Assembly (NCBI GenBank): GCA_029563035.1
Contig: JAKQTP010000138.1
Span: 248,001-312,000 of the forward strand
From: an archaeon
GTDB taxonomy: Archaea > Iainarchaeota > Iainarchaeia > CSSED10-239
Direction of reading: 5' to 3'
Length of the DNA stretch: 64,000 nucleotides
Part shown: in pieces, positions 1 through 64,000 of the stretch
Position numbering within the stretch: the stretch's first letter is position 1
How the letters are laid out: each line of letters begins with the position of its first letter
Position numbers and translations under genes: made by a program
Notes under the pieces: generated by a model
What the model was told of the DNA's origin: nothing
Database searches by the model: none
Seen by the model: only the letters and a program-made list of their open reading frames with translations

Positions 1-1125
1 TTAGCTGAAGAAAAAGGAAAAGGAACCTTTGCTTTCGCATACATGATGGATGTAACTAAAGAAGAAAGAGATAGAGGAATTACAATTGATGTTAACTATA
101 AAAAATTAGAATCTGATAAATATAGTTTCACAGTAATTGATGCTCCTGGCCACCAAGACTATGTCAAGAACATGATTACTGGTACTGCTCAATCTGATGC
201 TGCTGTTTTAGTCGTTGCTTCAAAAGACGGAGTAATGTCTCAAACTAAAGAGCACGCATTCCTTGCTCAAGTAATGGGTATTAAGCAAATAATTGTTGCA
301 GTAAATAAGATGGACGATGTTAATTACAGTGAAGAGGGCTTTAATAAAGTTAAAGCAGATATAGATACTCTTTTCAAAGGTAAGTTTAAAGAAGACCAAT
401 ATGTAGTCGTACCAATCTCTGCATGGCACGGAGAAAACATAATCAAAGCATCAGAGAAGATGCCTTGGTATAAGGGCCCTTGCTTATTTGATGCAATGAA
501 TAATTTCAAAGCACCAGAAGTATTAACTGGAAAACCATTAAGACTTCCAATACAAGATGTTTATTCAATTAAAGGTGTTGGTATGGTTCCTGTTGGTAGA
601 GTTGAAACAGGAATACTTAGACCTAACGACAAGGTTATAATAATGCCAGAAGGAATTGCAACACAAGTAAAAAGTGTTGAAGCACACCACGAACAATTAC
701 CTGAAGCATTACCTGGAGACAACATCGGTTTCAATATCAAAAATGTTGATAAAGGAGCAATTAAGAGAGGTTCTGTTGTTGGCCCAGAGAATAACCCACC
801 AACAGTTGCAGCAGAATTTACTGCTCAAATAATTGTTCTAAACCACCCAACAGCAATCACAGCTGGTTACACTCCAGTATTCCACATACACACCGCACAA
901 ATGTCTTGTGCAATTGTTGAGTTAGTAAAAAAGGTTGCTCCAACAGTTGAAGATGCTCCAAAGTTCTTAAAGACAGGTGATGCTGCAATTGTAAGAATCA
1001 AGCCATTACAGCCACTTGCTTGTGAGACCTACAAAGACTTCCCACAACTTGGCAGATTTGCTATCAGAGACATGGGCAAGACCGTTGCAGCAGGAGTAAT
1101 ACAAGAAATAAAGAAAAAGCAATAA
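1..1125 (+). CDS. tuf: Translation elongation factor 1-alpha, 5' end cut by window
   Basis: GTPase that brings aminoacyl-tRNA to the ribosomal A site. The frame is open from base 1, so about the first 50-60 residues, including the Walker A loop, lie outside the window; 374 codons are visible. Seen: the switch I stretch ending RGITID, the G3 motif DAPGH, the G4 motif NKMD, a G5-like SAW, then the two beta-barrel domains with VGRVETG and the usual EF-1A C-terminus. The spacing of these motifs matches archaeal EF-1A rather than bacterial EF-Tu. The uS10 gene follows after 47 bp, a common archaeal order, so co-transcription is likely. Confidence 0.98.
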   Translation, partial: LAEEKGKGTFAFAYMMDVTKEERDRGITIDVNYKKLESDKYSFTVIDAPGHQDYVKNMITGTAQSDAAVLVVASKDGVMSQTKEHAFLAQVMGIKQIIVAVNKMDDVNYSEEGFNKVKADIDTLFKGKFKEDQYVVVPISAWHGENIIKASEKMPWYKGPCLFDAMNNFKAPEVLTGKPLRLPIQDVYSIKGVGMVPVGRVETGILRPNDKVIIMPEGIATQVKSVEAHHEQLPEALPGDNIGFNIKNVDKGAIKRGSVVGPENNPPTVAAEFTAQIIVLNHPTAITAGYTPVFHIHTAQMSCAIVELVKKVAPTVEDAPKFLKTGDAAIVRIKPLQPLACETYKDFPQLGRFAIRDMGKTVAAGVIQEIKKKQ

Positions 1126-1172
1126 ATTTGCTTTTCTTTTAATATTTTTTCTAAAAAAATACAAGTGATAAA

Positions 1173-1481
1173 ATGCAAACAGCAAGAGTAATAGTCACAG
1201 GAACTGATTACAAGAAAGTTACAGAATTTTGCAAGGAAATTATAGATGTAGCTTCAAAGAGCGGAGTAAAGCACACAGGCATAATCCCTTTGAAGACTAA
1301 GAAGTTAGTTGTGCCAGTAAGAAGAGGCGTTTCTGCTGGCGGAACAGAAACTTATGAAAAATATCAGTTACGAATCCATAAGCGAATAATTGATATTAAG
1401 GCAGATGACAAGATTCTTAGAAGAATAATGAGAGTTGATGTCCCTGCAGATCTACAAATAGGTATTGAGCTTAAAAACTAA
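1173..1481 (+). CDS. rpsJ: 30S ribosomal protein uS10
   Basis: Small-subunit ribosomal protein of 102 residues, the normal length for archaeal S10. The family pattern is clear: an early RVIVTGTDYKKV strand, the PLKTKKLVVPVRR loop, the HKRIIDI segment and a C-terminal VDVPADLQIGIEL strand. It sits directly downstream of EF-1A, as in many archaea, with an SD-like AAGTGATAA just before the ATG. Confidence 0.97.
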   Translation: MQTARVIVTGTDYKKVTEFCKEIIDVASKSGVKHTGIIPLKTKKLVVPVRRGVSAGGTETYEKYQLRIHKRIIDIKADDKILRRIMRVDVPADLQIGIELKN

Positions 1482-1567
1482 ATATCTTTTTGATAGCATC
1501 ATAATTAGTAAACTTGCAAATCTATTTATCTTTAGATTTTTTTAAAAAATTTAAAATTTGCAATAAA

Positions 1568-2938
1568 ATGTTTAAACAAACAAAAAAAAATATTTTTGTT
1601 GATGAAAACAACAAAGTAAAAATCATTTCTAGTAAATCTCTATTTTCTAAACTGGACAAATCTTGTATAGAACAACTTTATTCTATTTCTAAATTACCAG
1701 GAATTTGCGATTATGTATATGGCTTTCCAGATCTTCATGTTGGTCATGGTGTGCCTGTTGGTTCTTGTTTTGTAGTTGATGCTGATAATGATCCAATAAT
1801 CAGTCCAAAAGCAATAGGGACAGACATAAATTGTGGTATTCGTCTTATTAGGACAAATCTCAAATCTAAAGATATTTCTGAAAAGCAATACAAAGAAATA
1901 GTAAAGGCTTTTGAGAAGTTACCTATTGGCCTTTCAAAAGACGGAATAAAGATAACAAAACAGGATTTAAAAGAGATTTGTTATCAAGGTCTGGAATGGG
2001 CAGTAAAAAACAGCTACGCAAATAAGTTTGATAAGCTATATGTTGATAGGCAAGGTTGTTTTCGTGATGCAAGTCCAAAATATCTATCAAAGACAGCAAT
2101 AGAAAAAGGCCTGACTCAGCTTGGAACACTTGGGCAAGGCAATCATTTTATTGATCTGTTGGTTGTTGACAAAATCTTTGATAAGTTTTTTTGTAAAAGG
2201 CACAAGATAGAGAAAGATCAAATTCTTATTATGCTTCATACAGGCTCAAGAGGGCTTGGTTATCAAGTTGCTGATGAGTTTACAAAAAAATGCAAGCACA
2301 AAGATCCAATCGAATATTTATATTTAAATTCAAAAGATGGCTCTCATTATTACAAGACAATGTGCGCAGCTGCAAACTACGCTTTTGTAAACAGGGCTGT
2401 TCTTTCTAAAAGAATAATAGATGCTTTAGAAAATGCACTAAATCTTGGACATGGCACCATCAACGCCCGTCTCCTTTACGATTGCTCACATAATTTTGCA
2501 AAAATAGAAACTCGTAATAAGAAAAGGTATCTGGTTACCAGAAAAGGCGCAATAAGGGGAATAATCTCTGAAAGATTATCTGATCATTCAGAGTTTTTAG
2601 AGAGTGGCACTCCTGTGATTTTGCCAGGCTCAATGTTAGATGATACTTATGTTTTATTGCCAAAAGAAAAAATGAGAAAAGAGACATTTTCTACTCTTCC
2701 TCACGGCTGTGGGAGAGTAATGTCTAGAGATAAAGCAAAGTCAAAAATCTCTGCAAAAGATCTAAAGCAAAAGCTCTTAAAAAAAGGAATTTATCTTTCT
2801 GGACATTCAGAGAATGTTTTAAGAGAAGAGCAACCAGCAGCTTATAAGTCCTCAAAAGTGGTTGTTGATTCAGTGGTTGATGCTGGTCTTTGTAAAAAGG
2901 CATTTAGCTTAAAACCCAAAGTTGTAATTACTGGTTAA
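1568..2938 (+). CDS. rtcB: RtcB-type tRNA-splicing RNA ligase
   Basis: GTP- and Mn-dependent ligase that joins 2',3'-cyclic phosphate and 5'-OH RNA ends, chiefly tRNA exons. Family motifs in order: FPDLHVGHG and GTDINCGIRL near the N-terminus, LGTLGQGNHFID, LHTGSRGLG, YDCSHNFAK, TLPHGCGRVMSR and the final SGHSENVLREE-PAAYK. The metal-binding Cys and His positions and the guanylylated His region are present. No intein is seen, although some archaeal rtcB genes carry one. An in-frame TTG lies 54 bp upstream, but the ATG used here gives 456 residues and a normal RtcB N-terminus. Confidence 0.95.
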   Translation: MFKQTKKNIFVDENNKVKIISSKSLFSKLDKSCIEQLYSISKLPGICDYVYGFPDLHVGHGVPVGSCFVVDADNDPIISPKAIGTDINCGIRLIRTNLKSKDISEKQYKEIVKAFEKLPIGLSKDGIKITKQDLKEICYQGLEWAVKNSYANKFDKLYVDRQGCFRDASPKYLSKTAIEKGLTQLGTLGQGNHFIDLLVVDKIFDKFFCKRHKIEKDQILIMLHTGSRGLGYQVADEFTKKCKHKDPIEYLYLNSKDGSHYYKTMCAAANYAFVNRAVLSKRIIDALENALNLGHGTINARLLYDCSHNFAKIETRNKKRYLVTRKGAIRGIISERLSDHSEFLESGTPVILPGSMLDDTYVLLPKEKMRKETFSTLPHGCGRVMSRDKAKSKISAKDLKQKLLKKGIYLSGHSENVLREEQPAAYKSSKVVVDSVVDAGLCKKAFSLKPKVVITG

Positions 2939-2961
2939 AAAATAAAAATCCGTGAAAATAT

Positions 2962-3975
2962 ATGCATGACATAAAATTACTTTCTTGTAGGTCTGGTGAG
3001 CATTTCGCAAAGAGTGTTTTAAAGCACCTTAATGAACTGCTTTCTGAGAATAACGAGCCAGAAATTACTTTAACTCCTGTTCAAGAGATCAGGTTTGCAA
3101 ATACAGAAATAAAATCTAATATCCTAGAGTCAATAAGAGGTTGCAATGTTTTTATTATCCAAGATGTTTCTAACAATAGATACGGTATGTCTGTTGATGA
3201 TAATATCAGGGCATTAACAACATTAATTGATGCAGCAAGAGTAGCTAGTGCAAAAAATATAACTGTGGTAATACCTGTTTTTCCTTATGCTCGTCAAGAC
3301 AAGATTTGGGGCAGAGAATGTCTAACAGCAAGGCTTGTCTCTAGAGAGCTGGAGCTAGCAGGTGCAAAAACAATCATTTCTTTGGATATTCACAATCCTG
3401 CAATTGCTGGTTTTTTCCAGAATGCAATTCTTGAAAATCTTTATGCTCGTAAAGCCATTAAAAAATACATACTGGACAATATCCCTTTTAACAATCTTTT
3501 GATTTCGTCTCCTGATGTCGGGGGTATGAAAAGAGCAACAATTCTTGCATCTAAGCTTGGTGTAGGGGTAATCACAATCTACAAAGAAAGGGACTATTCA
3601 AAGATTAACCAAGTAGAAACAATGGAAGTTATTGGCAAGGTCAAAGACAAAGATGTTTTTTTAATTGATGACATTCTAGATACTGGCGGAACAGTCTATA
3701 ATGCAGTAAAGATCTTAAAAGAAAAAGGGGCAAACAAGGTTTATTTTGCTTGTTCTCTTTGTCTATTAAACGATAAGGCTGTTGAAAGAATGGACGAGCT
3801 TTATGATAACGGTCTTCTAGAAAAGATCATAGCAACAGATGCAGTCTATTTTGAAAATGATTTTGCAGAGAATCACCCTTGGCTTGAGATTATCCCAATA
3901 AGTGACTACTTTGCACAGGCAATCTTTAATCTTCATTTTAAAAAATCTATTAACCAGCTCTTTGACAAGGACTAA
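2962..3975 (+). CDS. prs: Ribose-phosphate pyrophosphokinase (PRPP synthetase)
   Basis: Makes PRPP from ribose 5-phosphate and ATP for nucleotide synthesis. Seen: the early catalytic region with FPYARQDK, the DIHNPAIAGFF motif, and the PRPP-binding loop DDILDTGGT near residue 235. At 337 residues it is somewhat longer than typical archaeal enzymes, the excess being at the C-terminus. The gene starts 23 bp after rtcB, suggesting one transcript. Confidence 0.94.
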   Translation: MHDIKLLSCRSGEHFAKSVLKHLNELLSENNEPEITLTPVQEIRFANTEIKSNILESIRGCNVFIIQDVSNNRYGMSVDDNIRALTTLIDAARVASAKNITVVIPVFPYARQDKIWGRECLTARLVSRELELAGAKTIISLDIHNPAIAGFFQNAILENLYARKAIKKYILDNIPFNNLLISSPDVGGMKRATILASKLGVGVITIYKERDYSKINQVETMEVIGKVKDKDVFLIDDILDTGGTVYNAVKILKEKGANKVYFACSLCLLNDKAVERMDELYDNGLLEKIIATDAVYFENDFAENHPWLEIIPISDYFAQAIFNLHFKKSINQLFDKD

Positions 3976-3993
3976 TAAATAAAAGGCATTGAT

Positions 3994-4233
3994 ATGAAAA
4001 ATGATGTTAGATGCCCATTTTGTAATGGCAAGACAGTAACCAAATACAGGGACATTAATTTTGATGCTGGGAAAATCGTAATCAAAAATGAGCCTTATCA
4101 ATCTTGCCAAAAATGCAAACTAGATTTCTGTACAAATGAGCAATTAGTTTCTTTAGATAAAAGGCTTCATGAGCAATTCAAACTAAAAAATAAAAAATCT
4201 AATATTGCCAAAAGGCCCAAAAACGTGATTTGA
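3994..4233 (+). CDS. Small zinc-finger protein (YgiT/MqsA-like)
   Basis: A 79-residue protein with a CPFCNG pair at the N-terminus and CQKC plus a further Cys (DFC) about 30 residues later, a zinc-ribbon arrangement like the N-terminal finger of YgiT/MqsA proteins. The C-terminus is basic and probably disordered. No HTH domain and no partner toxin are visible, so the antitoxin role known for MqsA should not be assumed. It lies 18 bp after prs. Confidence 0.6.
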   Translation: MKNDVRCPFCNGKTVTKYRDINFDAGKIVIKNEPYQSCQKCKLDFCTNEQLVSLDKRLHEQFKLKNKKSNIAKRPKNVI

Positions 4234-4300
4234 TTAAAAACAACAGCCATTTATAAACTATTTGTTGTTTCTTTTTAATAAAATATAAAAGTTAAAGCTT

Positions 4301-4618
4301 ATGGAATCAACATTAATTTTATTTGTTTTAATTGTCAATTCTATTCTTTTGATATTGTTATTTGTATTTATGATCAGGTTTGTTGTTACTAAATTTAAAG
4401 AGCAAATAACAGACACAAACGAAAGATTAAAAGATATGGAAGACAAATACAACAAACTAGACATACAATTCTCAAGAATTTCTGCTCTTCGCATCTATCA
4501 ACATAAAAATGACATCTCAAAAGATATAGAAAAAGTTAAGCTTGTTGTTCAGGACATAGACAAGAAAACAGAAAAGATCTATAAACGAACAGAAAAGATG
4601 TATGGCAAGAAATCATAA
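4301..4618 (+). CDS. Small membrane-anchored coiled-coil protein
   Basis: 105 residues: one hydrophobic helix at residues 5-28, then a charged, heptad-like stretch to the end with repeated Lys/Glu/Asp, consistent with a cytoplasmic coiled coil. No known family is recognised. The intergenic region before it contains an AT-rich possible promoter. Confidence 0.6.
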   Translation: MESTLILFVLIVNSILLILLFVFMIRFVVTKFKEQITDTNERLKDMEDKYNKLDIQFSRISALRIYQHKNDISKDIEKVKLVVQDIDKKTEKIYKRTEKMYGKKS

Positions 4619-4679
4619 CTTTATACTTTTTAAATGCTTTGTTTTACTTATTATGTTATATAGTCAAATGTGATTTGTT

Positions 4680-5252
4680 ATGCGCGTTATGAGAAGAGCA
4701 ACAACTATAAAAAAACCAGTTGTTAAAAAACCAATCGTTAAGAAACCGATTGTTAAAGAACCAAGCATTGCCGGAGACAGGGTAGTTAAACCAAAAACAA
4801 CTAGAGTTAGTGGCAATATAAAAAAAACAACCTCTGAACCAATAAGATCATTTTTAGAAAAGAAAAATCACATACTAAAACTAGAATCACAATTCAAAAA
4901 GCATATAAAAAGAAGCTATCCAGAGTCCGAAAGGTATGTCTCTAAAATCTCAGATGTTTATCTACATGGCAAACAAAACATTCAGTCATTAAGAAAAATA
5001 GCAAGTGGCAACGAGCCTATTTTGAAATTATTAAATGTTATAGAAGGTCGCCAAAGGGTATTATCAGCAAAGTTGATAGAATTTATTAACAACCCAAAGC
5101 CAAGTATGTTTAGGTTTGTAGAAATGGAGATACAAGTAGAAAATTTCCTAAAAGAATATAATCAAATAAAAGATATATTAAAGCCTGAACCAATCAATAA
5201 AAAATATCATGGCAAAGGCGACTATAATCCAAGAATACACGGTTCAAAATAG
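4680..5252 (+). CDS. Basic Lys/Pro-repeat protein, unknown
   Basis: 190 residues. Residues 10-28 contain tandem units of the type KKPVV/KKPIV/KEPS, followed by a basic low-complexity stretch to about residue 60 and then a helical domain (about 60-165). The basic leader plus helical body recalls three other orphans in this window (at 30192, 36074 and 46465), though sequence similarity is weak. Function unknown. Its last 9 bp overlap the end of the convergent endonuclease Q gene. An alternative ATG lies three codons in. Confidence 0.6.
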   Translation: MRVMRRATTIKKPVVKKPIVKKPIVKEPSIAGDRVVKPKTTRVSGNIKKTTSEPIRSFLEKKNHILKLESQFKKHIKRSYPESERYVSKISDVYLHGKQNIQSLRKIASGNEPILKLLNVIEGRQRVLSAKLIEFINNPKPSMFRFVEMEIQVENFLKEYNQIKDILKPEPINKKYHGKGDYNPRIHGSK

Positions 5253-6521
5253 TGTTTTTTGAATATATGGTATTTTTTGTTCTTTTAATATTTCTGCTTC
5301 TTTAGCTTTTCTTTCTTCTTCTGTAAAGCAAATGAATGGCACTCCGTAGTGTCCACCACCGCCTGGTCTAAACACCACCAATCCTTTTCTAAAAGCCATC
5401 ACAAGTTTTGCTATATCTTCATCTAGTTCTTTTAGCTTTTCTTCTGGCAGTTCCAAGACAATTTCTATTTCTGTATGTCTTGTGATTAGCTTTTCATATT
5501 TTTCCAGTACTCTTTTATTATAAAGTTCTCCTTTTCCAATCTTCATTTGAATAATCTGAGCAAGCGGGATTAAATATTTGTAATCTGGCCTTTCTGTTAT
5601 TTGTTTAAGTTCTGTATTTCCTTGAAGTTTAGCTATCTCAATGATTCTATCTTCTACTCCTTTCTTTAATATGCCTCTGCACTTTAGGCATCTCCAGTTG
5701 TTTTTTATTGCGTCATTAAGAGTATGTATTTTCTTACAATCTCTACAAGCTGTCCTATTATATTTTCCTTCTTTTGGGTTATACCCTACATTAAACAATA
5801 TCTTATTATTTCCTAGATTATATAATAGATTTTTAATAGATTCAAAGTTTGGCTTTTCTAGTTCTGCACAAACATATTCTCTTCCTATTCTATAGCTATT
5901 AGGAGAATGTGCATCTGAAAATGAGAAAAATTTTAGATCTTTAAGTTCAGGAATAACATTTGCGCTATTACTGTCAGCAGACAGCCCTAGTTCAATAAAT
6001 CTTACTTCTTTGTAGTTTTCTCCATATGCTTCTTTTAGGTAATCACTTCCTGAGTATATTCCAAAATATGGGGTAAATGCATGTGCTGGCCCAATCAACA
6101 CATCATGTTTAATGCAAATATCCAATAATGTGCTTGGAGTAATAGAAAGTCTTGGCCTACCCCCTCCATAAACACTCATGTCGCTTGAAAATCTTTCAAT
6201 TTCTTTTTTAAATTCTAAGACTTGCGAAAGTTCTCTGAAAAACAAAAGATGATGCACTCTTCCTGTTGTTTCAACTTCTGTTGTCAATATAAAATATGTT
6301 TTGTTATCTGAGTTTTTGTCATTTTTAAAAATATAACAATCTTTTTCTAATATTAGATTTTCTTTAACATGCTTAAACCAATCAGGGTGTAAGATATCTC
6401 CTGTTCCCAAGACATTTAGGCCTTTTAGCTTTGCTTCTTTTGCAAGTATTGGTATACTCATATTTTTAGATACTCCCGAAGCATAAGGCGAATGTATGTG
6501 CAGATCAATATTATATTTCAT
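5244..6521 (-). CDS. nucQ: Endonuclease Q (PHP-domain DNA repair nuclease)
   Basis: EndoQ cleaves DNA 5' of deaminated bases such as uracil and hypoxanthine. The 425-residue length matches the Thermococcales protein. Seen: a PHP metal-site start NIDLHIHSPYA, the family signature GTGDILHPDWF, further metal-ligand regions with TTEVE, GPAHAFTP and SDAHSPNSYRIG, then a zinc-binding module with C-x2-C and C-x2-C (CRDC, CLKC) near residues 260-282, and the C-terminal GGGGHYGVP stretch. All metal-site motifs look intact. It is transcribed divergently from the surface-protein genes. Confidence 0.9.
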   Translation of the reverse strand: MKYNIDLHIHSPYASGVSKNMSIPILAKEAKLKGLNVLGTGDILHPDWFKHVKENLILEKDCYIFKNDKNSDNKTYFILTTEVETTGRVHHLLFFRELSQVLEFKKEIERFSSDMSVYGGGRPRLSITPSTLLDICIKHDVLIGPAHAFTPYFGIYSGSDYLKEAYGENYKEVRFIELGLSADSNSANVIPELKDLKFFSFSDAHSPNSYRIGREYVCAELEKPNFESIKNLLYNLGNNKILFNVGYNPKEGKYNRTACRDCKKIHTLNDAIKNNWRCLKCRGILKKGVEDRIIEIAKLQGNTELKQITERPDYKYLIPLAQIIQMKIGKGELYNKRVLEKYEKLITRHTEIEIVLELPEEKLKELDEDIAKLVMAFRKGLVVFRPGGGGHYGVPFICFTEEERKAKEAEILKEQKIPYIQKTLF

Positions 6522-6598
6522 ATTTAATTATTATGTTAAAAAACTATTAAAATATATTTGTTGGGTCTATGTTATTTTTATATAAGGGCTGGTTAGGC

Positions 6599-6635
6599 TT
6601 CCTAACTCGGCAGGTTTATAAAGTATTTCTCTAAC
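6599..6635 (+). promoter_or_regulatory. Shared promoter element, copy A (secreted protein 1)
   Basis: ACTCGGCAGG (6605-6614) sits immediately before a strong TATA box TTTATAAAG (6615-6623), and the match to copy B continues through TATTTCTCT. A GTTAGG/CCTAAC inverted repeat with a 3-bp loop lies just upstream (about 6591-6605). Related copies precede the other two secreted-protein genes and, more divergently, mcm. The predicted transcript starts near 6645 and would have a leader of about 100 nt. Confidence 0.75.
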
Positions 6636-6744
6636 AAATGTATTATTCTGTTATGTTGTTACATTTTGTTTATTGGATATACTATATATTAATATAACAA
6701 GATTTAACACAAAAACAAAAAAACTAAAAAAGGAGAAAAAGATT

Positions 6745-7524
6745 ATGAATTCTAAAATGAAAATATTATTTGGTGTTTTCTTTGTTTTCGCATTATTGAC
6801 TCCAATATATGCTGGAAGACCATTAACACACTTAACAAATCCAAATGTATTTCCTGAGACATATAATAATACAAATCTAATTGATTATATAGAACTACAG
6901 CCAATAAGTAATGTAAATCAAGATAATTATTCATTTACTGTTCATTTCATAGAAGGAAACACTACTCCAATCACTCATTTAAGAGCTTTTTTTGCAGATG
7001 GAACAGGTGAATACGAGCAGTTCGATATGAAAGAAGATGAAATTAATTCATTACCTGGTAGCCAATCTAGCATAACTATGGAAAATTTAGATTTGTCCAA
7101 TTTACAAGATGGGACAAACACTGTAACAGTTTCATATAATAATTTAAGATGCGGATTTAATGATAGATGCGGTGTTCGAACAACAATTACAAAAAACACA
7201 GTCGCTCCTAGATTGGAAATTTTTGAAAAAAAGACAATAAGAAAGAACACAGATTTTTACATACGTGGAAGAATTGCTGACTCAGCAACTTTAACTGTGC
7301 AGACATTATTAAATGGTGTTGATTTTGATGTTGATTGGTTCTCATGCCATACAAGCAACCCAAATGATTCACCAAACATGGTATCTAATTATTTAGATTT
7401 CATATGTTACTTTAATATTTCTCTTGTTGAAGATAGCGATAGATATATGATTAAATTTGTCGCAGAAGATAACACTACAAGAAATATTAAAACTGAAGAC
7501 ATCTATCTATCTATCAACAGATAG
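6745..7524 (+). CDS. Secreted protein 1 of a three-gene paralogous family
   Basis: 259 residues starting at the ATG preceded by AAAGGAG; an in-frame start 72 bp upstream lacks an SD. The first 24 residues form a Sec signal peptide ending IYAG, almost identical to those of the next two genes. The mature part is beta-rich with a few paired cysteines and the phrases RTTITKNTVAPRLEI, FYIRGRI and SDRYMIKFVAEDN, which recur in the second paralogue. It has no transmembrane anchor, so it is probably released or held on the cell surface by other proteins. No known family is recognised. Confidence 0.8.
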   Translation: MNSKMKILFGVFFVFALLTPIYAGRPLTHLTNPNVFPETYNNTNLIDYIELQPISNVNQDNYSFTVHFIEGNTTPITHLRAFFADGTGEYEQFDMKEDEINSLPGSQSSITMENLDLSNLQDGTNTVTVSYNNLRCGFNDRCGVRTTITKNTVAPRLEIFEKKTIRKNTDFYIRGRIADSATLTVQTLLNGVDFDVDWFSCHTSNPNDSPNMVSNYLDFICYFNISLVEDSDRYMIKFVAEDNTTRNIKTEDIYLSINR

Positions 7525-7660
7525 ATCTGTGCGCAGACAAAGTTAGTTAGAATCTACAAGAAATAAGAAACAATCTTATTTTCTTGTGGTTTTTTCTCTA
7601 TTTTTTTAAAAACTTTTTTTGTCTTTATAAACTTCTATAAACGAAAGACTAAACCTTCAT

Positions 7661-7691
7661 ACTCGGCAGGTTTATAAAGTATTTCTCTTAC
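7661..7691 (+). promoter_or_regulatory. Shared promoter element, copy B (secreted protein 2)
   Basis: ACTCGGCAGG (7661-7670) followed by the TATA box TTTATAAAG (7671-7679) and TATTTCTCT. It matches copy A over about 30 bp with one mismatch, although the flanking DNA differs, so the element itself is under selection or recently duplicated. The start codon lies 76 bp downstream. Confidence 0.75.
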
Positions 7692-7766
7692 AAGTATATC
7701 AAAATATTTGTTATAATTTATATTATTTGATGTATTTAAAACAAAATAAAAAAAGGAAAAAAATTT

Positions 7767-8519
7767 ATGAATTCAAAAATTAAAATAATATTAGGTATTT
7801 TCTTTGTATTTGCATTATTGGCTCCAATATATGCAGGCACATTATCTAAAAATGCAATATCTATGGCGTCTTCTGGACCTTGCAGTTCAGGTAGTAAAGT
7901 CGCAGACATCGTCAAGTTCAAATTAGTTCCAATTAATAATGTTAATCAAAATGATTATTCAATCATTTTAAAGTTCAAAAAAAAAGTAACTATCCAAGAA
8001 TTAAATATATCTTTTATAAATGAAGATTATCCTTCTCAATCTGTCTCTATTACAAAAGACAACATAAGGCCAAACATCAATAGCCTAACTATTAAAAACA
8101 TAGATTTGTCAAGTTTACAAGATGGCAACATCTCTGTTGTTGTTTCTTTTGATAATGCAAGATGTGGAGTTACAAAAAGAAATATCAAATACACCGTTGC
8201 TCCTTATTTGAAGATCTATGAAAGATATACTTCTTTAAAAAAGAAAGCTGATTTTCAAATACGTGGAAGAATAGACCGTTCTTCAACTTTAATAGTGCAG
8301 ACATCACTAGATGGTGTTAAATTATCTGACAATTGGGTTACTTGTTACATAAGCGAATCACCAACCATGGTTTCTAGGTTTGCAGAATTTACTTGTGACT
8401 TTGATATTTCTCTTTTTGAAGATAGTGACAAATACAAGATAAAATTTATAGCACAAGATGATATAGGAAACATAAGGGCAAAAGATTTCGATCTGAAAAT
8501 CTATAGGGTACAGAAATAA
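7767..8519 (+). CDS. Secreted protein 2 of the paralogous family
   Basis: 250 residues with the same signal peptide (residues 1-24, ending IYAG) and the same domain plan as the preceding gene: NVNQNDYSI, NIDLSSLQDG, a Cys-containing ARCG stretch, YTVAPYLKIYE, FQIRGRI, and a C-terminal DSDKYKIKF strand. No transmembrane anchor is visible. The RBS is AAAGGAAA. It has its own copy of the shared promoter element. Clear tandem duplication with the upstream gene, but with considerable divergence in the mature part. Confidence 0.8.
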   Translation: MNSKIKIILGIFFVFALLAPIYAGTLSKNAISMASSGPCSSGSKVADIVKFKLVPINNVNQNDYSIILKFKKKVTIQELNISFINEDYPSQSVSITKDNIRPNINSLTIKNIDLSSLQDGNISVVVSFDNARCGVTKRNIKYTVAPYLKIYERYTSLKKKADFQIRGRIDRSSTLIVQTSLDGVKLSDNWVTCYISESPTMVSRFAEFTCDFDISLFEDSDKYKIKFIAQDDIGNIRAKDFDLKIYRVQK

Positions 8520-8661
8520 TTTAGATTAGCAATAGCACATTTATTTCTTTCTTTATTTTCTTCTACCCAACTCTTTTTTTCCATTATTTATCTGCTAAAA
8601 CACAAAAATAGGCTCTTTAGATGGCCATTACCTTTTATAAATGAACAGGTTAAATTACCAA

Positions 8662-8688
8662 ACACGACAGGTTTATAAAGGGTTTCCC
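8662..8688 (+). promoter_or_regulatory. Shared promoter element, copy C (secreted protein 3)
   Basis: ACACGACAGG followed by TTTATAAAG (8672-8680), then GGTTTCCCTC. Same layout as copies A and B with a few substitutions. The following start codon is about 275 bp away, so a long leader or a second promoter must be assumed. Confidence 0.65.
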
Positions 8689-8746
8689 TCACTAGTATAT
8701 ATTAAGTATTGACCTTACAAGCTTAATATCTGATTTTACAAAACAG

Positions 8747-8788
8747 TTCAATTAAGAGATCTTATGTTTCAATTAAGAGATCTTATGT
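8747..8788. repeat. Perfect tandem duplication of a 21-bp unit
   Basis: Two identical units in direct succession, each beginning TTCAATTAAGAG and ending ATCTTATGT (8747-8767 and 8768-8788). The third ATAAG-type arm, inverted, follows at about 8799. Lying 40-85 bp downstream of a TATA box, it would be in the 5' leader of the secreted protein 3 transcript, or would serve as a double protein-binding site. Confidence 0.8.
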
Positions 8789-8962
8789 GTTTGATTAACA
8801 TAAGACCGAACAATAATATTAACAAAAAACCAATCAAACAGTAATTTTAAAACCAAAACAAAAAAATAAATAAACAAAACAAAAAAACAATTTAAAAAAA
8901 TTTAATTTAAATAAACAAAATTTAAATTAAAAAAGAAAAATAAAAAGGAGAAAAGAGAATTT

Positions 8963-10429
8963 ATGAACTCAAAAATTAAAATTTTATTAGGGGTGTTCTT
9001 TGTTTTCGCATTATTGACTCCAATATATGCTGGGCAACTAATTTCAACAGAGCCTAAACAAGTCGTTTCTGCACAAGCCCCATCTACTGACTCTATAGGT
9101 GCAAGAGATGTGAAATGCCCTACAGCTGTTGAAATAAAAGAAATTAATTTTGTATCTATTAATTCTGTAAATATAGACAATTATTCTGGCAACATCTTAT
9201 TAAATAATAAAATCAGCGAAAAATGTATTAAATCATTAGAAGTTACTTTTAGCGATGGTACAACCGATGTGTTATTTAATAAATTTGCAGTAAAAGAAGA
9301 AAAGATAATTGTCTATGATAAGGAAAACACAGCTAAATTAAATGATTTAAAAGATGGCGAGATAAAGGTTAGTGTTAAAATTACACTTTTTAACGCACAG
9401 GAATTAGAAAAGTATGCTAAAATAATGAAAGATACAATATCTCTAGAAATGAAAATAGACACAAAACCAAGACAACACAACAAAGATTTCAATATAACTG
9501 GAGTTTTATTTTTAAATGAGAATGAAATTGTCGAGACCGTTATCCAGAATGCAAAGGTAGAGGCAGATATATTACTTAACAACAAAATCCAAAAACCAAT
9601 TTCTTGTAAACTAGAACTACCAACTGCAGAAGTAAATCCTGGATTATCTAAGGAAAAACAATTCACATGTTATTTTAAAGTAGAGGATTTAGACAATACA
9701 GATTTTAAAGAAGATAGTAAAGAATATAAACTAAAAATCAAAGCTTTCGACGCAGCAGGAAATATTACAGAAAAAGACATTAATTTAACAATTGATAGAA
9801 CTGAACCAATTGTTATTGTAGACCCAATTTCTACACCAACCAGAGAGCCAATGTTAACTGGTAATGTAGAGGATTTAACCGATATAACTGAGTTTAAAAT
9901 AACAGTAAATGGCAAAGATTACGTTGTAAACTCTATAGATCCAAATGGAAATTGGAGTGTACAATTAGATAGATTGCCAAGAGGAACACACACAGTTTGG
10001 TATTCTGCAACAGATGAACTTGGAAACAAAAAAGAAGATAAAGTTGATGCAATAACAATAATAAGGAGAAGCGGAGGCGGCAGAAGAGTAACAGGAACTA
10101 CAACCACACCAACAGTTAACCCAACACCAACACCAGTAACACCAACACCTCAACCAGTAGTTACAACTCCAACAGTAGTTAATACACCTGCACCTCAACC
10201 AGTAGTAACAACCCCAACAACTCCATCACCAGCAACACCAACAGAGACAGCTCCAACAACTGGTAATGTTGCAGTAGCAAATCCTGAAAAGACATCAGGC
10301 ACAACAGGTTTCTTAGGCCTATCTGAAAATGCATCAACAGGCATTGCTTTGTTAATCGGTGCATTGTTAGTAATAGGTGCATTAGGTTATTTCCTGTTCT
10401 TTGCTAGAGATAAAAAGGAAAAGGAATAA
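8963..10429 (+). CDS. Membrane-anchored Ig-like surface protein 3
   Basis: 488 residues. The signal peptide (1-24, ending IYAG) is nearly the same as in the two preceding genes. Beta-rich domains follow: about 60-170, about 170-275 (ends ITEKDINLTIDRTEP), and an Ig-like domain at about 275-370 (VDPISTPTREPMLTGNVED through YSATDELGNKKED). A Gly/Arg turn, a Thr/Pro-rich linker at about 375-440 of the kind often O-glycosylated, a hydrophobic helix at about 459-480 and a short basic tail (RDKKEKE) complete it. This is the classic layout of a cell-surface protein held by a C-terminal anchor. The two smaller paralogues lack the linker and anchor. Confidence 0.8.
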   Translation: MNSKIKILLGVFFVFALLTPIYAGQLISTEPKQVVSAQAPSTDSIGARDVKCPTAVEIKEINFVSINSVNIDNYSGNILLNNKISEKCIKSLEVTFSDGTTDVLFNKFAVKEEKIIVYDKENTAKLNDLKDGEIKVSVKITLFNAQELEKYAKIMKDTISLEMKIDTKPRQHNKDFNITGVLFLNENEIVETVIQNAKVEADILLNNKIQKPISCKLELPTAEVNPGLSKEKQFTCYFKVEDLDNTDFKEDSKEYKLKIKAFDAAGNITEKDINLTIDRTEPIVIVDPISTPTREPMLTGNVEDLTDITEFKITVNGKDYVVNSIDPNGNWSVQLDRLPRGTHTVWYSATDELGNKKEDKVDAITIIRRSGGGRRVTGTTTTPTVNPTPTPVTPTPQPVVTTPTVVNTPAPQPVVTTPTTPSPATPTETAPTTGNVAVANPEKTSGTTGFLGLSENASTGIALLIGALLVIGALGYFLFFARDKKEKE

Positions 10430-10468
10430 ATGAAATTTCTCCCTTTTTATTTTTCTTTTTTTTAATTT

Positions 10469-11332
10469 ATGTTTTCAAAATATTTTCAAGTTGTTGATCC
10501 TAATTCTATCAAATGCCTTGCTTGTAATAGATATTGTATAATCTCAAAAAACAACACTGGCTTTTGTAAAGTTAGAAAAAACGAAAATCAAAAACTTGTT
10601 TCTTTGGTTTATGGCAAGCCTGTTTCTATTAATCTAGATCCAATAGAAAAAAAGCCAATATATCATTTTCTTCCAAACACCAAGACTCTTTCATTAGGAA
10701 CAGCAGGCTGTAATTTTGATTGTGCATTTTGCCAAAACTATGACATCTCTAATTGTAAAAACATCAATCTAGAGGCAATGGATTATTATTCTCCAGATGA
10801 GATCATAAATATAGCAATTGAAAGAAAAACTCCTTCTATCTCTTACACCTATACAGAGCCAACAATCTTTGTTGATTATGCTCTAGACATCATGAAAAAA
10901 GCAAGCTCTCAAGATATAAAAAATATCTGGGTAAGTAATGGCTATATGTCTAAAGAGGTTTTAAAAGATATAATGCCATATCTAGATGCAATAAACATTG
11001 ATCTAAAAGGCACTCAAAAATTATATGATGAACTGGTTCCTGGAATAAAGCTTAAGCACATAAAAGAGAATATAAAAGAATTACATAAAAATAAAATACA
11101 TATAGAGATCACCAACCTAATGATAGAAGGCTATAACACAAAGCCAGAAGATATCCAAGAAACAATTGATTTTGTATATTCTGTTTCTAAAGATATTCCT
11201 TTGCATTTCTCAAGGGCCTTTCCATATTATCGTTTAAAAAATATAATCCCAACAAAGCTAGAAACATTAAAGCTTGCAGAAAAGCTAGCAAAAGCCAAAG
11301 GGCTAAAAAACGTATATCTAGGAAATATTTAA
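10469..11332 (+). CDS. amrS: AmrS-type radical SAM protein
   Basis: 287 residues of the AmmeMemoRadiSam system radical SAM family, related to pyruvate formate-lyase activases. The 4Fe-4S/SAM motif is C81-x3-C85-x2-C88, followed by QNYDIS. A Cys-rich N-terminal module (C16, C19, C23, C33) is also characteristic. Further signatures are YTYTEPTIF, SNGYMS and NIDLKG. Usual partners AmrA (AMMECR1) and AmrB (MEMO1) are not in this window. The substrate is unknown in archaea. The last 4 bp overlap the convergent small membrane protein gene. Confidence 0.88.
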   Translation: MFSKYFQVVDPNSIKCLACNRYCIISKNNTGFCKVRKNENQKLVSLVYGKPVSINLDPIEKKPIYHFLPNTKTLSLGTAGCNFDCAFCQNYDISNCKNINLEAMDYYSPDEIINIAIERKTPSISYTYTEPTIFVDYALDIMKKASSQDIKNIWVSNGYMSKEVLKDIMPYLDAINIDLKGTQKLYDELVPGIKLKHIKENIKELHKNKIHIEITNLMIEGYNTKPEDIQETIDFVYSVSKDIPLHFSRAFPYYRLKNIIPTKLETLKLAEKLAKAKGLKNVYLGNI

Positions 11333-11562
11333 ATAATCTTAAACAACCATAACAAAAGCATGACCCCCAGACCTGCTGGCCCAAAGATTGCTGATGCTAT
11401 TAATGTGACTACTATTGGTAACTTTATATTAAATACAAAATAACATATCAAAAAACCCATTGCTCCAATAATGCTATTTAATATTAGGTTTTTTGCTAGC
11501 CCAATAAGTAATATTGTAACTACTATTAGTAGTACTCCTATAATCAATAAAAGATAATCCAT
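11329..11562 (-). CDS. BofA-like small membrane protein
   Basis: 77 residues, almost entirely hydrophobic, with three possible helices (3-22, 27-46, 48-74). The pattern NLILNSIIGAMGFL followed by LPIVVTLIASAIFGPAGLGVMLLL resembles the pro-sigmaK inhibitor BofA family, which also occurs in archaea with unknown role. Sporulation function cannot apply here. Medium confidence in the family. Confidence 0.6.
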   Translation of the reverse strand: MDYLLLIIGVLLIVVTILLIGLAKNLILNSIIGAMGFLICYFVFNIKLPIVVTLIASAIFGPAGLGVMLLLWLFKII

Positions 11563-11643
11563 ATCTATTTAATTGATTATAAAGGTTTTAAATACTTTTT
11601 TAATTATAAGTTATATATATTTCAAGCAAAATTATGATTATCT

Positions 11644-12312
11644 ATGGAAAAACAATTAGACTACGAGGCTTTACAACTAAAAGAAAAACTAGAAATTCAA
11701 GAGCTACAAAATCTTATAGGCAAACATTTAGCTGATTCTTCCAAGACCGAAGATGATCTAATAAGGCTTATCCCTAATGCCAGGTATGAGCAGATTGTTC
11801 AGGCTCTAAAAAACATGCTGTTTTTAAAGCTAATAACAAAAGAGGGCTTTCCAGTCAAGTATTCTTTGTCTTCAGAGGTTAAAGATAAGCTAACAGAGAG
11901 AAAGAGATTGTCTGAAAATGATAAAAACACAATAAAGGTGGCAGTAATCATAGAGTCTAAATCTAATGATAAACTAAGTTTAAGGAAAGGAATGGAGCAA
12001 ATTCTAGAGTCCTTAAAAAATGATAAAGAGTATTTAATATATGATAGCACTCTTGCAGAAATAGTGGTGCATGATGATCTTTTTTCTACATACATCTCTG
12101 CTACTTTGTCTTGTAACGAGATAAACTCTTTATTTAAGCTAATTTACTTTTACGGAGCGACCTCAGTTGAAGTTCTTAAGCCTGACAAGTTAAATGTTAC
12201 AATTTCTGATTTACAAAATACAATTATGATAATTACTGATATGACACACGGCTATGCTCAAATGATACATACTCTAAAGAAAGAAAATGAAGCACTATCT
12301 AGGTTGAGATAG
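11644..12312 (+). CDS. Winged-helix domain protein, unknown regulator
   Basis: 222 residues. Residues about 25-80 have the look of a winged helix (GKHLADSSKTEDDLIRLIPNARYEQIVQALKNMLFLKLIT, then a short wing). The remaining 140 residues form an alpha/beta domain (VAVIIES, IYDSTLAEIVV, YFYGATSVEVLKP) ending in a coiled coil. I do not recognise the family. It is a single gene preceded by an AT-rich promoter region. Confidence 0.6.
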   Translation: MEKQLDYEALQLKEKLEIQELQNLIGKHLADSSKTEDDLIRLIPNARYEQIVQALKNMLFLKLITKEGFPVKYSLSSEVKDKLTERKRLSENDKNTIKVAVIIESKSNDKLSLRKGMEQILESLKNDKEYLIYDSTLAEIVVHDDLFSTYISATLSCNEINSLFKLIYFYGATSVEVLKPDKLNVTISDLQNTIMIITDMTHGYAQMIHTLKKENEALSRLR

Positions 12313-12770
12313 TTTTCTAAAGCAAGCTGATATCCTTTTTACATGTTGCACTATATATGTATAGTTTGTATTATAATAAGTGAGTGTCATCTAAATTAGT
12401 AAAAATCTTTTTTTAAAAAAGATTATTTTTATCTATAATATATATATGTACACAAAGCTTAAGTAAAACAAATTTTCTATTTTTTGCAAATTTCTTGTTT
12501 TATTGTTAACATTATACATAAAAATAGTTTTATTTTCTCTCTTATCGCAGTCTTTACCTGCCTTTTCAGCCATCGCAAAAGTGAGCTATAAAAACCAACC
12601 CTTTTTAAACATTACTGCTCTCTAAATTCTATATTCCACATATATGGAATACTGAATCTGTTTAGTACTGGATTTTATTTTTTCACCAGTCATTGATATA
12701 CGCAGGTTCAATCTTCATAAACAAAAAAAGTTTCTTTATAAGAAAAGAAACTAAAATGGAGGAGAAATAA
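12313..12770. other. 458-bp upstream region of the S-layer-like gene
   Basis: No gene is seen. It contains a palindromic ACTATA/TATAGT (12350-12365), an extended TA run at 12433-12450, a good TATA candidate GCTATAAAAACC (12585-12596), a hairpin at 12632-12651 and a strong SD (GGAGGAG, about 12757-12763). If the 12585 TATA is used, the mRNA leader is about 150 nt with the hairpin near its 5' end. Confidence 0.55.
12632..12651 (+). promoter_or_regulatory. 5'-leader hairpin of the S-layer-like gene
   Basis: Perfect inverted repeat TATTCCA / TGGAATA around a 6-nt loop, located about 45 bp after a TATA candidate and 120 bp before the start codon. A 5' hairpin of this kind could stabilise an abundant transcript or act as a regulator site. 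Function is inferred from position only. Confidence 0.5.
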
Positions 12771-14990
12771 ATGAAGAATATAAATGTAAAAAAAGTAGTT
12801 GCTGGCGCAGCAGCACTTGCATTAGGTGTAGGTGTTCTGGGCGTAGCAATAGCTGGTAACAACAGTGGCGACACATTTGGTCCAGTTGTAAAAGGCGATG
12901 TTTACACAACCTCAACAATGCAACCAAAAGTAAGTATTGTTACCGGAGTAAACGGAGACGACGATCAATGGGCACAGAACATAGCAAACGCAATCGCAAC
13001 AAGTGCAAAGAAGAGAAACCCACAATATGACGCATGGGTACCAACCCCTAGCACTCCTGGCACAACAACAGATGATGGCACTTTGTTCGATGATGATGAT
13101 ATGGGTTTTGACCTTGATGATGATTTCAGTGTAAAATATACAAAATACAACAAATTATTCGATGGCGACATAGAATATTACGATCACGATGACACAAAGA
13201 AAACACTAAAAAATGTAAAAGAAACTATGGATGTAAATGTTTCAGACGTTTACTTTGAGGCAGATGAAGATGTCCAAGCAGTAATCGCAAAAATACCAGC
13301 AGGTACTGCAAAATACACCCTAAATTTAGGCAGTACAGGTATTAAAGTAACAGATACATCAGCTACAGATTATACATTGAATGCTGGCGGACAACACGAT
13401 ATAGAAATTCCATTCATGGGTAAAACATATAAGATAAGATCTATTACTGAAGATAAAATAACTTTAGTTGAACAAGAAAATAAGTTAATATATAGAGAGG
13501 GTGGCGTTTTCGTAATAGATGATTACACCGTAGAAGTATCAACAATCACACAAGATAGAGTTCTTCTATTGTTAAAGCAAGGATCTTCACAAGTTGGATC
13601 ACAAAGCTTAAGAGAAGGTAAATCAACCACATTCAATGGCAAGATATCTGAAATAACTGTTACAGAAGTCAACTATGCAGATAATCAACAAGGTTATGTT
13701 GAAATTAGCCAAGGTAATGCTGTGTTAGAATTAAACAACGGAGAAGAGATTGAAGATTTCACAGGCGAGGACGAAAGAGAATGGACTGCTAATTGGGATG
13801 AAACATTCACTGCAAACCACTACCTTAAAGAAATAAGAGTTACAGATACAGATGGTTGGAGTGACGTTGGAGAAAATGCAGACTTCCCAGCATTAAAAAT
13901 AGGCGATTCAGCAGACTTCCCAAATGATTTAGGTTCTGTAAAGTTTGTTGGACTAACAGATGAAACAATGTACGACTTTGAAATAACATCTAATAAAACA
14001 ATAAAGTGGTCAGATTATAAGTACACATATGAAGTTCCATTGTTTTTGAAGAAAGCATTTACAACAGGATCAGAATCAAAAATGAAGTTCGCAGTTGACA
14101 ACAAAGACTATTATTTGATAAGAGATGTTGATGGCAACTACACAGTAAGCGAAACAAGTGATGAAGACGAATTCATTGCTGGTGCACACGATGTTGCAGC
14201 AGACACAAATGTCACCATAGTAAGTGATTTAACTTCAGGTACCTCACACCAATTTAGAATTTTAGCAAATTCTAATGAAATGGCAATTGCATTCAAAGGA
14301 ACTGATGGAAATATAGGCAAAAAAGGTACTTTTTCAATAACTGGTGGAGACGAAACAGATTTTTTCGATGGTTTCAACACAGGTAGCGACAGAAATGCAA
14401 CAATCTTTACAATAAAAGATGTAGATACCGCACCTAAAGATATTAACTTCTCTATGGATACAAAGAATTTCAAATTAGCAGATGAAGACGTAATGGATAA
14501 CTTTACTGGTCCAAAAGTAAAATATGCTAATGGTAATTGGAAATTCAACTTGAATGATGAAGACGACGATGATATCCAAGAAGGATACACAGCAACAGGT
14601 GGAGTAGTAAAAATAGCTAACGGATATATCAATGTATCATTACCTGAAGATCCAAAGAAATACGAGTTATTCATTGGTGGAGTAATTACAACACCTGGCG
14701 ACACAGAACAAACAAACCCATATCACCCATACATTGAAACTCAAGTAAATCCAAGCGATCTTCTAAAGAAAGATGTCATGGAAATATCAGGTACTAAAAT
14801 CGTAGTAGGTGGACACCTTGTAAACAAGTTTGCTGAAGGTATAACTGAAGATTCCTTAGTTGAAGAAGACGACTTTATCGTAGGTAAACACGCAAACAGT
14901 AACATCTATGTTGCTGGTTGGACAAAAGCAGATACAGGCACAGCAGCAAGCGAATTAATAAACGTAATCACAAGCTGGCCAATCGAGTAA
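12771..14990 (+). CDS. S-layer-like surface protein
   Basis: 739 residues. The signal region MKNINVKKVVAGAAALALG...GVAIAG and the C-terminal block with IVVGGHLVNKFA (about residues 680-700) match the archaeal S-layer protein family known from methanogens (N- and C-terminal S-layer domains). The middle is acidic, Thr- and Asp-rich and beta-structured; no C-terminal membrane helix is seen. The start is fixed by a strong GGAGGAG SD. A long regulated leader, very acidic composition and a terminator hairpin right after the stop fit a highly expressed envelope protein, probably the main lattice protein. Confidence 0.85.
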   Translation: MKNINVKKVVAGAAALALGVGVLGVAIAGNNSGDTFGPVVKGDVYTTSTMQPKVSIVTGVNGDDDQWAQNIANAIATSAKKRNPQYDAWVPTPSTPGTTTDDGTLFDDDDMGFDLDDDFSVKYTKYNKLFDGDIEYYDHDDTKKTLKNVKETMDVNVSDVYFEADEDVQAVIAKIPAGTAKYTLNLGSTGIKVTDTSATDYTLNAGGQHDIEIPFMGKTYKIRSITEDKITLVEQENKLIYREGGVFVIDDYTVEVSTITQDRVLLLLKQGSSQVGSQSLREGKSTTFNGKISEITVTEVNYADNQQGYVEISQGNAVLELNNGEEIEDFTGEDEREWTANWDETFTANHYLKEIRVTDTDGWSDVGENADFPALKIGDSADFPNDLGSVKFVGLTDETMYDFEITSNKTIKWSDYKYTYEVPLFLKKAFTTGSESKMKFAVDNKDYYLIRDVDGNYTVSETSDEDEFIAGAHDVAADTNVTIVSDLTSGTSHQFRILANSNEMAIAFKGTDGNIGKKGTFSITGGDETDFFDGFNTGSDRNATIFTIKDVDTAPKDINFSMDTKNFKLADEDVMDNFTGPKVKYANGNWKFNLNDEDDDDIQEGYTATGGVVKIANGYINVSLPEDPKKYELFIGGVITTPGDTEQTNPYHPYIETQVNPSDLLKKDVMEISGTKIVVGGHLVNKFAEGITEDSLVEEDDFIVGKHANSNIYVAGWTKADTGTAASELINVITSWPIE

Positions 14991-15004
14991 GTCTAAAACC
15001 AAAA

Positions 15005-15038
15005 TTGTAAAGGGCAAATACCCTTTTACAATTTTTTT
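15005..15038 (+). terminator. Hairpin plus T-tract terminator after the S-layer-like gene
   Basis: ATTGTAAAGGG pairs with CCCTTTTACAAT around a short CAAATA loop, allowing one bulge, and is followed immediately by a run of seven T. It starts about 15 bp after the stop codon. It looks like an intrinsic terminator; archaeal termination often needs only the T-tract, so the stem may also protect the 3' end. Confidence 0.7.
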
Positions 15039-15043
15039 CTTTT

Positions 15044-15077
15044 TCTTTTTAATTTCGAAATTTCTTGCTTGCTATCA
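15044..15077. repeat. 34-bp dispersed repeat, copy 1
   Basis: Runs TCTTTTTAAT..., then AAATTT, then TTGCTTGCTATCA. Identical at 31 of 34 positions to 18903-18936. Both copies lie in non-coding DNA 3' of surface or membrane protein genes. Confidence 0.7.
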
Positions 15078-15193
15078 GACTAAATGATAACTTTATTTTT
15101 GTAAAAATAGTGATTATTTTGGAGTATAAAGTATTATACTTTTATGTCCAAAATCTTTTATTTTTGTTTTTATCCCACAAAGACTACTTTTAT

Positions 15194-15217
15194 TTTTGTT
15201 CAATACATTGAACAAAA
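15194..15217. promoter_or_regulatory. Perfect 10-bp-arm palindrome, possible operator
   Basis: TTTTGTTCAA, spacer TACA, TTGAACAAAA. A second half-site TTTTTGTTCAA follows at about 15224-15234. It lies about 220 bp before the start of the 1056-residue surface protein. The shape suits a dimeric regulator site; no regulator can be assigned. Confidence 0.55.
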
Positions 15218-15439
15218 TAGCCTCTTTTTGTTCAACAAGCTGACCAATATTGCTACCCAAAAAACACAAACTTCATTTTACTATTTCTTGAAATCTGTCT
15301 ATTATAATAGACATAAATCGTCATTTATTTTTTCTTTTTATTTTTCATAAAATAATTAAATATATAAAATAAACAGCCATATAATATTAAATAAATAATA
15401 TATTTTACATATCTGATAATACACTAGAGGTAATTAATA

Positions 15440-18400
15440 ATGTCTAAACCACTTTCTAAGATTTTATTGTCTTTGTCTTTAATATTTATTTTAGGTTTTG
15501 TTTTTGCAGAACCAAGCATAACTGTTAATCCTTTAGTAACAAACGACCGTACACCAGATACAAATGGTAGATTTGATTTAAATGGCATATCAGGAGATGC
15601 AAATTTTATAATCATAATAAATTCAATAAGCTATACTTCTTTAGATTCAAATGTAGTTGTAGATTATGATACAAACACTTGGAGTCTTATTGCTTTAGAA
15701 TTAGCAGATGGCAATTATGATGTAAATGCCATGATGACTATTGAGGACGCTACTTATTATGACGGAACCACATATGAATTGATAATTGACACTACTGCTC
15801 CTGTTATTTCTGCCATAGAAGACATTGACACAAACCAGACTGTAACTGTTACTGCCACTGCAACAGATGAACTTTCTGGTATTGCAAGTTATAAGTGGTC
15901 TGCTTCTCCTCAGGAAAATATTACTTTTAGTGATGATGATTCTAATGTCACAGATATAAATGCTTCTGCCGATGGCAACTATCATATCACTTTAACGGTT
16001 ACTGACCGTGCTGGTAATACCGGATATGAAGATTTTAATTTTATTTGGGATACTAATGCTCCAACAATTTCCTTAAATACTGTTTATACCAATCAAACAA
16101 TACATATCGATTCCAATGCAAGTGATGACGGTTCTGGTATAGCTACTTATTATTGGAGCACACTTGATGAGGTAAACATTCTATCTCCTAATTTAGAATC
16201 TACAGACATTAATGCATCATCTGATGGCAACTACACTATTACTTTAACAGTTACAGATCGTGCAGGTAACACTCAATCAGCCGATTTTAATTTTATTTGG
16301 GATACTACAGCTCCAACAATTTCCTTAAATGATGTTTATACCAATCAAACAATACATATCGATTCCAATGCAAGTGATGACGGTTCTGGTATAGCTACTT
16401 ATTATTGGAGCACACTTGATGAGGTAAACATTCTATCTCCTAATTTAGAATCTACAGACATCAATGCATCATCTGATGGCAACTACACTATTACTTTAAC
16501 AGTCACTGACCGTGCAGGTAATTCAAAAGATTCTAATTTTAATTTTGTTTGGGATACTACGGCTCCAATATTAAAAAATATAACAATCCCAAACAGATAT
16601 AAAATGATTTTAAGCTTTGATGACGAAGATATTAATTTTGATTGCATTGATGAAAACACAAAAAACAAAATTGTTGTTAACGGAATAGAAGATGTAGTTA
16701 GTTCTTTAGATGTAGATGCAAATAATAACTTAATAACAATTTATTTTTCTCCTGCATTTGCATTATTTACTGATGTAAATGACTCTTTTAAAATAGATGA
16801 AAATGCATTTGTTGATATTCTTGGAAATAAATCTCCTCTAATTGATGCAAGTTATTTAGATAACAACACAACAATAGATGATAATGCACTGCCTTTCTCC
16901 TATATTGATACAAACAATAATGATGAAAATCATGTGAGGGTATATTTTACAGAAAATTTAAATCTAGACACAAACCCACCAAACCTAAATATAACACCAT
17001 TAGTAGATGGGCACGATTTAAATTTTTATTATCTAACTATTGATGTGAACAGAGCTATTTTTTCAGCAATCTATCATAATGATGAAAACGGATATTATAT
17101 TGATTTTAATACAACTGATTCAAATAATGGCGCAATAATAATGATTGACGATACCAATTGTTCATTAGTTGATGATTCTAATAATCCTTACACTCCTTTC
17201 CATCTAGTATTAGATAATAACAAATGGAGCTTTCAAAGAATTGTTGATAATAACTATGTTAGCTTTGAGCATGATGATTCTAGCTACACTGTTGTTATTC
17301 CATCATTTGTAGACAGCAACTCACAAGTTATTTTTGATCTATCTGAAATTTTAGATACAGACAATAATTCTGTAATTGTCCCAGAAGACGGTAATTTCTT
17401 CTTTGAAAGACAAACAACCACAACAAAACACTCAGTAACAATCTATTCAGATACAAACATAATGGGCATTAATGGCTGGGATGGTAACCTAATACTACCA
17501 ACAGTTACAGATAATTATGATATAGGCGATAAAGGAACATCTGAAATTACAATCACTCTTGGACTTGATGAGAACAAGACATTACTTTTTTCTAAAGCAG
17601 TAAAAATAATAATAGGCGGTATGGCAGGAAAAAGAGCAGGGTATATACTTGATGGCAACTTATATGGAATTGATGAATGTGATGAAAACCAACTTTCAGA
17701 TCCTGATACTTATTTACAAGATTTAAATTCAGAAAATTACGATAAAAATCATACAGGAGATTGCTATACTTCTAAAGATGGAGACTTAGTAATCTGGACA
17801 AAGCACTTTACTGATTTTACAGCATACACCCCTGCAACTTCTGGAGGCGGTGGCACTGGTGGTGGCGGTGGCGGTTCAGGTGGTGGTAGCACCGGAGAAG
17901 AGGAGGAAGAGGAAGAAGAGGAAGAAGAAAAAGCAAGCTGTTCAGATCTAAAGGTAACAACAACATCAATAACAACCTACTCAGACAGCACAGTTACAAA
18001 ATCAATAGCAATAACAAATGATTCAAGTTTTAATTTTAATATAACCAATCTTTCATTAACGCAAGCATCTGGCCTAGACATTACAATCAAAGAAGAGCCT
18101 ACAAAAATCAATAATAAAGATTCAGAATACCTAAGAATAGAAATTGTATCAGATGTGTTTGAGTCAACAACCACAAAAACTATAAAATTACAATTTGATG
18201 GTAAATTTACTGATAAAGATAAAACAAGTTGTTCAAAAAGACAAGATATAAGTGTGAAAATACAAGAGGTTTCAGAAGAAGATGATGACGATTATGAATC
18301 TTCCTCATCTGGAAGTTCATCTGCAGATAATACTAACAACACAACATACAAAGACAAAACAATCACTTACTCTCCTGACACTAACACAACAACCAACAAT

Positions 18401-18610
18401 GATACTAATACAGACAAAATAACCGACACAACAGGTGTTCCAGTAATTACTGCAGTTTCAGGAGAAAATCAAGAATCTGAAACTTCAGAAAAAAAGAAAT
18501 CAAACACTTGGCTTTTCTGGCTTTTAGATCTTTCAATATTAGTAGTAATAATTGCTATAATACTGATTGTTATAAAAAAGAGAAAAAACCCAAAAAGGAA
18601 CAAACTTTGA
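15440..18610 (+). CDS. Large anchored surface protein with Ig-like repeats
   Basis: 1056 residues. Signal peptide 1-24; an Ig-like unit follows, then three bacterial-Ig/PKD-like repeats at about 115-375, each carrying WSTLDEVNILSPNLES-like text, SDGNYTITLTVTDRAGN and FNFIWDT. Two of the repeats are nearly identical at the DNA level with a period of 252 bp. A large Asp/Asn-rich region follows, then a Gly-rich hinge and a run of about a dozen Glu (residues about 800-832), a beta domain with a Cys pair (about 835-950), a Ser/Thr/Asn-rich linker and a C-terminal membrane helix (about 1024-1046) ending in a basic tail. Probably an adhesin or envelope component. The start is supported by AGAGGT. 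Confidence 0.82.
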   Translation: MSKPLSKILLSLSLIFILGFVFAEPSITVNPLVTNDRTPDTNGRFDLNGISGDANFIIIINSISYTSLDSNVVVDYDTNTWSLIALELADGNYDVNAMMTIEDATYYDGTTYELIIDTTAPVISAIEDIDTNQTVTVTATATDELSGIASYKWSASPQENITFSDDDSNVTDINASADGNYHITLTVTDRAGNTGYEDFNFIWDTNAPTISLNTVYTNQTIHIDSNASDDGSGIATYYWSTLDEVNILSPNLESTDINASSDGNYTITLTVTDRAGNTQSADFNFIWDTTAPTISLNDVYTNQTIHIDSNASDDGSGIATYYWSTLDEVNILSPNLESTDINASSDGNYTITLTVTDRAGNSKDSNFNFVWDTTAPILKNITIPNRYKMILSFDDEDINFDCIDENTKNKIVVNGIEDVVSSLDVDANNNLITIYFSPAFALFTDVNDSFKIDENAFVDILGNKSPLIDASYLDNNTTIDDNALPFSYIDTNNNDENHVRVYFTENLNLDTNPPNLNITPLVDGHDLNFYYLTIDVNRAIFSAIYHNDENGYYIDFNTTDSNNGAIIMIDDTNCSLVDDSNNPYTPFHLVLDNNKWSFQRIVDNNYVSFEHDDSSYTVVIPSFVDSNSQVIFDLSEILDTDNNSVIVPEDGNFFFERQTTTTKHSVTIYSDTNIMGINGWDGNLILPTVTDNYDIGDKGTSEITITLGLDENKTLLFSKAVKIIIGGMAGKRAGYILDGNLYGIDECDENQLSDPDTYLQDLNSENYDKNHTGDCYTSKDGDLVIWTKHFTDFTAYTPATSGGGGTGGGGGGSGGGSTGEEEEEEEEEEEKASCSDLKVTTTSITTYSDSTVTKSIAITNDSSFNFNITNLSLTQASGLDITIKEEPTKINNKDSEYLRIEIVSDVFESTTTKTIKLQFDGKFTDKDKTSCSKRQDISVKIQEVSEEDDDDYESSSSGSSSADNTNNTTYKDKTITYSPDTNTTTNNDTNTDKITDTTGVPVITAVSGENQESETSEKKKSNTWLFWLLDLSILVVIIAIILIVIKKRKNPKRNKL
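16040..16550 (+). repeat. In-frame tandem duplication, 252-bp period
   Basis: The stretch 16058-16213 recurs at 16310-16465 with only a few substitutions, and the similarity extends on both sides. The encoded 84-residue Ig-like units are virtually identical, whereas the preceding unit (about 15800-16050) is more diverged. This suggests recent repeat expansion inside the surface protein gene. Confidence 0.85.
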
Positions 18611-18641
18611 TTTTAAATATTTTTCTTTCATATATATTATT

Positions 18642-18869
18642 ATGATTTCAGAAAACACATTATTATGGCTTATTATTGCATTAACAATTTGGGATTTGAT
18701 TTGGAAAGGATTTGCTTTATGGAAAGCATGTAAAAATGATCATATGCCTTGGTTTGGAGTTATGCTTGTTTTAAACACAATCGGAATATTGCCAATATTG
18801 TATATCTTTGTTTTCTCCAAAATACAAATTGAGCCAAAAGCAAGAACCAAAACAGCAAATAAGAAATAA
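18642..18869 (+). CDS. DUF5652-like small membrane protein
   Basis: 75 residues with two hydrophobic helices (about 6-28 and 40-60) and the pattern IWDLIWKGFALWKACKNDHMPWFGVMLV..NTIGILPILY, as in the archaeal and CPR family DUF5652, whose function is unknown. A basic tail follows. It is encoded 31 bp after the large surface protein. Confidence 0.7.
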   Translation: MISENTLLWLIIALTIWDLIWKGFALWKACKNDHMPWFGVMLVLNTIGILPILYIFVFSKIQIEPKARTKTANKK

Positions 18870-19073
18870 ACTTTATTCTTCTAATTTCTTGTTTTCATTT
18901 ATTCTTTTTAATATCTAAATTTATTGCTTGCTATCACGTTATTTTTAAACAAACACGCCCAAAAAACATGTAAACTATACTTTGCACACTTCTAAAAACA
19001 TGTCAATTATAACTGACATCTTTTTATATGTTTTGCACACACCTATGAAATGTAATTAATCCATTAAACAAAT
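18870..19073. repeat. Intergenic region carrying a copy of the ATPase 3' end
   Basis: At 18871-18908 a sequence beginning TTATTCTTCTAATTTCTT matches, with one or two changes, the last bases of the ATPase coding strand at about 19074-19110 (codons for the C-terminal RINENKKLEE on the minus strand). The 34-bp dispersed repeat copy 2 (18903-18936) follows, plus paired TTTGCACAC and AACATGT motifs and an ATGTCA/TGACAT inverted repeat near 19000-19020. This points to a small duplication when the two convergent genes were brought together. Confidence 0.6.
18903..18936. repeat. 34-bp dispersed repeat, copy 2
   Basis: Matches 15044-15077 at 31 of 34 positions and ends in TTGCTTGCTATCA. Located between the convergent DUF5652-like gene and the secretion ATPase. 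Confidence 0.7.
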
Positions 19074-21380
19074 TTATTCTTCTAATTTCTTATTTTCATT
19101 TATTCTTTTTACAATGGTTGGGGCAAAATCCTCTTTTAGCCATTTCTTCCACTCAACAAGAATAGCATTAAAATCAATCTTGCCATACTCTTCTATCCAC
19201 TCTTCCTTAATCAAAAGCAGTTTATTGTGTATAGATATAGTGTATTCTGCCTCCAACAACTCCATACACTTTAATTCTCTAGCAAGCTCTACCTGATATT
19301 CCTTTTCCTTAGCTAAAAGCTTGATATTATCCCATATCTCTTCAATTGACATTCCAGACAATGTTGAAATCTTTGTAAAAAGATCAGAATCTTTAAGTGC
19401 ATCTTCGTTTAATATTAATGCATCTTTTCCTGCATCATAAGTCATTAAATCAATCAATCCACCTTCAGCATCTGGATCGGTATTCCAATGTTTCTTGACT
19501 TCTGTTATTTGCACTACTCTTCTATGGCTCTTTAATGAACCTTTAAATCTTATAGGTTTAGTTACAACGACAAGATCTGTAGCCTTAAAAGAAGTTGTTG
19601 GAACCCCCAAGTCATTAACAACTCTGTCCCATACAGCATAAGCAGAGTCTGCATGGATTGTTCCCATAACAACATTACCAGCAGCGCCAATTCTCATAGC
19701 TTCATATAAGACCTTAGCTTCTACACTTCTAACTTCTCCAACAATGATAGCGGAGTCTCCAAGTCTTAAAGCAGTTCTTAATGCATCTTCTGGCTTGACT
19801 TCGCCAGACTCCTCATCAGAACCAATTGCTGATTTTGTTTTTAGTCTTTGAGCATTAAATCCAATGTCTTTTAAGTACATTATTGGTAATTCAAGAGTGT
19901 CTTCCTGAACAATTATTCTTTTGTTCTGTAAAATCTCTTGCATTAAAGCAGTCATCAAAGATGTTTTACCAGACCCACGAGAACCTGCAACTAATAATGT
20001 TGAGCTATTATCTATGAAAAAAGATAGCATTCCTGCAGCTAATGGATTTAGGGACTTGACATTAATCAGTTGTGGCAAGGTCCATGGCGTGTCTTTATGC
20101 AATCTAAATGCAAAAGCAGTGCCATCAGTTGCTAGTGGCCTGCCAATAGCAGCAACTCTAGTATTAAGATCTGGAAGATCATAATCTAAAATTGGGTGAG
20201 CATCATCAAAAGGCCTTCCAGACATTGCCCTCATTTTACCAACAAGAGATTCTGCTTCTTTATCTGTATAAAGTATGTTTGTTTGGCATTGACCATATTT
20301 GCTATGCACAATATAGATTGGTCTGGCACCGATTGGCGAATCAATATAGACATCTGTTATGTTTCTATCAGATAATACCATCTCCAAGATGCCATAGCCT
20401 ATAGTGTATCTTGTAACAATTTCAGAAAGAGCAGTAACATCATCTGGTGCTAAAGAAATTCCATATTTTCTAGCAACATCAACAATCGTGCTTTGGTATA
20501 TTCTTTGGAAATATTTTCTTGTGCCAGTTCCAGAAGTTAATGTTACTTTTCCTGGCTGATAATTAGCAACAGTGTCTTTTGTTTTTGACAAAACAAAATA
20601 ATGGTCTGGTGACAAAGTATATTCTGGTGGATTTATATTATAGATTAGCTCTATCTTTTCTGGATGTTTAAATATCTGAACATTTGTGGTTAGCACTTGA
20701 TATTCATCTATCAACTCAAATTTTTCTGCATCACTTCTTAGAAGCTGAGAGCCAATAAAAGCTGGCTTGACTTGTGCTTCAAATACTGTCTTATAAACAT
20801 CTGTTAGATCATTATAGTCCTTTATTTTTGTAAGTATCGGCTTTAATGTCTTAACAAAATCAGTTTTATCATATTGTTCTTTTAAAGACAATAAATGTTT
20901 AAGATTAGCTTTAAAGCATTTTTCACAATCTCTTCCAGATTGTTCATTTGCTCTAGTTTTTGTGTTTTCTACTTCTTTGAGAAGAGAGATATATGATGCT
21001 ATAGGGTCATAAGATAAAAGATCTCTAGCAAACCTAAGAATATTATTATGCCTTTGTGGATAACACTCATCACAATCCATGTCTTCTATTTTAAGATGAG
21101 AGGATACCCAAACAGCCCTGTTCTCAAAATCAAGCAACAGGTCTACCATTTCTTTAAGAAAGGAAGTTTGCTTTTGAGTATATACTCTTTCATAGACTTC
21201 TGCAAGAATAACTTCATCAGCATCAACTGTTGCAAGTGTTTTCATGACATGGTATCTACACCTAGGATCATCAGAAATAGAAGTGTTATAGACACAATGT
21301 CTACAATCAAAGATAAGCTTTTTCTTGCCACCTTCATTATCTACTATGTAGTCCCCAACAGTATAATTGCCAATCTTCAT
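19074..21380 (-). CDS. Type II/IV secretion-family ATPase (pilus/archaellum class)
   Basis: 768 residues. Hexameric motor ATPase of the GspE/TadA/FlaI superfamily. Seen: the C-terminal engine with Walker A GSRGSGKT (466-473), an acidic box QEDTLELP, Walker B-like DSAIIVGEVRS (542-552), and the His box MGTIHADSAY. The N-terminal 240 residues are unusual, with Cys pairs C26/C29, C42, C103/C106 and C152/C155 that could bind zinc or an Fe-S cluster. No GspF/TadC-type membrane partner or prepilin is nearby, so what it secretes or assembles is open; the surface-protein cluster next door is suggestive. Direct repeats lie just upstream of the start. Confidence 0.88.
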   Translation of the reverse strand: MKIGNYTVGDYIVDNEGGKKKLIFDCRHCVYNTSISDDPRCRYHVMKTLATVDADEVILAEVYERVYTQKQTSFLKEMVDLLLDFENRAVWVSSHLKIEDMDCDECYPQRHNNILRFARDLLSYDPIASYISLLKEVENTKTRANEQSGRDCEKCFKANLKHLLSLKEQYDKTDFVKTLKPILTKIKDYNDLTDVYKTVFEAQVKPAFIGSQLLRSDAEKFELIDEYQVLTTNVQIFKHPEKIELIYNINPPEYTLSPDHYFVLSKTKDTVANYQPGKVTLTSGTGTRKYFQRIYQSTIVDVARKYGISLAPDDVTALSEIVTRYTIGYGILEMVLSDRNITDVYIDSPIGARPIYIVHSKYGQCQTNILYTDKEAESLVGKMRAMSGRPFDDAHPILDYDLPDLNTRVAAIGRPLATDGTAFAFRLHKDTPWTLPQLINVKSLNPLAAGMLSFFIDNSSTLLVAGSRGSGKTSLMTALMQEILQNKRIIVQEDTLELPIMYLKDIGFNAQRLKTKSAIGSDEESGEVKPEDALRTALRLGDSAIIVGEVRSVEAKVLYEAMRIGAAGNVVMGTIHADSAYAVWDRVVNDLGVPTTSFKATDLVVVTKPIRFKGSLKSHRRVVQITEVKKHWNTDPDAEGGLIDLMTYDAGKDALILNEDALKDSDLFTKISTLSGMSIEEIWDNIKLLAKEKEYQVELARELKCMELLEAEYTISIHNKLLLIKEEWIEEYGKIDFNAILVEWKKWLKEDFAPTIVKRINENKKLEE

Positions 21381-21408
21381 CTTGTTCTTATTTTATATTT
21401 TTTAGTAA

Positions 21409-21456
21409 ATCTTACTTTATGTTTATTAGTAAATATATATCTTACTTTATGTTTAT
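21409..21456 (-). promoter_or_regulatory. Paired 18-bp direct repeats upstream of the secretion ATPase
   Basis: ATCTTACTTTATGTTTAT at 21409-21426 and again at 21439-21456, 30 bp apart centre to centre. Located 29-76 bp upstream of the ATPase start on the minus strand, where promoter and regulator sites are expected. Confidence 0.5.
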
Positions 21457-21579
21457 ATATGTTGTTAATTTATTTTACTTTGACATTTTTATTATCATAT
21501 TTAAGTTCGTGATTTTAACATATTTTAATTAGAAAAATTAATATCAAAATGTTTTAAAAATAAATGTTTTTTAAATCTT

Positions 21580-21612
21580 GCACTGGACATCTACCCTCCC
21601 GAAAACAACCCC
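21580..21612 (+). promoter_or_regulatory. GC-rich 33-bp upstream element, copy 1
   Basis: GCACTGGACA, one variable base, CTACCCTCCC, GAAAACAACCCC, followed 12 bp on by a TATA-like TTATAATATATT. Very conspicuous in such AT-rich DNA. It is 85 bp upstream of the antitoxin start. Two further copies occur at 22231 and 49586. After the core, TTTCTAAGG is shared with copy 2. Confidence 0.85.
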
Positions 21613-21696
21613 TGTTTCTAAGGTTATAATATATTTGCACATAAAAGATTTATTTAAAAATATAACTTGCTATAATTACTTATAGGTGATTATAGC

Positions 21697-21933
21697 ATGT
21701 CAGAATATACCACAATACAATTATCAAAATCTGTTGTAAATGATTTAAAAAAACTAAAAATGCACCCTAGACAATCATTTGATGATGTAATTTCAAATTT
21801 ATTGAAGTCTAAATCAGCAAAAGACGATTATTTCAAATTAATGATGAATGCACAAAAAATAAAAATGAGGGAAGTCTGGGACAATAAAGAAGATGAAAAA
21901 TGGGAAAAATTGAGGCCAAAGTCGGGCAAGTAG
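21697..21933 (+). CDS. Antitoxin of a MazEF-like pair (ribbon-helix-helix type)
   Basis: 78 residues. The N-terminus TTIQLSKSVVNDLKKLKMHPRQSFDDVISNLL has the strand-helix-helix form of small archaeal RHH/VapB-like antitoxins. The charged C-terminal tail is typical of a toxin-binding segment. The SD AGGTGAT precedes the ATG. The toxin gene overlaps its last 34 bp. Controlled by the first copy of the GC-rich element, by position. Confidence 0.75.
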   Translation: MSEYTTIQLSKSVVNDLKKLKMHPRQSFDDVISNLLKSKSAKDDYFKLMMNAQKIKMREVWDNKEDEKWEKLRPKSGK

Positions 21934-22223
21934 TTCTTATTGATTTTCCATTTATTGATAACACTAGTTCTAAAGTAAGACCAGCACTTGTTTTATTTTC
22001 TGAATATGGCAATATAATTCTTGCTGCAATTACAAGTAATAAAAAAGCATCAGGGATAAAATTAACTAAAGCTGATGGGTTATTGTATGATAGCACAATT
22101 AAGTTAAACGCTATTTTTACTTTGCCAAAAGAAATGGTAATTATGCATATTTGTGATTTAAATCAGGCGAAAAGAAAAGAAGTTTATTTAAAATTAGAAG
22201 AAATGATAAAAGGGTTTTTGTAA
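21900..22223 (+). CDS. MazF/PemK-family toxin (probable endoribonuclease)
   Basis: 107 residues. MazF-like fold signatures: GQVVLIDFPFID near the N-terminus, SKVRPALVL, the IILAAITSN strand, then SGIKLTKADG and a C-terminal helix. The basic KVRP stretch and the length fit MazF/PemK RNA interferases that inhibit translation. It starts inside the antitoxin gene, the usual coupling. Appears intact, unlike the MazF-like remnant at 50998. Confidence 0.78.
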   Translation: MGKIEAKVGQVVLIDFPFIDNTSSKVRPALVLFSEYGNIILAAITSNKKASGIKLTKADGLLYDSTIKLNAIFTLPKEMVIMHICDLNQAKRKEVYLKLEEMIKGFL

Positions 22224-22230
22224 CAATTTC

Positions 22231-22263
22231 GCACTGGACACCTACCCCCCCGAAAACAACCCC
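22231..22263 (+). promoter_or_regulatory. GC-rich 33-bp upstream element, copy 2
   Basis: GCACTGGACA, C, CTACCCCCCC, GAAAACAACCCC, directly after the toxin stop codon. TTTTCTAAGG and a TATA-like TTATATATTT (22278-22287) follow. It would drive the 59-codon ORF and RPA. Differs from copy 1 at very few positions over more than 40 bp. Confidence 0.85.
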
Positions 22264-22318
22264 CTTTTCTAAGGCCATTATATATTTATGCCAAATAAAT
22301 ATTTTCAAATATATAAAA

Positions 22319-22337
22319 CTCGCACCATTGATGCGAG
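22319..22337 (+). promoter_or_regulatory. Hairpin over the start of the 59-codon ORF
   Basis: CTCGCA and TGCGAG pair around a 7-nt loop, placing the ATG at 22331 at the loop/stem border. If transcription starts near 22308, as the TATA suggests, this hairpin is at the very 5' end of the RPA-operon transcript and could modulate translation. Confidence 0.45.
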
Positions 22338-22510
22338 AAATTAGTTTGGCAAAAAACCTAAAAATTATGGATAAATGTAAAACCAATGAACAAAAAGAGT
22401 TTTATTTTAAACAAACTAAAGAAAATAATAGGGCATTAGAACAAGGTAACTTTTTAATATATTGGGGTCTTAAATATATATTAGGTGAAAAATATGCAAC
22501 TAACAAGTGA
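22331..22510 (+). CDS. 59-residue leader ORF upstream of RPA, unknown
   Basis: A short open frame encoding a charged helix (Lys/Glu/Asn-rich) and then a YWGLKYILGEKY end; its last 17 bp overlap the RPA start. No family recognised and no clear SD, so it may be leaderless or start at the internal ATG at 22367. Its position between a promoter and RPA, with translational coupling to RPA, is the main reason to accept it. Confidence 0.4.
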   Translation: MREISLAKNLKIMDKCKTNEQKEFYFKQTKENNRALEQGNFLIYWGLKYILGEKYATNK

Positions 22511-23813
22511 ACAAATTTATTCTATTATTAAAACCCAAAGTGGCTTAAGCGATGAAGAGCTTAATTCCAAGCTAGAAGAGATAAAAGAAAAATATCAAGG
22601 CCTCTTAAGCGATGTTGGAGCAAACATTCTTCTCTCTAAGCAACTAGGCGTTAATCTAGACTTAAAGCAAAAGACTAGTGCTGTAACAAAAATCTCAGAA
22701 ATTACCCCAAGCATTGATTCTGTTACTCTTTATGCAAGAATAAAATCTATCCCTCCTCTTAGAACCTACAAGTCAAAAGATGGAGGACTTGGCAAGATCC
22801 AAGCAATCTATCTAGAAGATGAAACAGGAATAATTAAACTTAATCTATGGCAAGACAAGGCAGAAATTGTTAAGGAACAGGGCTTTGAAAAGAACGATCT
22901 GGTTCTGATAAAAGATGCAGCAATCAACCAATATAATGATAAGTTAGAGCTATCCTTAAGACAAGGTGGCCAAGTAATTAAAAACCCAGAAGGAACAGAT
23001 ATTAAAAAGATTAAAGAAAATGTAATTAAGATTTCAGAAATTGATTCTGCACCAGAAGGAACAGTTGATACCTATGGCAGAATCATCGCCCTTTATCCAA
23101 TAAAGACATTTACAAGAGAAGAAAGAGAAAGGTTTGTTATTAATTTTGAGATAAGCGATGGCTTAAAGACTATAAGATGTATTGCTTTTGATGCATGGGC
23201 AAAAGAGATTTCAAATAATTTAAAAAAAGGCGACCTAATAAGATTATCTGATGTTACAATCAAAGATGGCCTTTATGATCTGGAGTTATATATTAATTGG
23301 AATTCTACTGTCACAAAAGACCCAAACACTAAAATAAAGATCCCTCCATTAAGCGAGCTTGTTTCAAATGATTTTAAAGAGGAAAAGATTAGTGCTCTTC
23401 AAAACAATAACAACTACAAGATCTCTGGGGCAATAATTTCAATTAACAAGGGAAACTTAAGATCTTTCAAATGCCCAGAATGTAGAGAAAAAGTCTTTAT
23501 TATCAATAACGAGTTTATTTGCGAAGCTTGTAACAAGCCAGTAGATCCTGACATGAATATCTTTTCTTCAGTAACTCTTGATGACTCAACAGGAGTAATA
23601 AAAGTAAGTCTTTTCAACCAGCTTTTAGAAAGCGTTTATGATCTTAAAAAAGAAGATCTAAAAAAAGACCTGACACCAGAAGAGAAAGAAAAGATATTTT
23701 CTAAGGCAGAAAGTAAGCTTTTAGGTAAGAAGGCCACTGTTACAGGAAAAGCAAAGATAAATGATTTTTCAAACCAACTAGAGTTTATGGCAAGCACTTT
23801 TGAGATAGAGTAA
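22494..23813 (+). CDS. rpa: Replication protein A (single-strand DNA-binding, OB folds plus zinc finger)
   Basis: 439 residues from the ATG preceded by TAGGTG. RPA coats single-stranded DNA in replication, recombination and repair. Seen: an N-terminal helical region, an OB fold at about 70-160 (VTLYARIKSIPPLRTYKSKDG, then GIIKLNLW), a second OB fold at about 180-275, and a third region holding a C4 zinc finger (CPEC and CEAC, near 322-345) as in archaeal RPA41 proteins. The next gene starts 3 bp later. Transcription is probably from the GC-rich-element promoter upstream. Confidence 0.88.
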   Translation: MQLTSEQIYSIIKTQSGLSDEELNSKLEEIKEKYQGLLSDVGANILLSKQLGVNLDLKQKTSAVTKISEITPSIDSVTLYARIKSIPPLRTYKSKDGGLGKIQAIYLEDETGIIKLNLWQDKAEIVKEQGFEKNDLVLIKDAAINQYNDKLELSLRQGGQVIKNPEGTDIKKIKENVIKISEIDSAPEGTVDTYGRIIALYPIKTFTREERERFVINFEISDGLKTIRCIAFDAWAKEISNNLKKGDLIRLSDVTIKDGLYDLELYINWNSTVTKDPNTKIKIPPLSELVSNDFKEEKISALQNNNNYKISGAIISINKGNLRSFKCPECREKVFIINNEFICEACNKPVDPDMNIFSSVTLDDSTGVIKVSLFNQLLESVYDLKKEDLKKDLTPEEKEKIFSKAESKLLGKKATVTGKAKINDFSNQLEFMASTFEIE

Positions 23814-23816
23814 GAT

Positions 23817-24797
23817 ATGAAAACAGAATTAATTTACGATTCTTCATTACCATTTAGGGTATCACCACAAACAATCAACATAATTGAAAAAAACAACAAA
23901 AGAACAATTATTTTCTACAACGAAGAACAACAAAAATTAGCAAAAAAATCAATAGTTTTCTTAGAAGATTTTTTTGATTTCTATCATTCTTCTAGAATAG
24001 ATAGATCAAAAATAAAAATTTTTGGAAAAAAGTTCAATATCAGAGGATTTTTTGATATTCCTTTATTAAAATATTTAAGTCAATGTCCACACCCTGAAAA
24101 AAAAGAAATCGTGTCTTCTTTAGTCAGGCTTTCTGACAAATATTCTAATATTGAACTAGCAAATAAGTTTTCTGTCTTTTTAATAAACTTAAAAAAATTA
24201 AGCAAATCTTATGCAAGTGACAAACTACACAGGTCTGTAATACCCACATTAAAATCATTACACACTAATACAATTCCAAGAGAACCCCACATAATAGAAT
24301 TTAATAAAAAATGTAATGAAACCTATGATGGTTTTGTAAGAGCAATAAGATCAGGTACAATAACAACAGCAAAAGTCACTATGCCCGATGGAACAGTAAG
24401 AAGAATGTTTTTTAAGTCTCAGGTTGGCTCACCAGAAAATAATATATTAACAAAACGAGAAAATAAAGAACTAAGATCACAAAAGATGAATTTAGGAAAA
24501 GGGTATCTAGAATTGGCAATTGACCCAATAACTTTAGAAATTTATGCAATAAAAACCAAAAACGGAATTCATTTTGGAACACCAGCAGAAATAGAAAAAC
24601 CTTTTTGGATGTCAAAAGATAAAGAGCGGTTTTTGAAAAAACTTGTAAAAACAGAACTAGAAAGACACTTAGATGAGGTTTATGCTAAAAGAAAATTAAT
24701 AAAAGGGAAAAAAACAAAGGGAAAAGTCAAGGTCGTTGTTCCTGGAATAAAAAGAATGAAAGAAACATACAGAAGAATGTCTTCTAAGCCCAGATGA
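23817..24797 (+). CDS. Unknown protein in an operon with RPA
   Basis: 326 residues, not recognised. The N-terminal third is mixed alpha/beta with a helical FLEDFFDFYHSSRIDRSK stretch. Residues about 100-145 look like a helical bundle. About 170-240 is a beta-rich part (TAKVTMPDGTVRRMFF, YLELAIDPITLEIYAIKT). The C-terminus is strongly basic (RKLIKGKKTKGK... RRMSSKPR), suggesting nucleic-acid binding. It follows RPA by 3 bp, so a role with RPA is plausible but inferred only from position. Confidence 0.6.
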   Translation: MKTELIYDSSLPFRVSPQTINIIEKNNKRTIIFYNEEQQKLAKKSIVFLEDFFDFYHSSRIDRSKIKIFGKKFNIRGFFDIPLLKYLSQCPHPEKKEIVSSLVRLSDKYSNIELANKFSVFLINLKKLSKSYASDKLHRSVIPTLKSLHTNTIPREPHIIEFNKKCNETYDGFVRAIRSGTITTAKVTMPDGTVRRMFFKSQVGSPENNILTKRENKELRSQKMNLGKGYLELAIDPITLEIYAIKTKNGIHFGTPAEIEKPFWMSKDKERFLKKLVKTELERHLDEVYAKRKLIKGKKTKGKVKVVVPGIKRMKETYRRMSSKPR

Positions 24798-24860
24798 TTT
24801 TATGTTTCCCCCTCACTTCCTGTATTGTTTTTGTGGGTTTTTATGCAAAATGGCGGGTAT

Positions 24861-24890
24861 TTCCTAACTAGGCAGGCATATAACGAATTT
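24861..24890 (+). promoter_or_regulatory. Shared promoter element, diverged copy before mcm
   Basis: TTCCTAACTAGGCAGG (24861-24876) followed by CATATAACG in the TATA position (24877-24885). It aligns with TTCCTAACTCGGCAGG plus TTTATAAAG before secreted protein 1 (6599-6623). The start codon of mcm is 35 bp downstream of the TATA. Confidence 0.6.
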
Positions 24891-24892
24891 GA

Positions 24893-24909
24893 CCTAATAT
24901 AATATTAGG
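24893..24909 (+). promoter_or_regulatory. Perfect 17-bp palindrome at the mcm start
   Basis: CCTAATATAATATTAGG, two 8-bp arms around one A, ends 10 bp before the ATG. Its right arm runs into AGGGGA, the likely SD. It could be an operator covering the transcription start, or, if transcribed, an RNA hairpin hiding the SD. Confidence 0.6.
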
Positions 24910-24919
24910 GGATTAATTT

Positions 24920-27049
24920 ATGACAGAGTTTGATTTTGAAGAAGAATTTGACGAAAGCCAAAATGGCAAAACAAACTTGGCTCTAGATGAATATATATCG
25001 ATATTTACTGATTTTTTAGAAGCAGTCTATAAAAAAGAAATAGAAATTTTAGCATCAAACTATCCTGAAAAAAAAAGCCTAGACATTGATTATAAAAAAC
25101 TAGAAGCCTATGATCTTAATATCTCAGAAAGATTGATAGAAAACCCAAACATAATAATTGAAGCAGCAACAGTTGCTCTAAGAAGAATAGATGTTGGAAT
25201 TCTTGAGCAAACAGATCAAAAGTTTGAGCCACACATAAGGTTCTTTAATCTCCCTGAAGAATACAGAGTAGATATTAGAGATATCGGCTCTAAGCACCTT
25301 ACTTGTTTGGTGTCTGCAGAAGGCATGATAAGACAGATTACTGAAAGGCTACAAAAAATGACAGACGCCCATTTCATTTGTAGAAAATGTCAAAATTCTT
25401 ATAACATTAAACAAACATCTCAAACTCTAACAAAACCAGTAGTGTGTGACTGCAAATCTAGAGAGTTTGATTTAGACCTTGAACAAAGCAAATTTATAGA
25501 TTACCAAAAGCTTGAAATTCAAGAACCTATAGAAAACTTAAAAGGCAGTGAACAAGCAAATCATGTTGAGGTTTTTATTTCTGATGATCTTGTAAATTCT
25601 TGTTCTGCTGGTGACAAGGTAATTGTAACAGGCGTTGTAAAACTAAAGCCACAGAAAGATTCAAACATGTTTAATAAGTACATGATAGCAAACCACCTAG
25701 AAAAAGTAGATCAGGAATTTGAAGAGCTTGACATTACTCCTGATGAGATTGAAGAGATTAAACAGCTTGCCAAAAAAGAGGATATCTATGAGTTACTTGC
25801 TCAATCAATTGCCCCAAAGATCTATGGTCACGATATTGTTAAACAAGCAATTACTCTCCAGATGTTTGGTGGTGTAAAAAAGAAAGTTCAAAAACAGGAC
25901 TTTAGAGGCAACATCCATATTCTTCTAGTCGGTGACCCATCTACAGGTAAGTCCGAACTTTTAAGAAACGCAGCAACTATTGCCCCAAAGTCAATATTTG
26001 TCTCTGGAAAAAGTGCATCTGGTGCAGGTCTGACAGTTTCTGCTGTTAAAGATGACTTTGGCGAAGGTGGTTGGACTCTAAAAGCCGGTGCTGTTGTTTT
26101 AGCTTCTGGCGGAATAGCAATGATTGATGAGTTTGACAAGATGGATAATGAAGACAGAAGCACTCTTCACGAAGCTATGGCCCAAGCAACAGTTTCTGTT
26201 TCCAAAGCAGGACTATATGCTAAGTTTAGAGCAGATACTTCTATTCTTGCAGCAGCAAACCCAAAGTTCAATAGATTTGATAAGTTCAAGAATCCAATAG
26301 AGCAGATAGATTTGCCATTTTCTCTTCTTTCAAGATTTGATTTGTATTTTATTATTAGAGATGTTCTAAACAGAACTCTTGACATAGAGCTTGGAAGACA
26401 CATAATAGATGTTCAAGAGGCTGCTCAAAAACTTTCTGAACCAAACACCGAACTAACAAAGGAAGAAATGGAAAAAATCCAAGACACAGTTCTTCCAAAA
26501 ATAGATTCTAATATTTTCAAGAAATATGTAGCATATGCTCGTCAGTATATTAGACCAAAGTTAAGTAAAGAGGCTTCAGAAAAGATTCTAAACTACTATA
26601 TTGACTTGAGAGACCTAGGCAGAAAATCAGAAAGCTTTGCAGCAACCCCAAGACAGCTTGAGGGTCTTATAAGGTTATCAGAGGCAAGTGCAAAGGTTCG
26701 TTTAAAATCAACAATAGAGCTTGAAGATGCACAAAGAGCAATAAATATCTTTAAGATTTCTCTTGAGCAAACAGCAGTAGATATGGAAACAGGAAAGATT
26801 GATATAGACATTATAACAACAGGCACCTCAACAAGCGAAAGGCAATTTATAAAAAGGGTTCTAAACATAATTAAAGATATGACTGTAGATGGCAAAGCAG
26901 TAACAATAGCAGAAATCTCAGAGACTATGGAAAAACAAAACATAAGCAGAGATAAGTTAATGGACGCCATCTTAAAATTAAAGAAATCAGGAGAGCTTTA
27001 TGAGCCAAAATCTGGCCTGATTAAGCCAGTTGAACAACAGCCAATGTGA
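24920..27049 (+). CDS. mcm: MCM replicative DNA helicase
   Basis: 709 residues. Hexameric 3'-5' helicase of archaeal replication forks. Seen: the N-terminal domain with a zinc site (CRKC and CDC near 151-180), the OB-fold beta hairpin region, then the AAA+ core with Walker A GDPSTGKSELLR, the helix-2 insert, Walker B AMIDEFDKM, sensor 1 AAANPKF, and the arginine finger LSRFDLYF. A winged-helix C-terminal domain (about 630-705) follows. Complete and typical; no intein. Preceded by the shared promoter element and a palindrome. Confidence 0.97.
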   Translation: MTEFDFEEEFDESQNGKTNLALDEYISIFTDFLEAVYKKEIEILASNYPEKKSLDIDYKKLEAYDLNISERLIENPNIIIEAATVALRRIDVGILEQTDQKFEPHIRFFNLPEEYRVDIRDIGSKHLTCLVSAEGMIRQITERLQKMTDAHFICRKCQNSYNIKQTSQTLTKPVVCDCKSREFDLDLEQSKFIDYQKLEIQEPIENLKGSEQANHVEVFISDDLVNSCSAGDKVIVTGVVKLKPQKDSNMFNKYMIANHLEKVDQEFEELDITPDEIEEIKQLAKKEDIYELLAQSIAPKIYGHDIVKQAITLQMFGGVKKKVQKQDFRGNIHILLVGDPSTGKSELLRNAATIAPKSIFVSGKSASGAGLTVSAVKDDFGEGGWTLKAGAVVLASGGIAMIDEFDKMDNEDRSTLHEAMAQATVSVSKAGLYAKFRADTSILAAANPKFNRFDKFKNPIEQIDLPFSLLSRFDLYFIIRDVLNRTLDIELGRHIIDVQEAAQKLSEPNTELTKEEMEKIQDTVLPKIDSNIFKKYVAYARQYIRPKLSKEASEKILNYYIDLRDLGRKSESFAATPRQLEGLIRLSEASAKVRLKSTIELEDAQRAINIFKISLEQTAVDMETGKIDIDIITTGTSTSERQFIKRVLNIIKDMTVDGKAVTIAEISETMEKQNISRDKLMDAILKLKKSGELYEPKSGLIKPVEQQPM

Positions 27050-27056
27050 TAAAAAA

Positions 27057-27905
27057 ATGTACAGTGCTTTAAAGGATAGAAAATTTTTACTTTCGTTTTT
27101 GTTTTTGTTTTTTCTAGTTCAAGTGATTGCGATTTTTGTGACTATCAGTTATCTTCCTCAAGACCTGCAATTAACACTTGTTGATAAAGATCCAAATAGT
27201 GTTTGGAATGCTTTTTTTATTGTCGGCTACATAATTTTATTTTCTGTAATCATTATTGTTTTAAGAAAAATATTCAAAAGGCAAAATTACCTGGTAGTGA
27301 TTGAGGCTTTAGCTTTGTTTGGTGGAGTGTCTTTGATCTTTTCAATGTTTTTGCCTACAATTCTTGCATATCTAGCAACTATGGTTTTGTTATTAATAAA
27401 ATATTCCTTTAAAAAAGAAACAATTTACACAAAATGGTATAACAACATTATCTTGGCAATGGCTATTGCTGGTGCTGGTGCAATTATTGGCATAAGCCTA
27501 GGCATTATCCCTGTAATTGTTTTGTTAATACTTCTTGCAATCTATGATATTGTCGCTGTGTTTTTTACAAAGCACATGATTACTCTTGCAGACATGATTA
27601 TTAAGAAAAAAATATCATTGTTGTTTTTGATTCCAACAAAAAAAAGAGAATATAAGCTTGGTGGCGGAGATCTTGTTGTCCCTGCCCTTGTTTCTTCTAG
27701 TCTTTTGGCTTTATTAATTAAGAAATATTCATTATTACAAATATTAATTCCAATTTCTGGAATCTGGATTGCTTCAATTGTTGGGTTGTTTTTGACCTTC
27801 TATATCTTAGACAAATACAAGGCAAAAATAAAGGCACTTCCTGCTCTGCCAATACAGGTTGCACTGATGCTAGTAGTGATTGTTATAACATTAGTTTGTC
27901 TTTAG
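27057..27905 (+). CDS. Presenilin-type intramembrane aspartyl protease
   Basis: 282 residues with about nine hydrophobic segments. All three hallmarks of the presenilin/signal peptide peptidase class are present: YD (Y163-D164) in one helix, GxGD (G202-D205) in the next, and PAL (262-264) near the C-terminus. The ATG seven bases after the mcm stop is preferred over an upstream in-frame TTG. Such enzymes cut transmembrane segments such as remnant signal peptides, which fits a genome rich in surface proteins. Its end overlaps the convergent gene by 15 bp. Confidence 0.88.
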   Translation: MYSALKDRKFLLSFLFLFFLVQVIAIFVTISYLPQDLQLTLVDKDPNSVWNAFFIVGYIILFSVIIIVLRKIFKRQNYLVVIEALALFGGVSLIFSMFLPTILAYLATMVLLLIKYSFKKETIYTKWYNNIILAMAIAGAGAIIGISLGIIPVIVLLILLAIYDIVAVFFTKHMITLADMIIKKKISLLFLIPTKKREYKLGGGDLVVPALVSSSLLALLIKKYSLLQILIPISGIWIASIVGLFLTFYILDKYKAKIKALPALPIQVALMLVVIVITLVCL

Positions 27906-28289
27906 AAACTCACAATTAGTGCTAACTTCTACAAACCTTTTGTTTATTCCTGAGAGATAGGACTCACATTGGTTTTCTTTAAGATCATCTACATATTTGT
28001 TTCTTGGAGTGCTTACAGAATCACAAACCCAGCCAGGAGCAATAGATTCAGAAAGGCAAGGCCCTGTAGATGGCAAGTCATTTTTAACAAGCCTTTCATT
28101 ACAAAGAGCAACACAATCCTCAATTGCTTGTGTCTTGTATTTGTCTGTTTTGTTTAAGCTAGAAACAAAACTTAATGCTACAAATCCAATAATAAGGCAA
28201 ATAACAATTACATAAACATAGATAGTAACTTTTCCTGGCTTAAACAAATCCGAACTTAAATGTTTATCTGATTTTTTCTTTTTAGCCAT
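27891..28289 (-). CDS. Single-pass membrane protein with extracytoplasmic cysteines
   Basis: 132 residues: a Lys-rich cytoplasmic start, one helix at about 21-43, then an outer domain with five cysteines (CVALC, GPC, WVC, QC and C near the end), suggesting disulfides. I recognise no family. Convergent with the presenilin-type gene. Confidence 0.6.
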   Translation of the reverse strand: MAKKKKSDKHLSSDLFKPGKVTIYVYVIVICLIIGFVALSFVSSLNKTDKYKTQAIEDCVALCNERLVKNDLPSTGPCLSESIAPGWVCDSVSTPRNKYVDDLKENQCESYLSGINKRFVEVSTNCEFLKTN

Positions 28290-28372
28290 TTTATCAAACC
28301 ACTATATAATTATGAGAACTAAATACTTTAAAAGTTAATCGTTAGTAAATATAGTATTAAATTTGAGCATAT

Positions 28373-29374
28373 ATGTTAGAAAACTCTGGATTTAACGAAT
28401 TTACAAAAACATTTAAGCAGAATATCTCTGGAAGCAAGTTATTAGCCATTGGTGCAAAGAAGATTGGGGTAATTGTTCAAGAAGACAAATATTACAAGCA
28501 CAAAAAAACGAACGAAACCCTAAGAGTTAGAAAAGAAAAAAATACAGACACTATTATTTACAGCCACCGGCATATCCTAGGTAAAGAAGAATTTGTACAT
28601 TCTCAAAAAATAACTGGAAAGATTCTAGATAAAAAAGTAAAAGATCTAAACCAAAACTATATTGAAGAGCTTCAAATTAATAAGAGAAGAAGCATCTATG
28701 TTTACCATTCTGTAATTATCAATATTGATGATGTTGAAGGTTTAGGCAAATTTATTGGGTTTGTAATTTTGGACAAGTCAAAATTAAGAGAAATGAATGC
28801 CTTAATCTCTAAATTAAAGATTACATCAAAACCAATAAAGCAAACTTACTTTGATATGCTACTTAAAAAACAAAAGCCAATAGATCGTTTGTTCACTAAG
28901 CTTTATGATGTTTTTGGCAAGTTTGCATTTGGCATATCTTCTGGAGTATTAACAACACTTGGTGTGATGGTAGGGTTAATGGGCGCTACTGCTTCAAGGC
29001 TAGCTGTGATTGGCGGTATCTTAAGTATTGCTATAGCAGATTCTTTATCTGATTCTTTAGGTGTTTATTCTTTAAAGATTTCAGAAAGAGGAACAACAAA
29101 AAAACAAGCACTTAAATCTGCAATCAATGTTTTTATTGGCAAGTTGATTTTTGCCTTGTCCTTTATATTTCCGTTTTTATTGTTTTCTTTAAGTTCTGCA
29201 ATAATTGTTAGTATTATTTGGGGCTTATTATTAATTATTTTTTTAAATCTATTAATAGCTATTGCCCAAAACGAAAATATTCTAAAAACAATTATTAAAA
29301 ATACGATTATTGCTTTTGCTGTTTTAGTTGTATCATACGCTTTAGGTTTATTAATTAATTTATTATTTAACTAG
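28373..29374 (+). CDS. CYTH domain fused to VIT1/CCC1-like membrane domain
   Basis: 333 residues. Residues about 20-170 resemble class IV adenylate cyclase/CYTH proteins: QEDKYY then TLRVRKE, an IIYSHRH strand, INIDDVEGLGKFIGF, and a closing TYFDMLLKK like the family's SYxDLL. Residues about 180-331 form a membrane domain with ISSGVLTTLGVMVGLMGA and SLSDSLGVYSLKISE, as in VIT1/CCC1 iron/manganese transporters. The ExExK catalytic strand of CYTH enzymes is not evident and the glutamates after the GLG motif are replaced, so the CYTH part may bind a ligand rather than catalyse. Function is inferred: a transporter gated by a phosphorylated ligand. Confidence 0.7.
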   Translation: MLENSGFNEFTKTFKQNISGSKLLAIGAKKIGVIVQEDKYYKHKKTNETLRVRKEKNTDTIIYSHRHILGKEEFVHSQKITGKILDKKVKDLNQNYIEELQINKRRSIYVYHSVIINIDDVEGLGKFIGFVILDKSKLREMNALISKLKITSKPIKQTYFDMLLKKQKPIDRLFTKLYDVFGKFAFGISSGVLTTLGVMVGLMGATASRLAVIGGILSIAIADSLSDSLGVYSLKISERGTTKKQALKSAINVFIGKLIFALSFIFPFLLFSLSSAIIVSIIWGLLLIIFLNLLIAIAQNENILKTIIKNTIIAFAVLVVSYALGLLINLLFN

Positions 29375-29417
29375 CTCAAAAATAGCTTTATAAAAGCATT
29401 TATGCAATATTATATAT

Positions 29418-29873
29418 ATGGCAAAGACAAAAAAAGACATTGAAAAAACAACAACTGATATTGATTTAAATTACAACAAATTACTTGATAGGCTATATAT
29501 GTCTCTACCTTCAAAAGCCAAAGAGCATAAAAGATTTGAAATTCCAACAGCTCAATCAATCATTCAGGGTAAGCAGACAATATGGAAGAATTTTGTTAAG
29601 GTTTCTAAAGACCTAAATAGAGACACTAACCTTCTTTACAAATTTGTTATGAAAGAGATTAGCACCTCTTCAACTATTGTTAATAATACCTCTTTAGTTT
29701 TAAATGGCACTTTTGATTATAATAAGATAAACCAAATACTTGATAAGTTCATAAATATCTATGTCTTGTGTTCTGCATGTAAAAAACCAGACACAGAGAT
29801 CGTAACCAAAAACAACATAAAGGTTTTAAGATGTACTGCGTGTGGTGCAGTTAGTCCATTGCCAAAACTATAG
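29418..29873 (+). CDS. Translation initiation factor aIF2, beta subunit
   Basis: 151 residues. Part of the aIF2 trimer that delivers initiator Met-tRNA. Seen: the N-terminal helix and KRFEIPTAQSIIQGKQTIWKNF core, and the C-terminal C4 zinc ribbon (CSAC and CTAC, about residues 116-140). First gene of a translation-factor operon. Confidence 0.93.
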   Translation: MAKTKKDIEKTTTDIDLNYNKLLDRLYMSLPSKAKEHKRFEIPTAQSIIQGKQTIWKNFVKVSKDLNRDTNLLYKFVMKEISTSSTIVNNTSLVLNGTFDYNKINQILDKFINIYVLCSACKKPDTEIVTKNNIKVLRCTACGAVSPLPKL

Positions 29874-29887
29874 ATTGGAGTTAAACA

Positions 29888-30178
29888 ATGATAGGAAAGG
29901 TGCATAATCAGAATGGCAAAATAATATTTGCTTGTTGCGATAAGGAGTTAATGGACAAAACACTTAAACACGGAGAAATAGAAATACATCTTTCTAAATC
30001 ATTTTATGGTTCAGAAAAAATCACTGAAAAAGGCTTCCTAGAGCAAATCAACAATTGCGATTGTGCAAATGTTTTTGGAAACCGTGCTTGTGATATCTTA
30101 TTAAAGAAAAAGATAATCACCAAAGGTCAAATAATTCACATAGACAAGATCGCACACACGCAAATTTACAAGATATAG
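29888..30178 (+). CDS. DUF424 family protein
   Basis: 96 residues with the family start GKVHNQNGKIIFACCDKELMDKT and the phrases SKSFYG and NVFGNRACDILLKKKII. DUF424 is archaeal, of unknown function, and typically encoded beside aIF2-beta or aIF1A, as here; a translation-related role is likely. SD GGAG precedes the ATG. Confidence 0.85.
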   Translation: MIGKVHNQNGKIIFACCDKELMDKTLKHGEIEIHLSKSFYGSEKITEKGFLEQINNCDCANVFGNRACDILLKKKIITKGQIIHIDKIAHTQIYKI

Positions 30179-30191
30179 AAAAAGAGAATTT

Positions 30192-30542
30192 ATGATAAAG
30201 AGGCAAGCAATAAGAATTAGACCAAAGCCAAAGCAATTGGTAGAAAAGAAGCCAAATAGGTTAATGGCAGAGAGGCCAAAATTTTATGTGACCCCTGAAT
30301 ATACAGCATACAAAGGCAAGATTTGGGGTTCTATTCTTGAAGCCTTTAAAGAAAACACAGTTACAAGAAAACCAGATATTAAAAATATAGAAAAAGGAAT
30401 AAAAATATTAGAAAAACACCAAACACAAATCGCGGCCGGAAATTATGGTATATCTAGAGAAGCAAAAACTGATCTTCTAGATTATTGTGATAAATGGATA
30501 AAAGAATACAAAAATTATATTAAAAGAAATAAAAAGGAGTAA
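30192..30542 (+). CDS. Small basic protein within the initiation-factor operon, unknown
   Basis: 116 residues: a Lys/Arg/Pro-rich leader (RQAIRIRPKPKQ... to about residue 35), then a helical body ending KEYKNYIKRNKKE. No known family. Placed between DUF424 and aIF1A with short gaps, so co-translated with ribosome factors; a ribosome- or RNA-binding role is inferred from charge and position. Confidence 0.6.
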   Translation: MIKRQAIRIRPKPKQLVEKKPNRLMAERPKFYVTPEYTAYKGKIWGSILEAFKENTVTRKPDIKNIEKGIKILEKHQTQIAAGNYGISREAKTDLLDYCDKWIKEYKNYIKRNKKE

Positions 30543-30546
30543 AGAA

Positions 30547-31050
30547 ATGGCAGTTAATAAACCAACAGGCGGGCACAAGCCTGCATATTTTAATAAACAA
30601 CAAAGAACAGCAGAGCAAGATCCTAATGCTTTAAAGAAGATTAGAACACCTTTTAGAAAAGAACTAGAGATGTATGGTAAAGTCATACAACTAATGGGTT
30701 CTAATCAAGTTAAGATTGCTTGCGAAGATGGCAAGGACAGGATATGTAGGATTCCTGGCAAATTATTTAAGCATGTTTGGCTAAAAGCAAATGATATTGT
30801 TATCATTAGGCTTTGGGATTTCCAGCCAACCAAGGCAGATGTTATTTGGAGATATCAAGGCTTTCAAAAAAATGCTCTTGAAAAAAGAGGAGAGCTAACA
30901 AAGCTTTATGAATACACTCACGATGAAGTAACTAATTATCAAGAAACGCCAACACACCAAAAGCCACTAGAAGAACAGGAAGAACCAGAAGACGAAGAAA
31001 CCTTTGATGATGAAGAAAACATTGATGATGAAGATGAAGATTACGATTAG
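30547..31050 (+). CDS. Translation initiation factor aIF1A
   Basis: 167 residues. The OB-fold core (about 35-125) has the family text RKELEMYGKVIQLMGSNQVKIACEDGK, CRIPGKLFKHVWLKANDIVIIRLWDFQ. A long acidic tail (DEETFDDEEN... to the end) makes it about 50 residues longer than many archaeal homologues and resembles the eukaryotic eIF1A tail in composition. The start has an AAGGAG SD. Confidence 0.93.
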   Translation: MAVNKPTGGHKPAYFNKQQRTAEQDPNALKKIRTPFRKELEMYGKVIQLMGSNQVKIACEDGKDRICRIPGKLFKHVWLKANDIVIIRLWDFQPTKADVIWRYQGFQKNALEKRGELTKLYEYTHDEVTNYQETPTHQKPLEEQEEPEDEETFDDEENIDDEDEDYD

Positions 31051-31077
31051 TTTTTCTTTTTTTAATTTAGATTCAAT

Positions 31078-31812
31078 ATGATTGATACAAAAAAAATAGA
31101 AAGTTATGTTTTTGATAAGCAGACACATGAGGCTTTATTTAAATTATCAAGTAATAACATTATAGATTCTATAGAGTCTCCAATAGCCTCAGGCAAAGAA
31201 GCAATAACTTTCTTAGGACATCTTGGAGATGCCCCTCTTGTTGCAAAGATCTATAAAGTTGAAACAAGCAAATTTAAGAACATGGAAAAATACATAAAAG
31301 GAGATTATCGTTTTAAAAATCTTAAAAAAGACAAAAGAGACATTATCCTTGTGTGGGCAAGTAAGGAATATAAAAATCTAACTCTAGCATTGAATAATGA
31401 TGTTTGTTGTCCTGTTCCAATAGCAAGAGAAAAAAACATCCTGATTATGTCTTTTATTGGCAAAGATGATATCCCTCATCCTCAACTAGTAAGGTCAGAG
31501 TTTGATTATGATATTGTTTATCCTCAGATTATTGATAACTACGCAAAGATGCTATATGGTGCTAAGCTAGTGCATTCTGATTTTTCTGCATTTAATATCT
31601 TGATAGATCCAGAGACCCAGAAAATAACAATTATTGATGTAGGGCAAGCAGTTCTACAAAATCATCCTAAAGCAAAAGATTTTCTAAAAAGAGATATTCT
31701 AAATATAACTTCTTTTTTACAAAAGAAATTTCCAGACAAGGCACTTTCTCCTGAAAAATTTTTAGAGGATTTAAAAAATAAGAAGCAAGAAATATATGGA
31801 AGAAATAATTAA
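31078..31812 (+). CDS. rio1: RIO1-family serine kinase
   Basis: 244 residues. Atypical kinase/ATPase of small-subunit maturation. Seen: a P-loop-like SGKEAITFLG, VAKIYK lysine, the long RIO insert, the catalytic loop HSDFSAFNILID and the metal motif IIDVGQAV. Its end overlaps the KH-protein gene by 17 bp; this Rio1-KH pair is a standard archaeal couple. Confidence 0.93.
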   Translation: MIDTKKIESYVFDKQTHEALFKLSSNNIIDSIESPIASGKEAITFLGHLGDAPLVAKIYKVETSKFKNMEKYIKGDYRFKNLKKDKRDIILVWASKEYKNLTLALNNDVCCPVPIAREKNILIMSFIGKDDIPHPQLVRSEFDYDIVYPQIIDNYAKMLYGAKLVHSDFSAFNILIDPETQKITIIDVGQAVLQNHPKAKDFLKRDILNITSFLQKKFPDKALSPEKFLEDLKNKKQEIYGRNN

Positions 31813-32356
31813 AGTTACGCAACAAAGGATACCTGTAATAATAGGGCCTAATGGCCAAACAAAAAGAGAGATAGAGAAGGCCACTCACACAAGCCTAGAT
31901 ATCGATAGCCACACAGGAGATATCACAATTGTTGGTGGCAATAATTATTATGACGTTTATAATGCGAAAAAAATAATAAATGCAATCTCTAGAGGTTTTT
32001 CTCCAGAACATGCTTTTTTTATTTTAAAAGATGATTATACTTTAGAAGTCATCTCTATACCAGAAGTAATTGGAAAAAACGAAAGCCGTCTAGCACAAAT
32101 AAAAGGCAGGATTATTGGTAGAGATGGCTCGATTAAAAGCCTAATTGAGAGAAGGTTTGCTTGTCACTTAAGCATCTTTGGAAAAACAGTTTCTATTATT
32201 GCTAAGGCAGACGATATGGTCAAGGTTCAGGAAATAATAGAAGCAATAATTGGCGGGTGTAAGCACTCAACAGTCTTTAGGATGCTAAAGGCTGCAAAAG
32301 AAACAAAAGACTACAAGAAAGAAGAAGAAACAGAAGTTGATGATATTACTTTCTAA
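31796..32356 (+). CDS. KH-domain rRNA-processing protein (Dim2/Pno1-like)
   Basis: 186 residues with two KH domains: the first has VIIGPNGQTKREIEK (residues about 14-28), the second GRIIGRDGSIKSLIERR (about 101-117). This is the archaeal homologue of eukaryotic Pno1/Dim2, which binds the 3' end of small-subunit rRNA and works with Rio1. Gene overlap with rio1 supports this. Confidence 0.92.
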   Translation: MEEIIKVTQQRIPVIIGPNGQTKREIEKATHTSLDIDSHTGDITIVGGNNYYDVYNAKKIINAISRGFSPEHAFFILKDDYTLEVISIPEVIGKNESRLAQIKGRIIGRDGSIKSLIERRFACHLSIFGKTVSIIAKADDMVKVQEIIEAIIGGCKHSTVFRMLKAAKETKDYKKEEETEVDDITF

Positions 32357-32428
32357 TTTTGTTATATTTCGACTATTGTTTTAAAATAAAAGAAAACATA
32401 TATATACTACTTTTGATATAAATTATAT

Positions 32429-32737
32429 ATGAAATGCAAATCATATAACTTCTTTTCTGTTCTTAGCAACGAACTGCGCTGGAAAATTGTTAAATCCCTT
32501 TACAAAAAAGAAATGACTGTTTCTCAAATATGCCAAGCTCTTGAAGAAGAGCAATCAAAGGTTAGCCACAGCTTACGGGCACTTCTTGATTGTAACTTTG
32601 TGTTTTCTAAAAGGCAAGGCAAAAATATTATCTATTCCTTAAATAGAAAAACAATAAGGCCACTTATAAAAATTGTAAATATACACGCTAAGGACTATTG
32701 TAAAACAAAATGTTGTAAAAAAGAGGCAAAGAAATGA
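32429..32737 (+). CDS. ArsR-family regulator with a cysteine tail, Isc operon leader
   Basis: 102 residues. A winged helix of ArsR type (FSVLSNELRWKIVKSLYKKEMTVSQICQAL, then the recognition helix QSKVSHSLRALLD and the wing). A C-terminal cluster CKTKCC lies at residues about 93-98. It overlaps the cysteine desulfurase start by 4 bp, so it probably regulates its own operon, and the cysteines could hold a metal or Fe-S cluster, a functional analogue of IscR. That role is inference. Confidence 0.8.
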   Translation: MKCKSYNFFSVLSNELRWKIVKSLYKKEMTVSQICQALEEEQSKVSHSLRALLDCNFVFSKRQGKNIIYSLNRKTIRPLIKIVNIHAKDYCKTKCCKKEAKK

Positions 32738-33894
32738 AATCAATTTATCTTGATAATGCTGCAACCACAAAAATGCACTCTTCTGTAAAGAAAGAGATGT
32801 CAATTGCTGAAGAAAAATACTTTGGTAATTCCTCTAGCCTTCATAAGATTGGAAGAGTTGCAAAAGATGAACTAGATATTGCAAGAGAAAAAATCTCAAA
32901 AAAAGTAAATAACAAAAACCACAAGCTAATCTTTACTTCTGGCGGAACAGAAAGTAATAATTTTGCACTTAAAGGTCTTTGCCAAGCAGATAAAAACAAA
33001 AAGCACATCATCACAACAAAGATAGAACACGATTCTATTCTTAATACTGCTAAATTTTTAGAAAAAAACGGATATGCTGTTACATATCTTGATGTTGATA
33101 AATATGGTTTTGTAAAAACAGATGCGCTTGTTAATGCCTTAAAAAAAGACACTCTTTTAGTTTCAGTAATACAAGGAAATAACGAAATAGGAACTATTCA
33201 AAATATTAAAGAAATATCTAAGATAGTTCATGATAATGGAACTCTTTTACATGTAGATGCTTGCCAAAGCTTTACTAAGCACCCAATAGATATTGAAAAA
33301 GAAAATATTGATATTTTAACAATCAATGCCCATAAGATCTACGGCCCAAAAGGAGTAGGCGGATTGTTTATAAAAGAAGGAATTAAGCTTGAGTCTCTTC
33401 TTCATGGCGGTGGGCATGAGTATAAGCTAAGAAGTGGAACAGTTAATGTGCCAGGAATTGTTGGCTTTTCTAAAGCAACAGAAGTGATTTCTGAAAAAGA
33501 CATTTCAAACATGACAACCTTAAGGAACATGCTTGTTAATGGCTTGAAAGATGTTTCAGATTCTTGGCTAAATGGGCCAAAAATTGATTCAGGCAAAAGG
33601 CTTTGCAACAATGCAAATTTCTCCTTTATGTATGCTGAGGGCGAAGCAATTCTTCTTTATCTTGATGCTCTTGGGATATCTGTTTCAACAGGTTCAGCAT
33701 GTTCATCAAACACTCTAGAGTCAAGCCATGTCTTAAAGGCAATCGGCCTAAAGCAAGAGCAGACACACGGAACCATTAGGTTCTCTATTGGGATTGACAA
33801 TACAAAAGAAGATATCAAATATACTATTGATTCTGTTAAAGAGGTCATAGCAAAATTAAGGAACATGAATCCATATAGATATAAGGTGAAATAA
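32734..33894 (+). CDS. iscS: Cysteine desulfurase
   Basis: 386 residues. PLP enzyme that takes sulfur from cysteine for Fe-S assembly. Seen: YLDNAATTKMH at the start, SGGTESNNFALKG, the HVDACQSFTK aspartate region, the PLP-lysine motif NAHKIYGPKG, and the active-site Cys loop STGSACSS. NifS/IscS class. Followed 2 bp later by the scaffold gene. Confidence 0.95.
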   Translation: MKSIYLDNAATTKMHSSVKKEMSIAEEKYFGNSSSLHKIGRVAKDELDIAREKISKKVNNKNHKLIFTSGGTESNNFALKGLCQADKNKKHIITTKIEHDSILNTAKFLEKNGYAVTYLDVDKYGFVKTDALVNALKKDTLLVSVIQGNNEIGTIQNIKEISKIVHDNGTLLHVDACQSFTKHPIDIEKENIDILTINAHKIYGPKGVGGLFIKEGIKLESLLHGGGHEYKLRSGTVNVPGIVGFSKATEVISEKDISNMTTLRNMLVNGLKDVSDSWLNGPKIDSGKRLCNNANFSFMYAEGEAILLYLDALGISVSTGSACSSNTLESSHVLKAIGLKQEQTHGTIRFSIGIDNTKEDIKYTIDSVKEVIAKLRNMNPYRYKVK

Positions 33895-33896
33895 AT

Positions 33897-34355
33897 ATGG
33901 AAAACTATTCTAAAAAAGTTATGGAAAATTTCCTAAACCCAAAGAACATGGGAGAAATCAAGAATGCTGATGGCATTGGAAAGGTAGGAAATTTAAACTG
34001 TGGTGACGTTATGTATATTTACATCAAGGTCTCCAAAGACAAGAACGGAAAAGAAATAATCAAAGATATTAAGTTTAAGACACTTGGCTGTGCAGCAGCA
34101 ATTGCAACATCTTCCATGATAACAGAACTTGCAAAAGGAAAGGCTCTTGATGTGGCTTTTAATATTACAAGAGCAGATGTTGCTAGTAGCCTTGATGGCC
34201 TTCCACCAATAAAGATGCATTGTTCTAATCTGGCTGCAGATGCACTAAAAGCAGCAATCAACGACTATTATTCAAAGAACGGAAAAGAAACAAAAACAAT
34301 AAAAACAATTGCGTGCACACATTGTTGTGCAAAGAAGGCTTGTAATCATAAATAA
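33897..34355 (+). CDS. iscU: Fe-S cluster scaffold protein with extra C-terminal cysteines
   Basis: 152 residues. Scaffold on which [2Fe-2S] clusters are built. The three conserved cysteines appear in NLNCGD, TLGCAAA and KMHCSNLA, and the N-terminus YSKKVMENFLNPKNMGEI is typical. Unlike standard IscU, about 15 residues at the end carry five more Cys/His positions (CTHCCAKKACNHK), as seen in some NifU-like variants; these might hold a further cluster or take sulfur. Confidence 0.92.
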   Translation: MENYSKKVMENFLNPKNMGEIKNADGIGKVGNLNCGDVMYIYIKVSKDKNGKEIIKDIKFKTLGCAAAIATSSMITELAKGKALDVAFNITRADVASSLDGLPPIKMHCSNLAADALKAAINDYYSKNGKETKTIKTIACTHCCAKKACNHK

Positions 34356-34369
34356 AAGAGGGGGTAGAT

Positions 34370-34624
34370 ATGAAAGTAGATAGACACACAAAACTAGGCA
34401 AAATAATAAAACTAAAAGGCATGAAGAAAATCTTGACTAACCATCGTGTGCCTTGTGTTACTTGTCCATTAGCAAAAGTAGAAATGGACAATCTGGAGAT
34501 TGGTTATATTTGCTCAATGTATGGCCTAAATGAAAAAGAATTATTACTTAATATTAATAAAATACTAAAACACAAAGACAAAGCAGAAAAACCAAAACCT
34601 AAAAGAAAAGTAAAAAAAGGATAA
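34370..34624 (+). CDS. DUF1858-like redox protein
   Basis: 84 residues. The central VPCVTCPLA motif, then IGYICSMYGLNEKELLLNINKIL, is the pattern of the DUF1858 / hybrid-cluster-associated redox disulfide family. A basic tail follows (PKPKRKVKKG). Last gene of the ArsR-IscS-IscU operon, so a thiol-redox or Fe-S repair role is likely. Confidence 0.78.
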   Translation: MKVDRHTKLGKIIKLKGMKKILTNHRVPCVTCPLAKVEMDNLEIGYICSMYGLNEKELLLNINKILKHKDKAEKPKPKRKVKKG

Positions 34625-34627
34625 AAT

Positions 34628-35983
34628 TTATTTTAGATATTTAAGAACACTAGTAATCTCGGAAGGGTCTCTAAAGCAAAGCACCTTTCTTTTCTCAAAC
34701 TCTTTTATCTTTTCTTCTGTTTTGTTTCCACCAATTGTTACAACCATTATTGGTTTTTTTGTGTTTGCTTTTAGCTTAGCTATTTTTTCTGGTATCGTGC
34801 TTGAGATGCTTGGCATCTGAAGTAACATTAAAACGATTATGGAGTTTGTGTTTTTGTCTTTTAGGCACAAATCAATTACTTGTACAAACCTATCATCTCC
34901 TGCATCTCCTGTTAGGTCTATTGGATTTCCGATAGTTGCATACCCTGGCATTATTTTTTTTATTTTTTCTGCTGTTTCTTTTGTTACTTCTGAAAGCTTT
35001 AGTTTATTAATTTCAAGCTGGTCAGTTGTAAGAACCCCAAAGCCCCCACCGTTTGTTATGATTTGTGAATCTTTTATGTTATCTACTTTATACCAAGAAA
35101 AGAACCTAGAAAGATCAAACATTTCTTTTATGGTTTTTACTTCTATTGCTCCTGCTTGTCTTAGAGCAGTAGAAAAGACCTTTGTAGAGCCGGCAATTGC
35201 TGCAGTGTGGCTTTTTACAGCAGTAGTTCCTTTTTCTGATATTCCGCCTTTTAAGACAATTACTTTTTTTTTCTTAGTAACTTTTTTTAAGGTCTTATAA
35301 AATTTATTTCCATTCTTTACTCCTTCAATATAGCAAAGAATAATGTCTGTTTTTGTATCTTTTTCAAAATACTCTAAAAGATCTGTTTCATCAACATCTA
35401 GGGCATTGCCATAAGACACAAACTTGTTAATCTCTAATCTTTGCTTGCTAGAAACATCTAGAAGAGCTATGCCTAATGCTCCTGATTGAGTGATGATTGA
35501 GACCTTGCCACACATTGGCAAATCATAATTTTCTCTAGAGTTAAAGGTTGCATCAAGATTATTAGAAAGATTAAGAATGCCAAGACAGTTTGGCCCGATA
35601 AGATTTATTTTTTCTTTTAATATTAATGTTTTTATTTTTTCTGTTAGGTCGGTTCTGCCGATTTCTGAAAACCCAGAAGTTACCATTAGTATATTTTTAC
35701 ATTTTGCTTTGGCTATCTCTTTTACAACCTCATAAGTTATTGCTGCAGGTGTTGCAACAATAGAAAGATCGATCTTTTCGGAAAGCCCAGTAATGCTTGA
35801 AAAGACCTTTTTGCCAAATAGCTTTTTTCCAGAAAGCCTAGGATTTGTAAAATACACCTTGCCCTTAAAGTTTGAGAGGTTCTTGGCAATGGTGTTGCCT
35901 ACACTCCCACTTTTATCAGAGGCGCCAATAAGGCATACAGATTTTGGTTCAAAAAAGGTATTTAGGTTTTTCAAGATAATCAC
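34628..35983 (-). CDS. acdA: ADP-forming acyl-CoA synthetase, alpha subunit
   Basis: 451 residues. Converts acetyl- or acyl-CoA, ADP and phosphate to the acid, ATP and CoA. Seen: an N-terminal CoA-binding Rossmann domain with CLIGASDKSGSVG, NPNCLGILN, a second domain with TQSGALG, and the phosphohistidine region KSHTAAIAGS (H259). The ATP-grasp beta subunit is not fused and not in this window, so it must be encoded elsewhere for activity. Ends 4 bp from the convergent Isc operon. Confidence 0.9.
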   Translation of the reverse strand: MIILKNLNTFFEPKSVCLIGASDKSGSVGNTIAKNLSNFKGKVYFTNPRLSGKKLFGKKVFSSITGLSEKIDLSIVATPAAITYEVVKEIAKAKCKNILMVTSGFSEIGRTDLTEKIKTLILKEKINLIGPNCLGILNLSNNLDATFNSRENYDLPMCGKVSIITQSGALGIALLDVSSKQRLEINKFVSYGNALDVDETDLLEYFEKDTKTDIILCYIEGVKNGNKFYKTLKKVTKKKKVIVLKGGISEKGTTAVKSHTAAIAGSTKVFSTALRQAGAIEVKTIKEMFDLSRFFSWYKVDNIKDSQIITNGGGFGVLTTDQLEINKLKLSEVTKETAEKIKKIMPGYATIGNPIDLTGDAGDDRFVQVIDLCLKDKNTNSIIVLMLLQMPSISSTIPEKIAKLKANTKKPIMVVTIGGNKTEEKIKEFEKRKVLCFRDPSEITSVLKYLK

Positions 35984-36073
35984 TATTTAAATTTATTCTA
36001 TATAACTATATATTAAAAATATATATATAAGGGTTTCTTTCTTATGTTTTAATACTTAATGGAGAGAATAATT

Positions 36074-36394
36074 ATGAAAAAATATATAAAACCAAAAACC
36101 AATCCAAAAACCACAAAAGTTAGAATACAAGTGGGTGATAAAAGATCTAAAGTAATTGGCTTTAAATCTACAAGATCTAATATTAGAAGAATAATAATTG
36201 GCGCTGAATATTCAAGAGCAAACCTAAAACGCGAAATTGGCAAAATGAAAGTGTCAGAATTTTTGGGTTGTTTAAAAACCGCAAAATCCCAGAGATTTTT
36301 TGATTTTTATGGCAATATGGAAATGAGTAGTTTTATGGATAATCATGATAAATTATTTTTACAAATCATAAAAAAAGAAATATATAAAAAATGA
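36074..36394 (+). CDS. Small basic protein, unknown
   Basis: 106 residues from the ATG preceded by GGAGAG (an upstream ATG at 36059 is less likely since it overlaps that SD). A Lys/Pro/Thr-rich leader to about residue 35, then a helical body. No family recognised. Similar in style to the orphans at 4680, 30192 and 46465. Encoded just before the POR operon. Confidence 0.55.
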   Translation: MKKYIKPKTNPKTTKVRIQVGDKRSKVIGFKSTRSNIRRIIIGAEYSRANLKREIGKMKVSEFLGCLKTAKSQRFFDFYGNMEMSSFMDNHDKLFLQIIKKEIYKK

Positions 36395-36411
36395 AATTCA
36401 AGTGAAGACTT

Positions 36412-36969
36412 ATGAAAGATACTTTTGAAATAATGATATATGGCAGAGCAGGGCTTGGTGCAAAGACCTGTGCGCAATTGATTGCTGATTCTGCATTAAT
36501 TGATGGAAAGGTTGTTCAGGCTTTTCCAGAGTATGGCCCAGAGAGAAGAGGAGCGCCAGTCAGGTCGTTTGTGAGAATTTCAGACAAACACATCAGAGTG
36601 CATGAGCCAATCACAGAACCAGACCTAGTAATTGTTATTGATAGTGGGCTGTTTAAGGTGTTGCCTGCTCTTTCTAAATTTGATTGTAGCTATATAATCA
36701 ATAGCAACAACGACAAAATGTATTTTAAAAAATTTATCAAAGACGAGAAAAAAATAAATGTGATTGATGGTAGTAAGATTTCTTTAGAATTATTAAAAAT
36801 AAATAATCCTAATTCTGTTCTTATTGGGGCCTTTGTTAAGCTATTTAAAAAAATAAAATATTCTTCAGTAGAAGAATCTATAAAAAAAGAATTTGAAAAA
36901 AAAGGAAAAAAAGAGGTTATTGAACCTAATCTCTTATGCCTTAAAAAAGGGTTTGATTATTTTAAGTGA
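36412..36969 (+). CDS. porG: Pyruvate:ferredoxin oxidoreductase, gamma subunit
   Basis: 185 residues. Gamma domain of 2-oxoacid:ferredoxin oxidoreductase, with the start IMIYGRAGLGAKTCAQLI and the characteristic FPEYGPERRGAPVRSFVRIS. First gene of the order gamma-delta-alpha-beta, the standard archaeal POR operon. Confidence 0.93.
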   Translation: MKDTFEIMIYGRAGLGAKTCAQLIADSALIDGKVVQAFPEYGPERRGAPVRSFVRISDKHIRVHEPITEPDLVIVIDSGLFKVLPALSKFDCSYIINSNNDKMYFKKFIKDEKKINVIDGSKISLELLKINNPNSVLIGAFVKLFKKIKYSSVEESIKKEFEKKGKKEVIEPNLLCLKKGFDYFK

Positions 36970-37250
36970 TGATTATGACAGAAACTAAAATGATTGGAGG
37001 GGTTATTCCTGGGGGAACAGCCCATAAAAATAAAACTGGCTCGTGGAGAAGCTTAAAACCAGAATGGGATTCTAAAAAGTGCATACATTGTATGTTTTGC
37101 TTTAATGCTTGTCCAGAACAATGTATAAAGGCAAAGAAAGATGATAAAGGGAACATCAAAAGAGAAGAGACAGATTTAGATTATTGTAAGGGCTGTGGGA
37201 TATGTGAAGAAGTCTGCCCAGTTAAATGCATAAAGATGGTTAAGGAGTAA
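36969..37250 (+). CDS. porD: Pyruvate:ferredoxin oxidoreductase, delta subunit (2x[4Fe-4S])
   Basis: 93 residues with two ferredoxin motifs: C-IHC-MFC-NAC-P and C-KGC-GIC-EEVC-P. Passes electrons from the thiamine site to ferredoxin. The ATG chosen overlaps the porG stop; an ATG at 36975 and a GTG at 36966 are also possible starts. Confidence 0.93.
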   Translation: MIMTETKMIGGVIPGGTAHKNKTGSWRSLKPEWDSKKCIHCMFCFNACPEQCIKAKKDDKGNIKREETDLDYCKGCGICEEVCPVKCIKMVKE

Positions 37251-37254
37251 AAAT

Positions 37255-38415
37255 ATGAAAAAGACAAAATTAGGTTTAAATGGCGGAGAGGCAATTGCTT
37301 TTGCATTAAAGCAAATTAATCCAGAGGTTTTTGCAATGTATCCTATTACTCCACAAACACCAATCATTGAGAGCTATGCTAAGTTTGTGGCTAATGACCT
37401 AGTAGATACTGAAATAATTAGAACAGAATCTGAACATTCTGCTCTTTCTGCAACCATCGGCGCATCAGCATCTGGGGTTAGAGCAGTAACTGCAACCGCA
37501 TCACAAGGCTTGATGTATATGTTTGAAGCATTAAGTGTTGCTAGTGGCCTAAGGCTACCAATTGTAATGCCTGTTGCCAACAGAGCAATCTCTGCACCTA
37601 TCAACATCCATTGTGATCATAGTGACAGCATGTCAACTCTTGATCAAGGCTGGATGCAAGTTTATTGTGAGAATGCTGAAGAAGCTTATAACATGACCTT
37701 ATTTAGCTTAAGACTTGCTGAATCAGTTTATCTTCCAATAATGGTTTGTATTGATGGATTTTATACTAGCCACAACATGGAAATAGTTAATGTTTATGAT
37801 GACAAAACAGTTAAAGAGTTTATAGGAAATTTTAAACCAAACTATAGTCTGTTAGATATTAAAAAGCCAATAACAGTTGGAGCACTCTCACTTACAGATA
37901 GTTATTTTGAAATTAGAAAGGAAATGTATGATGCGTTTTTTAAAGTTAAAGAAAATTATCTGAAGATTTCAAAAGAATATAAAGAAACTTTTGGAAAAAA
38001 CATAAAATTTTATGAAGACTATTTTGCTAGCAACTCAGAAACTGTTCTTGTTGTTCTAAGCTCTACTGGCGAAGCATCAAAAGATGTTATTGATAAATTA
38101 AGAAAGGAGGGAAAAGATGTTGGCCTTCTTAGACCAATTTTATTTAGGCCTTTCTTATATGAGGAATATTCTAAGGCATTAACAAAAGCAAAAAAGATAA
38201 TTGTTCTTGAAAGAACCGAAAGCCCTGGTAGCTTTCCTCCTCTTTACAAGGAAATTTGTTTAACTGTTAGGGATAATAAAAACTGGCCAGAAATATTTTC
38301 GTTTGTCTTTGGCTTAGGCGGAAGAGACATTTATCAAAAAGATATTGAAGAACTTTTAGTTTCTGTAATGTCTGGAAAAAAAATAAAAAGTAGATATATT
38401 GGAATTAAGGGATAA
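37255..38415 (+). CDS. porA: Pyruvate:ferredoxin oxidoreductase, alpha subunit
   Basis: 386 residues. Contains the pyrimidine-binding domain with the family's YPITPQTPIIES, TESEHSALSATIGASASGVRAVTATASQGLMYM, and the DQGWMQ/CIDGFYTSH text. Pyruvate specificity is inferred from resemblance to PorA rather than KorA or VorB. Confidence 0.94.
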   Translation: MKKTKLGLNGGEAIAFALKQINPEVFAMYPITPQTPIIESYAKFVANDLVDTEIIRTESEHSALSATIGASASGVRAVTATASQGLMYMFEALSVASGLRLPIVMPVANRAISAPINIHCDHSDSMSTLDQGWMQVYCENAEEAYNMTLFSLRLAESVYLPIMVCIDGFYTSHNMEIVNVYDDKTVKEFIGNFKPNYSLLDIKKPITVGALSLTDSYFEIRKEMYDAFFKVKENYLKISKEYKETFGKNIKFYEDYFASNSETVLVVLSSTGEASKDVIDKLRKEGKDVGLLRPILFRPFLYEEYSKALTKAKKIIVLERTESPGSFPPLYKEICLTVRDNKNWPEIFSFVFGLGGRDIYQKDIEELLVSVMSGKKIKSRYIGIKG

Positions 38416-38418
38416 AAT

Positions 38419-39345
38419 ATGAACTCAAAAGAACTTGCAATTAAATTATTAGAAAATAAATCAATAGTGCCAGGTTATAGGACTTGTGCAGGCTGTCCAA
38501 TAATGATTATTTGTAAGACAGTTATTGCGGCAAGTGATAAGCCTGTTGTTGCAGCAAGCGCCACATCTTGTGCAGAGGTAACAACAACAGTTTATCCGCA
38601 AACAGCTTGGAATATCCCTTGGATTCATTCTCTTTTTGCAAATGCTCCTGCGACCATCTCAGGAATTGAACGAGCATACAAGGCACAAAAAAAGAAAGGT
38701 AAAATAAAAGAAGACATTAATTTTTTAGTAATTTCTGGAGATGGTGGTGGCTATGACATAGGGCTTGCATCACTTTCCGGAGCCTTAGAGAGAGGACATG
38801 ATTTTGTTTTTTTGTGTTATTCAAATGAAGGCTATCAAAATACCGGTAACCAAAGAAGCTCAGCAACTCCAAAAGGAGCAGCAACATCAACAACGCCATC
38901 AGGAAAAACAGAAATTGGAAAATTAGAGTTTCCAAAAGATTTAACAAAGATAGCTTCTGCACACAACATCCCTTATGTTGCTCAAATTAATTCTCATAAC
39001 CAAACGGATATGTTTGAAAAAGCAAAGAAAGCTTTTGATGTTAAAGGCCCAGCAGTGCTTATTTCTTTTGCAGCATGCCCAACAAACATGAAAGCAGATT
39101 CAAGATATACTATTAGTATTAGCAAGCTAGCTACAGAAACTTGCTTTTGGCCTCTTTATGAAGTGATTAATGGCAAAGTAATTATCAACTATAAGCCAGC
39201 AAAGAAACTTCCAATCGAAGAATTTCTAAAAACACAAACCAAATTTAAAAAGCTCTTAAAACCAGAAAATAAAAAAATACTACAAGAGATACAGGCAGAA
39301 GTAGATAGAAGATGGGAAGAGCTATTGAAACTAGAGAAGCTATAA
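38419..39345 (+). CDS. porB: Pyruvate:ferredoxin oxidoreductase, beta subunit
   Basis: 308 residues. Thiamine diphosphate-binding subunit: GYRTCAGCPI with the cluster-binding Cys, the TPP motif GDGGGYDIGLASLSGALERG through YSNEGYQNTGNQRS, and the sulfur-rich CPTNMK stretch. The 3' end overlaps the convergent acetate kinase gene by 6 bp. Confidence 0.95.
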   Translation: MNSKELAIKLLENKSIVPGYRTCAGCPIMIICKTVIAASDKPVVAASATSCAEVTTTVYPQTAWNIPWIHSLFANAPATISGIERAYKAQKKKGKIKEDINFLVISGDGGGYDIGLASLSGALERGHDFVFLCYSNEGYQNTGNQRSSATPKGAATSTTPSGKTEIGKLEFPKDLTKIASAHNIPYVAQINSHNQTDMFEKAKKAFDVKGPAVLISFAACPTNMKADSRYTISISKLATETCFWPLYEVINGKVIINYKPAKKLPIEEFLKTQTKFKKLLKPENKKILQEIQAEVDRRWEELLKLEKL

Positions 39346-40518
39346 GTTCTTTTTAGTCTCAATTGCTATCTCTAACTCCTCGTTTGTTGGAACTACCATT
39401 GCTATGACCTTGCTGTTTTTTGTTGAAATAAAAACATTGTGTTTCTGGTTTGCCTCTTTGTCTATCTCTAAGCCAAGATAAGTAAAGTGCTCAAGAACAA
39501 GCTCTCTAAGATACGCTGATTTCTCACCAATGCCACCAGTAAAGATAATTGCATCAACTCCGTTCATCTCAGCAATATAACTTCCAATAATTGAAACTAT
39601 TCTTGTTGTAAGAATATCATTAGCAAGTTTTGCTTTTTTATCTCCTGCTATTGAGAGATCTTCTATTTGCCTGTGATCGCTACTTATTTGGCTTATTCCA
39701 AATAATCCAGATTCTTTATTTATTATTTTCTTTATTTGTTCTTTGGAATAACCATGTTCTAAAAGAAAAAGAACAATCTCTGGATCAAAGCTTCCACTTC
39801 TTGTTCCCATTGGGAGCCCATCAACAGGCGTAAAGCCCATAGAAATATCAAAGCTCTTGCCTTGATTGATTGCACAAATGCTCTGGCCATTTCCTAAATG
39901 GCAAGTTATTAGCTTCAGGCTATTATAGTCTTTGCCTAAGATCTCAGCTGCTTTTTTAGAAACATATTGATGGCTAATTCCATGAAAGCCATATTTTCTA
40001 ATCTTGAACTTATCATAAAGCTCTTTTGGAAGCCCATAAAGATATATCCTTTCTGGAATTGTTTGATGAAATGCAGTATCAAAGACTGCAAAATGTCTTG
40101 CTTGTGGAAGTTTCTCTTTTAGAATCTCAATACATTCAATATTAACTGGATTATGAAGAGGTGCTAAAAAAGAAATCTTTTTAAGATGCAAAAGCATGGT
40201 GTCAGTAATTTCTGTTGTCTTAGAATATTCTTCTGCACCATGTACAACTCTATGCCCAATAGAGCTTATATCAGAAAGATTTTCAACAATTTTCTTTTCT
40301 AAAAGAACAGAAAGCATGTCTTCAATTGCTTGTCTATGTGTTTTTATTTCTGTTTCTTGAGTGGTTTTTGAGCCGATTGTTAGAATCCTTAAACAAGATT
40401 TGCCATCAGTTCTGTTTAAGCCATCATAATGCCCTTTTATTAAAATCTCTTCAGTATCAGGGTTGATATATTGAAACTTTAGAGAACTACTGCCTGCATT
40501 AATTATTAGTATGTTCAT
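39340..40518 (-). CDS. ackA: Acetate kinase
   Basis: 392 residues. Interconverts acetate plus ATP with acetyl phosphate. Signatures: LIINAGSSSLKFQ at the start, HRVVHGAEEY, FDTAFHQTIPE, GFHGISHQYV, CHLGNGQSI, TPVDGLPMGTRSGSFDPE and the late FTGGIGEKSAYLRE. A strong AAGGAG SD precedes the ATG. Acetate kinase is uncommon in archaea, and its usual partner phosphotransacetylase is not in this window; acquisition from bacteria is likely. Confidence 0.95.
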   Translation of the reverse strand: MNILIINAGSSSLKFQYINPDTEEILIKGHYDGLNRTDGKSCLRILTIGSKTTQETEIKTHRQAIEDMLSVLLEKKIVENLSDISSIGHRVVHGAEEYSKTTEITDTMLLHLKKISFLAPLHNPVNIECIEILKEKLPQARHFAVFDTAFHQTIPERIYLYGLPKELYDKFKIRKYGFHGISHQYVSKKAAEILGKDYNSLKLITCHLGNGQSICAINQGKSFDISMGFTPVDGLPMGTRSGSFDPEIVLFLLEHGYSKEQIKKIINKESGLFGISQISSDHRQIEDLSIAGDKKAKLANDILTTRIVSIIGSYIAEMNGVDAIIFTGGIGEKSAYLRELVLEHFTYLGLEIDKEANQKHNVFISTKNSKVIAMVVPTNEELEIAIETKKNL

Positions 40519-40616
40519 TTTGAATTCTCCTTTTATTAAAATTAGACTAATATAATTATAGAAACAAACAGATTATAAAAATAAGCTTTATAAAATCTTT
40601 TATCTTTGGTTTATTC

Positions 40617-41831
40617 ATGAGAGATAAAGAACAACCAGCCAAGCTAAGCACATTTAAAAAAATAATATTTGGAATACAAATGCTTTTTGTTGCATTTGGT
40701 GCAATTGTTCTTGTTCCTTTGCTTGTTGGTATTGATCCTGCTGTTGCTCTTTTTACTGCTGGTTGTGGCACTTTGATTTTTCATTTTGTTACTAAAGGCA
40801 AAATCCCGTTGTTTCTTGGAAGCTCGTTTGTTTTTATTGCTCCTGTTATTAAAGCAACAGAGCTTTATGGGTATTCAGGAACTCTTAGCGGATTAATGGC
40901 TGTTGGTGTTGTATATATGATAATGGCCTTTGTTGTTAAGAAAAAAGGAGTTAAATTCTTGTCTAACCTTTTCCCGCCTGTTGTTATTGGACCAGTAATA
41001 ATGGTTATTGGTTTATCTCTTGCTGGAACAGGCGTGAAAATGGCAAACAGCAATTGGTTGCTTGCAATTATTGCTTTGGCTACTGCAATAATAGTTGTTG
41101 TTTTTGGGAAAGGCACTCTTAAGTTATTGCCTGTTATCTTTGGATTGATTGTTAGTTATGTTGTTGCAGCCATATTAAAAGTTGTAGATTATTCCAAACT
41201 AATAAATGCTCCTTGGTTTTCTATACCACAATTTACTATGCCAACATTTAATATTAATGCAATATTGTTCTTGATACCTGTTGCTATTGCTCCAATAATA
41301 GAACATATTGGAGACATATATGCAATTTCTAAAGTAACAAACAAAAATTTTGTAAAAGATCCTGGCCTCTCAAGAACCATGTTAGGAGATGGCTGTGCAA
41401 CTTTTTTCTCTGGTTGTGTAGGAGGAACACCAACAACAACATATTCTGAAGTTACAGGAGCTATAATCTTAACAAAAATAACAGAGCCAGCAGTTCTAAG
41501 AATTGCAGCAATTACAGCCATTTGCTTTGCGTTTCTTGGAAAGATCAGTGGCTTTTTATATACAATCCCTGAAGCAATCTTAGGAGGAATAATGCTTTTG
41601 TTATTTGGGATGATAACTATTATTGGGATCAAAACACTAATGGAAAACAAAGTAAATCTCAATCACACAAAAAACATGGTAATAATTGCAGTTATGCTTG
41701 CTATTGGTGTTGGTGGGGCAATGATATCTTTTGGCAATTTCTCATTAGGCGGGGTTGCTCTTACTAGTGTTATTGGAATAATACTAAACCAGATATTGCC
41801 TGATAAAGAAAAAGATCTAAGAAGTGTTTAG
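40617..41831 (+). CDS. NCS2-family nucleobase permease (uracil/xanthine type)
   Basis: 404 residues with about 12-14 hydrophobic helices. Start QMLFVAFGAIVLVPLLVGIDPAVALFTAGCGTLIF, GSSFVFIAP, then the substrate motif region IAPIIEHIGDIYAISKVTNKNF and GDGCATFFSGCVGGTPTTTYSEV, as in UraA-like transporters. Imports uracil or a related base; salvage fits a genome with PRPP synthetase and few biosynthetic genes in view. Confidence 0.92.
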   Translation: MRDKEQPAKLSTFKKIIFGIQMLFVAFGAIVLVPLLVGIDPAVALFTAGCGTLIFHFVTKGKIPLFLGSSFVFIAPVIKATELYGYSGTLSGLMAVGVVYMIMAFVVKKKGVKFLSNLFPPVVIGPVIMVIGLSLAGTGVKMANSNWLLAIIALATAIIVVVFGKGTLKLLPVIFGLIVSYVVAAILKVVDYSKLINAPWFSIPQFTMPTFNINAILFLIPVAIAPIIEHIGDIYAISKVTNKNFVKDPGLSRTMLGDGCATFFSGCVGGTPTTTYSEVTGAIILTKITEPAVLRIAAITAICFAFLGKISGFLYTIPEAILGGIMLLLFGMITIIGIKTLMENKVNLNHTKNMVIIAVMLAIGVGGAMISFGNFSLGGVALTSVIGIILNQILPDKEKDLRSV

Positions 41832-41846
41832 CCTCTTAAATTAAAT

Positions 41847-42098
41847 TTAGTCAAACTCTATATCTCTTGTAGATCTGCCCCTATTTCTGCGAAGCCTTTG
41901 ATTTATGTTACTACTGTCTTTTTCAAAATCTTTTACTCTAATATCGTTTCTAGGTCTTCTATCGCCTTTTGCCCTATAATCAGTTGTTTTTGGTTTGGTT
42001 CTATTCCAACCAAGAACACTTCCAGTTGTTGTTTCTCTTCTTGGTGGTTTTATTCTTTTTCCAGGAATAACCCTTCTCATTCTTAATATTTGTGGCAC
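41847..42098 (-). CDS. Very basic, disordered 83-residue protein, GTG start
   Basis: Rich in Arg (RRETTT, GDRRPRND, RLRRNRGRSTRD) with few hydrophobic residues. The GTG start is supported by a strong SD, GGAGG, 8-9 nt upstream. No family known. It could bind nucleic acid. It ends close to the permease gene and lies downstream of topoisomerase VI on the same strand. Confidence 0.6.
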   Translation of the reverse strand: MPQILRMRRVIPGKRIKPPRRETTTGSVLGWNRTKPKTTDYRAKGDRRPRNDIRVKDFEKDSSNINQRLRRNRGRSTRDIEFD

Positions 42099-42120
42099 TT
42101 TCTTTTCCTCCTATTTAAAA

Positions 42121-43281
42121 TTATAAGAAAATTTCATTTTCTATCTTTTCTGGCAAATATTTTTTAGCAACGAAGTCAAGAGACTTGTTTGCAAGAGCCT
42201 GTTGTTCTATTCTGATTTTTTTATCAATCGCAAGTTTTAATTCAGCTTGCCATTTTGCTGATTTGAACCAATCATAGTTCATTAGTTCCTTTGCTCTTTT
42301 GACATCTCCTTCTTTCATTTTTTCAGTAACATTTTGTAAGCCATATGTTTCAACATCTGTTAGGGTCATTCCAACATACTTGGCATCAGGAACCGCCAGA
42401 TATTTAGAATGTGCAGCTAATGCCATTGATCCGCTTTTGATAACAGAATAGATGTACCAACCATAAGGATCTCCATCTGTAAAGACAATGACTGGGAGAT
42501 CATATTCATATCTTAATCTGTGAATTAATCTTCTTGCTCCTCTTGCACCTTGACCACCAGTTCCAACTAATATTGCATTGTGCTTAGGTGCATATTTTTC
42601 TTCTATCAGTCTATTGTACATTGCTGCTGTTTCAATAACTAAAACAAAATCAGCATTAATATCAACAATCTCTATCTCTTCAGGCTCAATTCTGGACATT
42701 ATGCTCCAGCCACCTCTGCCAAGAGAATTACAATTGAAAACATCATTGTCGTGTTTTAGATCCTTAAGAGTAATATCGCCATAAAGAGAACCTTTCGCTT
42801 CAGCATGCAATCCTAATTTTTCTCTAATGGTATTAGCAGCATGCTCAACATCAACAATAACTTCATTAGACTCGCTTTGTGATTCAAAGGTGTTTTCTTT
42901 GGTGTTAGCTACTGTTCGTTTTAGTTCATAATAGATTTCTCTGATTGATGCTGTCTTTCCTTCTTTTAAATATTCATTACATTTATCATTAACAAGCATT
43001 GTCTGCATGAACTTTCTTGCAGCCCCAAGATTTAGAAAAGGCCTGATTGTTTTTTTGTCTCCAAGCTGTATGTATTGCTTGTCTTCATCAAAATAAACAT
43101 TGCTAAGCCCTCTTACCTTTGTTGTAAAGGTTGGGTGTCTATTGCTTTTTATCTGATCAACAATGTCTTTTGCTATCTGATAGGTTTTTCTTTCTACTTC
43201 CTTTGTAGTTTCAGTCTCATATTTATCAAGCCTTTTATGTTGACGTTTTTTTACTAATGTTGTTTCTTTTTTTTTTGCCAT
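42121..43281 (-). CDS. top6A: DNA topoisomerase VI, subunit A
   Basis: 386 residues from MAKKKET (a GTG nine bases upstream is an alternative). Spo11-like cleaving subunit of a type IIB topoisomerase. Seen: the catalytic tyrosine in SIREIYYELKR, and the Toprim domain with FVLVIETAAMYNRL and VFTDGDPYGWYIY. The gene is encoded 11 bp after subunit B. Confidence 0.95.
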   Translation of the reverse strand: MAKKKETTLVKKRQHKRLDKYETETTKEVERKTYQIAKDIVDQIKSNRHPTFTTKVRGLSNVYFDEDKQYIQLGDKKTIRPFLNLGAARKFMQTMLVNDKCNEYLKEGKTASIREIYYELKRTVANTKENTFESQSESNEVIVDVEHAANTIREKLGLHAEAKGSLYGDITLKDLKHDNDVFNCNSLGRGGWSIMSRIEPEEIEIVDINADFVLVIETAAMYNRLIEEKYAPKHNAILVGTGGQGARGARRLIHRLRYEYDLPVIVFTDGDPYGWYIYSVIKSGSMALAAHSKYLAVPDAKYVGMTLTDVETYGLQNVTEKMKEGDVKRAKELMNYDWFKSAKWQAELKLAIDKKIRIEQQALANKSLDFVAKKYLPEKIENEIFL

Positions 43282-43292
43282 AATTATCACAT

Positions 43293-44993
43293 TTATTCTT
43301 CATACTCGTCGTCTATTATTTCTTCCTCTTCAGCTATCTCATCATCAGCAATCTTTATTCCTTCTTCTTCCATCTTAAGCTTTTCAAGAACCATGTTATT
43401 TAGGTTTTTCAATAATAAATCTCTGTCCTTTTCGCCAGTCGTATGCACAATCGCATCAACAACATATGGTGCATATTTTGCAAACACCTTTTTCTTTTCT
43501 TTTTTTTCCTCTTCTCTTTTCTTGTCAATAATATATGTTCCAACTTTACGAGCAACTTCCATTAATGCAAGTTTAATTTCATTAACAATGTCTGGGTCAT
43601 CAGAAACTGCAGACTTTCCTGCAGAAGTGTAAGGTATATGAACAGATATTAGATTAACAAAAATAGTAATTGGACTAGTGTCAAAATTGCTAATACCATA
43701 CCTTTTCCAATCAATAGATTCTGCTGTTTTTGTGATAGCACAACCACCAGCATCAAAAAGTAATGGTGCCTTGTTAGCGTATCTTATAATTTCAGAAGAT
43801 CTTACTTCTTCAATTCTTGTTTGTTTTTTATCAACTATTTTTTCAACAGAAACAAGCCTTCCTGCTTTTCCGCCATATGCTACTGCTGCTTCTATTTGGA
43901 AAGCGTAACCTCCTTGATAGACTGTTGGCTTTCTAGTAACCACTGAAAGGAACTCAGGCTCAACAATTGATTTTAAAGATTTCTTAATTTGCTCTTCGCC
44001 AATTGGAACAAGATTATCAGTGCTTGGTGCAATAAACTTAGTTTGCTTTATTGCCTTTACTAAGTCCTCTGCTTCCTCCCAACTTAATGCCCTAGGATCT
44101 TTATTCAAATCAAAATGCACAAGCTTTTGAACATTATCAACAGAAGTTTGACCAAACCTGTCAAAAGTTGTCATTAAAAAAGAATTTACTTTTCTTGAAC
44201 CAGTAGAATGTCTAGCATAGGTCAGCATCTCATCAACAGTAACGCCGATAGGGTGTGGCTTGACTGCTTTTGGGATACTTGGAAGTTTATTTACTGTTCT
44301 TGTATAGGTTGTTTTCTCACCTAATGGATCTTGAAAACTTATTGTTAGATGAGGGTTGGCAATCGCTGTTCTTCTTAGATATTCATCAACACTTGATTGT
44401 CCTTTTTTATAGATAATATCTTTAAACTTACATTTAACAGCTAAACCTCTGTATTTGTTATCTAGATAATGTTTGTTTGCAACCTTAGGAGTATTAGTTT
44501 TACTATCTATTAACATCTCCATAGAAACTGTTTTTCCTTTATTTGTTCCAGAAATCAATTTTGTTGGTTTTCCTGTTGTCATCTGTGACAAAAGAATAAT
44601 ACCACTAACACCAATTCCCTGCTGGCCTCTTGTTTGGACTAGCCTATGAAACTTTGTTCCTGCAAGTAATTTTCCCATAGCACTTGCTAGTTTATCTTCT
44701 GGTATTCCTGGGCCATTATCAATTACAGAAATTTCATAATATTCTGTGCCAAGCTCAGAAATGGATACCTCAATCTCTGGCAAAATGCCTGCTTCTTCAC
44801 ATGCATCAAGAGAATTGGTCACAAGCTCGTGTACAATGGTAGTCATTGACCTTTGCTTGCCGGAAAGGCCTAGCATCTGCTTGTTTTTCTTAAAGAAATC
44901 TGCTACAGAATGTTCTTTAAACTCAGTAAACAGCTGTTCTGCCTCTACTTCTTTTCTTTGTGTTTCTTTTTTGTCTTGTGCTTTTTCAGCCAT
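43293..44993 (-). CDS. top6B: DNA topoisomerase VI, subunit B
   Basis: 566 residues. ATPase subunit with a GHKL fold: VTNSLDACEEAG (N box), DNGPGIPEDKL, and GQQGIGVSG (G2 box). The H2TH-like and transducer domains follow, and an acidic tail closes the protein. With subunit A it relaxes supercoils and decatenates. Confidence 0.95.
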   Translation of the reverse strand: MAEKAQDKKETQRKEVEAEQLFTEFKEHSVADFFKKNKQMLGLSGKQRSMTTIVHELVTNSLDACEEAGILPEIEVSISELGTEYYEISVIDNGPGIPEDKLASAMGKLLAGTKFHRLVQTRGQQGIGVSGIILLSQMTTGKPTKLISGTNKGKTVSMEMLIDSKTNTPKVANKHYLDNKYRGLAVKCKFKDIIYKKGQSSVDEYLRRTAIANPHLTISFQDPLGEKTTYTRTVNKLPSIPKAVKPHPIGVTVDEMLTYARHSTGSRKVNSFLMTTFDRFGQTSVDNVQKLVHFDLNKDPRALSWEEAEDLVKAIKQTKFIAPSTDNLVPIGEEQIKKSLKSIVEPEFLSVVTRKPTVYQGGYAFQIEAAVAYGGKAGRLVSVEKIVDKKQTRIEEVRSSEIIRYANKAPLLFDAGGCAITKTAESIDWKRYGISNFDTSPITIFVNLISVHIPYTSAGKSAVSDDPDIVNEIKLALMEVARKVGTYIIDKKREEEKKEKKKVFAKYAPYVVDAIVHTTGEKDRDLLLKNLNNMVLEKLKMEEEGIKIADDEIAEEEEIIDDEYEE

Positions 44994-45133
44994 AAATATT
45001 TCACATTTTAAACAATTAGATTAAATTATTAGTCATATATATATATATAATATATAATATTTTATAAATATATTGTAGTTAGAAACTAAATATTTAAATC
45101 CTTTTTGTTTTTTTTCTTGGTCCTGTAGATATC

Positions 45134-46315
45134 TTAGTAAATCAAACTTTTTGCTTTCTCTATATCTCCATTTTCCAAAAGTTCATAAAGTCTTTTGTAA
45201 TCAAAATCTTTGGAGATCTTGGTTTGCTCAATCTGCTCAGAAAAGATTTCTTTTGCAAGTTCCTGTACATTTTTGTTCTCTGTTTGTAGCTTTTTAAGTT
45301 GCTCTATGCTTTCCTTTAGCTTTTTTTCAGAAATGTCGTTCTTTAAAGAAATATAAAAATAATCAGAATATTCTTTTTTTAAAGAATTGATATCAAGGTT
45401 TTTCAAGAGCTCGCCATCTTCAAGCTCACCTTTTAGTCTAATCCTTACTAATGCTTTTTTCTCAGGAGTTTTTTCTAACTTCTCAAGCTCTTCTTTTGCC
45501 TTTGAAATAATTTCTGTTGCCGTTGTTTTTTTTGTAAACTTAATATCAAGATAATAAGTTTTTCGTACACCTTCAATCTCAAAAAACTCAAATTCCTTGG
45601 TGTTTGTATCAAGAACAAAATAACCTTTTGGCTTTTCAGTTTCTTTTTTCTTTATTTGTGTTGTTACTGTTGAACCAGGTAGTAGGAATTTGGAGCCTTG
45701 AGGAAGATCAACAATGCTTGACCAATGAAGATGTCCATTAACAATCAAATCAAAATCTGATGGAAGATCAGAAAGAGAAATAGTTGCAATCATCTCATCT
45801 TCAAATGGCAAATACTCAACAATTGATTGATGCATCATCAAGATATTATAATAACCAGAAATCGCCTTTGGATTGAACTTTTCAAGAAGATAATCTTTGG
45901 CATATTTTTCAGGAACGCCTGTCATTCCAAAGATCGCTACTTTTTCCTTTTCAAATTTCAAGCAATCTGCTTTTAGTAATTTTAAAAAACCAAGAGACTC
46001 TAAAATTTCAACAGTTGTTATATAGTCTTTTGAACGATATTCGTGGTTACCGATTATTGCGATGATTGGAAGATTGCTTGAAAGTTCAGTAAAGTTGTTT
46101 TTTAGATTTAAATCTTTAAGAATAGAAATTGCTTCAAACAGCACCTCGTGGCTAGGAACAGAAACATCAAAAAGATCTCCGGGAACTAGTAACAAATCAA
46201 TTTCTTGTTTTTCAAGTTGCTTGAATGCTGTTAAGAGATTTGTAAAACAATCTTTTCCTAGCTCATTATCAAAATTAACACCTAGATGCCAATCACTAAT
46301 TATCCCAATTCTCAT
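45134..46315 (-). CDS. mre11: Mre11-like DNA repair nuclease
   Basis: 393 residues. Calcineurin-like phosphoesterase motifs: SDWHLG, VPGDLFD, IGNHEYR, HQSI and NGHLHW, in Mre11 order. The capping domain continues to about 320, followed by a charged coiled region. The usual operon partner Rad50, HerA or NurA is not adjacent, so the gene has left the archaeal repair cluster or the partner is elsewhere. Confidence 0.88.
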   Translation of the reverse strand: MRIGIISDWHLGVNFDNELGKDCFTNLLTAFKQLEKQEIDLLLVPGDLFDVSVPSHEVLFEAISILKDLNLKNNFTELSSNLPIIAIIGNHEYRSKDYITTVEILESLGFLKLLKADCLKFEKEKVAIFGMTGVPEKYAKDYLLEKFNPKAISGYYNILMMHQSIVEYLPFEDEMIATISLSDLPSDFDLIVNGHLHWSSIVDLPQGSKFLLPGSTVTTQIKKKETEKPKGYFVLDTNTKEFEFFEIEGVRKTYYLDIKFTKKTTATEIISKAKEELEKLEKTPEKKALVRIRLKGELEDGELLKNLDINSLKKEYSDYFYISLKNDISEKKLKESIEQLKKLQTENKNVQELAKEIFSEQIEQTKISKDFDYKRLYELLENGDIEKAKSLIY

Positions 46316-46394
46316 AAATAAATAATAAACAGAAATTGTTAATAATTGTTTCCTTTAAAAAGATATTCCTTCTTAAATATATAACAAATAATGT

Positions 46395-46465
46395 GCCTTG
46401 GTGGCAGACCGGTCATGCATTCGCCTGCAGAGCGAAAGAACAGAGTTCGACTCTCTGCCAAGGCT
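46395..46465 (+). tRNA. tRNA-Cys (GCA)
   Basis: 71 nt. Acceptor GCCTTGG pairs with CCAAGGC; D arm GCA/TGC; anticodon stem TTCGC/GCGAA with loop CTGCAGA, anticodon GCA; T arm CAGAG/CTCTG with loop TTCGACT; discriminator T. No intron; no encoded CCA. Its last base touches the stop of the convergent gene. Confidence 0.95.
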
Positions 46466-46866
46466 TATTTTTTATATTTCCTAAGAATATTATCTGCATA
46501 ATTATATGCTTGTTTTAAAGACAAAATTTCTTTTGCTAAATTAGCGCAGTATTTTTCTCTACCTATTGCTTTATATTCTGCGATATCAAAATGTTCTATT
46601 TCTCTAAATATCTTTTCAGGACTTGTGTTGTTTTTGATTTCTATAAGTATGCGTTCTAATTTTCTTCTTTTCTTAGCAAAAGAAGAATAACAAAATTTTA
46701 ATTTTGCAAATTGGGCACTTGTTGTTTTGGCACTTGAAAATAATGTGTTTACTGTTCTTATGTGTGGATTACTAGTGTTTTCTTTTAATTGAACTCTTGG
46801 TTTTGTTTTAAATTTACTAATTTTTGGTTTTGGTCTTAGTGTTATTACTTTTCTTGGCATATGCAT
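46465..46866 (-). CDS. Small basic protein, unknown
   Basis: 133 residues. Basic leader with RPKPK and KTKPR stretches (to about residue 30), then a helical body (FAKKRRKLERILIEIKN..., LAKEILSLKQAYNYADNIL). No known family. Its RPKPK leader resembles that of the protein at 30192. It starts 3 bp downstream of the PEP-synthase-like gene. Confidence 0.58.
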   Translation of the reverse strand: MHMPRKVITLRPKPKISKFKTKPRVQLKENTSNPHIRTVNTLFSSAKTTSAQFAKLKFCYSSFAKKRRKLERILIEIKNNTSPEKIFREIEHFDIAEYKAIGREKYCANLAKEILSLKQAYNYADNILRKYKK

Positions 46867-46869
46867 CTT

Positions 46870-48651
46870 TTATATATCTTTAATATCCTTTAGGACTTTT
46901 TTTATTTTTTCTTTTGCAACCATGCTAACTGAGCCAGGATATTCTGTTTTTAGTTTTTTTATGTCGTCAGCTCCAAACAACAAATTTATTGGAATTACTA
47001 TTTGCTTGACTTTTTCAATCTCAATATGATTTAAATCTTTAATATTTAGGTTTCCTTGCGCATCTATATATTTAGATGTTGCTTTTTCTGCAACCTTTGG
47101 TTTTTCAACAACTGGCTCGTTAAAAATAATGTGGTTTGGTGCTGCTTGTTTTTTAGGTGCTTTTTTATTAGTGATTACTGCCCCTTTATTTCTAAGTTCT
47201 CTTTGTTCTTCCCAAAGCTGTTTTGTTCTTTGTTCTTTTTCATCTAAAAAAGAATCTTCTTCTGGATGAATATCTACAACATCAAGAGAAGCAATTGCAT
47301 AAATTTCTCCAGTCTGTGCATTCATTTGTATCTTCTCGCCATCAAGAAGCTGTTCTGTTGCAAATCTAGTTCCAACAATACAAGGCTTATCTAAATCTTT
47401 AGCAATCACTGCTGCGTGGCACAGAGAACTTCCTGCATTAGTAATAATGCCTCTTGCAATTTTCATAGCACCTAGCATTTCTTGATCAGTCATTGCAGTA
47501 ACAAGTATTGATTCATGTGTGATTTTTTCAAGATCATTATAATTGATTATTGTTACGACTATTCCATTAACAACTCCCCCATTTATCCCAACCCCTTTCA
47601 TTAGTAATTGGTTTTTAAAAGAACTAATTTTTTGTTGAGGGTTTCTTTTGGTTTTTTCTACAGTGTTTGGGTTAACTGCTTCAGAAGAAATAATATAGAC
47701 ATCTGCTTTATCCATTGCCCATTCTATAATCTGTGGAGTTCCAAAATATTCTTCTATTTTCATTGCAGTATTTGTTAGGTCTTTTAGAATATGGGTATTT
47801 ACTTTTTGTTTCTCTCTTTCTGATTCTAGAACTGCATCTTTTACTGTTCGCCCCTTTATTCTTTTTAGTTCCCAATCTTGTTTAGAAACCGTTTTGCTAA
47901 TTGTTTGGTATGGCTTTTTTTGGGTTTCATAATGGTCAGGAGTTATTTCTTTAATAACATGAGAACCTCCAAAGCCATATACTGCTTCAATAATAACAGT
48001 GTTAGGATCCATCGCACTTTTGCTTGAGATTATAATTCCCGAGTATTTGGCAGCAATCATGTTTTGAATAATTACCCCTATACCAAGCCTTTCAACATTT
48101 ATTCCTTTTTTGTGTGCGTATTCCAGCACATCTGGGCTGTAAAGTGTTGCCCAGGTTTCTTTTAGACAATTTACAAGTTCTGCCTTTCCTTTAATATTTA
48201 ATGAGCCCCCTTCCTCTTCTATAAATTTTGTGTCGCACACTTCTCCATCATCACAAACAACAGAACATCTAACTGCTACAAAAGCATCTGCACTGCTAGG
48301 TAACCAGCCACCACCAACATCTCCAAGTTTGCCATAATATTTGTATAATTCGATTTCTGCTTCTTGATTTAATTTCCCTTTTAATATTATTTGTTTTATT
48401 TCTTCTGATTTATTTTCTATATCTTGTCTATCATTATAGTTTATGCTTCTTAGTATTTCTATAATCTTTGATTTAAGATTATTAGTTTGAATAAAATTAA
48501 AGAATTCGGTTGCAGTAACAACAAAACCTCTTGGTACTGAAATGCCACTAGAAGCTAACTGTGCAAGCCTTGCTGCTTTTCTTCCAATTGTTCTAGAATC
48601 TGTAGAACCAAGTTCTTTTAACCATCGTATGTTTTCATAGTCCATAGCCAT
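46870..48651 (-). CDS. PEP-synthase-like protein lacking the TIM-barrel domain
   Basis: 593 residues. Residues about 10-340 match the PEP/pyruvate dikinase ATP-grasp domain (GRKAARLAQLASSGISVPRGFVVT; VAVRCSVVCDDGE with R128; GVIIQNMIAAKYSGIIIS; EAVYGFGG). Residues about 360-455 are the swivelling phosphohistidine domain with AGSSLCHAAVIAKDL (H412) and PCIVGT. The C-terminal PEP-utilising TIM barrel, needed for normal PEP synthase, is absent, replaced by about 120 residues of linker and a small unknown domain. Not PEP synthase as such; phosphorylation of another substrate, as in rifampicin phosphotransferase, is conceivable. Confidence 0.75.
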   Translation of the reverse strand: MAMDYENIRWLKELGSTDSRTIGRKAARLAQLASSGISVPRGFVVTATEFFNFIQTNNLKSKIIEILRSINYNDRQDIENKSEEIKQIILKGKLNQEAEIELYKYYGKLGDVGGGWLPSSADAFVAVRCSVVCDDGEVCDTKFIEEEGGSLNIKGKAELVNCLKETWATLYSPDVLEYAHKKGINVERLGIGVIIQNMIAAKYSGIIISSKSAMDPNTVIIEAVYGFGGSHVIKEITPDHYETQKKPYQTISKTVSKQDWELKRIKGRTVKDAVLESEREKQKVNTHILKDLTNTAMKIEEYFGTPQIIEWAMDKADVYIISSEAVNPNTVEKTKRNPQQKISSFKNQLLMKGVGINGGVVNGIVVTIINYNDLEKITHESILVTAMTDQEMLGAMKIARGIITNAGSSLCHAAVIAKDLDKPCIVGTRFATEQLLDGEKIQMNAQTGEIYAIASLDVVDIHPEEDSFLDEKEQRTKQLWEEQRELRNKGAVITNKKAPKKQAAPNHIIFNEPVVEKPKVAEKATSKYIDAQGNLNIKDLNHIEIEKVKQIVIPINLLFGADDIKKLKTEYPGSVSMVAKEKIKKVLKDIKDI

Positions 48652-48771
48652 AAATCTTCACATATTTTTATTTTTTATTTTACTTCCCATTAATATATTA
48701 TATATTCTTTTTAAAGCCTTTTTGGTTAAGAAAACCAAAATATTTAAAAGCAGCAAATAATTTATGTGATA

Positions 48772-49491
48772 TTAGCCTTTTTTTGGATAAATAACACAAA
48801 GGGTTTCTTCTATAGTTGATGAAATTGTTGTTAAATTAACCCCATTTTTTTGAAGTGCTCTCTCTAGTCCTGTTTTACCATTGCCTGAACAAATTGCACA
48901 CATTATTACTTTTTTATTGGTTGTGCCAGTGTATTTTAATGAATAATTACTAGCATAAAAGTTAAGGATATCATCAGGGTTAGCAAAAATAACTTGCTCA
49001 TAATTTAGTCTTGTATTTCTGGTAAGTTCTTCTGCAGAGATTTGTGATACCTTTTTAGTAAATGTAACTGGATCAGTACAGCTTTCTGCTCCTGGATTGT
49101 TTATTTGGTCAGATAATAGTTGCTTAGTTGAAATTATTGGAGATAAACTCCTGCCATCTAAATTAGCAAAATTTCCAATAATTAATATAATTAATAAAAT
49201 AATAGTTGCAGCAGAGCCAATAACCATTTTTATAGTAAATTTAGTATAATAATCTGTTTTTAATTTTTTAATAAATAAAGATAATATATCAAGTATTGCG
49301 GACAAAACAATATATGCGCTAGAAAAACCAAATATTCCTGCAATTAACAACAAAAGAAAGAGATTCATTCTTCCTCCTATTGGAGCAAACAGGATACTTA
49401 AAATTGCTGCAATAATTACCCCTGCAAAAGATAAAATAAGCCATGTTTTATTTTGTGTATCGTATTCTTCTTGAGATTTTTCTTGTATCAT
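48772..49491 (-). CDS. Membrane protein with extracytoplasmic domain, unknown
   Basis: 239 residues. Three hydrophobic helices at about 17-40, 43-76 and 86-108, then an outer C-terminal domain of about 130 residues with cysteines (C137, CAIC near 196-199 and one near the end). No family recognised. Divergent from radA across a 195-bp region. Confidence 0.6.
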   Translation of the reverse strand: MIQEKSQEEYDTQNKTWLILSFAGVIIAAILSILFAPIGGRMNLFLLLLIAGIFGFSSAYIVLSAILDILSLFIKKLKTDYYTKFTIKMVIGSAATIILLIILIIGNFANLDGRSLSPIISTKQLLSDQINNPGAESCTDPVTFTKKVSQISAEELTRNTRLNYEQVIFANPDDILNFYASNYSLKYTGTTNKKVIMCAICSGNGKTGLERALQKNGVNLTTISSTIEETLCVIYPKKG

Positions 49492-49585
49492 TTAATATCA
49501 CCAAATTAAATAAAAAAGAAGCAGTAACCTTTTTTAAAGAGATTTTTATTATTAGGTAAAAAAATATGCAACATTTATAAACTTT

Positions 49586-49618
49586 GCACTGGACAGCTAC
49601 CCCCCCGAAAATAACCCC
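49586..49618 (+). promoter_or_regulatory. GC-rich 33-bp upstream element, copy 3 (radA)
   Basis: GCACTGGACA, G, CTACCCCCCC, GAAAATAACCCC, then a TATA-like TATAATTAT (49636-49644) 18 bp on and an AGGTG SD before radA. The core matches copies 1 and 2 at all but two or three positions, but the sequence after the core is not conserved. Confidence 0.85.
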
Positions 49619-49686
49619 TATTTGAAGAACACCAGTATAATTATAAGTAAACCAAATACTTTTAAATAAAAAGAGGTGTAATATAT

Positions 49687-50715
49687 ATGGCAAAAGAAAA
49701 AAAGGTAGAAAAAATGAGTTTAGAATTTGAAAATGTAGATGAAGATTATATAGATAATCAAGAAGAGGCAGTTCCTGGAAAAGACATGTCTATTACTGAT
49801 TTACCAGGTATTGGCCCAGCATCTGCAGAAAAGCTTTTATCTGCTGGTTATGATTCTTTAGAGGCAATAGCTGTTGCTTCTCCAAGCGAATTAGTGGCTG
49901 TTGCTGGTCTTGGCGAAGGGACAGCAATTAAAGCAATTAAAGCAGCAAGAGATTCACTAGAGATGGGTTATGAAACTGCAGAAAAGATATTAGATAGAAG
50001 AAAGACAATTGCTAGATTAACAACTGGTTCATCAGAGCTTGATGAACTTTTGGGTGGAGGAATAGAAAGCCAATCAATAACAGAAGTTTATGGTATGTTT
50101 GCTTCTGGTAAATCACAATGGTGTTTTCAATTATGTGTTTTAGCACAAATGCCTGTTGAAAAAGGAGGGCTAGGTGGTGGTGCTCTTTATATTGATACAG
50201 AAAACTCATTTAGACCAGAAAGAATTGCTCAGATTGCAAAATATAGAGGCTTAAATCCTGAAGAGGTTATGAAAAACATCTATGTTGCAAGAGCCTTTAA
50301 TAGCAACCATCAAATGTTATTGGCTGACAAGGCTCAAGAGATTATTAAAGAAAAGAACATTAAGCTTGTGATTGTTGATTCTTTAACAAGCCAGTTTAGA
50401 TCAGAGTTTATTGGAAGAGGGCAATTATCAGACAGACAACAAAAGCTAAATAGTCATATGAGGTTGCTTCAAAGAATTGCTGAACTTTACAATGTGGTTG
50501 TATTTGTAACAAACCAAGTAATGTCAAGACCAGATGTTTTGTTTGGAGATCCAACAGACGCTATTGGTGGTAACATTGTTAAACACGCATCAAAGACAAG
50601 AATCTATTTAAGAAAAGGCTCCGGATCAAAAAGAATTGCAAAATTAGTTGATTCACCAAGCCTTCCTGATGGCGAAGCAGTTTATCAAGTTACAGAGAAT
50701 GGAATCACTGACTAG
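49687..50715 (+). CDS. radA: RadA recombinase
   Basis: 342 residues. Archaeal RecA/Rad51 strand-exchange protein. An acidic start, a helix-hairpin-helix domain ([25 protein letters not shown]), the linker with [13 protein letters not shown], Walker [11 protein letters not shown], Walker [15 protein letters not shown], and loop 2 with NQVMSRPD. Complete and typical. Under the third copy of the GC-rich element. Confidence 0.97.
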
Positions 50716-50783
50716 ATTCCATATCTTATATCTTTATATAGTTGTTGCTTCTTAATTTACTTGTTAGTAAGAAAGGTAAGAAA

Positions 50784-51026
50784 ATGTTAATTAAGACAGC
50801 AACAATTAGTGATAAAGGGCAAATAAGTATTCCTGTAAGTATTAGAAATAAACTTAACTTAAAGAGAGGGGAGTCTCTGCTTTTGGTTGTTGATAAAAAA
50901 AGGATAATTCTTCAAAAAGCAGAAGATATAATAAAAACCAAAGAAGACAAGGAATATTACAAGATGCTAGATAAATCATTGAAAAGTTGGAACAATAATG
51001 ATGACAAAAGATGGGACAAATATTAA
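50784..51026 (+). CDS. AbrB/MazE-like antitoxin
   Basis: 80 residues. SpoVT-AbrB fold start TATISDKGQISIPVSIRNKLNLKRGESLLL, then IILQKAE, and a C-terminal toxin-binding tail. The ATG follows AAGGTAAG; an upstream TTG in frame is less likely. It lies 68 bp after radA and overlaps a MazF-like fragment. Confidence 0.8.
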   Translation: MLIKTATISDKGQISIPVSIRNKLNLKRGESLLLVVDKKRIILQKAEDIIKTKEDKEYYKMLDKSLKSWNNNDDKRWDKY

Positions 51027-51228
51027 ACAAAGAGAAATATATTTAGCATTATTCCCATTTACAGATTTATTTAGATCAAAGAAAAGACCTGTTCTTGTAA
51101 TTTCTAATGATTATCATAACACTATAAATCAAGATATTATTTGTTGTTATATAACAACTCACAAACCTAATTCTTGTTTATTATCTCCTTTAAAAGTCAC
51201 AATCATGTCTTTTTACTTTGTATACTAG
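50998..51228 (+). pseudogene. MazF-like toxin, C-terminally truncated
   Basis: 76 residues: IKQREIYLALFPFTDLFRSKKRPVLVIS is a good MazF/PemK N-terminus and IICCYITTHKP follows, but the frame ends after LLSPLKVTIM, where MazF proteins normally continue for another 30-40 residues. No continuation is visible in the other frames. Probably an inactive remnant, its last residues being read-through. Overlaps the antitoxin by 29 bp. Confidence 0.6.
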
Positions 51229-51249
51229 AAACAAACTATATTTGAAGCA

Positions 51250-52137
51250 TCATTTTGAATCTTTTTTTCTGCTTATATCAAGTCCAAAAGCATGCACGAA
51301 CTTGCCGTAGTTTCCGTCTGGCTGATAATATCTTGATTTGTCTTTATATTCAAAGATTCTGTCTTTCTTTATTTTCAAATCATCTTTACTTATCATTCCT
51401 GGCCCGCCAAGGCAACCCCCCTCGCAAAAGACAATGTCAAAAAATCTGATTTTTTTATTATTTTTAAAATCTGAAATTGCCTTTTCAATATTTTTTGGAC
51501 CATCGCAAACCATCACTTCTTCAAGATGTAGTATATCTTTGGTAATTAAACAACTAGCAACCCCGCCTTCAAGTGGATAGATCTTTGTAACATCATTATA
51601 AAATTTATTAAACTCTCTATTTGCTTTATTGTCTTCAATGTTTTTTAGAAGTTTATTTTCTTCGCAATAAGCATAAAGTTCAGTTAATTCTTTGAATGTT
51701 AGAGCAAAGTCAACACAATCTGAATTTTCCTTGGCTTCTGTTTTTTTAGAAAAGCAAGGCCCAATAAAAATTGTTTTGTAATCTTCTCCAAATTCTCTTT
51801 TTACAAAACGCGCCATAACCACCATTGGAGAAGCAACATCTAGAATATTTTCTTTTAGATCAGGATGTTGATTTTCTATTAATTTAACAATTGTTGGACA
51901 GTTCCCACAAATAAACTGCTTGTCAGGATTTTCGTTCATTGTTCTTATATATTTATAGTTTATTAGTTTTGCAGCATATGTAAGCTCTACAACTTTAGTA
52001 AAGCCAAGCCTTCTAAGATCCAGAATTATATCTGGAAAACAAAAATCAACTGGAAAGCTAGGCGCTAAAAGACAAACTGTCTTTTCATTTTGCAAAGCAT
52101 CAACCACTGCTTTTAATTCTGAATTTATTTCAACCAT
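51250..52137 (-). CDS. Minimal [FeFe]-hydrogenase-like protein
   Basis: 295 residues comprising only the H-cluster domain. The four cluster-ligand cysteines can be matched: C80 in GNCP (L1), C128 in IGPCFSKKTE (L2, with conserved Lys131), and C238 and C242 in FCEGGCLGGPG (L3). The L1 proton-transfer cysteine preceding the ligand is Asn79, as in sensory or divergent types. There is no N-terminal ferredoxin domain and no small-subunit tail. HydE, HydF and HydG are not in the window. The family is either a very small catalytic enzyme or an electron/H2 sensor; the sequence cannot decide. Confidence 0.75.
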   Translation of the reverse strand: MVEINSELKAVVDALQNEKTVCLLAPSFPVDFCFPDIILDLRRLGFTKVVELTYAAKLINYKYIRTMNENPDKQFICGNCPTIVKLIENQHPDLKENILDVASPMVVMARFVKREFGEDYKTIFIGPCFSKKTEAKENSDCVDFALTFKELTELYAYCEENKLLKNIEDNKANREFNKFYNDVTKIYPLEGGVASCLITKDILHLEEVMVCDGPKNIEKAISDFKNNKKIRFFDIVFCEGGCLGGPGMISKDDLKIKKDRIFEYKDKSRYYQPDGNYGKFVHAFGLDISRKKDSK

Positions 52138-53136
52138 TTATTTTCTACCTCTTTTTTTAATAATGAAATTATCAACTTTAGAATTTTTATTTTTTAAAAG
52201 AATAATCTTTGATGGCTTACAAGTATCTGAGATTTTATAATCTTTTGATTCTTTTTCAAAAGCTTTTGCATATTTTAAACACTCTTCGTATTTAGGCATG
52301 TTGTCTAAAACCAGTGTTTTTCTGGAATAGCCAAGATACATGTACGATTTAATTTCTACAAAATCAGCTTTTGTTTTTTCAAAGATTTTCACAAAGTCTT
52401 TAATATATTTTTTATCATCATTTATTCCTTTAATTAATGTGAATCTAATTACTTTTCTACATTTTAGTTTTGGCATAATAGATATTGTCTTTTGTAAACG
52501 CTCCCAAGAGTCTTTTATTTTTGGGCGATTAATTTTAAGATGTAATTCCTTGTTTGGAGCAACAAAAGAAAGATAGAGCTGTGTTGGTAAACTTTTGTGC
52601 TTTTGTAAAGTCAAAAGATTTTCAGGTTCCATTCCGTTTGTAACTACAAAAATTGTTTTGATCTCTTTTCTGGATTTTAATTCCTTTATCAATTTCCAAA
52701 GATCCTTATAGATTGTTGGCTCTCCAGAAAGAGAGATAGCCACATGGCTTGGTATCTCTGCTTCTTTTAGCTTTGCTTTAGAAACCTTAGGAAACCCGCC
52801 AAAGCCAGAAAGTAATTTTTTTCTTTCTGCAAAAAGCCCATCAATTATGGCTTTAGGCTCATCATAATCTTTTGGTTGAAATTTATCAATAGTCATGTAT
52901 TCTGCAGGTCTCCAACAAAAAATACAATTCTGATGACACCAAAGAACAGCAGGAGTTATTTGTGCACACCTGTGGCACTCTACATTGTAAAATTGCTGTT
53001 TATAGCAAACCCCTTCTCCTCTTAGTGCCTTTTTATTCCACTCGCAAATCTCAACAGCAGAGTGTTTGCCATATATGCCATAATGCTTGTGTTTTAAGTT
53101 TTCTATTTTTTCTTTAGAAATTAATTCTTTTGCCAT
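52138..53136 (-). CDS. taw1: tRNA 4-demethylwyosine synthase (Taw1/TYW1)
   Basis: 332 residues. Radical SAM enzyme that builds the tricyclic wyosine base at G37 of tRNA-Phe. The radical SAM cluster is C67-x3-C71-x2-C74 followed by WRP. A second Fe-S cluster is implied by C31, C44 and C57, with the 13-residue spacing known for Taw1. SLSGEPT is also typical. Abuts the hydrogenase-like gene with no gap. Confidence 0.93.
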   Translation of the reverse strand: MAKELISKEKIENLKHKHYGIYGKHSAVEICEWNKKALRGEGVCYKQQFYNVECHRCAQITPAVLWCHQNCIFCWRPAEYMTIDKFQPKDYDEPKAIIDGLFAERKKLLSGFGGFPKVSKAKLKEAEIPSHVAISLSGEPTIYKDLWKLIKELKSRKEIKTIFVVTNGMEPENLLTLQKHKSLPTQLYLSFVAPNKELHLKINRPKIKDSWERLQKTISIMPKLKCRKVIRFTLIKGINDDKKYIKDFVKIFEKTKADFVEIKSYMYLGYSRKTLVLDNMPKYEECLKYAKAFEKESKDYKISDTCKPSKIILLKNKNSKVDNFIIKKRGRK

Positions 53137-53225
53137 AAAAACACTTATTTTTAAAATATTATTATTCTATATAATATGTTATACTACTATTTTTATAGTT
53201 AAGCATATTAAAAAATGGTGATATT

Positions 53226-54344
53226 TTGAAAAAACAAAAAATAAAGAAAACAAAAAAACCAGAAAAGAAAATAAAAACTGAAGATAAAGCAAAGTTAGAA
53301 AAACAACCAGAAAAGAAAACAACTGTTGAAAAAAAACCAAATACCAAAACAAAAGAGATTAAACAAAGGAATAGTAAGAAATCAGATACTTTCTTGATTA
53401 TAGGAATTATAATTATGATTATTTTAATTGTTGGAGCAGTAATTGTAACAACTATTTTAACCAGAAATAAAAAATCCACTGTTCCAGAATCAGATGCTAA
53501 TATAACAGATAATGTTGCTACCGGATTGACTGAAAGCGAATTTAGAGAAAGATATTCTAAATTAATGTACGATCTTACAGAATTAAGTCAAAAAATACAA
53601 ACCGAACTATTATCGGAAATACAAGTAAAGCAAAAGCCAGTATTTGATAAAATAACAGCAAAATTAAATTTAGATAAATCAAAAATAGATTCTTGTGTTG
53701 CAAAAAACCTTAACATTACTTCAGAAACAAAAGCAGAAGATGCAAAAATTTTGCAAAAGATTGTTAGAGACACACAATTTGCACAAATGATTGGTATAAC
53801 AGGAACTCCTGCAATAATAATAAATAACGATTATGCAGGGGGCTATTTAACTTATGCAGAATTAAAGGAAAAAATAGATGTTGCGATGGATGGAAATGCA
53901 GTAGAAGACCTGTTTTATCAAGAAGAAGACATTTATTTCGGTTATGAGAATGCGAAGGTTGTAGTTTATGTTTATTCTGATTATTATTGTAGCTATTGTA
54001 AGAAGCTAGCACAAGAATCATTAATGCAATTAAAATCAGAATATATTGATACAGGAAAAATTAAATATTTACCAAAAGAGATGGTATCTTCAGAACCTTC
54101 TGCAGCAGTATATGCTAATTGTGCTGGAGAGCAAGGAAAATATTTTGAAGCTGAACTTGAATTATTTAATAATTCTTCAGAGCTTTCAGGAAATATACAA
54201 GTAGTTCAGAATAAACTTCTAGAAAAATATTCAGAAGATGTAACCAGAATAAACTCAGAAATGGAGACTTTGCAAAAATGGGTAGATGAAAATCCTGAGA
54301 GCTTTTCTAAGATTCAGGAATCTTTAGAAGGGCAAGCACAATAA
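53226..54344 (+). CDS. Membrane-anchored DsbA-like protein with swapped halves
   Basis: 372 residues from a TTG start with GGTGAT as SD. A Lys-rich cytoplasmic tail (1-55), one helix (56-78), and a helical region. Then residues about 145-218 look like the C-terminal half of a Thioredoxin_4/DsbA domain: SCVAKN and the cis-Pro loop GITGTPAIIINN (P195). After this, residues about 237-325 look like the N-terminal half: a strand, DYYCSYC (C255, C258), YIDTGKIKYLP, and CAGEQGKYF. In ordinary DsbA proteins the CxxC comes first. So this is a circularly permuted domain or two halves of a decayed tandem. Probably an extracytoplasmic disulfide protein. Confidence 0.75.
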   Translation: MKKQKIKKTKKPEKKIKTEDKAKLEKQPEKKTTVEKKPNTKTKEIKQRNSKKSDTFLIIGIIIMIILIVGAVIVTTILTRNKKSTVPESDANITDNVATGLTESEFRERYSKLMYDLTELSQKIQTELLSEIQVKQKPVFDKITAKLNLDKSKIDSCVAKNLNITSETKAEDAKILQKIVRDTQFAQMIGITGTPAIIINNDYAGGYLTYAELKEKIDVAMDGNAVEDLFYQEEDIYFGYENAKVVVYVYSDYYCSYCKKLAQESLMQLKSEYIDTGKIKYLPKEMVSSEPSAAVYANCAGEQGKYFEAELELFNNSSELSGNIQVVQNKLLEKYSEDVTRINSEMETLQKWVDENPESFSKIQESLEGQAQ

Positions 54345-54399
54345 GTGTTTCTTTCTATTCCATTTTTATTTATTTTCTTTTCTAAATTATATAGATTAT

Positions 54400-54472
54400 G
54401 GGCCCGTGGCCTAGTGGATAGGGCAACAGCCTTCTAAGCTGTGGGTCGAGGGTTCGAATCCCTCCGGGCTCG
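54400..54472 (+). tRNA. tRNA-Arg (TCT)
   Basis: 73 nt. Acceptor GGGCCCG with CGGGCTC (one G-T pair), anticodon stem ACAGC/GCTGT with loop CTTCTAA, anticodon TCT; T arm GAGGG/CCCTC with loop TTCGAAT; discriminator G. No intron. It lies 18 bp upstream of argS. Confidence 0.95.
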
Positions 54473-54490
54473 CTTTAAAGGTAATGAATT

Positions 54491-56188
54491 ATGTTTAACT
54501 TTAAAGAAAAATTTGCAGAAGAGATTTCAAGAATTACTAAAAAAGATATATCTGAAACTCTTAAATTTATAGAAGAACCACCTGATTTTAATCTTGGAGA
54601 TTTATCTTTCCCTTGTTTTTCTTTGGCAAAAGAATTAAAGAAATCGCCACTTGATATCTCTAAAGAAATAGTTGAGAAGCTAAGAGAAAATAAAGACTAT
54701 TTTGATTATGTTGCTGTCGGTGGATATATCAATTTAAAGATAAAGCCAGAAATACTTTACAAAGAAACAATAACTAATGTTCTTGAAAAAAAAGAAAATT
54801 ATGGCAAGTCAAAAATTGGTGCAAACGAACAATATGTAATTGATACCTTTAATGCTAACACCTTCAAAACCTTGCATGTTGGGCATTTAAGAATGATTGT
54901 TGGAGGGGATTCTATCTCTCGTCTTTTATCATTCTCTGGCTATGATTCTAAACCAGTATATTATGGAGGAGATGTAGGAACACATGTAGCCAAATGGTAT
55001 TGGTGTTATTCACAATTGCCAAAAGACAAGCAACAAATTCCAAAAACAAATGTTTCTAAATGGTTTGGAGAAATCTATATTGCTGCAGGAGAAAAAGCAA
55101 AAGATAATGTTGATTCTAAAAAAGAAATAGACGATATTCAAAAGAAAATCTTAACTGATAAAGACTTACAAAAAGAAATCGCAAAACTAAGGGATATCTG
55201 CTATCAAGCATATATGCAGGTTAAAACAGAACTTGGAGTAGAGCTTGTTGATAAAATATTTGAAAGCGAAACAGAAAAGAAGTTTTTAGAAATTAAAGAT
55301 GAATTTATCAAAGAGCACAAGGATATAATAAAGGAAAGCGAAGATGCGATAATTGCAGACCTAAAAGACAAAAAGCTTGATGTCTTAGTATTAATTAAAA
55401 AGAACGGTGCGCCACTTTATGCAGCAAAAGATATTGCTTTGGTTCAAATAAAAAAACAGAAATTTCCAAAATGTAAGCATTTTATTTATGTTGTTGGTTC
55501 AGAACAGGATTTTTATTTTAGGCAATTGTTTAGCTTGTTTTCTGTGATTTATCCTAAAACCACACATGAGCACATATCTCTAGGGATGGTAAATCTAACA
55601 ACTGGCAAGATGGCATCTCGTGCTGGTGGCATGGTGCTTTATGAGGACTTAAGGGACCAATTGCAAGAAAAGGTAAAACAAGTATTAACAGAAAATAACC
55701 TAGAACACCAAAAGGAAATAATTGATAAGATTGTTTTTGGAACAATTAAGTTTGAGATGTTAAAGATTGGTTTTAATAAGACATTTGTGTTTGATATCAG
55801 TTCTGCTCTTGATCTTCAAGGCGACTCAAGTGTATATGTACAATATAGCGGGGTGCGTGCAAAAAGTATTTTAAGAAAAGCAAGCTATAAAAAAACCTCG
55901 AAAATTTCAAAGCCAAAAGAGTTAACTGAAGAAGAAAAAAGGCTATTGTATTTGATTTTGCAGTTCCCAAGCAAAGTAGAATATGCCACAAAAGAAAGAA
56001 AGCCAAACATTATTGCAAGCTACTGCCTAGATTTAGCTCGTGCATTTAATAAGTTTTATACTAATTGTCCTGTGCTTTCTGTTGATAAAGAAATAACAGA
56101 ACAAAGGCTAGCAACAATTAGTGCTTATCTTCAAACCCTAGAGAATGCGTTGTGGTTATTGGGCATAGATATTCCTGAAAAAATGTGA
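54491..56188 (+). CDS. argS: Arginyl-tRNA synthetase
   Basis: 565 residues. Class I synthetase: an N-terminal Add-1-like domain, FNANTFKTLHVGHLR (HVGH variant of HIGH), the ArgRS core with AAKDIALVQIKKQ, GKMASRAGG in the KMSK position, and an all-helical anticodon-binding C-terminal domain. First protein gene of a run leading into RNase P and exosome genes. Confidence 0.95.
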   Translation: MFNFKEKFAEEISRITKKDISETLKFIEEPPDFNLGDLSFPCFSLAKELKKSPLDISKEIVEKLRENKDYFDYVAVGGYINLKIKPEILYKETITNVLEKKENYGKSKIGANEQYVIDTFNANTFKTLHVGHLRMIVGGDSISRLLSFSGYDSKPVYYGGDVGTHVAKWYWCYSQLPKDKQQIPKTNVSKWFGEIYIAAGEKAKDNVDSKKEIDDIQKKILTDKDLQKEIAKLRDICYQAYMQVKTELGVELVDKIFESETEKKFLEIKDEFIKEHKDIIKESEDAIIADLKDKKLDVLVLIKKNGAPLYAAKDIALVQIKKQKFPKCKHFIYVVGSEQDFYFRQLFSLFSVIYPKTTHEHISLGMVNLTTGKMASRAGGMVLYEDLRDQLQEKVKQVLTENNLEHQKEIIDKIVFGTIKFEMLKIGFNKTFVFDISSALDLQGDSSVYVQYSGVRAKSILRKASYKKTSKISKPKELTEEEKRLLYLILQFPSKVEYATKERKPNIIASYCLDLARAFNKFYTNCPVLSVDKEITEQRLATISAYLQTLENALWLLGIDIPEKM

Positions 56189-56196
56189 TAAAGAAG

Positions 56197-56787
56197 ATGA
56201 AAGAAAAATATTTTGATGTAGTATCAAGTGATTTTTTCAAGCAACCTTTTGCTGAGGAGATTTTAAAGAAATTAAATATTCAAAAAATTTATGTGGTCAA
56301 AGAGATAAACAAAAAAGAGGACACGGGTTTTGTTTTTCCAAAAGTAAAAAACACATTTCCTGCTTTTCTTTTTAATGACTTAAATCTTTATAGCAACCTA
56401 AAAAGCAAGATTCCAAAAAATGCATTAATTCTTGGACAAGGCAGCGCCCTCTCCTCCAACACAAACATTATATCAAGCAAATCAGAAATTCATTTATTTA
56501 ACCCGATCTCCTCAGAAACAGCAATTGACGAGGGTTTAGCAAAGTTAGCAAAGCAAAACAATAAAATAATTTTCTTTGATATTAGAGAACTAAGACACAA
56601 CCAAAACAAAGCAATAAAGCAGACATTATTTATTTTAGAATTATTAAAAAAAAGAAATGTTGAGTTTCGTTTTGTGTCTATGGCCAAAGTTCCAGAAGAG
56701 CTTGTAGACCCAATCATTCTTAAGAGCTTTTTAAGAAATCTTGGCTTAGAGAGAGCAATGATAAAAAGAGTATTAGAGGATTTATGA
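56197..56787 (+). CDS. rnp3: RNase P protein component 3 (Rpp30)
   Basis: 196 residues from the ATG with GTGAT as SD (a GTG overlapping the argS stop is the alternative). The PHP-like fold of Rnp3 is recognisable through the central NPISSETAIDEGLAKLAKQN, the IIFFDIREL strand, ILELLKKRNVEFRFVS, and the LVDPIILKSFLRNLGL end. Position next to rnp2 and the exosome genes supports it. Confidence 0.82.
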   Translation: MKEKYFDVVSSDFFKQPFAEEILKKLNIQKIYVVKEINKKEDTGFVFPKVKNTFPAFLFNDLNLYSNLKSKIPKNALILGQGSALSSNTNIISSKSEIHLFNPISSETAIDEGLAKLAKQNNKIIFFDIRELRHNQNKAIKQTLFILELLKKRNVEFRFVSMAKVPEELVDPIILKSFLRNLGLERAMIKRVLEDL

Positions 56788-57119
56788 AAAAGAAAAAACT
56801 AGCAGTTATAAGGCCAAATTTAAGGCATAAAAAAAGATATGTACATTTGGAGTTGCTTACTTATCCTCACGCTCTTGATTCTAAGACCATATATTCATCT
56901 CTTTCAAGAGCCTTACAAAAGCAAAGTGGCATTTTCGTTCAATTAGAAGCAAATATCACAATAATAGAGATGGATTCTAAAGCAAAAACTATATTAATCA
57001 GAGTAAACAAAGATTATCTAGAAGAATTCCTTGCTTCGTTATTTTTTGCGCAACAGGATTTAGGATTATTAAAAATAAAAAACATAAAAAGCACAATTAA
57101 GAAAATTGGCCTAAAATAA
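56784..57119 (+). CDS. rnp2: RNase P protein component 2 (Pop5)
   Basis: 111 residues with the Pop5/Rnp2 pattern: RHKKRYVHLELL, then IYSSLSRALQKQSGIF, and a strand carrying TILIRVNKDYLEEFLASLFF. Overlaps rnp3 by 4 bp. Both are proteins of the archaeal 5'-tRNA processing ribozyme. Confidence 0.88.
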   Translation: MKKKKLAVIRPNLRHKKRYVHLELLTYPHALDSKTIYSSLSRALQKQSGIFVQLEANITIIEMDSKAKTILIRVNKDYLEEFLASLFFAQQDLGLLKIKNIKSTIKKIGLK

Positions 57120-57218
57120 GCTTTTTAAATGCTTCTTGTCTATATTATATATTAGATTAACTATTGTTTTATATATTTAAATATGATATTTATAAAATTC
57201 TAAAATGGTGAGTATAAT

Positions 57219-57941
57219 TTGATACCAAATTCTCTAGGTGCAGCAGCAGGTTATGATAGATCAACAACAATGTTTAGTCCAGAAGGGCATCTTTACCAAG
57301 TAGATTATGCCTCAAAGATTATAGAAAAAGGAAGTCCAGCAGTAGCTATAATCTATAAACAAGGAATAATAATAATTGCTGACAAGAAAATACATTCAAG
57401 CCTTGTTATTCCAAGCTCTGTGGAAAAGGTCTTTAAGATTGATAATCACATTTGGACAACCTGTGCAGGATTAATAGGCGATGGCAGAAGACTTGTTGAT
57501 TTTGCAAGACAAATGTCTCAAGAGAACAGAACTTATTATGATCAGGCAATTGAGGTTGAGACGCTTGTCAAGAAGATCGCATCAGTAATTCAATATTTCA
57601 CTCAATATGCAGGTGGAAGACCATTTGGTGTTTCTCTTATTATTGCAGGCTACGATTCTCTAGGGAAACACATCTTTGAAGCAGAACCAAGTGGTGCAAT
57701 AACCGCTTATAAGGCTTTGGCAATCGGCCAGAACAAACAAAAATTAATGGATTATCTAGAGAAAAATTACAAAGAAAATCTAAGCTTTGAAGATGCATTA
57801 GCAATAGGTATAAAAGCAATATCTTTAAACCTAGAACCAAAACAAAAACTAAATGCTCAGAGCATAGAAGTAATTAATGTAACTGACAATGGCAACACAA
57901 ATGCAGTTGTTCCATTAGAAAAATATTCAAAATTATTGTAG
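57219..57941 (+). CDS. psmA: 20S proteasome, alpha subunit
   Basis: 240 residues from a TTG start with GGTGAG as SD. The alpha signature YDRSTTMFSPEGHLYQVDYA is at the N-terminus, then KKIHSSLV, GDGRRLVDFAR and RPFGVSLIIAG. Forms the outer gate ring. The beta subunit is not in this window. Confidence 0.95.
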   Translation: MIPNSLGAAAGYDRSTTMFSPEGHLYQVDYASKIIEKGSPAVAIIYKQGIIIIADKKIHSSLVIPSSVEKVFKIDNHIWTTCAGLIGDGRRLVDFARQMSQENRTYYDQAIEVETLVKKIASVIQYFTQYAGGRPFGVSLIIAGYDSLGKHIFEAEPSGAITAYKALAIGQNKQKLMDYLEKNYKENLSFEDALAIGIKAISLNLEPKQKLNAQSIEVINVTDNGNTNAVVPLEKYSKLL

Positions 57942-57951
57942 GTGATAAATA

Positions 57952-58647
57952 ATGGTTAAGCTTGATGATGCGGTTCTTGCTAAGTATAGTAGAGATGGAC
58001 ATCGTTTTGAGATTTTTGTAGACCCTTATCTTGCTTGGGATTTAAAGCATGGAAAAGATGTTAATTTAGATAACATGTTTGCGATGGAAGAAATATATTC
58101 TGATTCTGCAAAAGGAAAATTAGCATCCGAAGAAATTATTAAACAAGTTTTTGAAACCACAGATTTCTTAACAATTGCAAAAAAAATAATAATTGACGGA
58201 GATGTTCAATTAACAACTACTCAAAGAAACGAGATGCTTAAAAGAAGAGAAAACGAAATAATAGATTTTATAGCAAAGAACACTCATGACCCTAAAGAGA
58301 TGACTCCAATTCCACCCCAAAGAATAATCAATGCTTTAGATGCTGCAAAATTCAAGTTTAATCTTTCAAGAAAAAGAGATGATGAGCTAAATCAAGTTAT
58401 GCTTGTTTTAAAAAAAGCATTGCCAATCTCCATGGACAAGATAATTTTATCAATTGAAGTAACCTCTCAGTTTTCAGGTAAGTTATTGCCTATCCTTCAC
58501 AAATACGATATTGTCGAAGAAAAATGGTTGCCAAGTGGTGGGTTGTTTGCAAAGGTATCTTTGCCAATGGGTTTAAAGCAAAAATTAATTACTGATTTAA
58601 ATAACATAACCCGTGGTTCAGTAATAATTACTGTTGAAAAACAATAG
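57952..58647 (+). CDS. sdo1: SBDS-family ribosome maturation protein
   Basis: 231 residues. Three-domain SBDS: FYSH domain start DAVLAKYSRDGHRFEIFVDP, LASEEIIKQVFETTDF, the helical THDPKEMTPIPPQRI middle, and a ferredoxin-like C-terminal domain. Acts in release of aIF6/eIF6 from the large subunit. The gene follows psmA by 10 bp. Confidence 0.95.
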   Translation: MVKLDDAVLAKYSRDGHRFEIFVDPYLAWDLKHGKDVNLDNMFAMEEIYSDSAKGKLASEEIIKQVFETTDFLTIAKKIIIDGDVQLTTTQRNEMLKRRENEIIDFIAKNTHDPKEMTPIPPQRIINALDAAKFKFNLSRKRDDELNQVMLVLKKALPISMDKIILSIEVTSQFSGKLLPILHKYDIVEEKWLPSGGLFAKVSLPMGLKQKLITDLNNITRGSVIITVEKQ

Positions 58648-58660
58648 AGAGTGTGATTAT

Positions 58661-59269
58661 ATGAAAAAAATAGTAATTCCTGGAGAACTAATCACAGATC
58701 AAAGAAAGAAAATCGGTGAGAATGTTTTTATTAAGGAAAATAAAATATATAGTTCTGTATTAGGATTGTTAAATGAAACAGGCGATTTTGTTTCTATTGT
58801 GCCATTAAATGGACCTTACTTTCCTAAGGAAAATGACCCAGTAGTTTGTGTTGTAAGAAACATCACTGCTAATGGATATATCATTGATGTCAATTCTCAT
58901 AGCGATTGTTTTTTTCCAAAGTCTTTTGTTACAAGGGAATTAAAGATTGGGCAAATGCTTTTTGCAAGAGTTAAAGGCGTTGATGGTATAGAAGTTTCTG
59001 AATTAGATAATATCAACATTCTTCCAGAGGGTTCTATATATGCAGTTTCTTCAGTTAAGATCCCAAGAATTATTGGCAAGAATGATTCTATGCTTAATAT
59101 CTTAAAGAAATACACATCTTCGAATATCTTGGTTGGAAGAAATGGGTGGATTTGGTATGTTTCAAAAAACGGAAATTTATTAGAGAATGCGATTTCTTTA
59201 ATTGTAAATAATTCTCAAAAATCAAATCTAACTAATACTATAGAAGAATATTTAAAAAATAATCAATAA
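58661..59269 (+). CDS. rrp4: Exosome RNA-binding protein Rrp4
   Basis: 202 residues from MKKIVIPGE (an upstream TTG would overlap sdo1 further). N-terminal strand domain, an S1 domain (about 55-125, VVCVVRNITANGYIIDVNSH), and a KH domain with IPRIIGKNDSML and GRNGWIW. Caps the archaeal exosome. SD-like GTGAT lies 6 bp upstream. Confidence 0.93.
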   Translation: MKKIVIPGELITDQRKKIGENVFIKENKIYSSVLGLLNETGDFVSIVPLNGPYFPKENDPVVCVVRNITANGYIIDVNSHSDCFFPKSFVTRELKIGQMLFARVKGVDGIEVSELDNINILPEGSIYAVSSVKIPRIIGKNDSMLNILKKYTSSNILVGRNGWIWYVSKNGNLLENAISLIVNNSQKSNLTNTIEEYLKNNQ

Positions 59270-59285
59270 AAGAGGAGAGTTTAAT

Positions 59286-59993
59286 ATGAGTAATGCAAAA
59301 AGACCAGATGGAAGGTCTTATGACGAGTTGCGTCCCATTAAAGCAGAATTAGGGATTGCAAAAAATGCTGATGGCTCTTGTTATTTAGAGTGGGGTAAAA
59401 ACATCGTGGTAGCAACAGTTAATGGCCCAAGACCTGTTTTACCAAAACATTTAGCAGATCCAAGTAAAGCAATAATCAATTATAAATATAGGATGGCAAC
59501 ATTTTCAGTACCTGAAAGAAAATCACCAGTGCCAGGAAAAAGAGACAAAGAAATTTCTTTAGTTTCTGGTCATGCTCTTGAGGCTGCTGTGATGGTTGAG
59601 CAATTTCCAAACACCATGATTGATGTTAATGTTTTGATTCTTTCAGCAGATGCAGGAACTAGAGTTGCTGCTTTAACTGCAGCTAGTCTTGCAGCTGCAG
59701 ACGCAGGTCTTGCGATGAGAGGCTTAATAAGTGCAGTTGCTGCTGGAAGAGCAAACAAACAAATCGTTCTAGATCTAAATAAAGAAGATGAAGATACAGA
59801 AGATGCTGTAGATATGGCTTGTGCGTTTTTAATGCCACAAAAAGAACTTGCTCTTCTTCAGATGGACGGTTTTGCAGATAAAAAAGAGTGTTCAAAGATT
59901 TTAGAAACTGCTTTAAAAGGTGCAGAAAAAGTTTATGAGATTCAAAAGAAAGCACTTGTAAGCAAATATCCTGTTGAAGGTGGTATACAATGA
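59286..59993 (+). CDS. rrp41: Exosome subunit Rrp41 (catalytic RNase PH type)
   Basis: 235 residues. Phosphorolytic 3'-5' exonuclease: RPDGRSYDELRPIKAELG start, NGPRPVLPKH, MATFSVPERK, VLSADAGTRVAALTAASLAAADAG. The RNase PH fold appears complete. Encoded 16 bp after rrp4. Confidence 0.96.
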   Translation: MSNAKRPDGRSYDELRPIKAELGIAKNADGSCYLEWGKNIVVATVNGPRPVLPKHLADPSKAIINYKYRMATFSVPERKSPVPGKRDKEISLVSGHALEAAVMVEQFPNTMIDVNVLILSADAGTRVAALTAASLAAADAGLAMRGLISAVAAGRANKQIVLDLNKEDEDTEDAVDMACAFLMPQKELALLQMDGFADKKECSKILETALKGAEKVYEIQKKALVSKYPVEGGIQ

Positions 59994-60799
59994 GTGATGT
60001 AGATATTTTAAAGATAATAAAGTCAGATAAGGCAAGAAAACTTTTAGTTGCAGGCAAGAGATTAGATAACAGGCAATTACTAGATTATAGACCACTAGAT
60101 ATTAAAAGAGATGTTATGAAGTCTGCAGATGGTTCTGCTTGGGTAAAGCTAGGCAATACCGAGGTAATTGCTGGCGTTAAGTTCGCTGTTGGAACCCCAT
60201 ATCCTGATTCTCCTGATGAGGGATCTTTTGTTTTAAATCTTGAGATGTCAGGGATTGCTTCAGCTGATATTGACACAGGCCCACCAAGCATTGATGCTAT
60301 GGAGTATGGAAGAGTTGTAGACAGAGTAATAAGGTCTTCAGAATGTATAGACTTTAAAGAGCTTAATATTGTTACTGGCGAGAAATCTTTTATACTTTAT
60401 GTTGATTGTTATGCATTAAATGCTGATGGTAACCTAATTGATGCTGCAGAATATGCAGCAATGGCTGCCTTACTTGATTGTAAGATTCCAAAGCTTGATG
60501 AAAACAATAACATTGTCAATAATGAATATTCTGGCAAGAAATTAAATATTGACTTAAAAAAGATAGCTGCATCCTTTACTTTCTGGAAATCAGGAAATAA
60601 GATTTTTGCAGATGCTACCGAAGTTGAAGAACTTGCTGGCGACACAAGGTTTACAATTGGTGTTGTTGGTAACGACGTTGTTGCTTATCATAAAGGCGGA
60701 GGAAATGGCACTCTTAATATTGAAGATGTAAATGCAATGATGGATGAAGCAAGTAAGAAATATTCAGATATAAAAATTAAAATATGTGAGGAACAATGA
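59990..60799 (+). CDS. rrp42: Exosome subunit Rrp42
   Basis: 269 residues. RNase PH fold lacking the catalytic set, pairs with Rrp41. Signatures: KRLDNRQLLDYRPLDI, TEVIAGVKFAVGTPYPDSPDEG, GRVVDRVIRSSECIDFK, and VDCYALNADGNLIDAAEYAA. Overlaps rrp41 by 4 bp. Confidence 0.96.
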   Translation: MSDVDILKIIKSDKARKLLVAGKRLDNRQLLDYRPLDIKRDVMKSADGSAWVKLGNTEVIAGVKFAVGTPYPDSPDEGSFVLNLEMSGIASADIDTGPPSIDAMEYGRVVDRVIRSSECIDFKELNIVTGEKSFILYVDCYALNADGNLIDAAEYAAMAALLDCKIPKLDENNNIVNNEYSGKKLNIDLKKIAASFTFWKSGNKIFADATEVEELAGDTRFTIGVVGNDVVAYHKGGGNGTLNIEDVNAMMDEASKKYSDIKIKICEEQ

Positions 60800-61020
60800 G
60801 TACAAAAAAAGTAGGTAAAACAGGAAAATATGGAGTTAGAGGCGGAGTAGGTATTAGAAAGAAATATCTATTGGCAATAGAAGATAAAACAAAGAAAGTT
60901 TGTCCAAAATGTGGGACAAAAGACAAGCTTAAAAGAGTAGCAACAGGAATCTATCAATGTCAAAAATGTAAGACTAAGGTTTCTGGTGGAGCATATAAGT
61001 TCAAGACTACGACAAAATAG
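60796..61020 (+). CDS. rpl37ae: 50S ribosomal protein eL43 (L37Ae)
   Basis: 74 residues. GKYGVRGGVGIRKKY start and a C4 zinc ribbon (CPKC, CQKC about residues 36-57). The position after rrp42 and before Rpo12 is the classical archaeal order. Confidence 0.95.
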   Translation: MSTKKVGKTGKYGVRGGVGIRKKYLLAIEDKTKKVCPKCGTKDKLKRVATGIYQCQKCKTKVSGGAYKFKTTTK

Positions 61021-61029
61021 GTGAAACTT

Positions 61030-61158
61030 ATGTACTATTGTGGTAAATGTAATGAAAATTATAACGAGATGCCAGAGAGCAAGAAATGCAAGAATTGTTC
61101 TAGTAGAATATTCTACAAGAAGAGAGCGCCAATTGTTAAGAAGGTAAAAGCTGACTAG
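61030..61158 (+). CDS. rpo12: RNA polymerase subunit Rpo12 (P)
   Basis: 42 residues, easily missed by size. Starts MYYCGKC and carries the C-x2-C / C-x2-C zinc ribbon (C4, C7, C20, C23), then the basic RIFYKKRAP end typical of Rpb12/RpoP. SD GGTGA lies just upstream. Found at the expected place between eL43 and the Brix-domain gene. Confidence 0.92.
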   Translation: MYYCGKCNENYNEMPESKKCKNCSSRIFYKKRAPIVKKVKAD

Positions 61159-61162
61159 AAAG

Positions 61163-61600
61163 ATGCTAATTACAACTTCAAGAAATGCAGATATCTTCCA
61201 GAAAAGATTTTGTAAATATTTTGCAATGTTTTTTCCAGAAGTCAAGCACATACCAAGAGGACAACATCAGTTAAGAAAGCTTTTTGAAAAGGCAAGTTAT
61301 CTTGGTGATGATTTTCTTCTAATTGTTGGAAGAAAAAAAGGAAATCTTGAGCTAATGGTTTACAAAAGAAAGCAAACAAGTTTTTTTCCTGACAGATCTT
61401 TTATTTTAACAGACATCTTTTATAAGAAACCAAAAGACAAGATAACAAGCGCAAGCGCTAAAGGGAATTTTTTTTATTTTCTTGAAAAAACAGATAGCGA
61501 TTCAGAAATAAAAGCCACACAAAAAGAAAATGAGGTTGTCTTTAAAATCAAAAATGAAATTTTATTTTCTTTTAAAATTTTATGTGAGGAAAAACAATGA
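61163..61600 (+). CDS. Brix-domain rRNA-processing protein (Imp4-like)
   Basis: 145 residues. Archaeal Brix/Imp4 homologue: LITTSRNADIFQKRFCKYFAMFFPEVKHIPRG, then DDFLLIVGRKKGNLELMVY. Likely acts in small-subunit rRNA processing. Starts 4 bp after rpo12 and overlaps pcc1 by 4 bp. Confidence 0.88.
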   Translation: MLITTSRNADIFQKRFCKYFAMFFPEVKHIPRGQHQLRKLFEKASYLGDDFLLIVGRKKGNLELMVYKRKQTSFFPDRSFILTDIFYKKPKDKITSASAKGNFFYFLEKTDSDSEIKATQKENEVVFKIKNEILFSFKILCEEKQ

Positions 61601-61848
61601 TTGGTTCTATTATTAAAGAAGAATTAACAATCAAGACAAAAAATCCAAATAAGCTAAAAGAGCTTTTAGATCTAGAGATGGCCAGAAAAGACTTTAAAAG
61701 ATCAGACTCTAATATTACAATAGATAATAAAACAAAGACTTTAAAGATAACAATCTTTGCAAAAGACATAACTGCTTACAAGGCAACAATAAACAATTAC
61801 ATTAATCTGTTAGAATTGATTAAAAAAACATATGAGGTGGATTTATGA
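61597..61848 (+). CDS. pcc1: KEOPS complex subunit Pcc1
   Basis: 83 residues with an alpha/beta layout and text (LTIKTKNPNKLKELLDLE..., LKITIFAKDITAYKATINNYINLLE) of Pcc1, a dimerising subunit of the complex that makes t6A in tRNA. Overlaps both neighbours by 4 bp. Position supports it. Confidence 0.82.
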   Translation: MIGSIIKEELTIKTKNPNKLKELLDLEMARKDFKRSDSNITIDNKTKTLKITIFAKDITAYKATINNYINLLELIKKTYEVDL

Positions 61849-62180
61849 GTGATAATGTAAATTTGTATAGACAGCAATTGATGTTTTTAACACAACAAAA
61901 GCAACAATTACAATTTCAAAAGAGCGTTTTAGAAAACACAATAAAAGAATTAGAAAAGACAAAAGAGAAGAAGGTCTATAAAGGCGTTGGGAATGTTTTT
62001 ATCTTATCTGACAAAGAAGATGTTTTAAAGGACACAAAGGACCTTAAAGAAACAACTGATTTAAGAATAAAAAACATTCAAAAGCAAGAAGATGTAATTT
62101 TAAAAAAGATAAATGATAAGACCAAAGCAGAAAGTAAAGACAAACCAGAAGAAAAAGGCAAAATGAGCGGAGTACAATAA
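61845..62180 (+). CDS. pfdB: Prefoldin beta subunit
   Basis: 111 residues, two helices joined by a short beta turn: LYRQQLMFLTQQKQQLQFQKSVLENTIKELEK, then KVYKGVGNVFI, then a second coiled coil. Part of the hexameric chaperone that passes unfolded proteins to the thermosome. Last gene of the superoperon. Confidence 0.88.
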   Translation: MSDNVNLYRQQLMFLTQQKQQLQFQKSVLENTIKELEKTKEKKVYKGVGNVFILSDKEDVLKDTKDLKETTDLRIKNIQKQEDVILKKINDKTKAESKDKPEEKGKMSGVQ

Positions 62181-62223
62181 ATACTTCGTTTTTTCTTATT
62201 TTTTTAAAATCTTTAATTTATTT

Positions 62224-63849
62224 TTAACTAAACTCATTTTGTTTATCTGTATAAAACACAGCTAACTTATCATATATACAACTTACGATTGTTGTGCATT
62301 TGTTGTCTGAGATATATCTTGTATTTTGGTATTTGTTAGATGTGTCTTCTTTTATTATTGAGTCAGTATCATTAATATTGTCTGGTGTTGGCGAAATTGT
62401 ATTAGGAAATAAATCTTCTGCCTTTTTATATTTTTTCTCTTCTTTGACCTCATCTAATAATTTGTTAAGTTCTTTTCCAGGAATTGTGACCATCTCTCCA
62501 GAAAATCCGTAAATTGGTTGTTTTTCTATATTTAGTGCCGGATCATTTATCCAAGCCCTCATAAATGTTTTGTCTCCCCAATTATCACTCCAATTATTTT
62601 TTAATATCCAATATTCTCTTCCCGAATTTTCTTCAACACCCCATCCTGATATAATCCAACAATGATAAGATTTTTCTTTATTATCATCTGTTTTTTGTTC
62701 CCAAACACCTTCTTGATATTTTCTTATAGATTCAAAAAAAGGCGCTCTTACTACTAATGGAGAAACTTCTAATGCTTCTTTGATTAATCTTATTGTTGTT
62801 GCGCTATCTTTAGAATTATCTATTTTAAAATAGTTTTCCACAAATATTTTTTCAAAATCATCATTTCTTTTAAGTGTGGTAAATTTATTGTTTTTTTTAT
62901 CTCCTCTATCTGCGCAAAATTCTTTTGTAAGTATTGTTTTTCTTCTCTCTTCCCAATTGTCTTTAAAATCTTTTTGTTTTAAATAAATTTCATCAAATAT
63001 TCTTAAGTCCATTCCTGTTACTGCAAAATCAGGATTTTCAGGGTCAATTTTTACAATTTCGCAAGCATCATAGTGGACACAAGGCAATTGCTCATTTTTC
63101 GGTATACCAAAAGGCACTTCTCCTGCAGCAATGCTATATTGTGTTCTTGTCATTAGATGTTTTGATTCTAATTTTTTTGAATTTTTATAAAATTGGTCTG
63201 CAATATCAATCTCATTTTTAATTTTATTTTTTAAATTTTCATTTCTGGTTTCTATATTATCATTTTTTCCATTGAGTGTTACTGAATTAATATAATATAA
63301 AGTATATCTCCCAGTACACCCTGAAAAATCTGTATAAGATGTTAAATATTGTCTAGATAAACTTATTTTTGGTTCTAATTCATATTTTTTATTAAAATAC
63401 GCTTCTAATGCAGCAACAGTAGACATTATCGCACAACGCCTACACTCTTGGCGATGCCCTGGTGTGTAATAATCTTCCCAAGATATTTTATTTTTTAGTT
63501 TTAATTCCTTTTTTTCACTTTTTATATTTATTATATTATTTATATTATTTGCTCCCACTAACCCTGTTAATTTATTTTTTGTGTTTGTTTCTTTTACTTT
63601 GTTATCTGTTATGTCTTCAACAACCATAAGTTTTTCAAAATTATCTTTTGTTTCATCATTAAACAGATTTTCTGGTGGAATTTCAATACTTAATTCATAT
63701 TCAAGTTCTTCATCACTTATCGCATTTAATGCCATGTTCCACATTTCTTCTTCTTTTTGCTTTTTAGAATACATAAAAATAAGGACAAATACACAGATTA
63801 TAATAAAAGTAATGATTACAGCAATTATTGTGTTTCTCTTTCTGCTCAT
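62224..63849 (-). CDS. Membrane-anchored papain-like cysteine protease
   Basis: 541 residues. N-terminal membrane helix (about 6-27), a charged linker, then a peptidase C1-like domain. The catalytic triad can be matched: oxyanion Q134, C139 in QECRRCAIM, H396 in YHCWIISGWG, and N418 in YWILKNNWSDNWGD. The usual Trp after the active-site Cys is Ala. Two large insertions separate the Cys and His parts (about 180-350). Probably faces outside the cell, and could act on surface or host/partner proteins; that is inference. Confidence 0.82.
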   Translation of the reverse strand: MSRKRNTIIAVIITFIIICVFVLIFMYSKKQKEEEMWNMALNAISDEELEYELSIEIPPENLFNDETKDNFEKLMVVEDITDNKVKETNTKNKLTGLVGANNINNIINIKSEKKELKLKNKISWEDYYTPGHRQECRRCAIMSTVAALEAYFNKKYELEPKISLSRQYLTSYTDFSGCTGRYTLYYINSVTLNGKNDNIETRNENLKNKIKNEIDIADQFYKNSKKLESKHLMTRTQYSIAAGEVPFGIPKNEQLPCVHYDACEIVKIDPENPDFAVTGMDLRIFDEIYLKQKDFKDNWEERRKTILTKEFCADRGDKKNNKFTTLKRNDDFEKIFVENYFKIDNSKDSATTIRLIKEALEVSPLVVRAPFFESIRKYQEGVWEQKTDDNKEKSYHCWIISGWGVEENSGREYWILKNNWSDNWGDKTFMRAWINDPALNIEKQPIYGFSGEMVTIPGKELNKLLDEVKEEKKYKKAEDLFPNTISPTPDNINDTDSIIKEDTSNKYQNTRYISDNKCTTIVSCIYDKLAVFYTDKQNEFS

Positions 63850-64000
63850 TTTTTTCTTCTTATATATTATATAAATATAATATTACCATAGGTTTTAATA
63901 CCTTTTTCAAATATAGCAATTTAACAGCAGAAAGAACCAAGTACATATGTGTAATTCTTGTAGATAAAGAAATAGCCAAAAACAAAATCATTTAAGATAG
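63850..64000. other. Upstream region of the protease gene, window end
   Basis: AT-rich with TATA-like sequences on the minus strand near 63858-63885 that would serve the protease gene. No gene is seen in the last 150 bp. Confidence 0.5.

Follow-up and report, generated by a model that had tools for sequence, protein, structure and literature searches.

Why should one and the same GC-rich sequence stand in front of a toxin–antitoxin pair, an RPA operon and radA in an AT-rich stretch of archaeal DNA? The stretch analysed, called the window throughout, is 64 kb long and holds three copies of a 33-bp element, which to judge by their sequence and placement are probably docking sites for a putative gene regulator; a link of this regulator to DNA damage is a more tentative addition.

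A constrained sequence at three putative promoters

All copies lie on the plus strand: copy 1 (21580..21612) 5' of the toxin–antitoxin pair, copy 2 (22231..22263) 5' of ORF59 and RPA, separated by 7 bp from the stop codon of the toxin, and copy 3 (49586..49618) 5' of radA. In a pattern scan of the window each is an exact fit to the consensus GCACTGGACANCTACCCYCCCGAAAAYAACCCC; allowing up to three mismatches returned these three copies only and none in 100 shuffles, and the next-best site anywhere in the window differs at 13 positions. The scan and the shuffles confirm the near-identical plus-strand copies that the initial annotation had placed at 21580, 22231 and 49586, and its description of a GC-rich element in AT-rich surroundings is equally sound, the copies having 58–64% GC against 24% in the gaps and 32% in the window. 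As one would expect of a regulator site, each copy is intergenic, on the sense side and close to a TATA-like word; all three lie at most 200 bp 5' of a gene on their own strand, a class that takes in 4638 of 128000 strand-specific positions (3.6%) under a gene table of our own choosing. Also in keeping with such a site, the element is more conserved than the 60 bp downstream of it: the three pairs of copies agree at 31/33 positions within the element versus 38/60 beyond it (Fisher p 0.001), at 30/33 versus 31/60 (p 1e-4) and at 31/33 versus 26/60 (p 6e-7), so the 33 bp look constrained. Copies 1 and 2 cannot be counted separately; the independent loci in the window are two, RPA and radA.

The element has next to no fold of its own, the six single strands giving 0 kcal/mol in five cases and -0.3 in one, and a search of the whole window with Rfam at gathering score found two tRNAs and assigned the element to no family. 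Together these results make recognition as a duplex the likely mode, with the element read as double-stranded DNA, and a structured RNA or DNA hairpin was rejected for the element. A G-quadruplex was likewise rejected, as each copy has just two or three G runs on the minus strand versus the usual four.

The genes behind the element

Family searches bore out the earlier identification of RPA, a protein of no recognized family and radA among the genes behind the element. RPA (22494..23813, plus strand) has an OB fold and a Rep_fac-A_C domain, and 67 homologues were recovered for it, P0002–P0012 among them being 80–90% identical. Its start is overlapped by ORF59 (22331..22510, plus), for which one word-based protein search returned ORF59 itself and nothing else; lengthening it by 36 residues through the element gave a single candidate, the window's own. 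The RPA-linked protein of 326 aa (23817..24797, plus) belongs to no known family, and its one match in the PDB, at E 0.89, was taken as chance. RadA (49687..50715, plus) scores 468.6 bits with TIGR02236, the cut-off being 361.15. A second toxin–antitoxin pair follows radA on the same strand, consisting of an AbrB/MazE-type antitoxin (50784..51026) and a truncated PemK-type toxin (50998..51228) of 76 aa that covers positions 1–50 of the 109 in its profile.

For the first pair, described earlier as MazEF-like, the toxin (21900..22223, plus) is indeed of the PemK/MazF family (PF02452, E 1.7e-11); the antitoxin (21697..21933, plus) matches the VapB-type PF02697 (E 7e-07), hence the pair is better called VapB/PemK-like than strictly MazEF. 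It is flanked by direct repeats (repeat D1) at 21574..21665 and 22225..22316, both on the plus strand, each comprising the element and the TATA region and 78% identical over 92 bp. With copies 1 and 2 contained in these repeats, the toxin would owe its share in the promoter to a duplication. Neither the repeats nor the second pair behind radA, nor the separate mcm box described below, figure in the initial annotation. It is also a rare protein: four homologues were recovered for it versus the 67 for RPA, and among 72,556 plasmid records a single one matched, a Methanohalobium PemK/MazF at 40%.

The leader of the toxin pair has a feature of its own, a 9-bp inverted repeat TGCTATAAT/ATTATAGCA (21668..21697, plus; RNA fold z -2.05) that touches the start codon of the antitoxin and may be an antitoxin operator. 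Its hairpin falls outside the element; the best inverted repeats 3' of copies 2 and 3 differ from it in sequence and have arms 8 and 5 bp long, and RNA folds starting at these copies are ordinary (z -0.23 and 0.64). At the other end of the pair, the homologue P0070, 76% identical to our toxin, ends in the tail DINSTGHPL, and our toxin frame, read past its stop, continues QFRTGHLPP, with TGH formed by bases of copy 2 at an offset equal to that of the TGH in P0070. This hints that a relative may have retained the left part of the element 3' of its toxin, as read from one tail among four homologues, noticed post hoc, that departs from the element after about 12 bases.

Promoter geometry and the second GC-rich box

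A TATA-like word follows every copy: TTATAATA (21624..21631) at 11 bp from copy 1, TTATATAT (22278..22285) at 14 bp from copy 2 and the stretch TATAATTATAAGT (49636..49648) at 17 or 22 bp from copy 3, all on the plus strand and in an AT-rich context in which such words are commonplace and do not by themselves imply function. The earlier claim of a TATA-like word 12–18 bp after the core therefore stands as to the word, with a spacing that is near the range rather than within it. Further words lie 40 bp 3' of copy 1 and 42 bp 3' of copy 3, and others directly 5' of the element, TTTTTTAAAT at copy 1 and the rival word TTTATAAAC at copy 3 (49574–49582), so that the element could be transcribed at these two loci; copy 2 is preceded by the coding sequence of the toxin, in which no TATA-like word is visible. 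Training a TATA model on 30 gaps of the window turned up nothing but T-rich tracts.

Its position directly 5' of TATA-like words would also suit a general promoter element, bound by a constitutive factor or by a protein assisting TFB/TBP, that marks well-expressed genes and involves no stress logic. A parallel exists within the window: a second, different GC-rich box abuts a TATA-like word 5' of three paralogues and of mcm, whose promoter carries this box and not the 33-bp element. At two mismatches the box has 5 matches versus 1.67 expected, which is weak by itself as 4 of 100 shuffles reach 5; nevertheless it suggests that the organism may use such GC-rich boxes. Against a general role, the element is missing from the gaps 5' of the proteasome gene (57219) and of two tRNA genes, where GC is 15–16%, and 33 constant base pairs are many for a core-promoter component. 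EF-1A is uninformative, with its upstream region outside the window. Overall, we consider a general promoter element unlikely.

The element as a possible mobile sequence

The 92-bp repeats around a rare toxin raise the thought that the element is a small repeated or mobile sequence, or a recombination scar, that happens to occupy three gaps, the toxin pair having arrived between direct repeats; the flanks of copy 3 bear only a weak resemblance to those of copies 1 and 2. Against it, all three copies lie 5' of genes in sense orientation, copies 1 and 2 have drifted apart in their flanks and not in the element, and the element has next to no fold. Searches of mobile genomes agree: no plasmid record covers 80% of the copy 1 repeat and no phage record covers 80% of the copy 2 repeat. 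Matches at E up to 10 were weak and partial, in 69 plasmid and 130 phage records, and among those listed (eight each) every alignment starts past the element, at base 42 or beyond. Pattern scans of viral contigs gave 0, 3 and 1 matches, four sites in contigs of 37–54% GC, none with the whole element, which we take as chance; nor did searches of viral contigs with RPA, the toxin alignment and RadA find a relative. A mobile origin seems to us distinctly improbable.

The 19-base core had a single match in a collection of genome contigs from 84,980 species, in a planctomycete gene, with about 1.9 expected by chance; at this level, the exact core is not widespread among the genomes scanned. By eye, the match sits in a frame reading GLLDIYPPENK, which we take to be a DprA-like motif, and the pattern with three mismatches was found in none of 60 genomes around it, a background control only. 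Strings of 13–15 bases from the element led, among the literature matches listed, to animals or human disease throughout, and the matches listed for motifs of archaeal or DPANN radA contained nothing on such an element.

Comparison with known damage-responsive systems

The closest precedent is from Halobacterium, where the orthologous radA1 and rfa3-rfa8-ral are described as UV-induced, the latter only about 1.5-fold (PMC1224876, excerpt), and for rfa3 induction took a higher dose or short-wave UV (PMC2556686, excerpt). By analogy, we count the induction of both gene sets as favouring a possible coupling of their orthologues here. The excerpt of PMC2556686 also describes an 11-bp UV-B promoter motif, TTTCACTTTCA, at radA1, top6B, vng17 and vng280, which is likewise shared by radA and other genes, 5' of TATA, and which its authors considered a likely regulator site. 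The element is longer and of another sequence, and it is found at RPA and not at top6B. With up to two mismatches on both strands, TTTCACTTTCA was absent from the RPA and radA promoter regions, with one two-mismatch word near the toxin pair, and the haloarchaeal motif was rejected as the identity of the element.

In Sulfolobus, the 6-bp damage-response element ANTTTC, also an archaeal promoter element, belongs to a damage regulon with a known regulator, Orc1-2, which binds it (PMC9738581, excerpt). The window has two ANTTTC words in the RPA region, a single one near radA, read on the minus strand, and none in the toxin-pair region; a word spread so unevenly is not the feature common to the three copies, and this identity was rejected as well. 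The same excerpt, with an Orc1 paralogue regulating damage genes, lends some colour to the idea that the element is an origin recognition box or another Orc1/Cdc6 site through which the replication initiator protein controls these genes, and RPA, MCM and two of the copies do cluster. An origin recognition box is also asymmetric, with a CCAGTG-like part and G-runs (PMC4164010, excerpt), and the reverse strand of the element has both CCAGTG and G-runs. On the four box expressions in that excerpt, however, the element scores at best 10–12 of 20, no better than background, versus 14–15 elsewhere in the window, and the copies are not arranged as inverted pairs, which leaves this idea highly improbable. 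We give least credence of all to a coding or transcribed leader element, in the frame GCA CTG GAC, which reads ALD-x-YPPENNP in all three copies: the frame is open across the element in 3/3, two of the three variable bases are silent in it and TATA-like words precede copies 1 and 3, but in no copy does this frame offer an ATG, GTG or TTG once past its last stop 5' of the element, it stops two codons past copies 1 and 2, no Rfam family matches and the RNA folds that begin at copies 2 and 3 are, as noted, ordinary.

A proposed shared input for RPA, radA and a toxin

We consider it reasonably probable that the element is the site of a putative upstream regulator, of activator type, for the RPA operon and radA, and that the duplicate promoter puts the toxin pair under the same input. 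The regulator would bind double-stranded DNA just 5' of the core promoter, at roughly -45 to -78 relative to the start of transcription as placed by the TATA-like words. In archaea, such an upstream position speaks more for an activator, or a complex acting like one, than for a repressor sitting on TATA. A single regulator would couple the RPA operon with radA, and so the supplies for coating and for using single-stranded DNA; the VapB/PemK pair, behind the duplicate, would respond to it too, and the operator-like palindrome where the antitoxin begins would be an addition of its own. Directly shown are the sequences, how constrained they are and how they lie; the activating role, the regulator and the direction of the duplication are what we infer. 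As a first guess, the signal may be replication stress or DNA damage, though we would not put this at quite an even chance.

Joint control of recA-like, SSB-like and toxin genes would also be the effect of a bacterial SOS (LexA) box. Such boxes are short and palindromic and serve a repressor, whereas the element is long, non-palindromic and 5' of TATA-like words. Archaea are described as having no LexA-regulated SOS (PMC1224876, excerpt). The initial annotation had seen in the element a regulator-bound component of a stress regulon that includes the toxin; a long, constrained, promoter-proximal sequence in sense orientation 5' of RPA and radA agrees with the first part, while the toxin, rare and served by one of two copies in a promoter repeat, would be a less certain member. 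Of the independent loci in the window, two of two are RPA and radA, but top6B lacks the element and mcm has the other box. We regard as rather unlikely the fuller scheme of a DPANN SOS-like regulon, in which a putative activator with an unusually long site, of 33 bp, would raise RPA and RadA together when single-stranded DNA builds up and drive the PemK-type toxin pair through the duplicated promoter. If true, it would place repair supply and growth arrest under one switch.

Little is known beyond Sulfolobus and haloarchaea of how archaea coordinate recombination genes without LexA. A nearly constant site of 33 bp would ease both the isolation of its regulator by pull-down and, from a genome, the listing of the regulon. 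With a duplicated promoter around it, the toxin pair would also offer a clear example of a toxin sharing its promoter with a repair gene.

Results

The pattern GCACTGGACANCTACCCYCCCGAAAAYAACCCC has three matches within the 64,000 bases of the window, all on the plus strand: copy 1 (21580–21612) ahead of a VapB/PemK-like toxin–antitoxin pair (pair 1), copy 2 (22231–22263) ahead of ORF59–RPA and copy 3 (49586–49618) ahead of radA. With up to three mismatches allowed, 100 dinucleotide shuffles contain no match, and the window's next best site has 13 mismatches; the shared 33-bp element of the initial annotation is thereby confirmed. Its left ten bases, at up to two mismatches, occur in no window gap besides those of the three copies, which vary at positions 11, 18 and 27 only and have GC contents of 58, 64 and 61%, versus 24% in gaps and 32% across the window.

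In a gene table of our own choosing, drawn from the ORF list and comprising 71 genes (69 ORFs plus two tRNAs), 5356 of the 64,000 bases are intergenic, and gap positions at most 200 bp upstream of a same-strand gene make up 4638 of 128,000 strand-specific positions (3.6%). All three copies fall there; counting copies 1 and 2 as a single event, our own arithmetic puts the chance of this at approximately 0.036 squared, or 0.0013. Copies 1 and 2 are included in a 92-bp direct repeat, 78% identical and spaced 651 bp, that flanks pair 1. The element appears to have been kept while its flanks have decayed: identity within the element versus the following 60 bp is 31/33 versus 38/60 for copies 1 and 2 (p 0.001), 30/33 versus 31/60 for copies 1 and 3 (p 1e-4) and 31/33 versus 26/60 for copies 2 and 3 (p 6e-7). 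Elsewhere in the window, a 252-bp tandem duplication (15950–16453, 90% identical) lies within a protein of 1056 aa showing OmpL47-type and adhesin-repeat matches.

From TATA-like words starting 11, 14 and 17/22 bp past copies 1, 2 and 3, we infer that the element lies between roughly −78 and −45 relative to the transcription start. We go no further than this because such words are frequent in AT-rich gaps and also occur just ahead of copy 3 (TTTATAAAC) and copy 1 (TTTTTTAAAT), and because a promoter model learned from 30 upstream gaps was dominated by T-rich tracts and gave no usable TATA model; the placement leans most on copy 2, since the DNA ahead of it is toxin coding sequence. The T-rich tracts (TTTTTCTTTT), found in these gaps across the window, are possibly terminators of preceding genes.

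When an 84,980-species collection was scanned with the 19 fixed bases, a single site emerged, located in a coding frame of a planctomycete, against about 1.9 expected by chance (own arithmetic), so the exact core is not widespread in the genomes scanned, from which close relatives may be absent. Pattern scans of viral contigs gave four sites on four contigs, the whole element being absent from all four.

Discussion

As a long and asymmetric stretch of duplex preceding the core promoter, the element is best read as a putative activator-type site, and we consider it reasonably probable that a regulator binds there. The element hardly folds and belongs to no Rfam family; it fits no origin recognition box above background, and its sequence is neither the haloarchaeal UV-B motif nor the Sulfolobus damage motif ANTTTC. 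Within the window, an ArsR-type HTH protein (32429–32737) and the AbrB-type antitoxin behind radA would be candidates for that regulator.

This kind of thing is already known in archaea, given the precedents of an 11-bp motif ahead of TATA, common to Halobacterium radA1 and three other UV-B genes with rfa3 excluded (PMC2556686), and of ANTTTC, bound by Orc1-2 in Sulfolobus damage promoters (PMC9738581; PMC6934391); our literature searches found neither this sequence nor this host group. The Halobacterium motif is shorter and spares rfa3, whereas the 33-bp element stands at both RPA and radA. RPA and RadA would form a coherent target pair, as radA1 and the rfa3-rfa8-ral operon both rise after UV in Halobacterium (about 7-fold and 1.5-fold; PMC1224876), the rise of rfa3 requiring higher doses or short-wave UV (PMC2556686); PMC1224876 reported no SOS-like response.

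Two observations speak against a broad replication regulon: mcm, which adjoins the RPA operon, has a different box, CTAGGCAGGCATATAACG, resembling the CTCGGCAGGTTTATAAAG that precedes three paralogues; and no element is seen upstream of top6B in the window. The second box, CTCGGCAGG-TTTATAAAG, lies at 6606–6623, 7662–7679 and 8663–8680 ahead of the three paralogous ORFs (0, 0 and 2 mismatches) and at 24868–24885 ahead of mcm (4 mismatches). A shorter pattern with two mismatches has five sites versus 1.67 expected, a number reached in 4 of 100 shuffles, and the fifth site (61969) is within a gene.

At the RPA locus, ORF59 (22331–22510) overlaps the start of RPA (22494–23813) and could represent either an upstream ORF or an orphan gene, since one word-based search for homologues returned only itself; control of RPA translation by such an upstream ORF is possible. 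A hairpin, CTCGCA-TGCGAG, spans the ORF59 start codon. Directly behind RPA, a 326-aa protein of no known family (23817–24797) has no Pfam, NCBIfam or PHROGs match and a single PDB match at chance level (E 0.89). Behind radA (49687–50715) lies pair 2 (50784–51228), with an AbrB/MazE-type antitoxin (50784–51026) and a PemK toxin truncated to 76 aa that shares 20 of 52 aligned columns with the pair 1 toxin. This association of toxins with RPA and radA is curious, and two cases cannot establish it. By eye, the antitoxins of both pairs end in alike two-Trp tails, and their DNA-binding parts differ.

Pair 1 consists of an antitoxin (21697–21933, PF02697) and a toxin (21900–22223, PF02452). A 9-bp inverted repeat (21668–21697) touches the antitoxin start, as expected of a putative operator of the antitoxin itself; the leader containing it has a fold z-score of −2.05, and the inverted repeats past copies 2 and 3 differ from it in sequence. 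A word-based search gave four toxin homologues among 13 candidates, one spanning half of the toxin and the closest (99%) named from a Candidatus Diapherotrites archaeon, versus 67 for RPA out of 7996 candidates scored, of which 12 homologues are full-length and at least 80% identical; this suggests that pair 1 is accessory, although such a search may overlook distant toxins. P0070, a homologue 76% identical to the toxin, extends beyond the toxin's end with DINSTGHPL; read through its stop, the pair 1 frame gives QFRTGHLPP, in which TGH, encoded by ACT GGA CAC of copy 2, stands at the same four-codon offset. By chance, TGH would be expected at this position with a probability of about 1.4e-4 (own post hoc arithmetic based on codon counts), and the P0070 residues beyond it mismatch the rest of the element. 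Judging by this one protein tail, not DNA, the element's left part seems conserved behind the toxin in a relative and its right part not.

The initial annotation had proposed an SOS-like regulon that also switches a toxin. The toxin's share in it rests on copy 1. As this copy makes up one half of a promoter repeat whose other half belongs to RPA, the most parsimonious history is one in which the pair came to lie between two promoter copies. We regard a damage regulon including the toxin as possible, at low probability. Pair 1 would still take the same input as RPA, with its own operator added on top.
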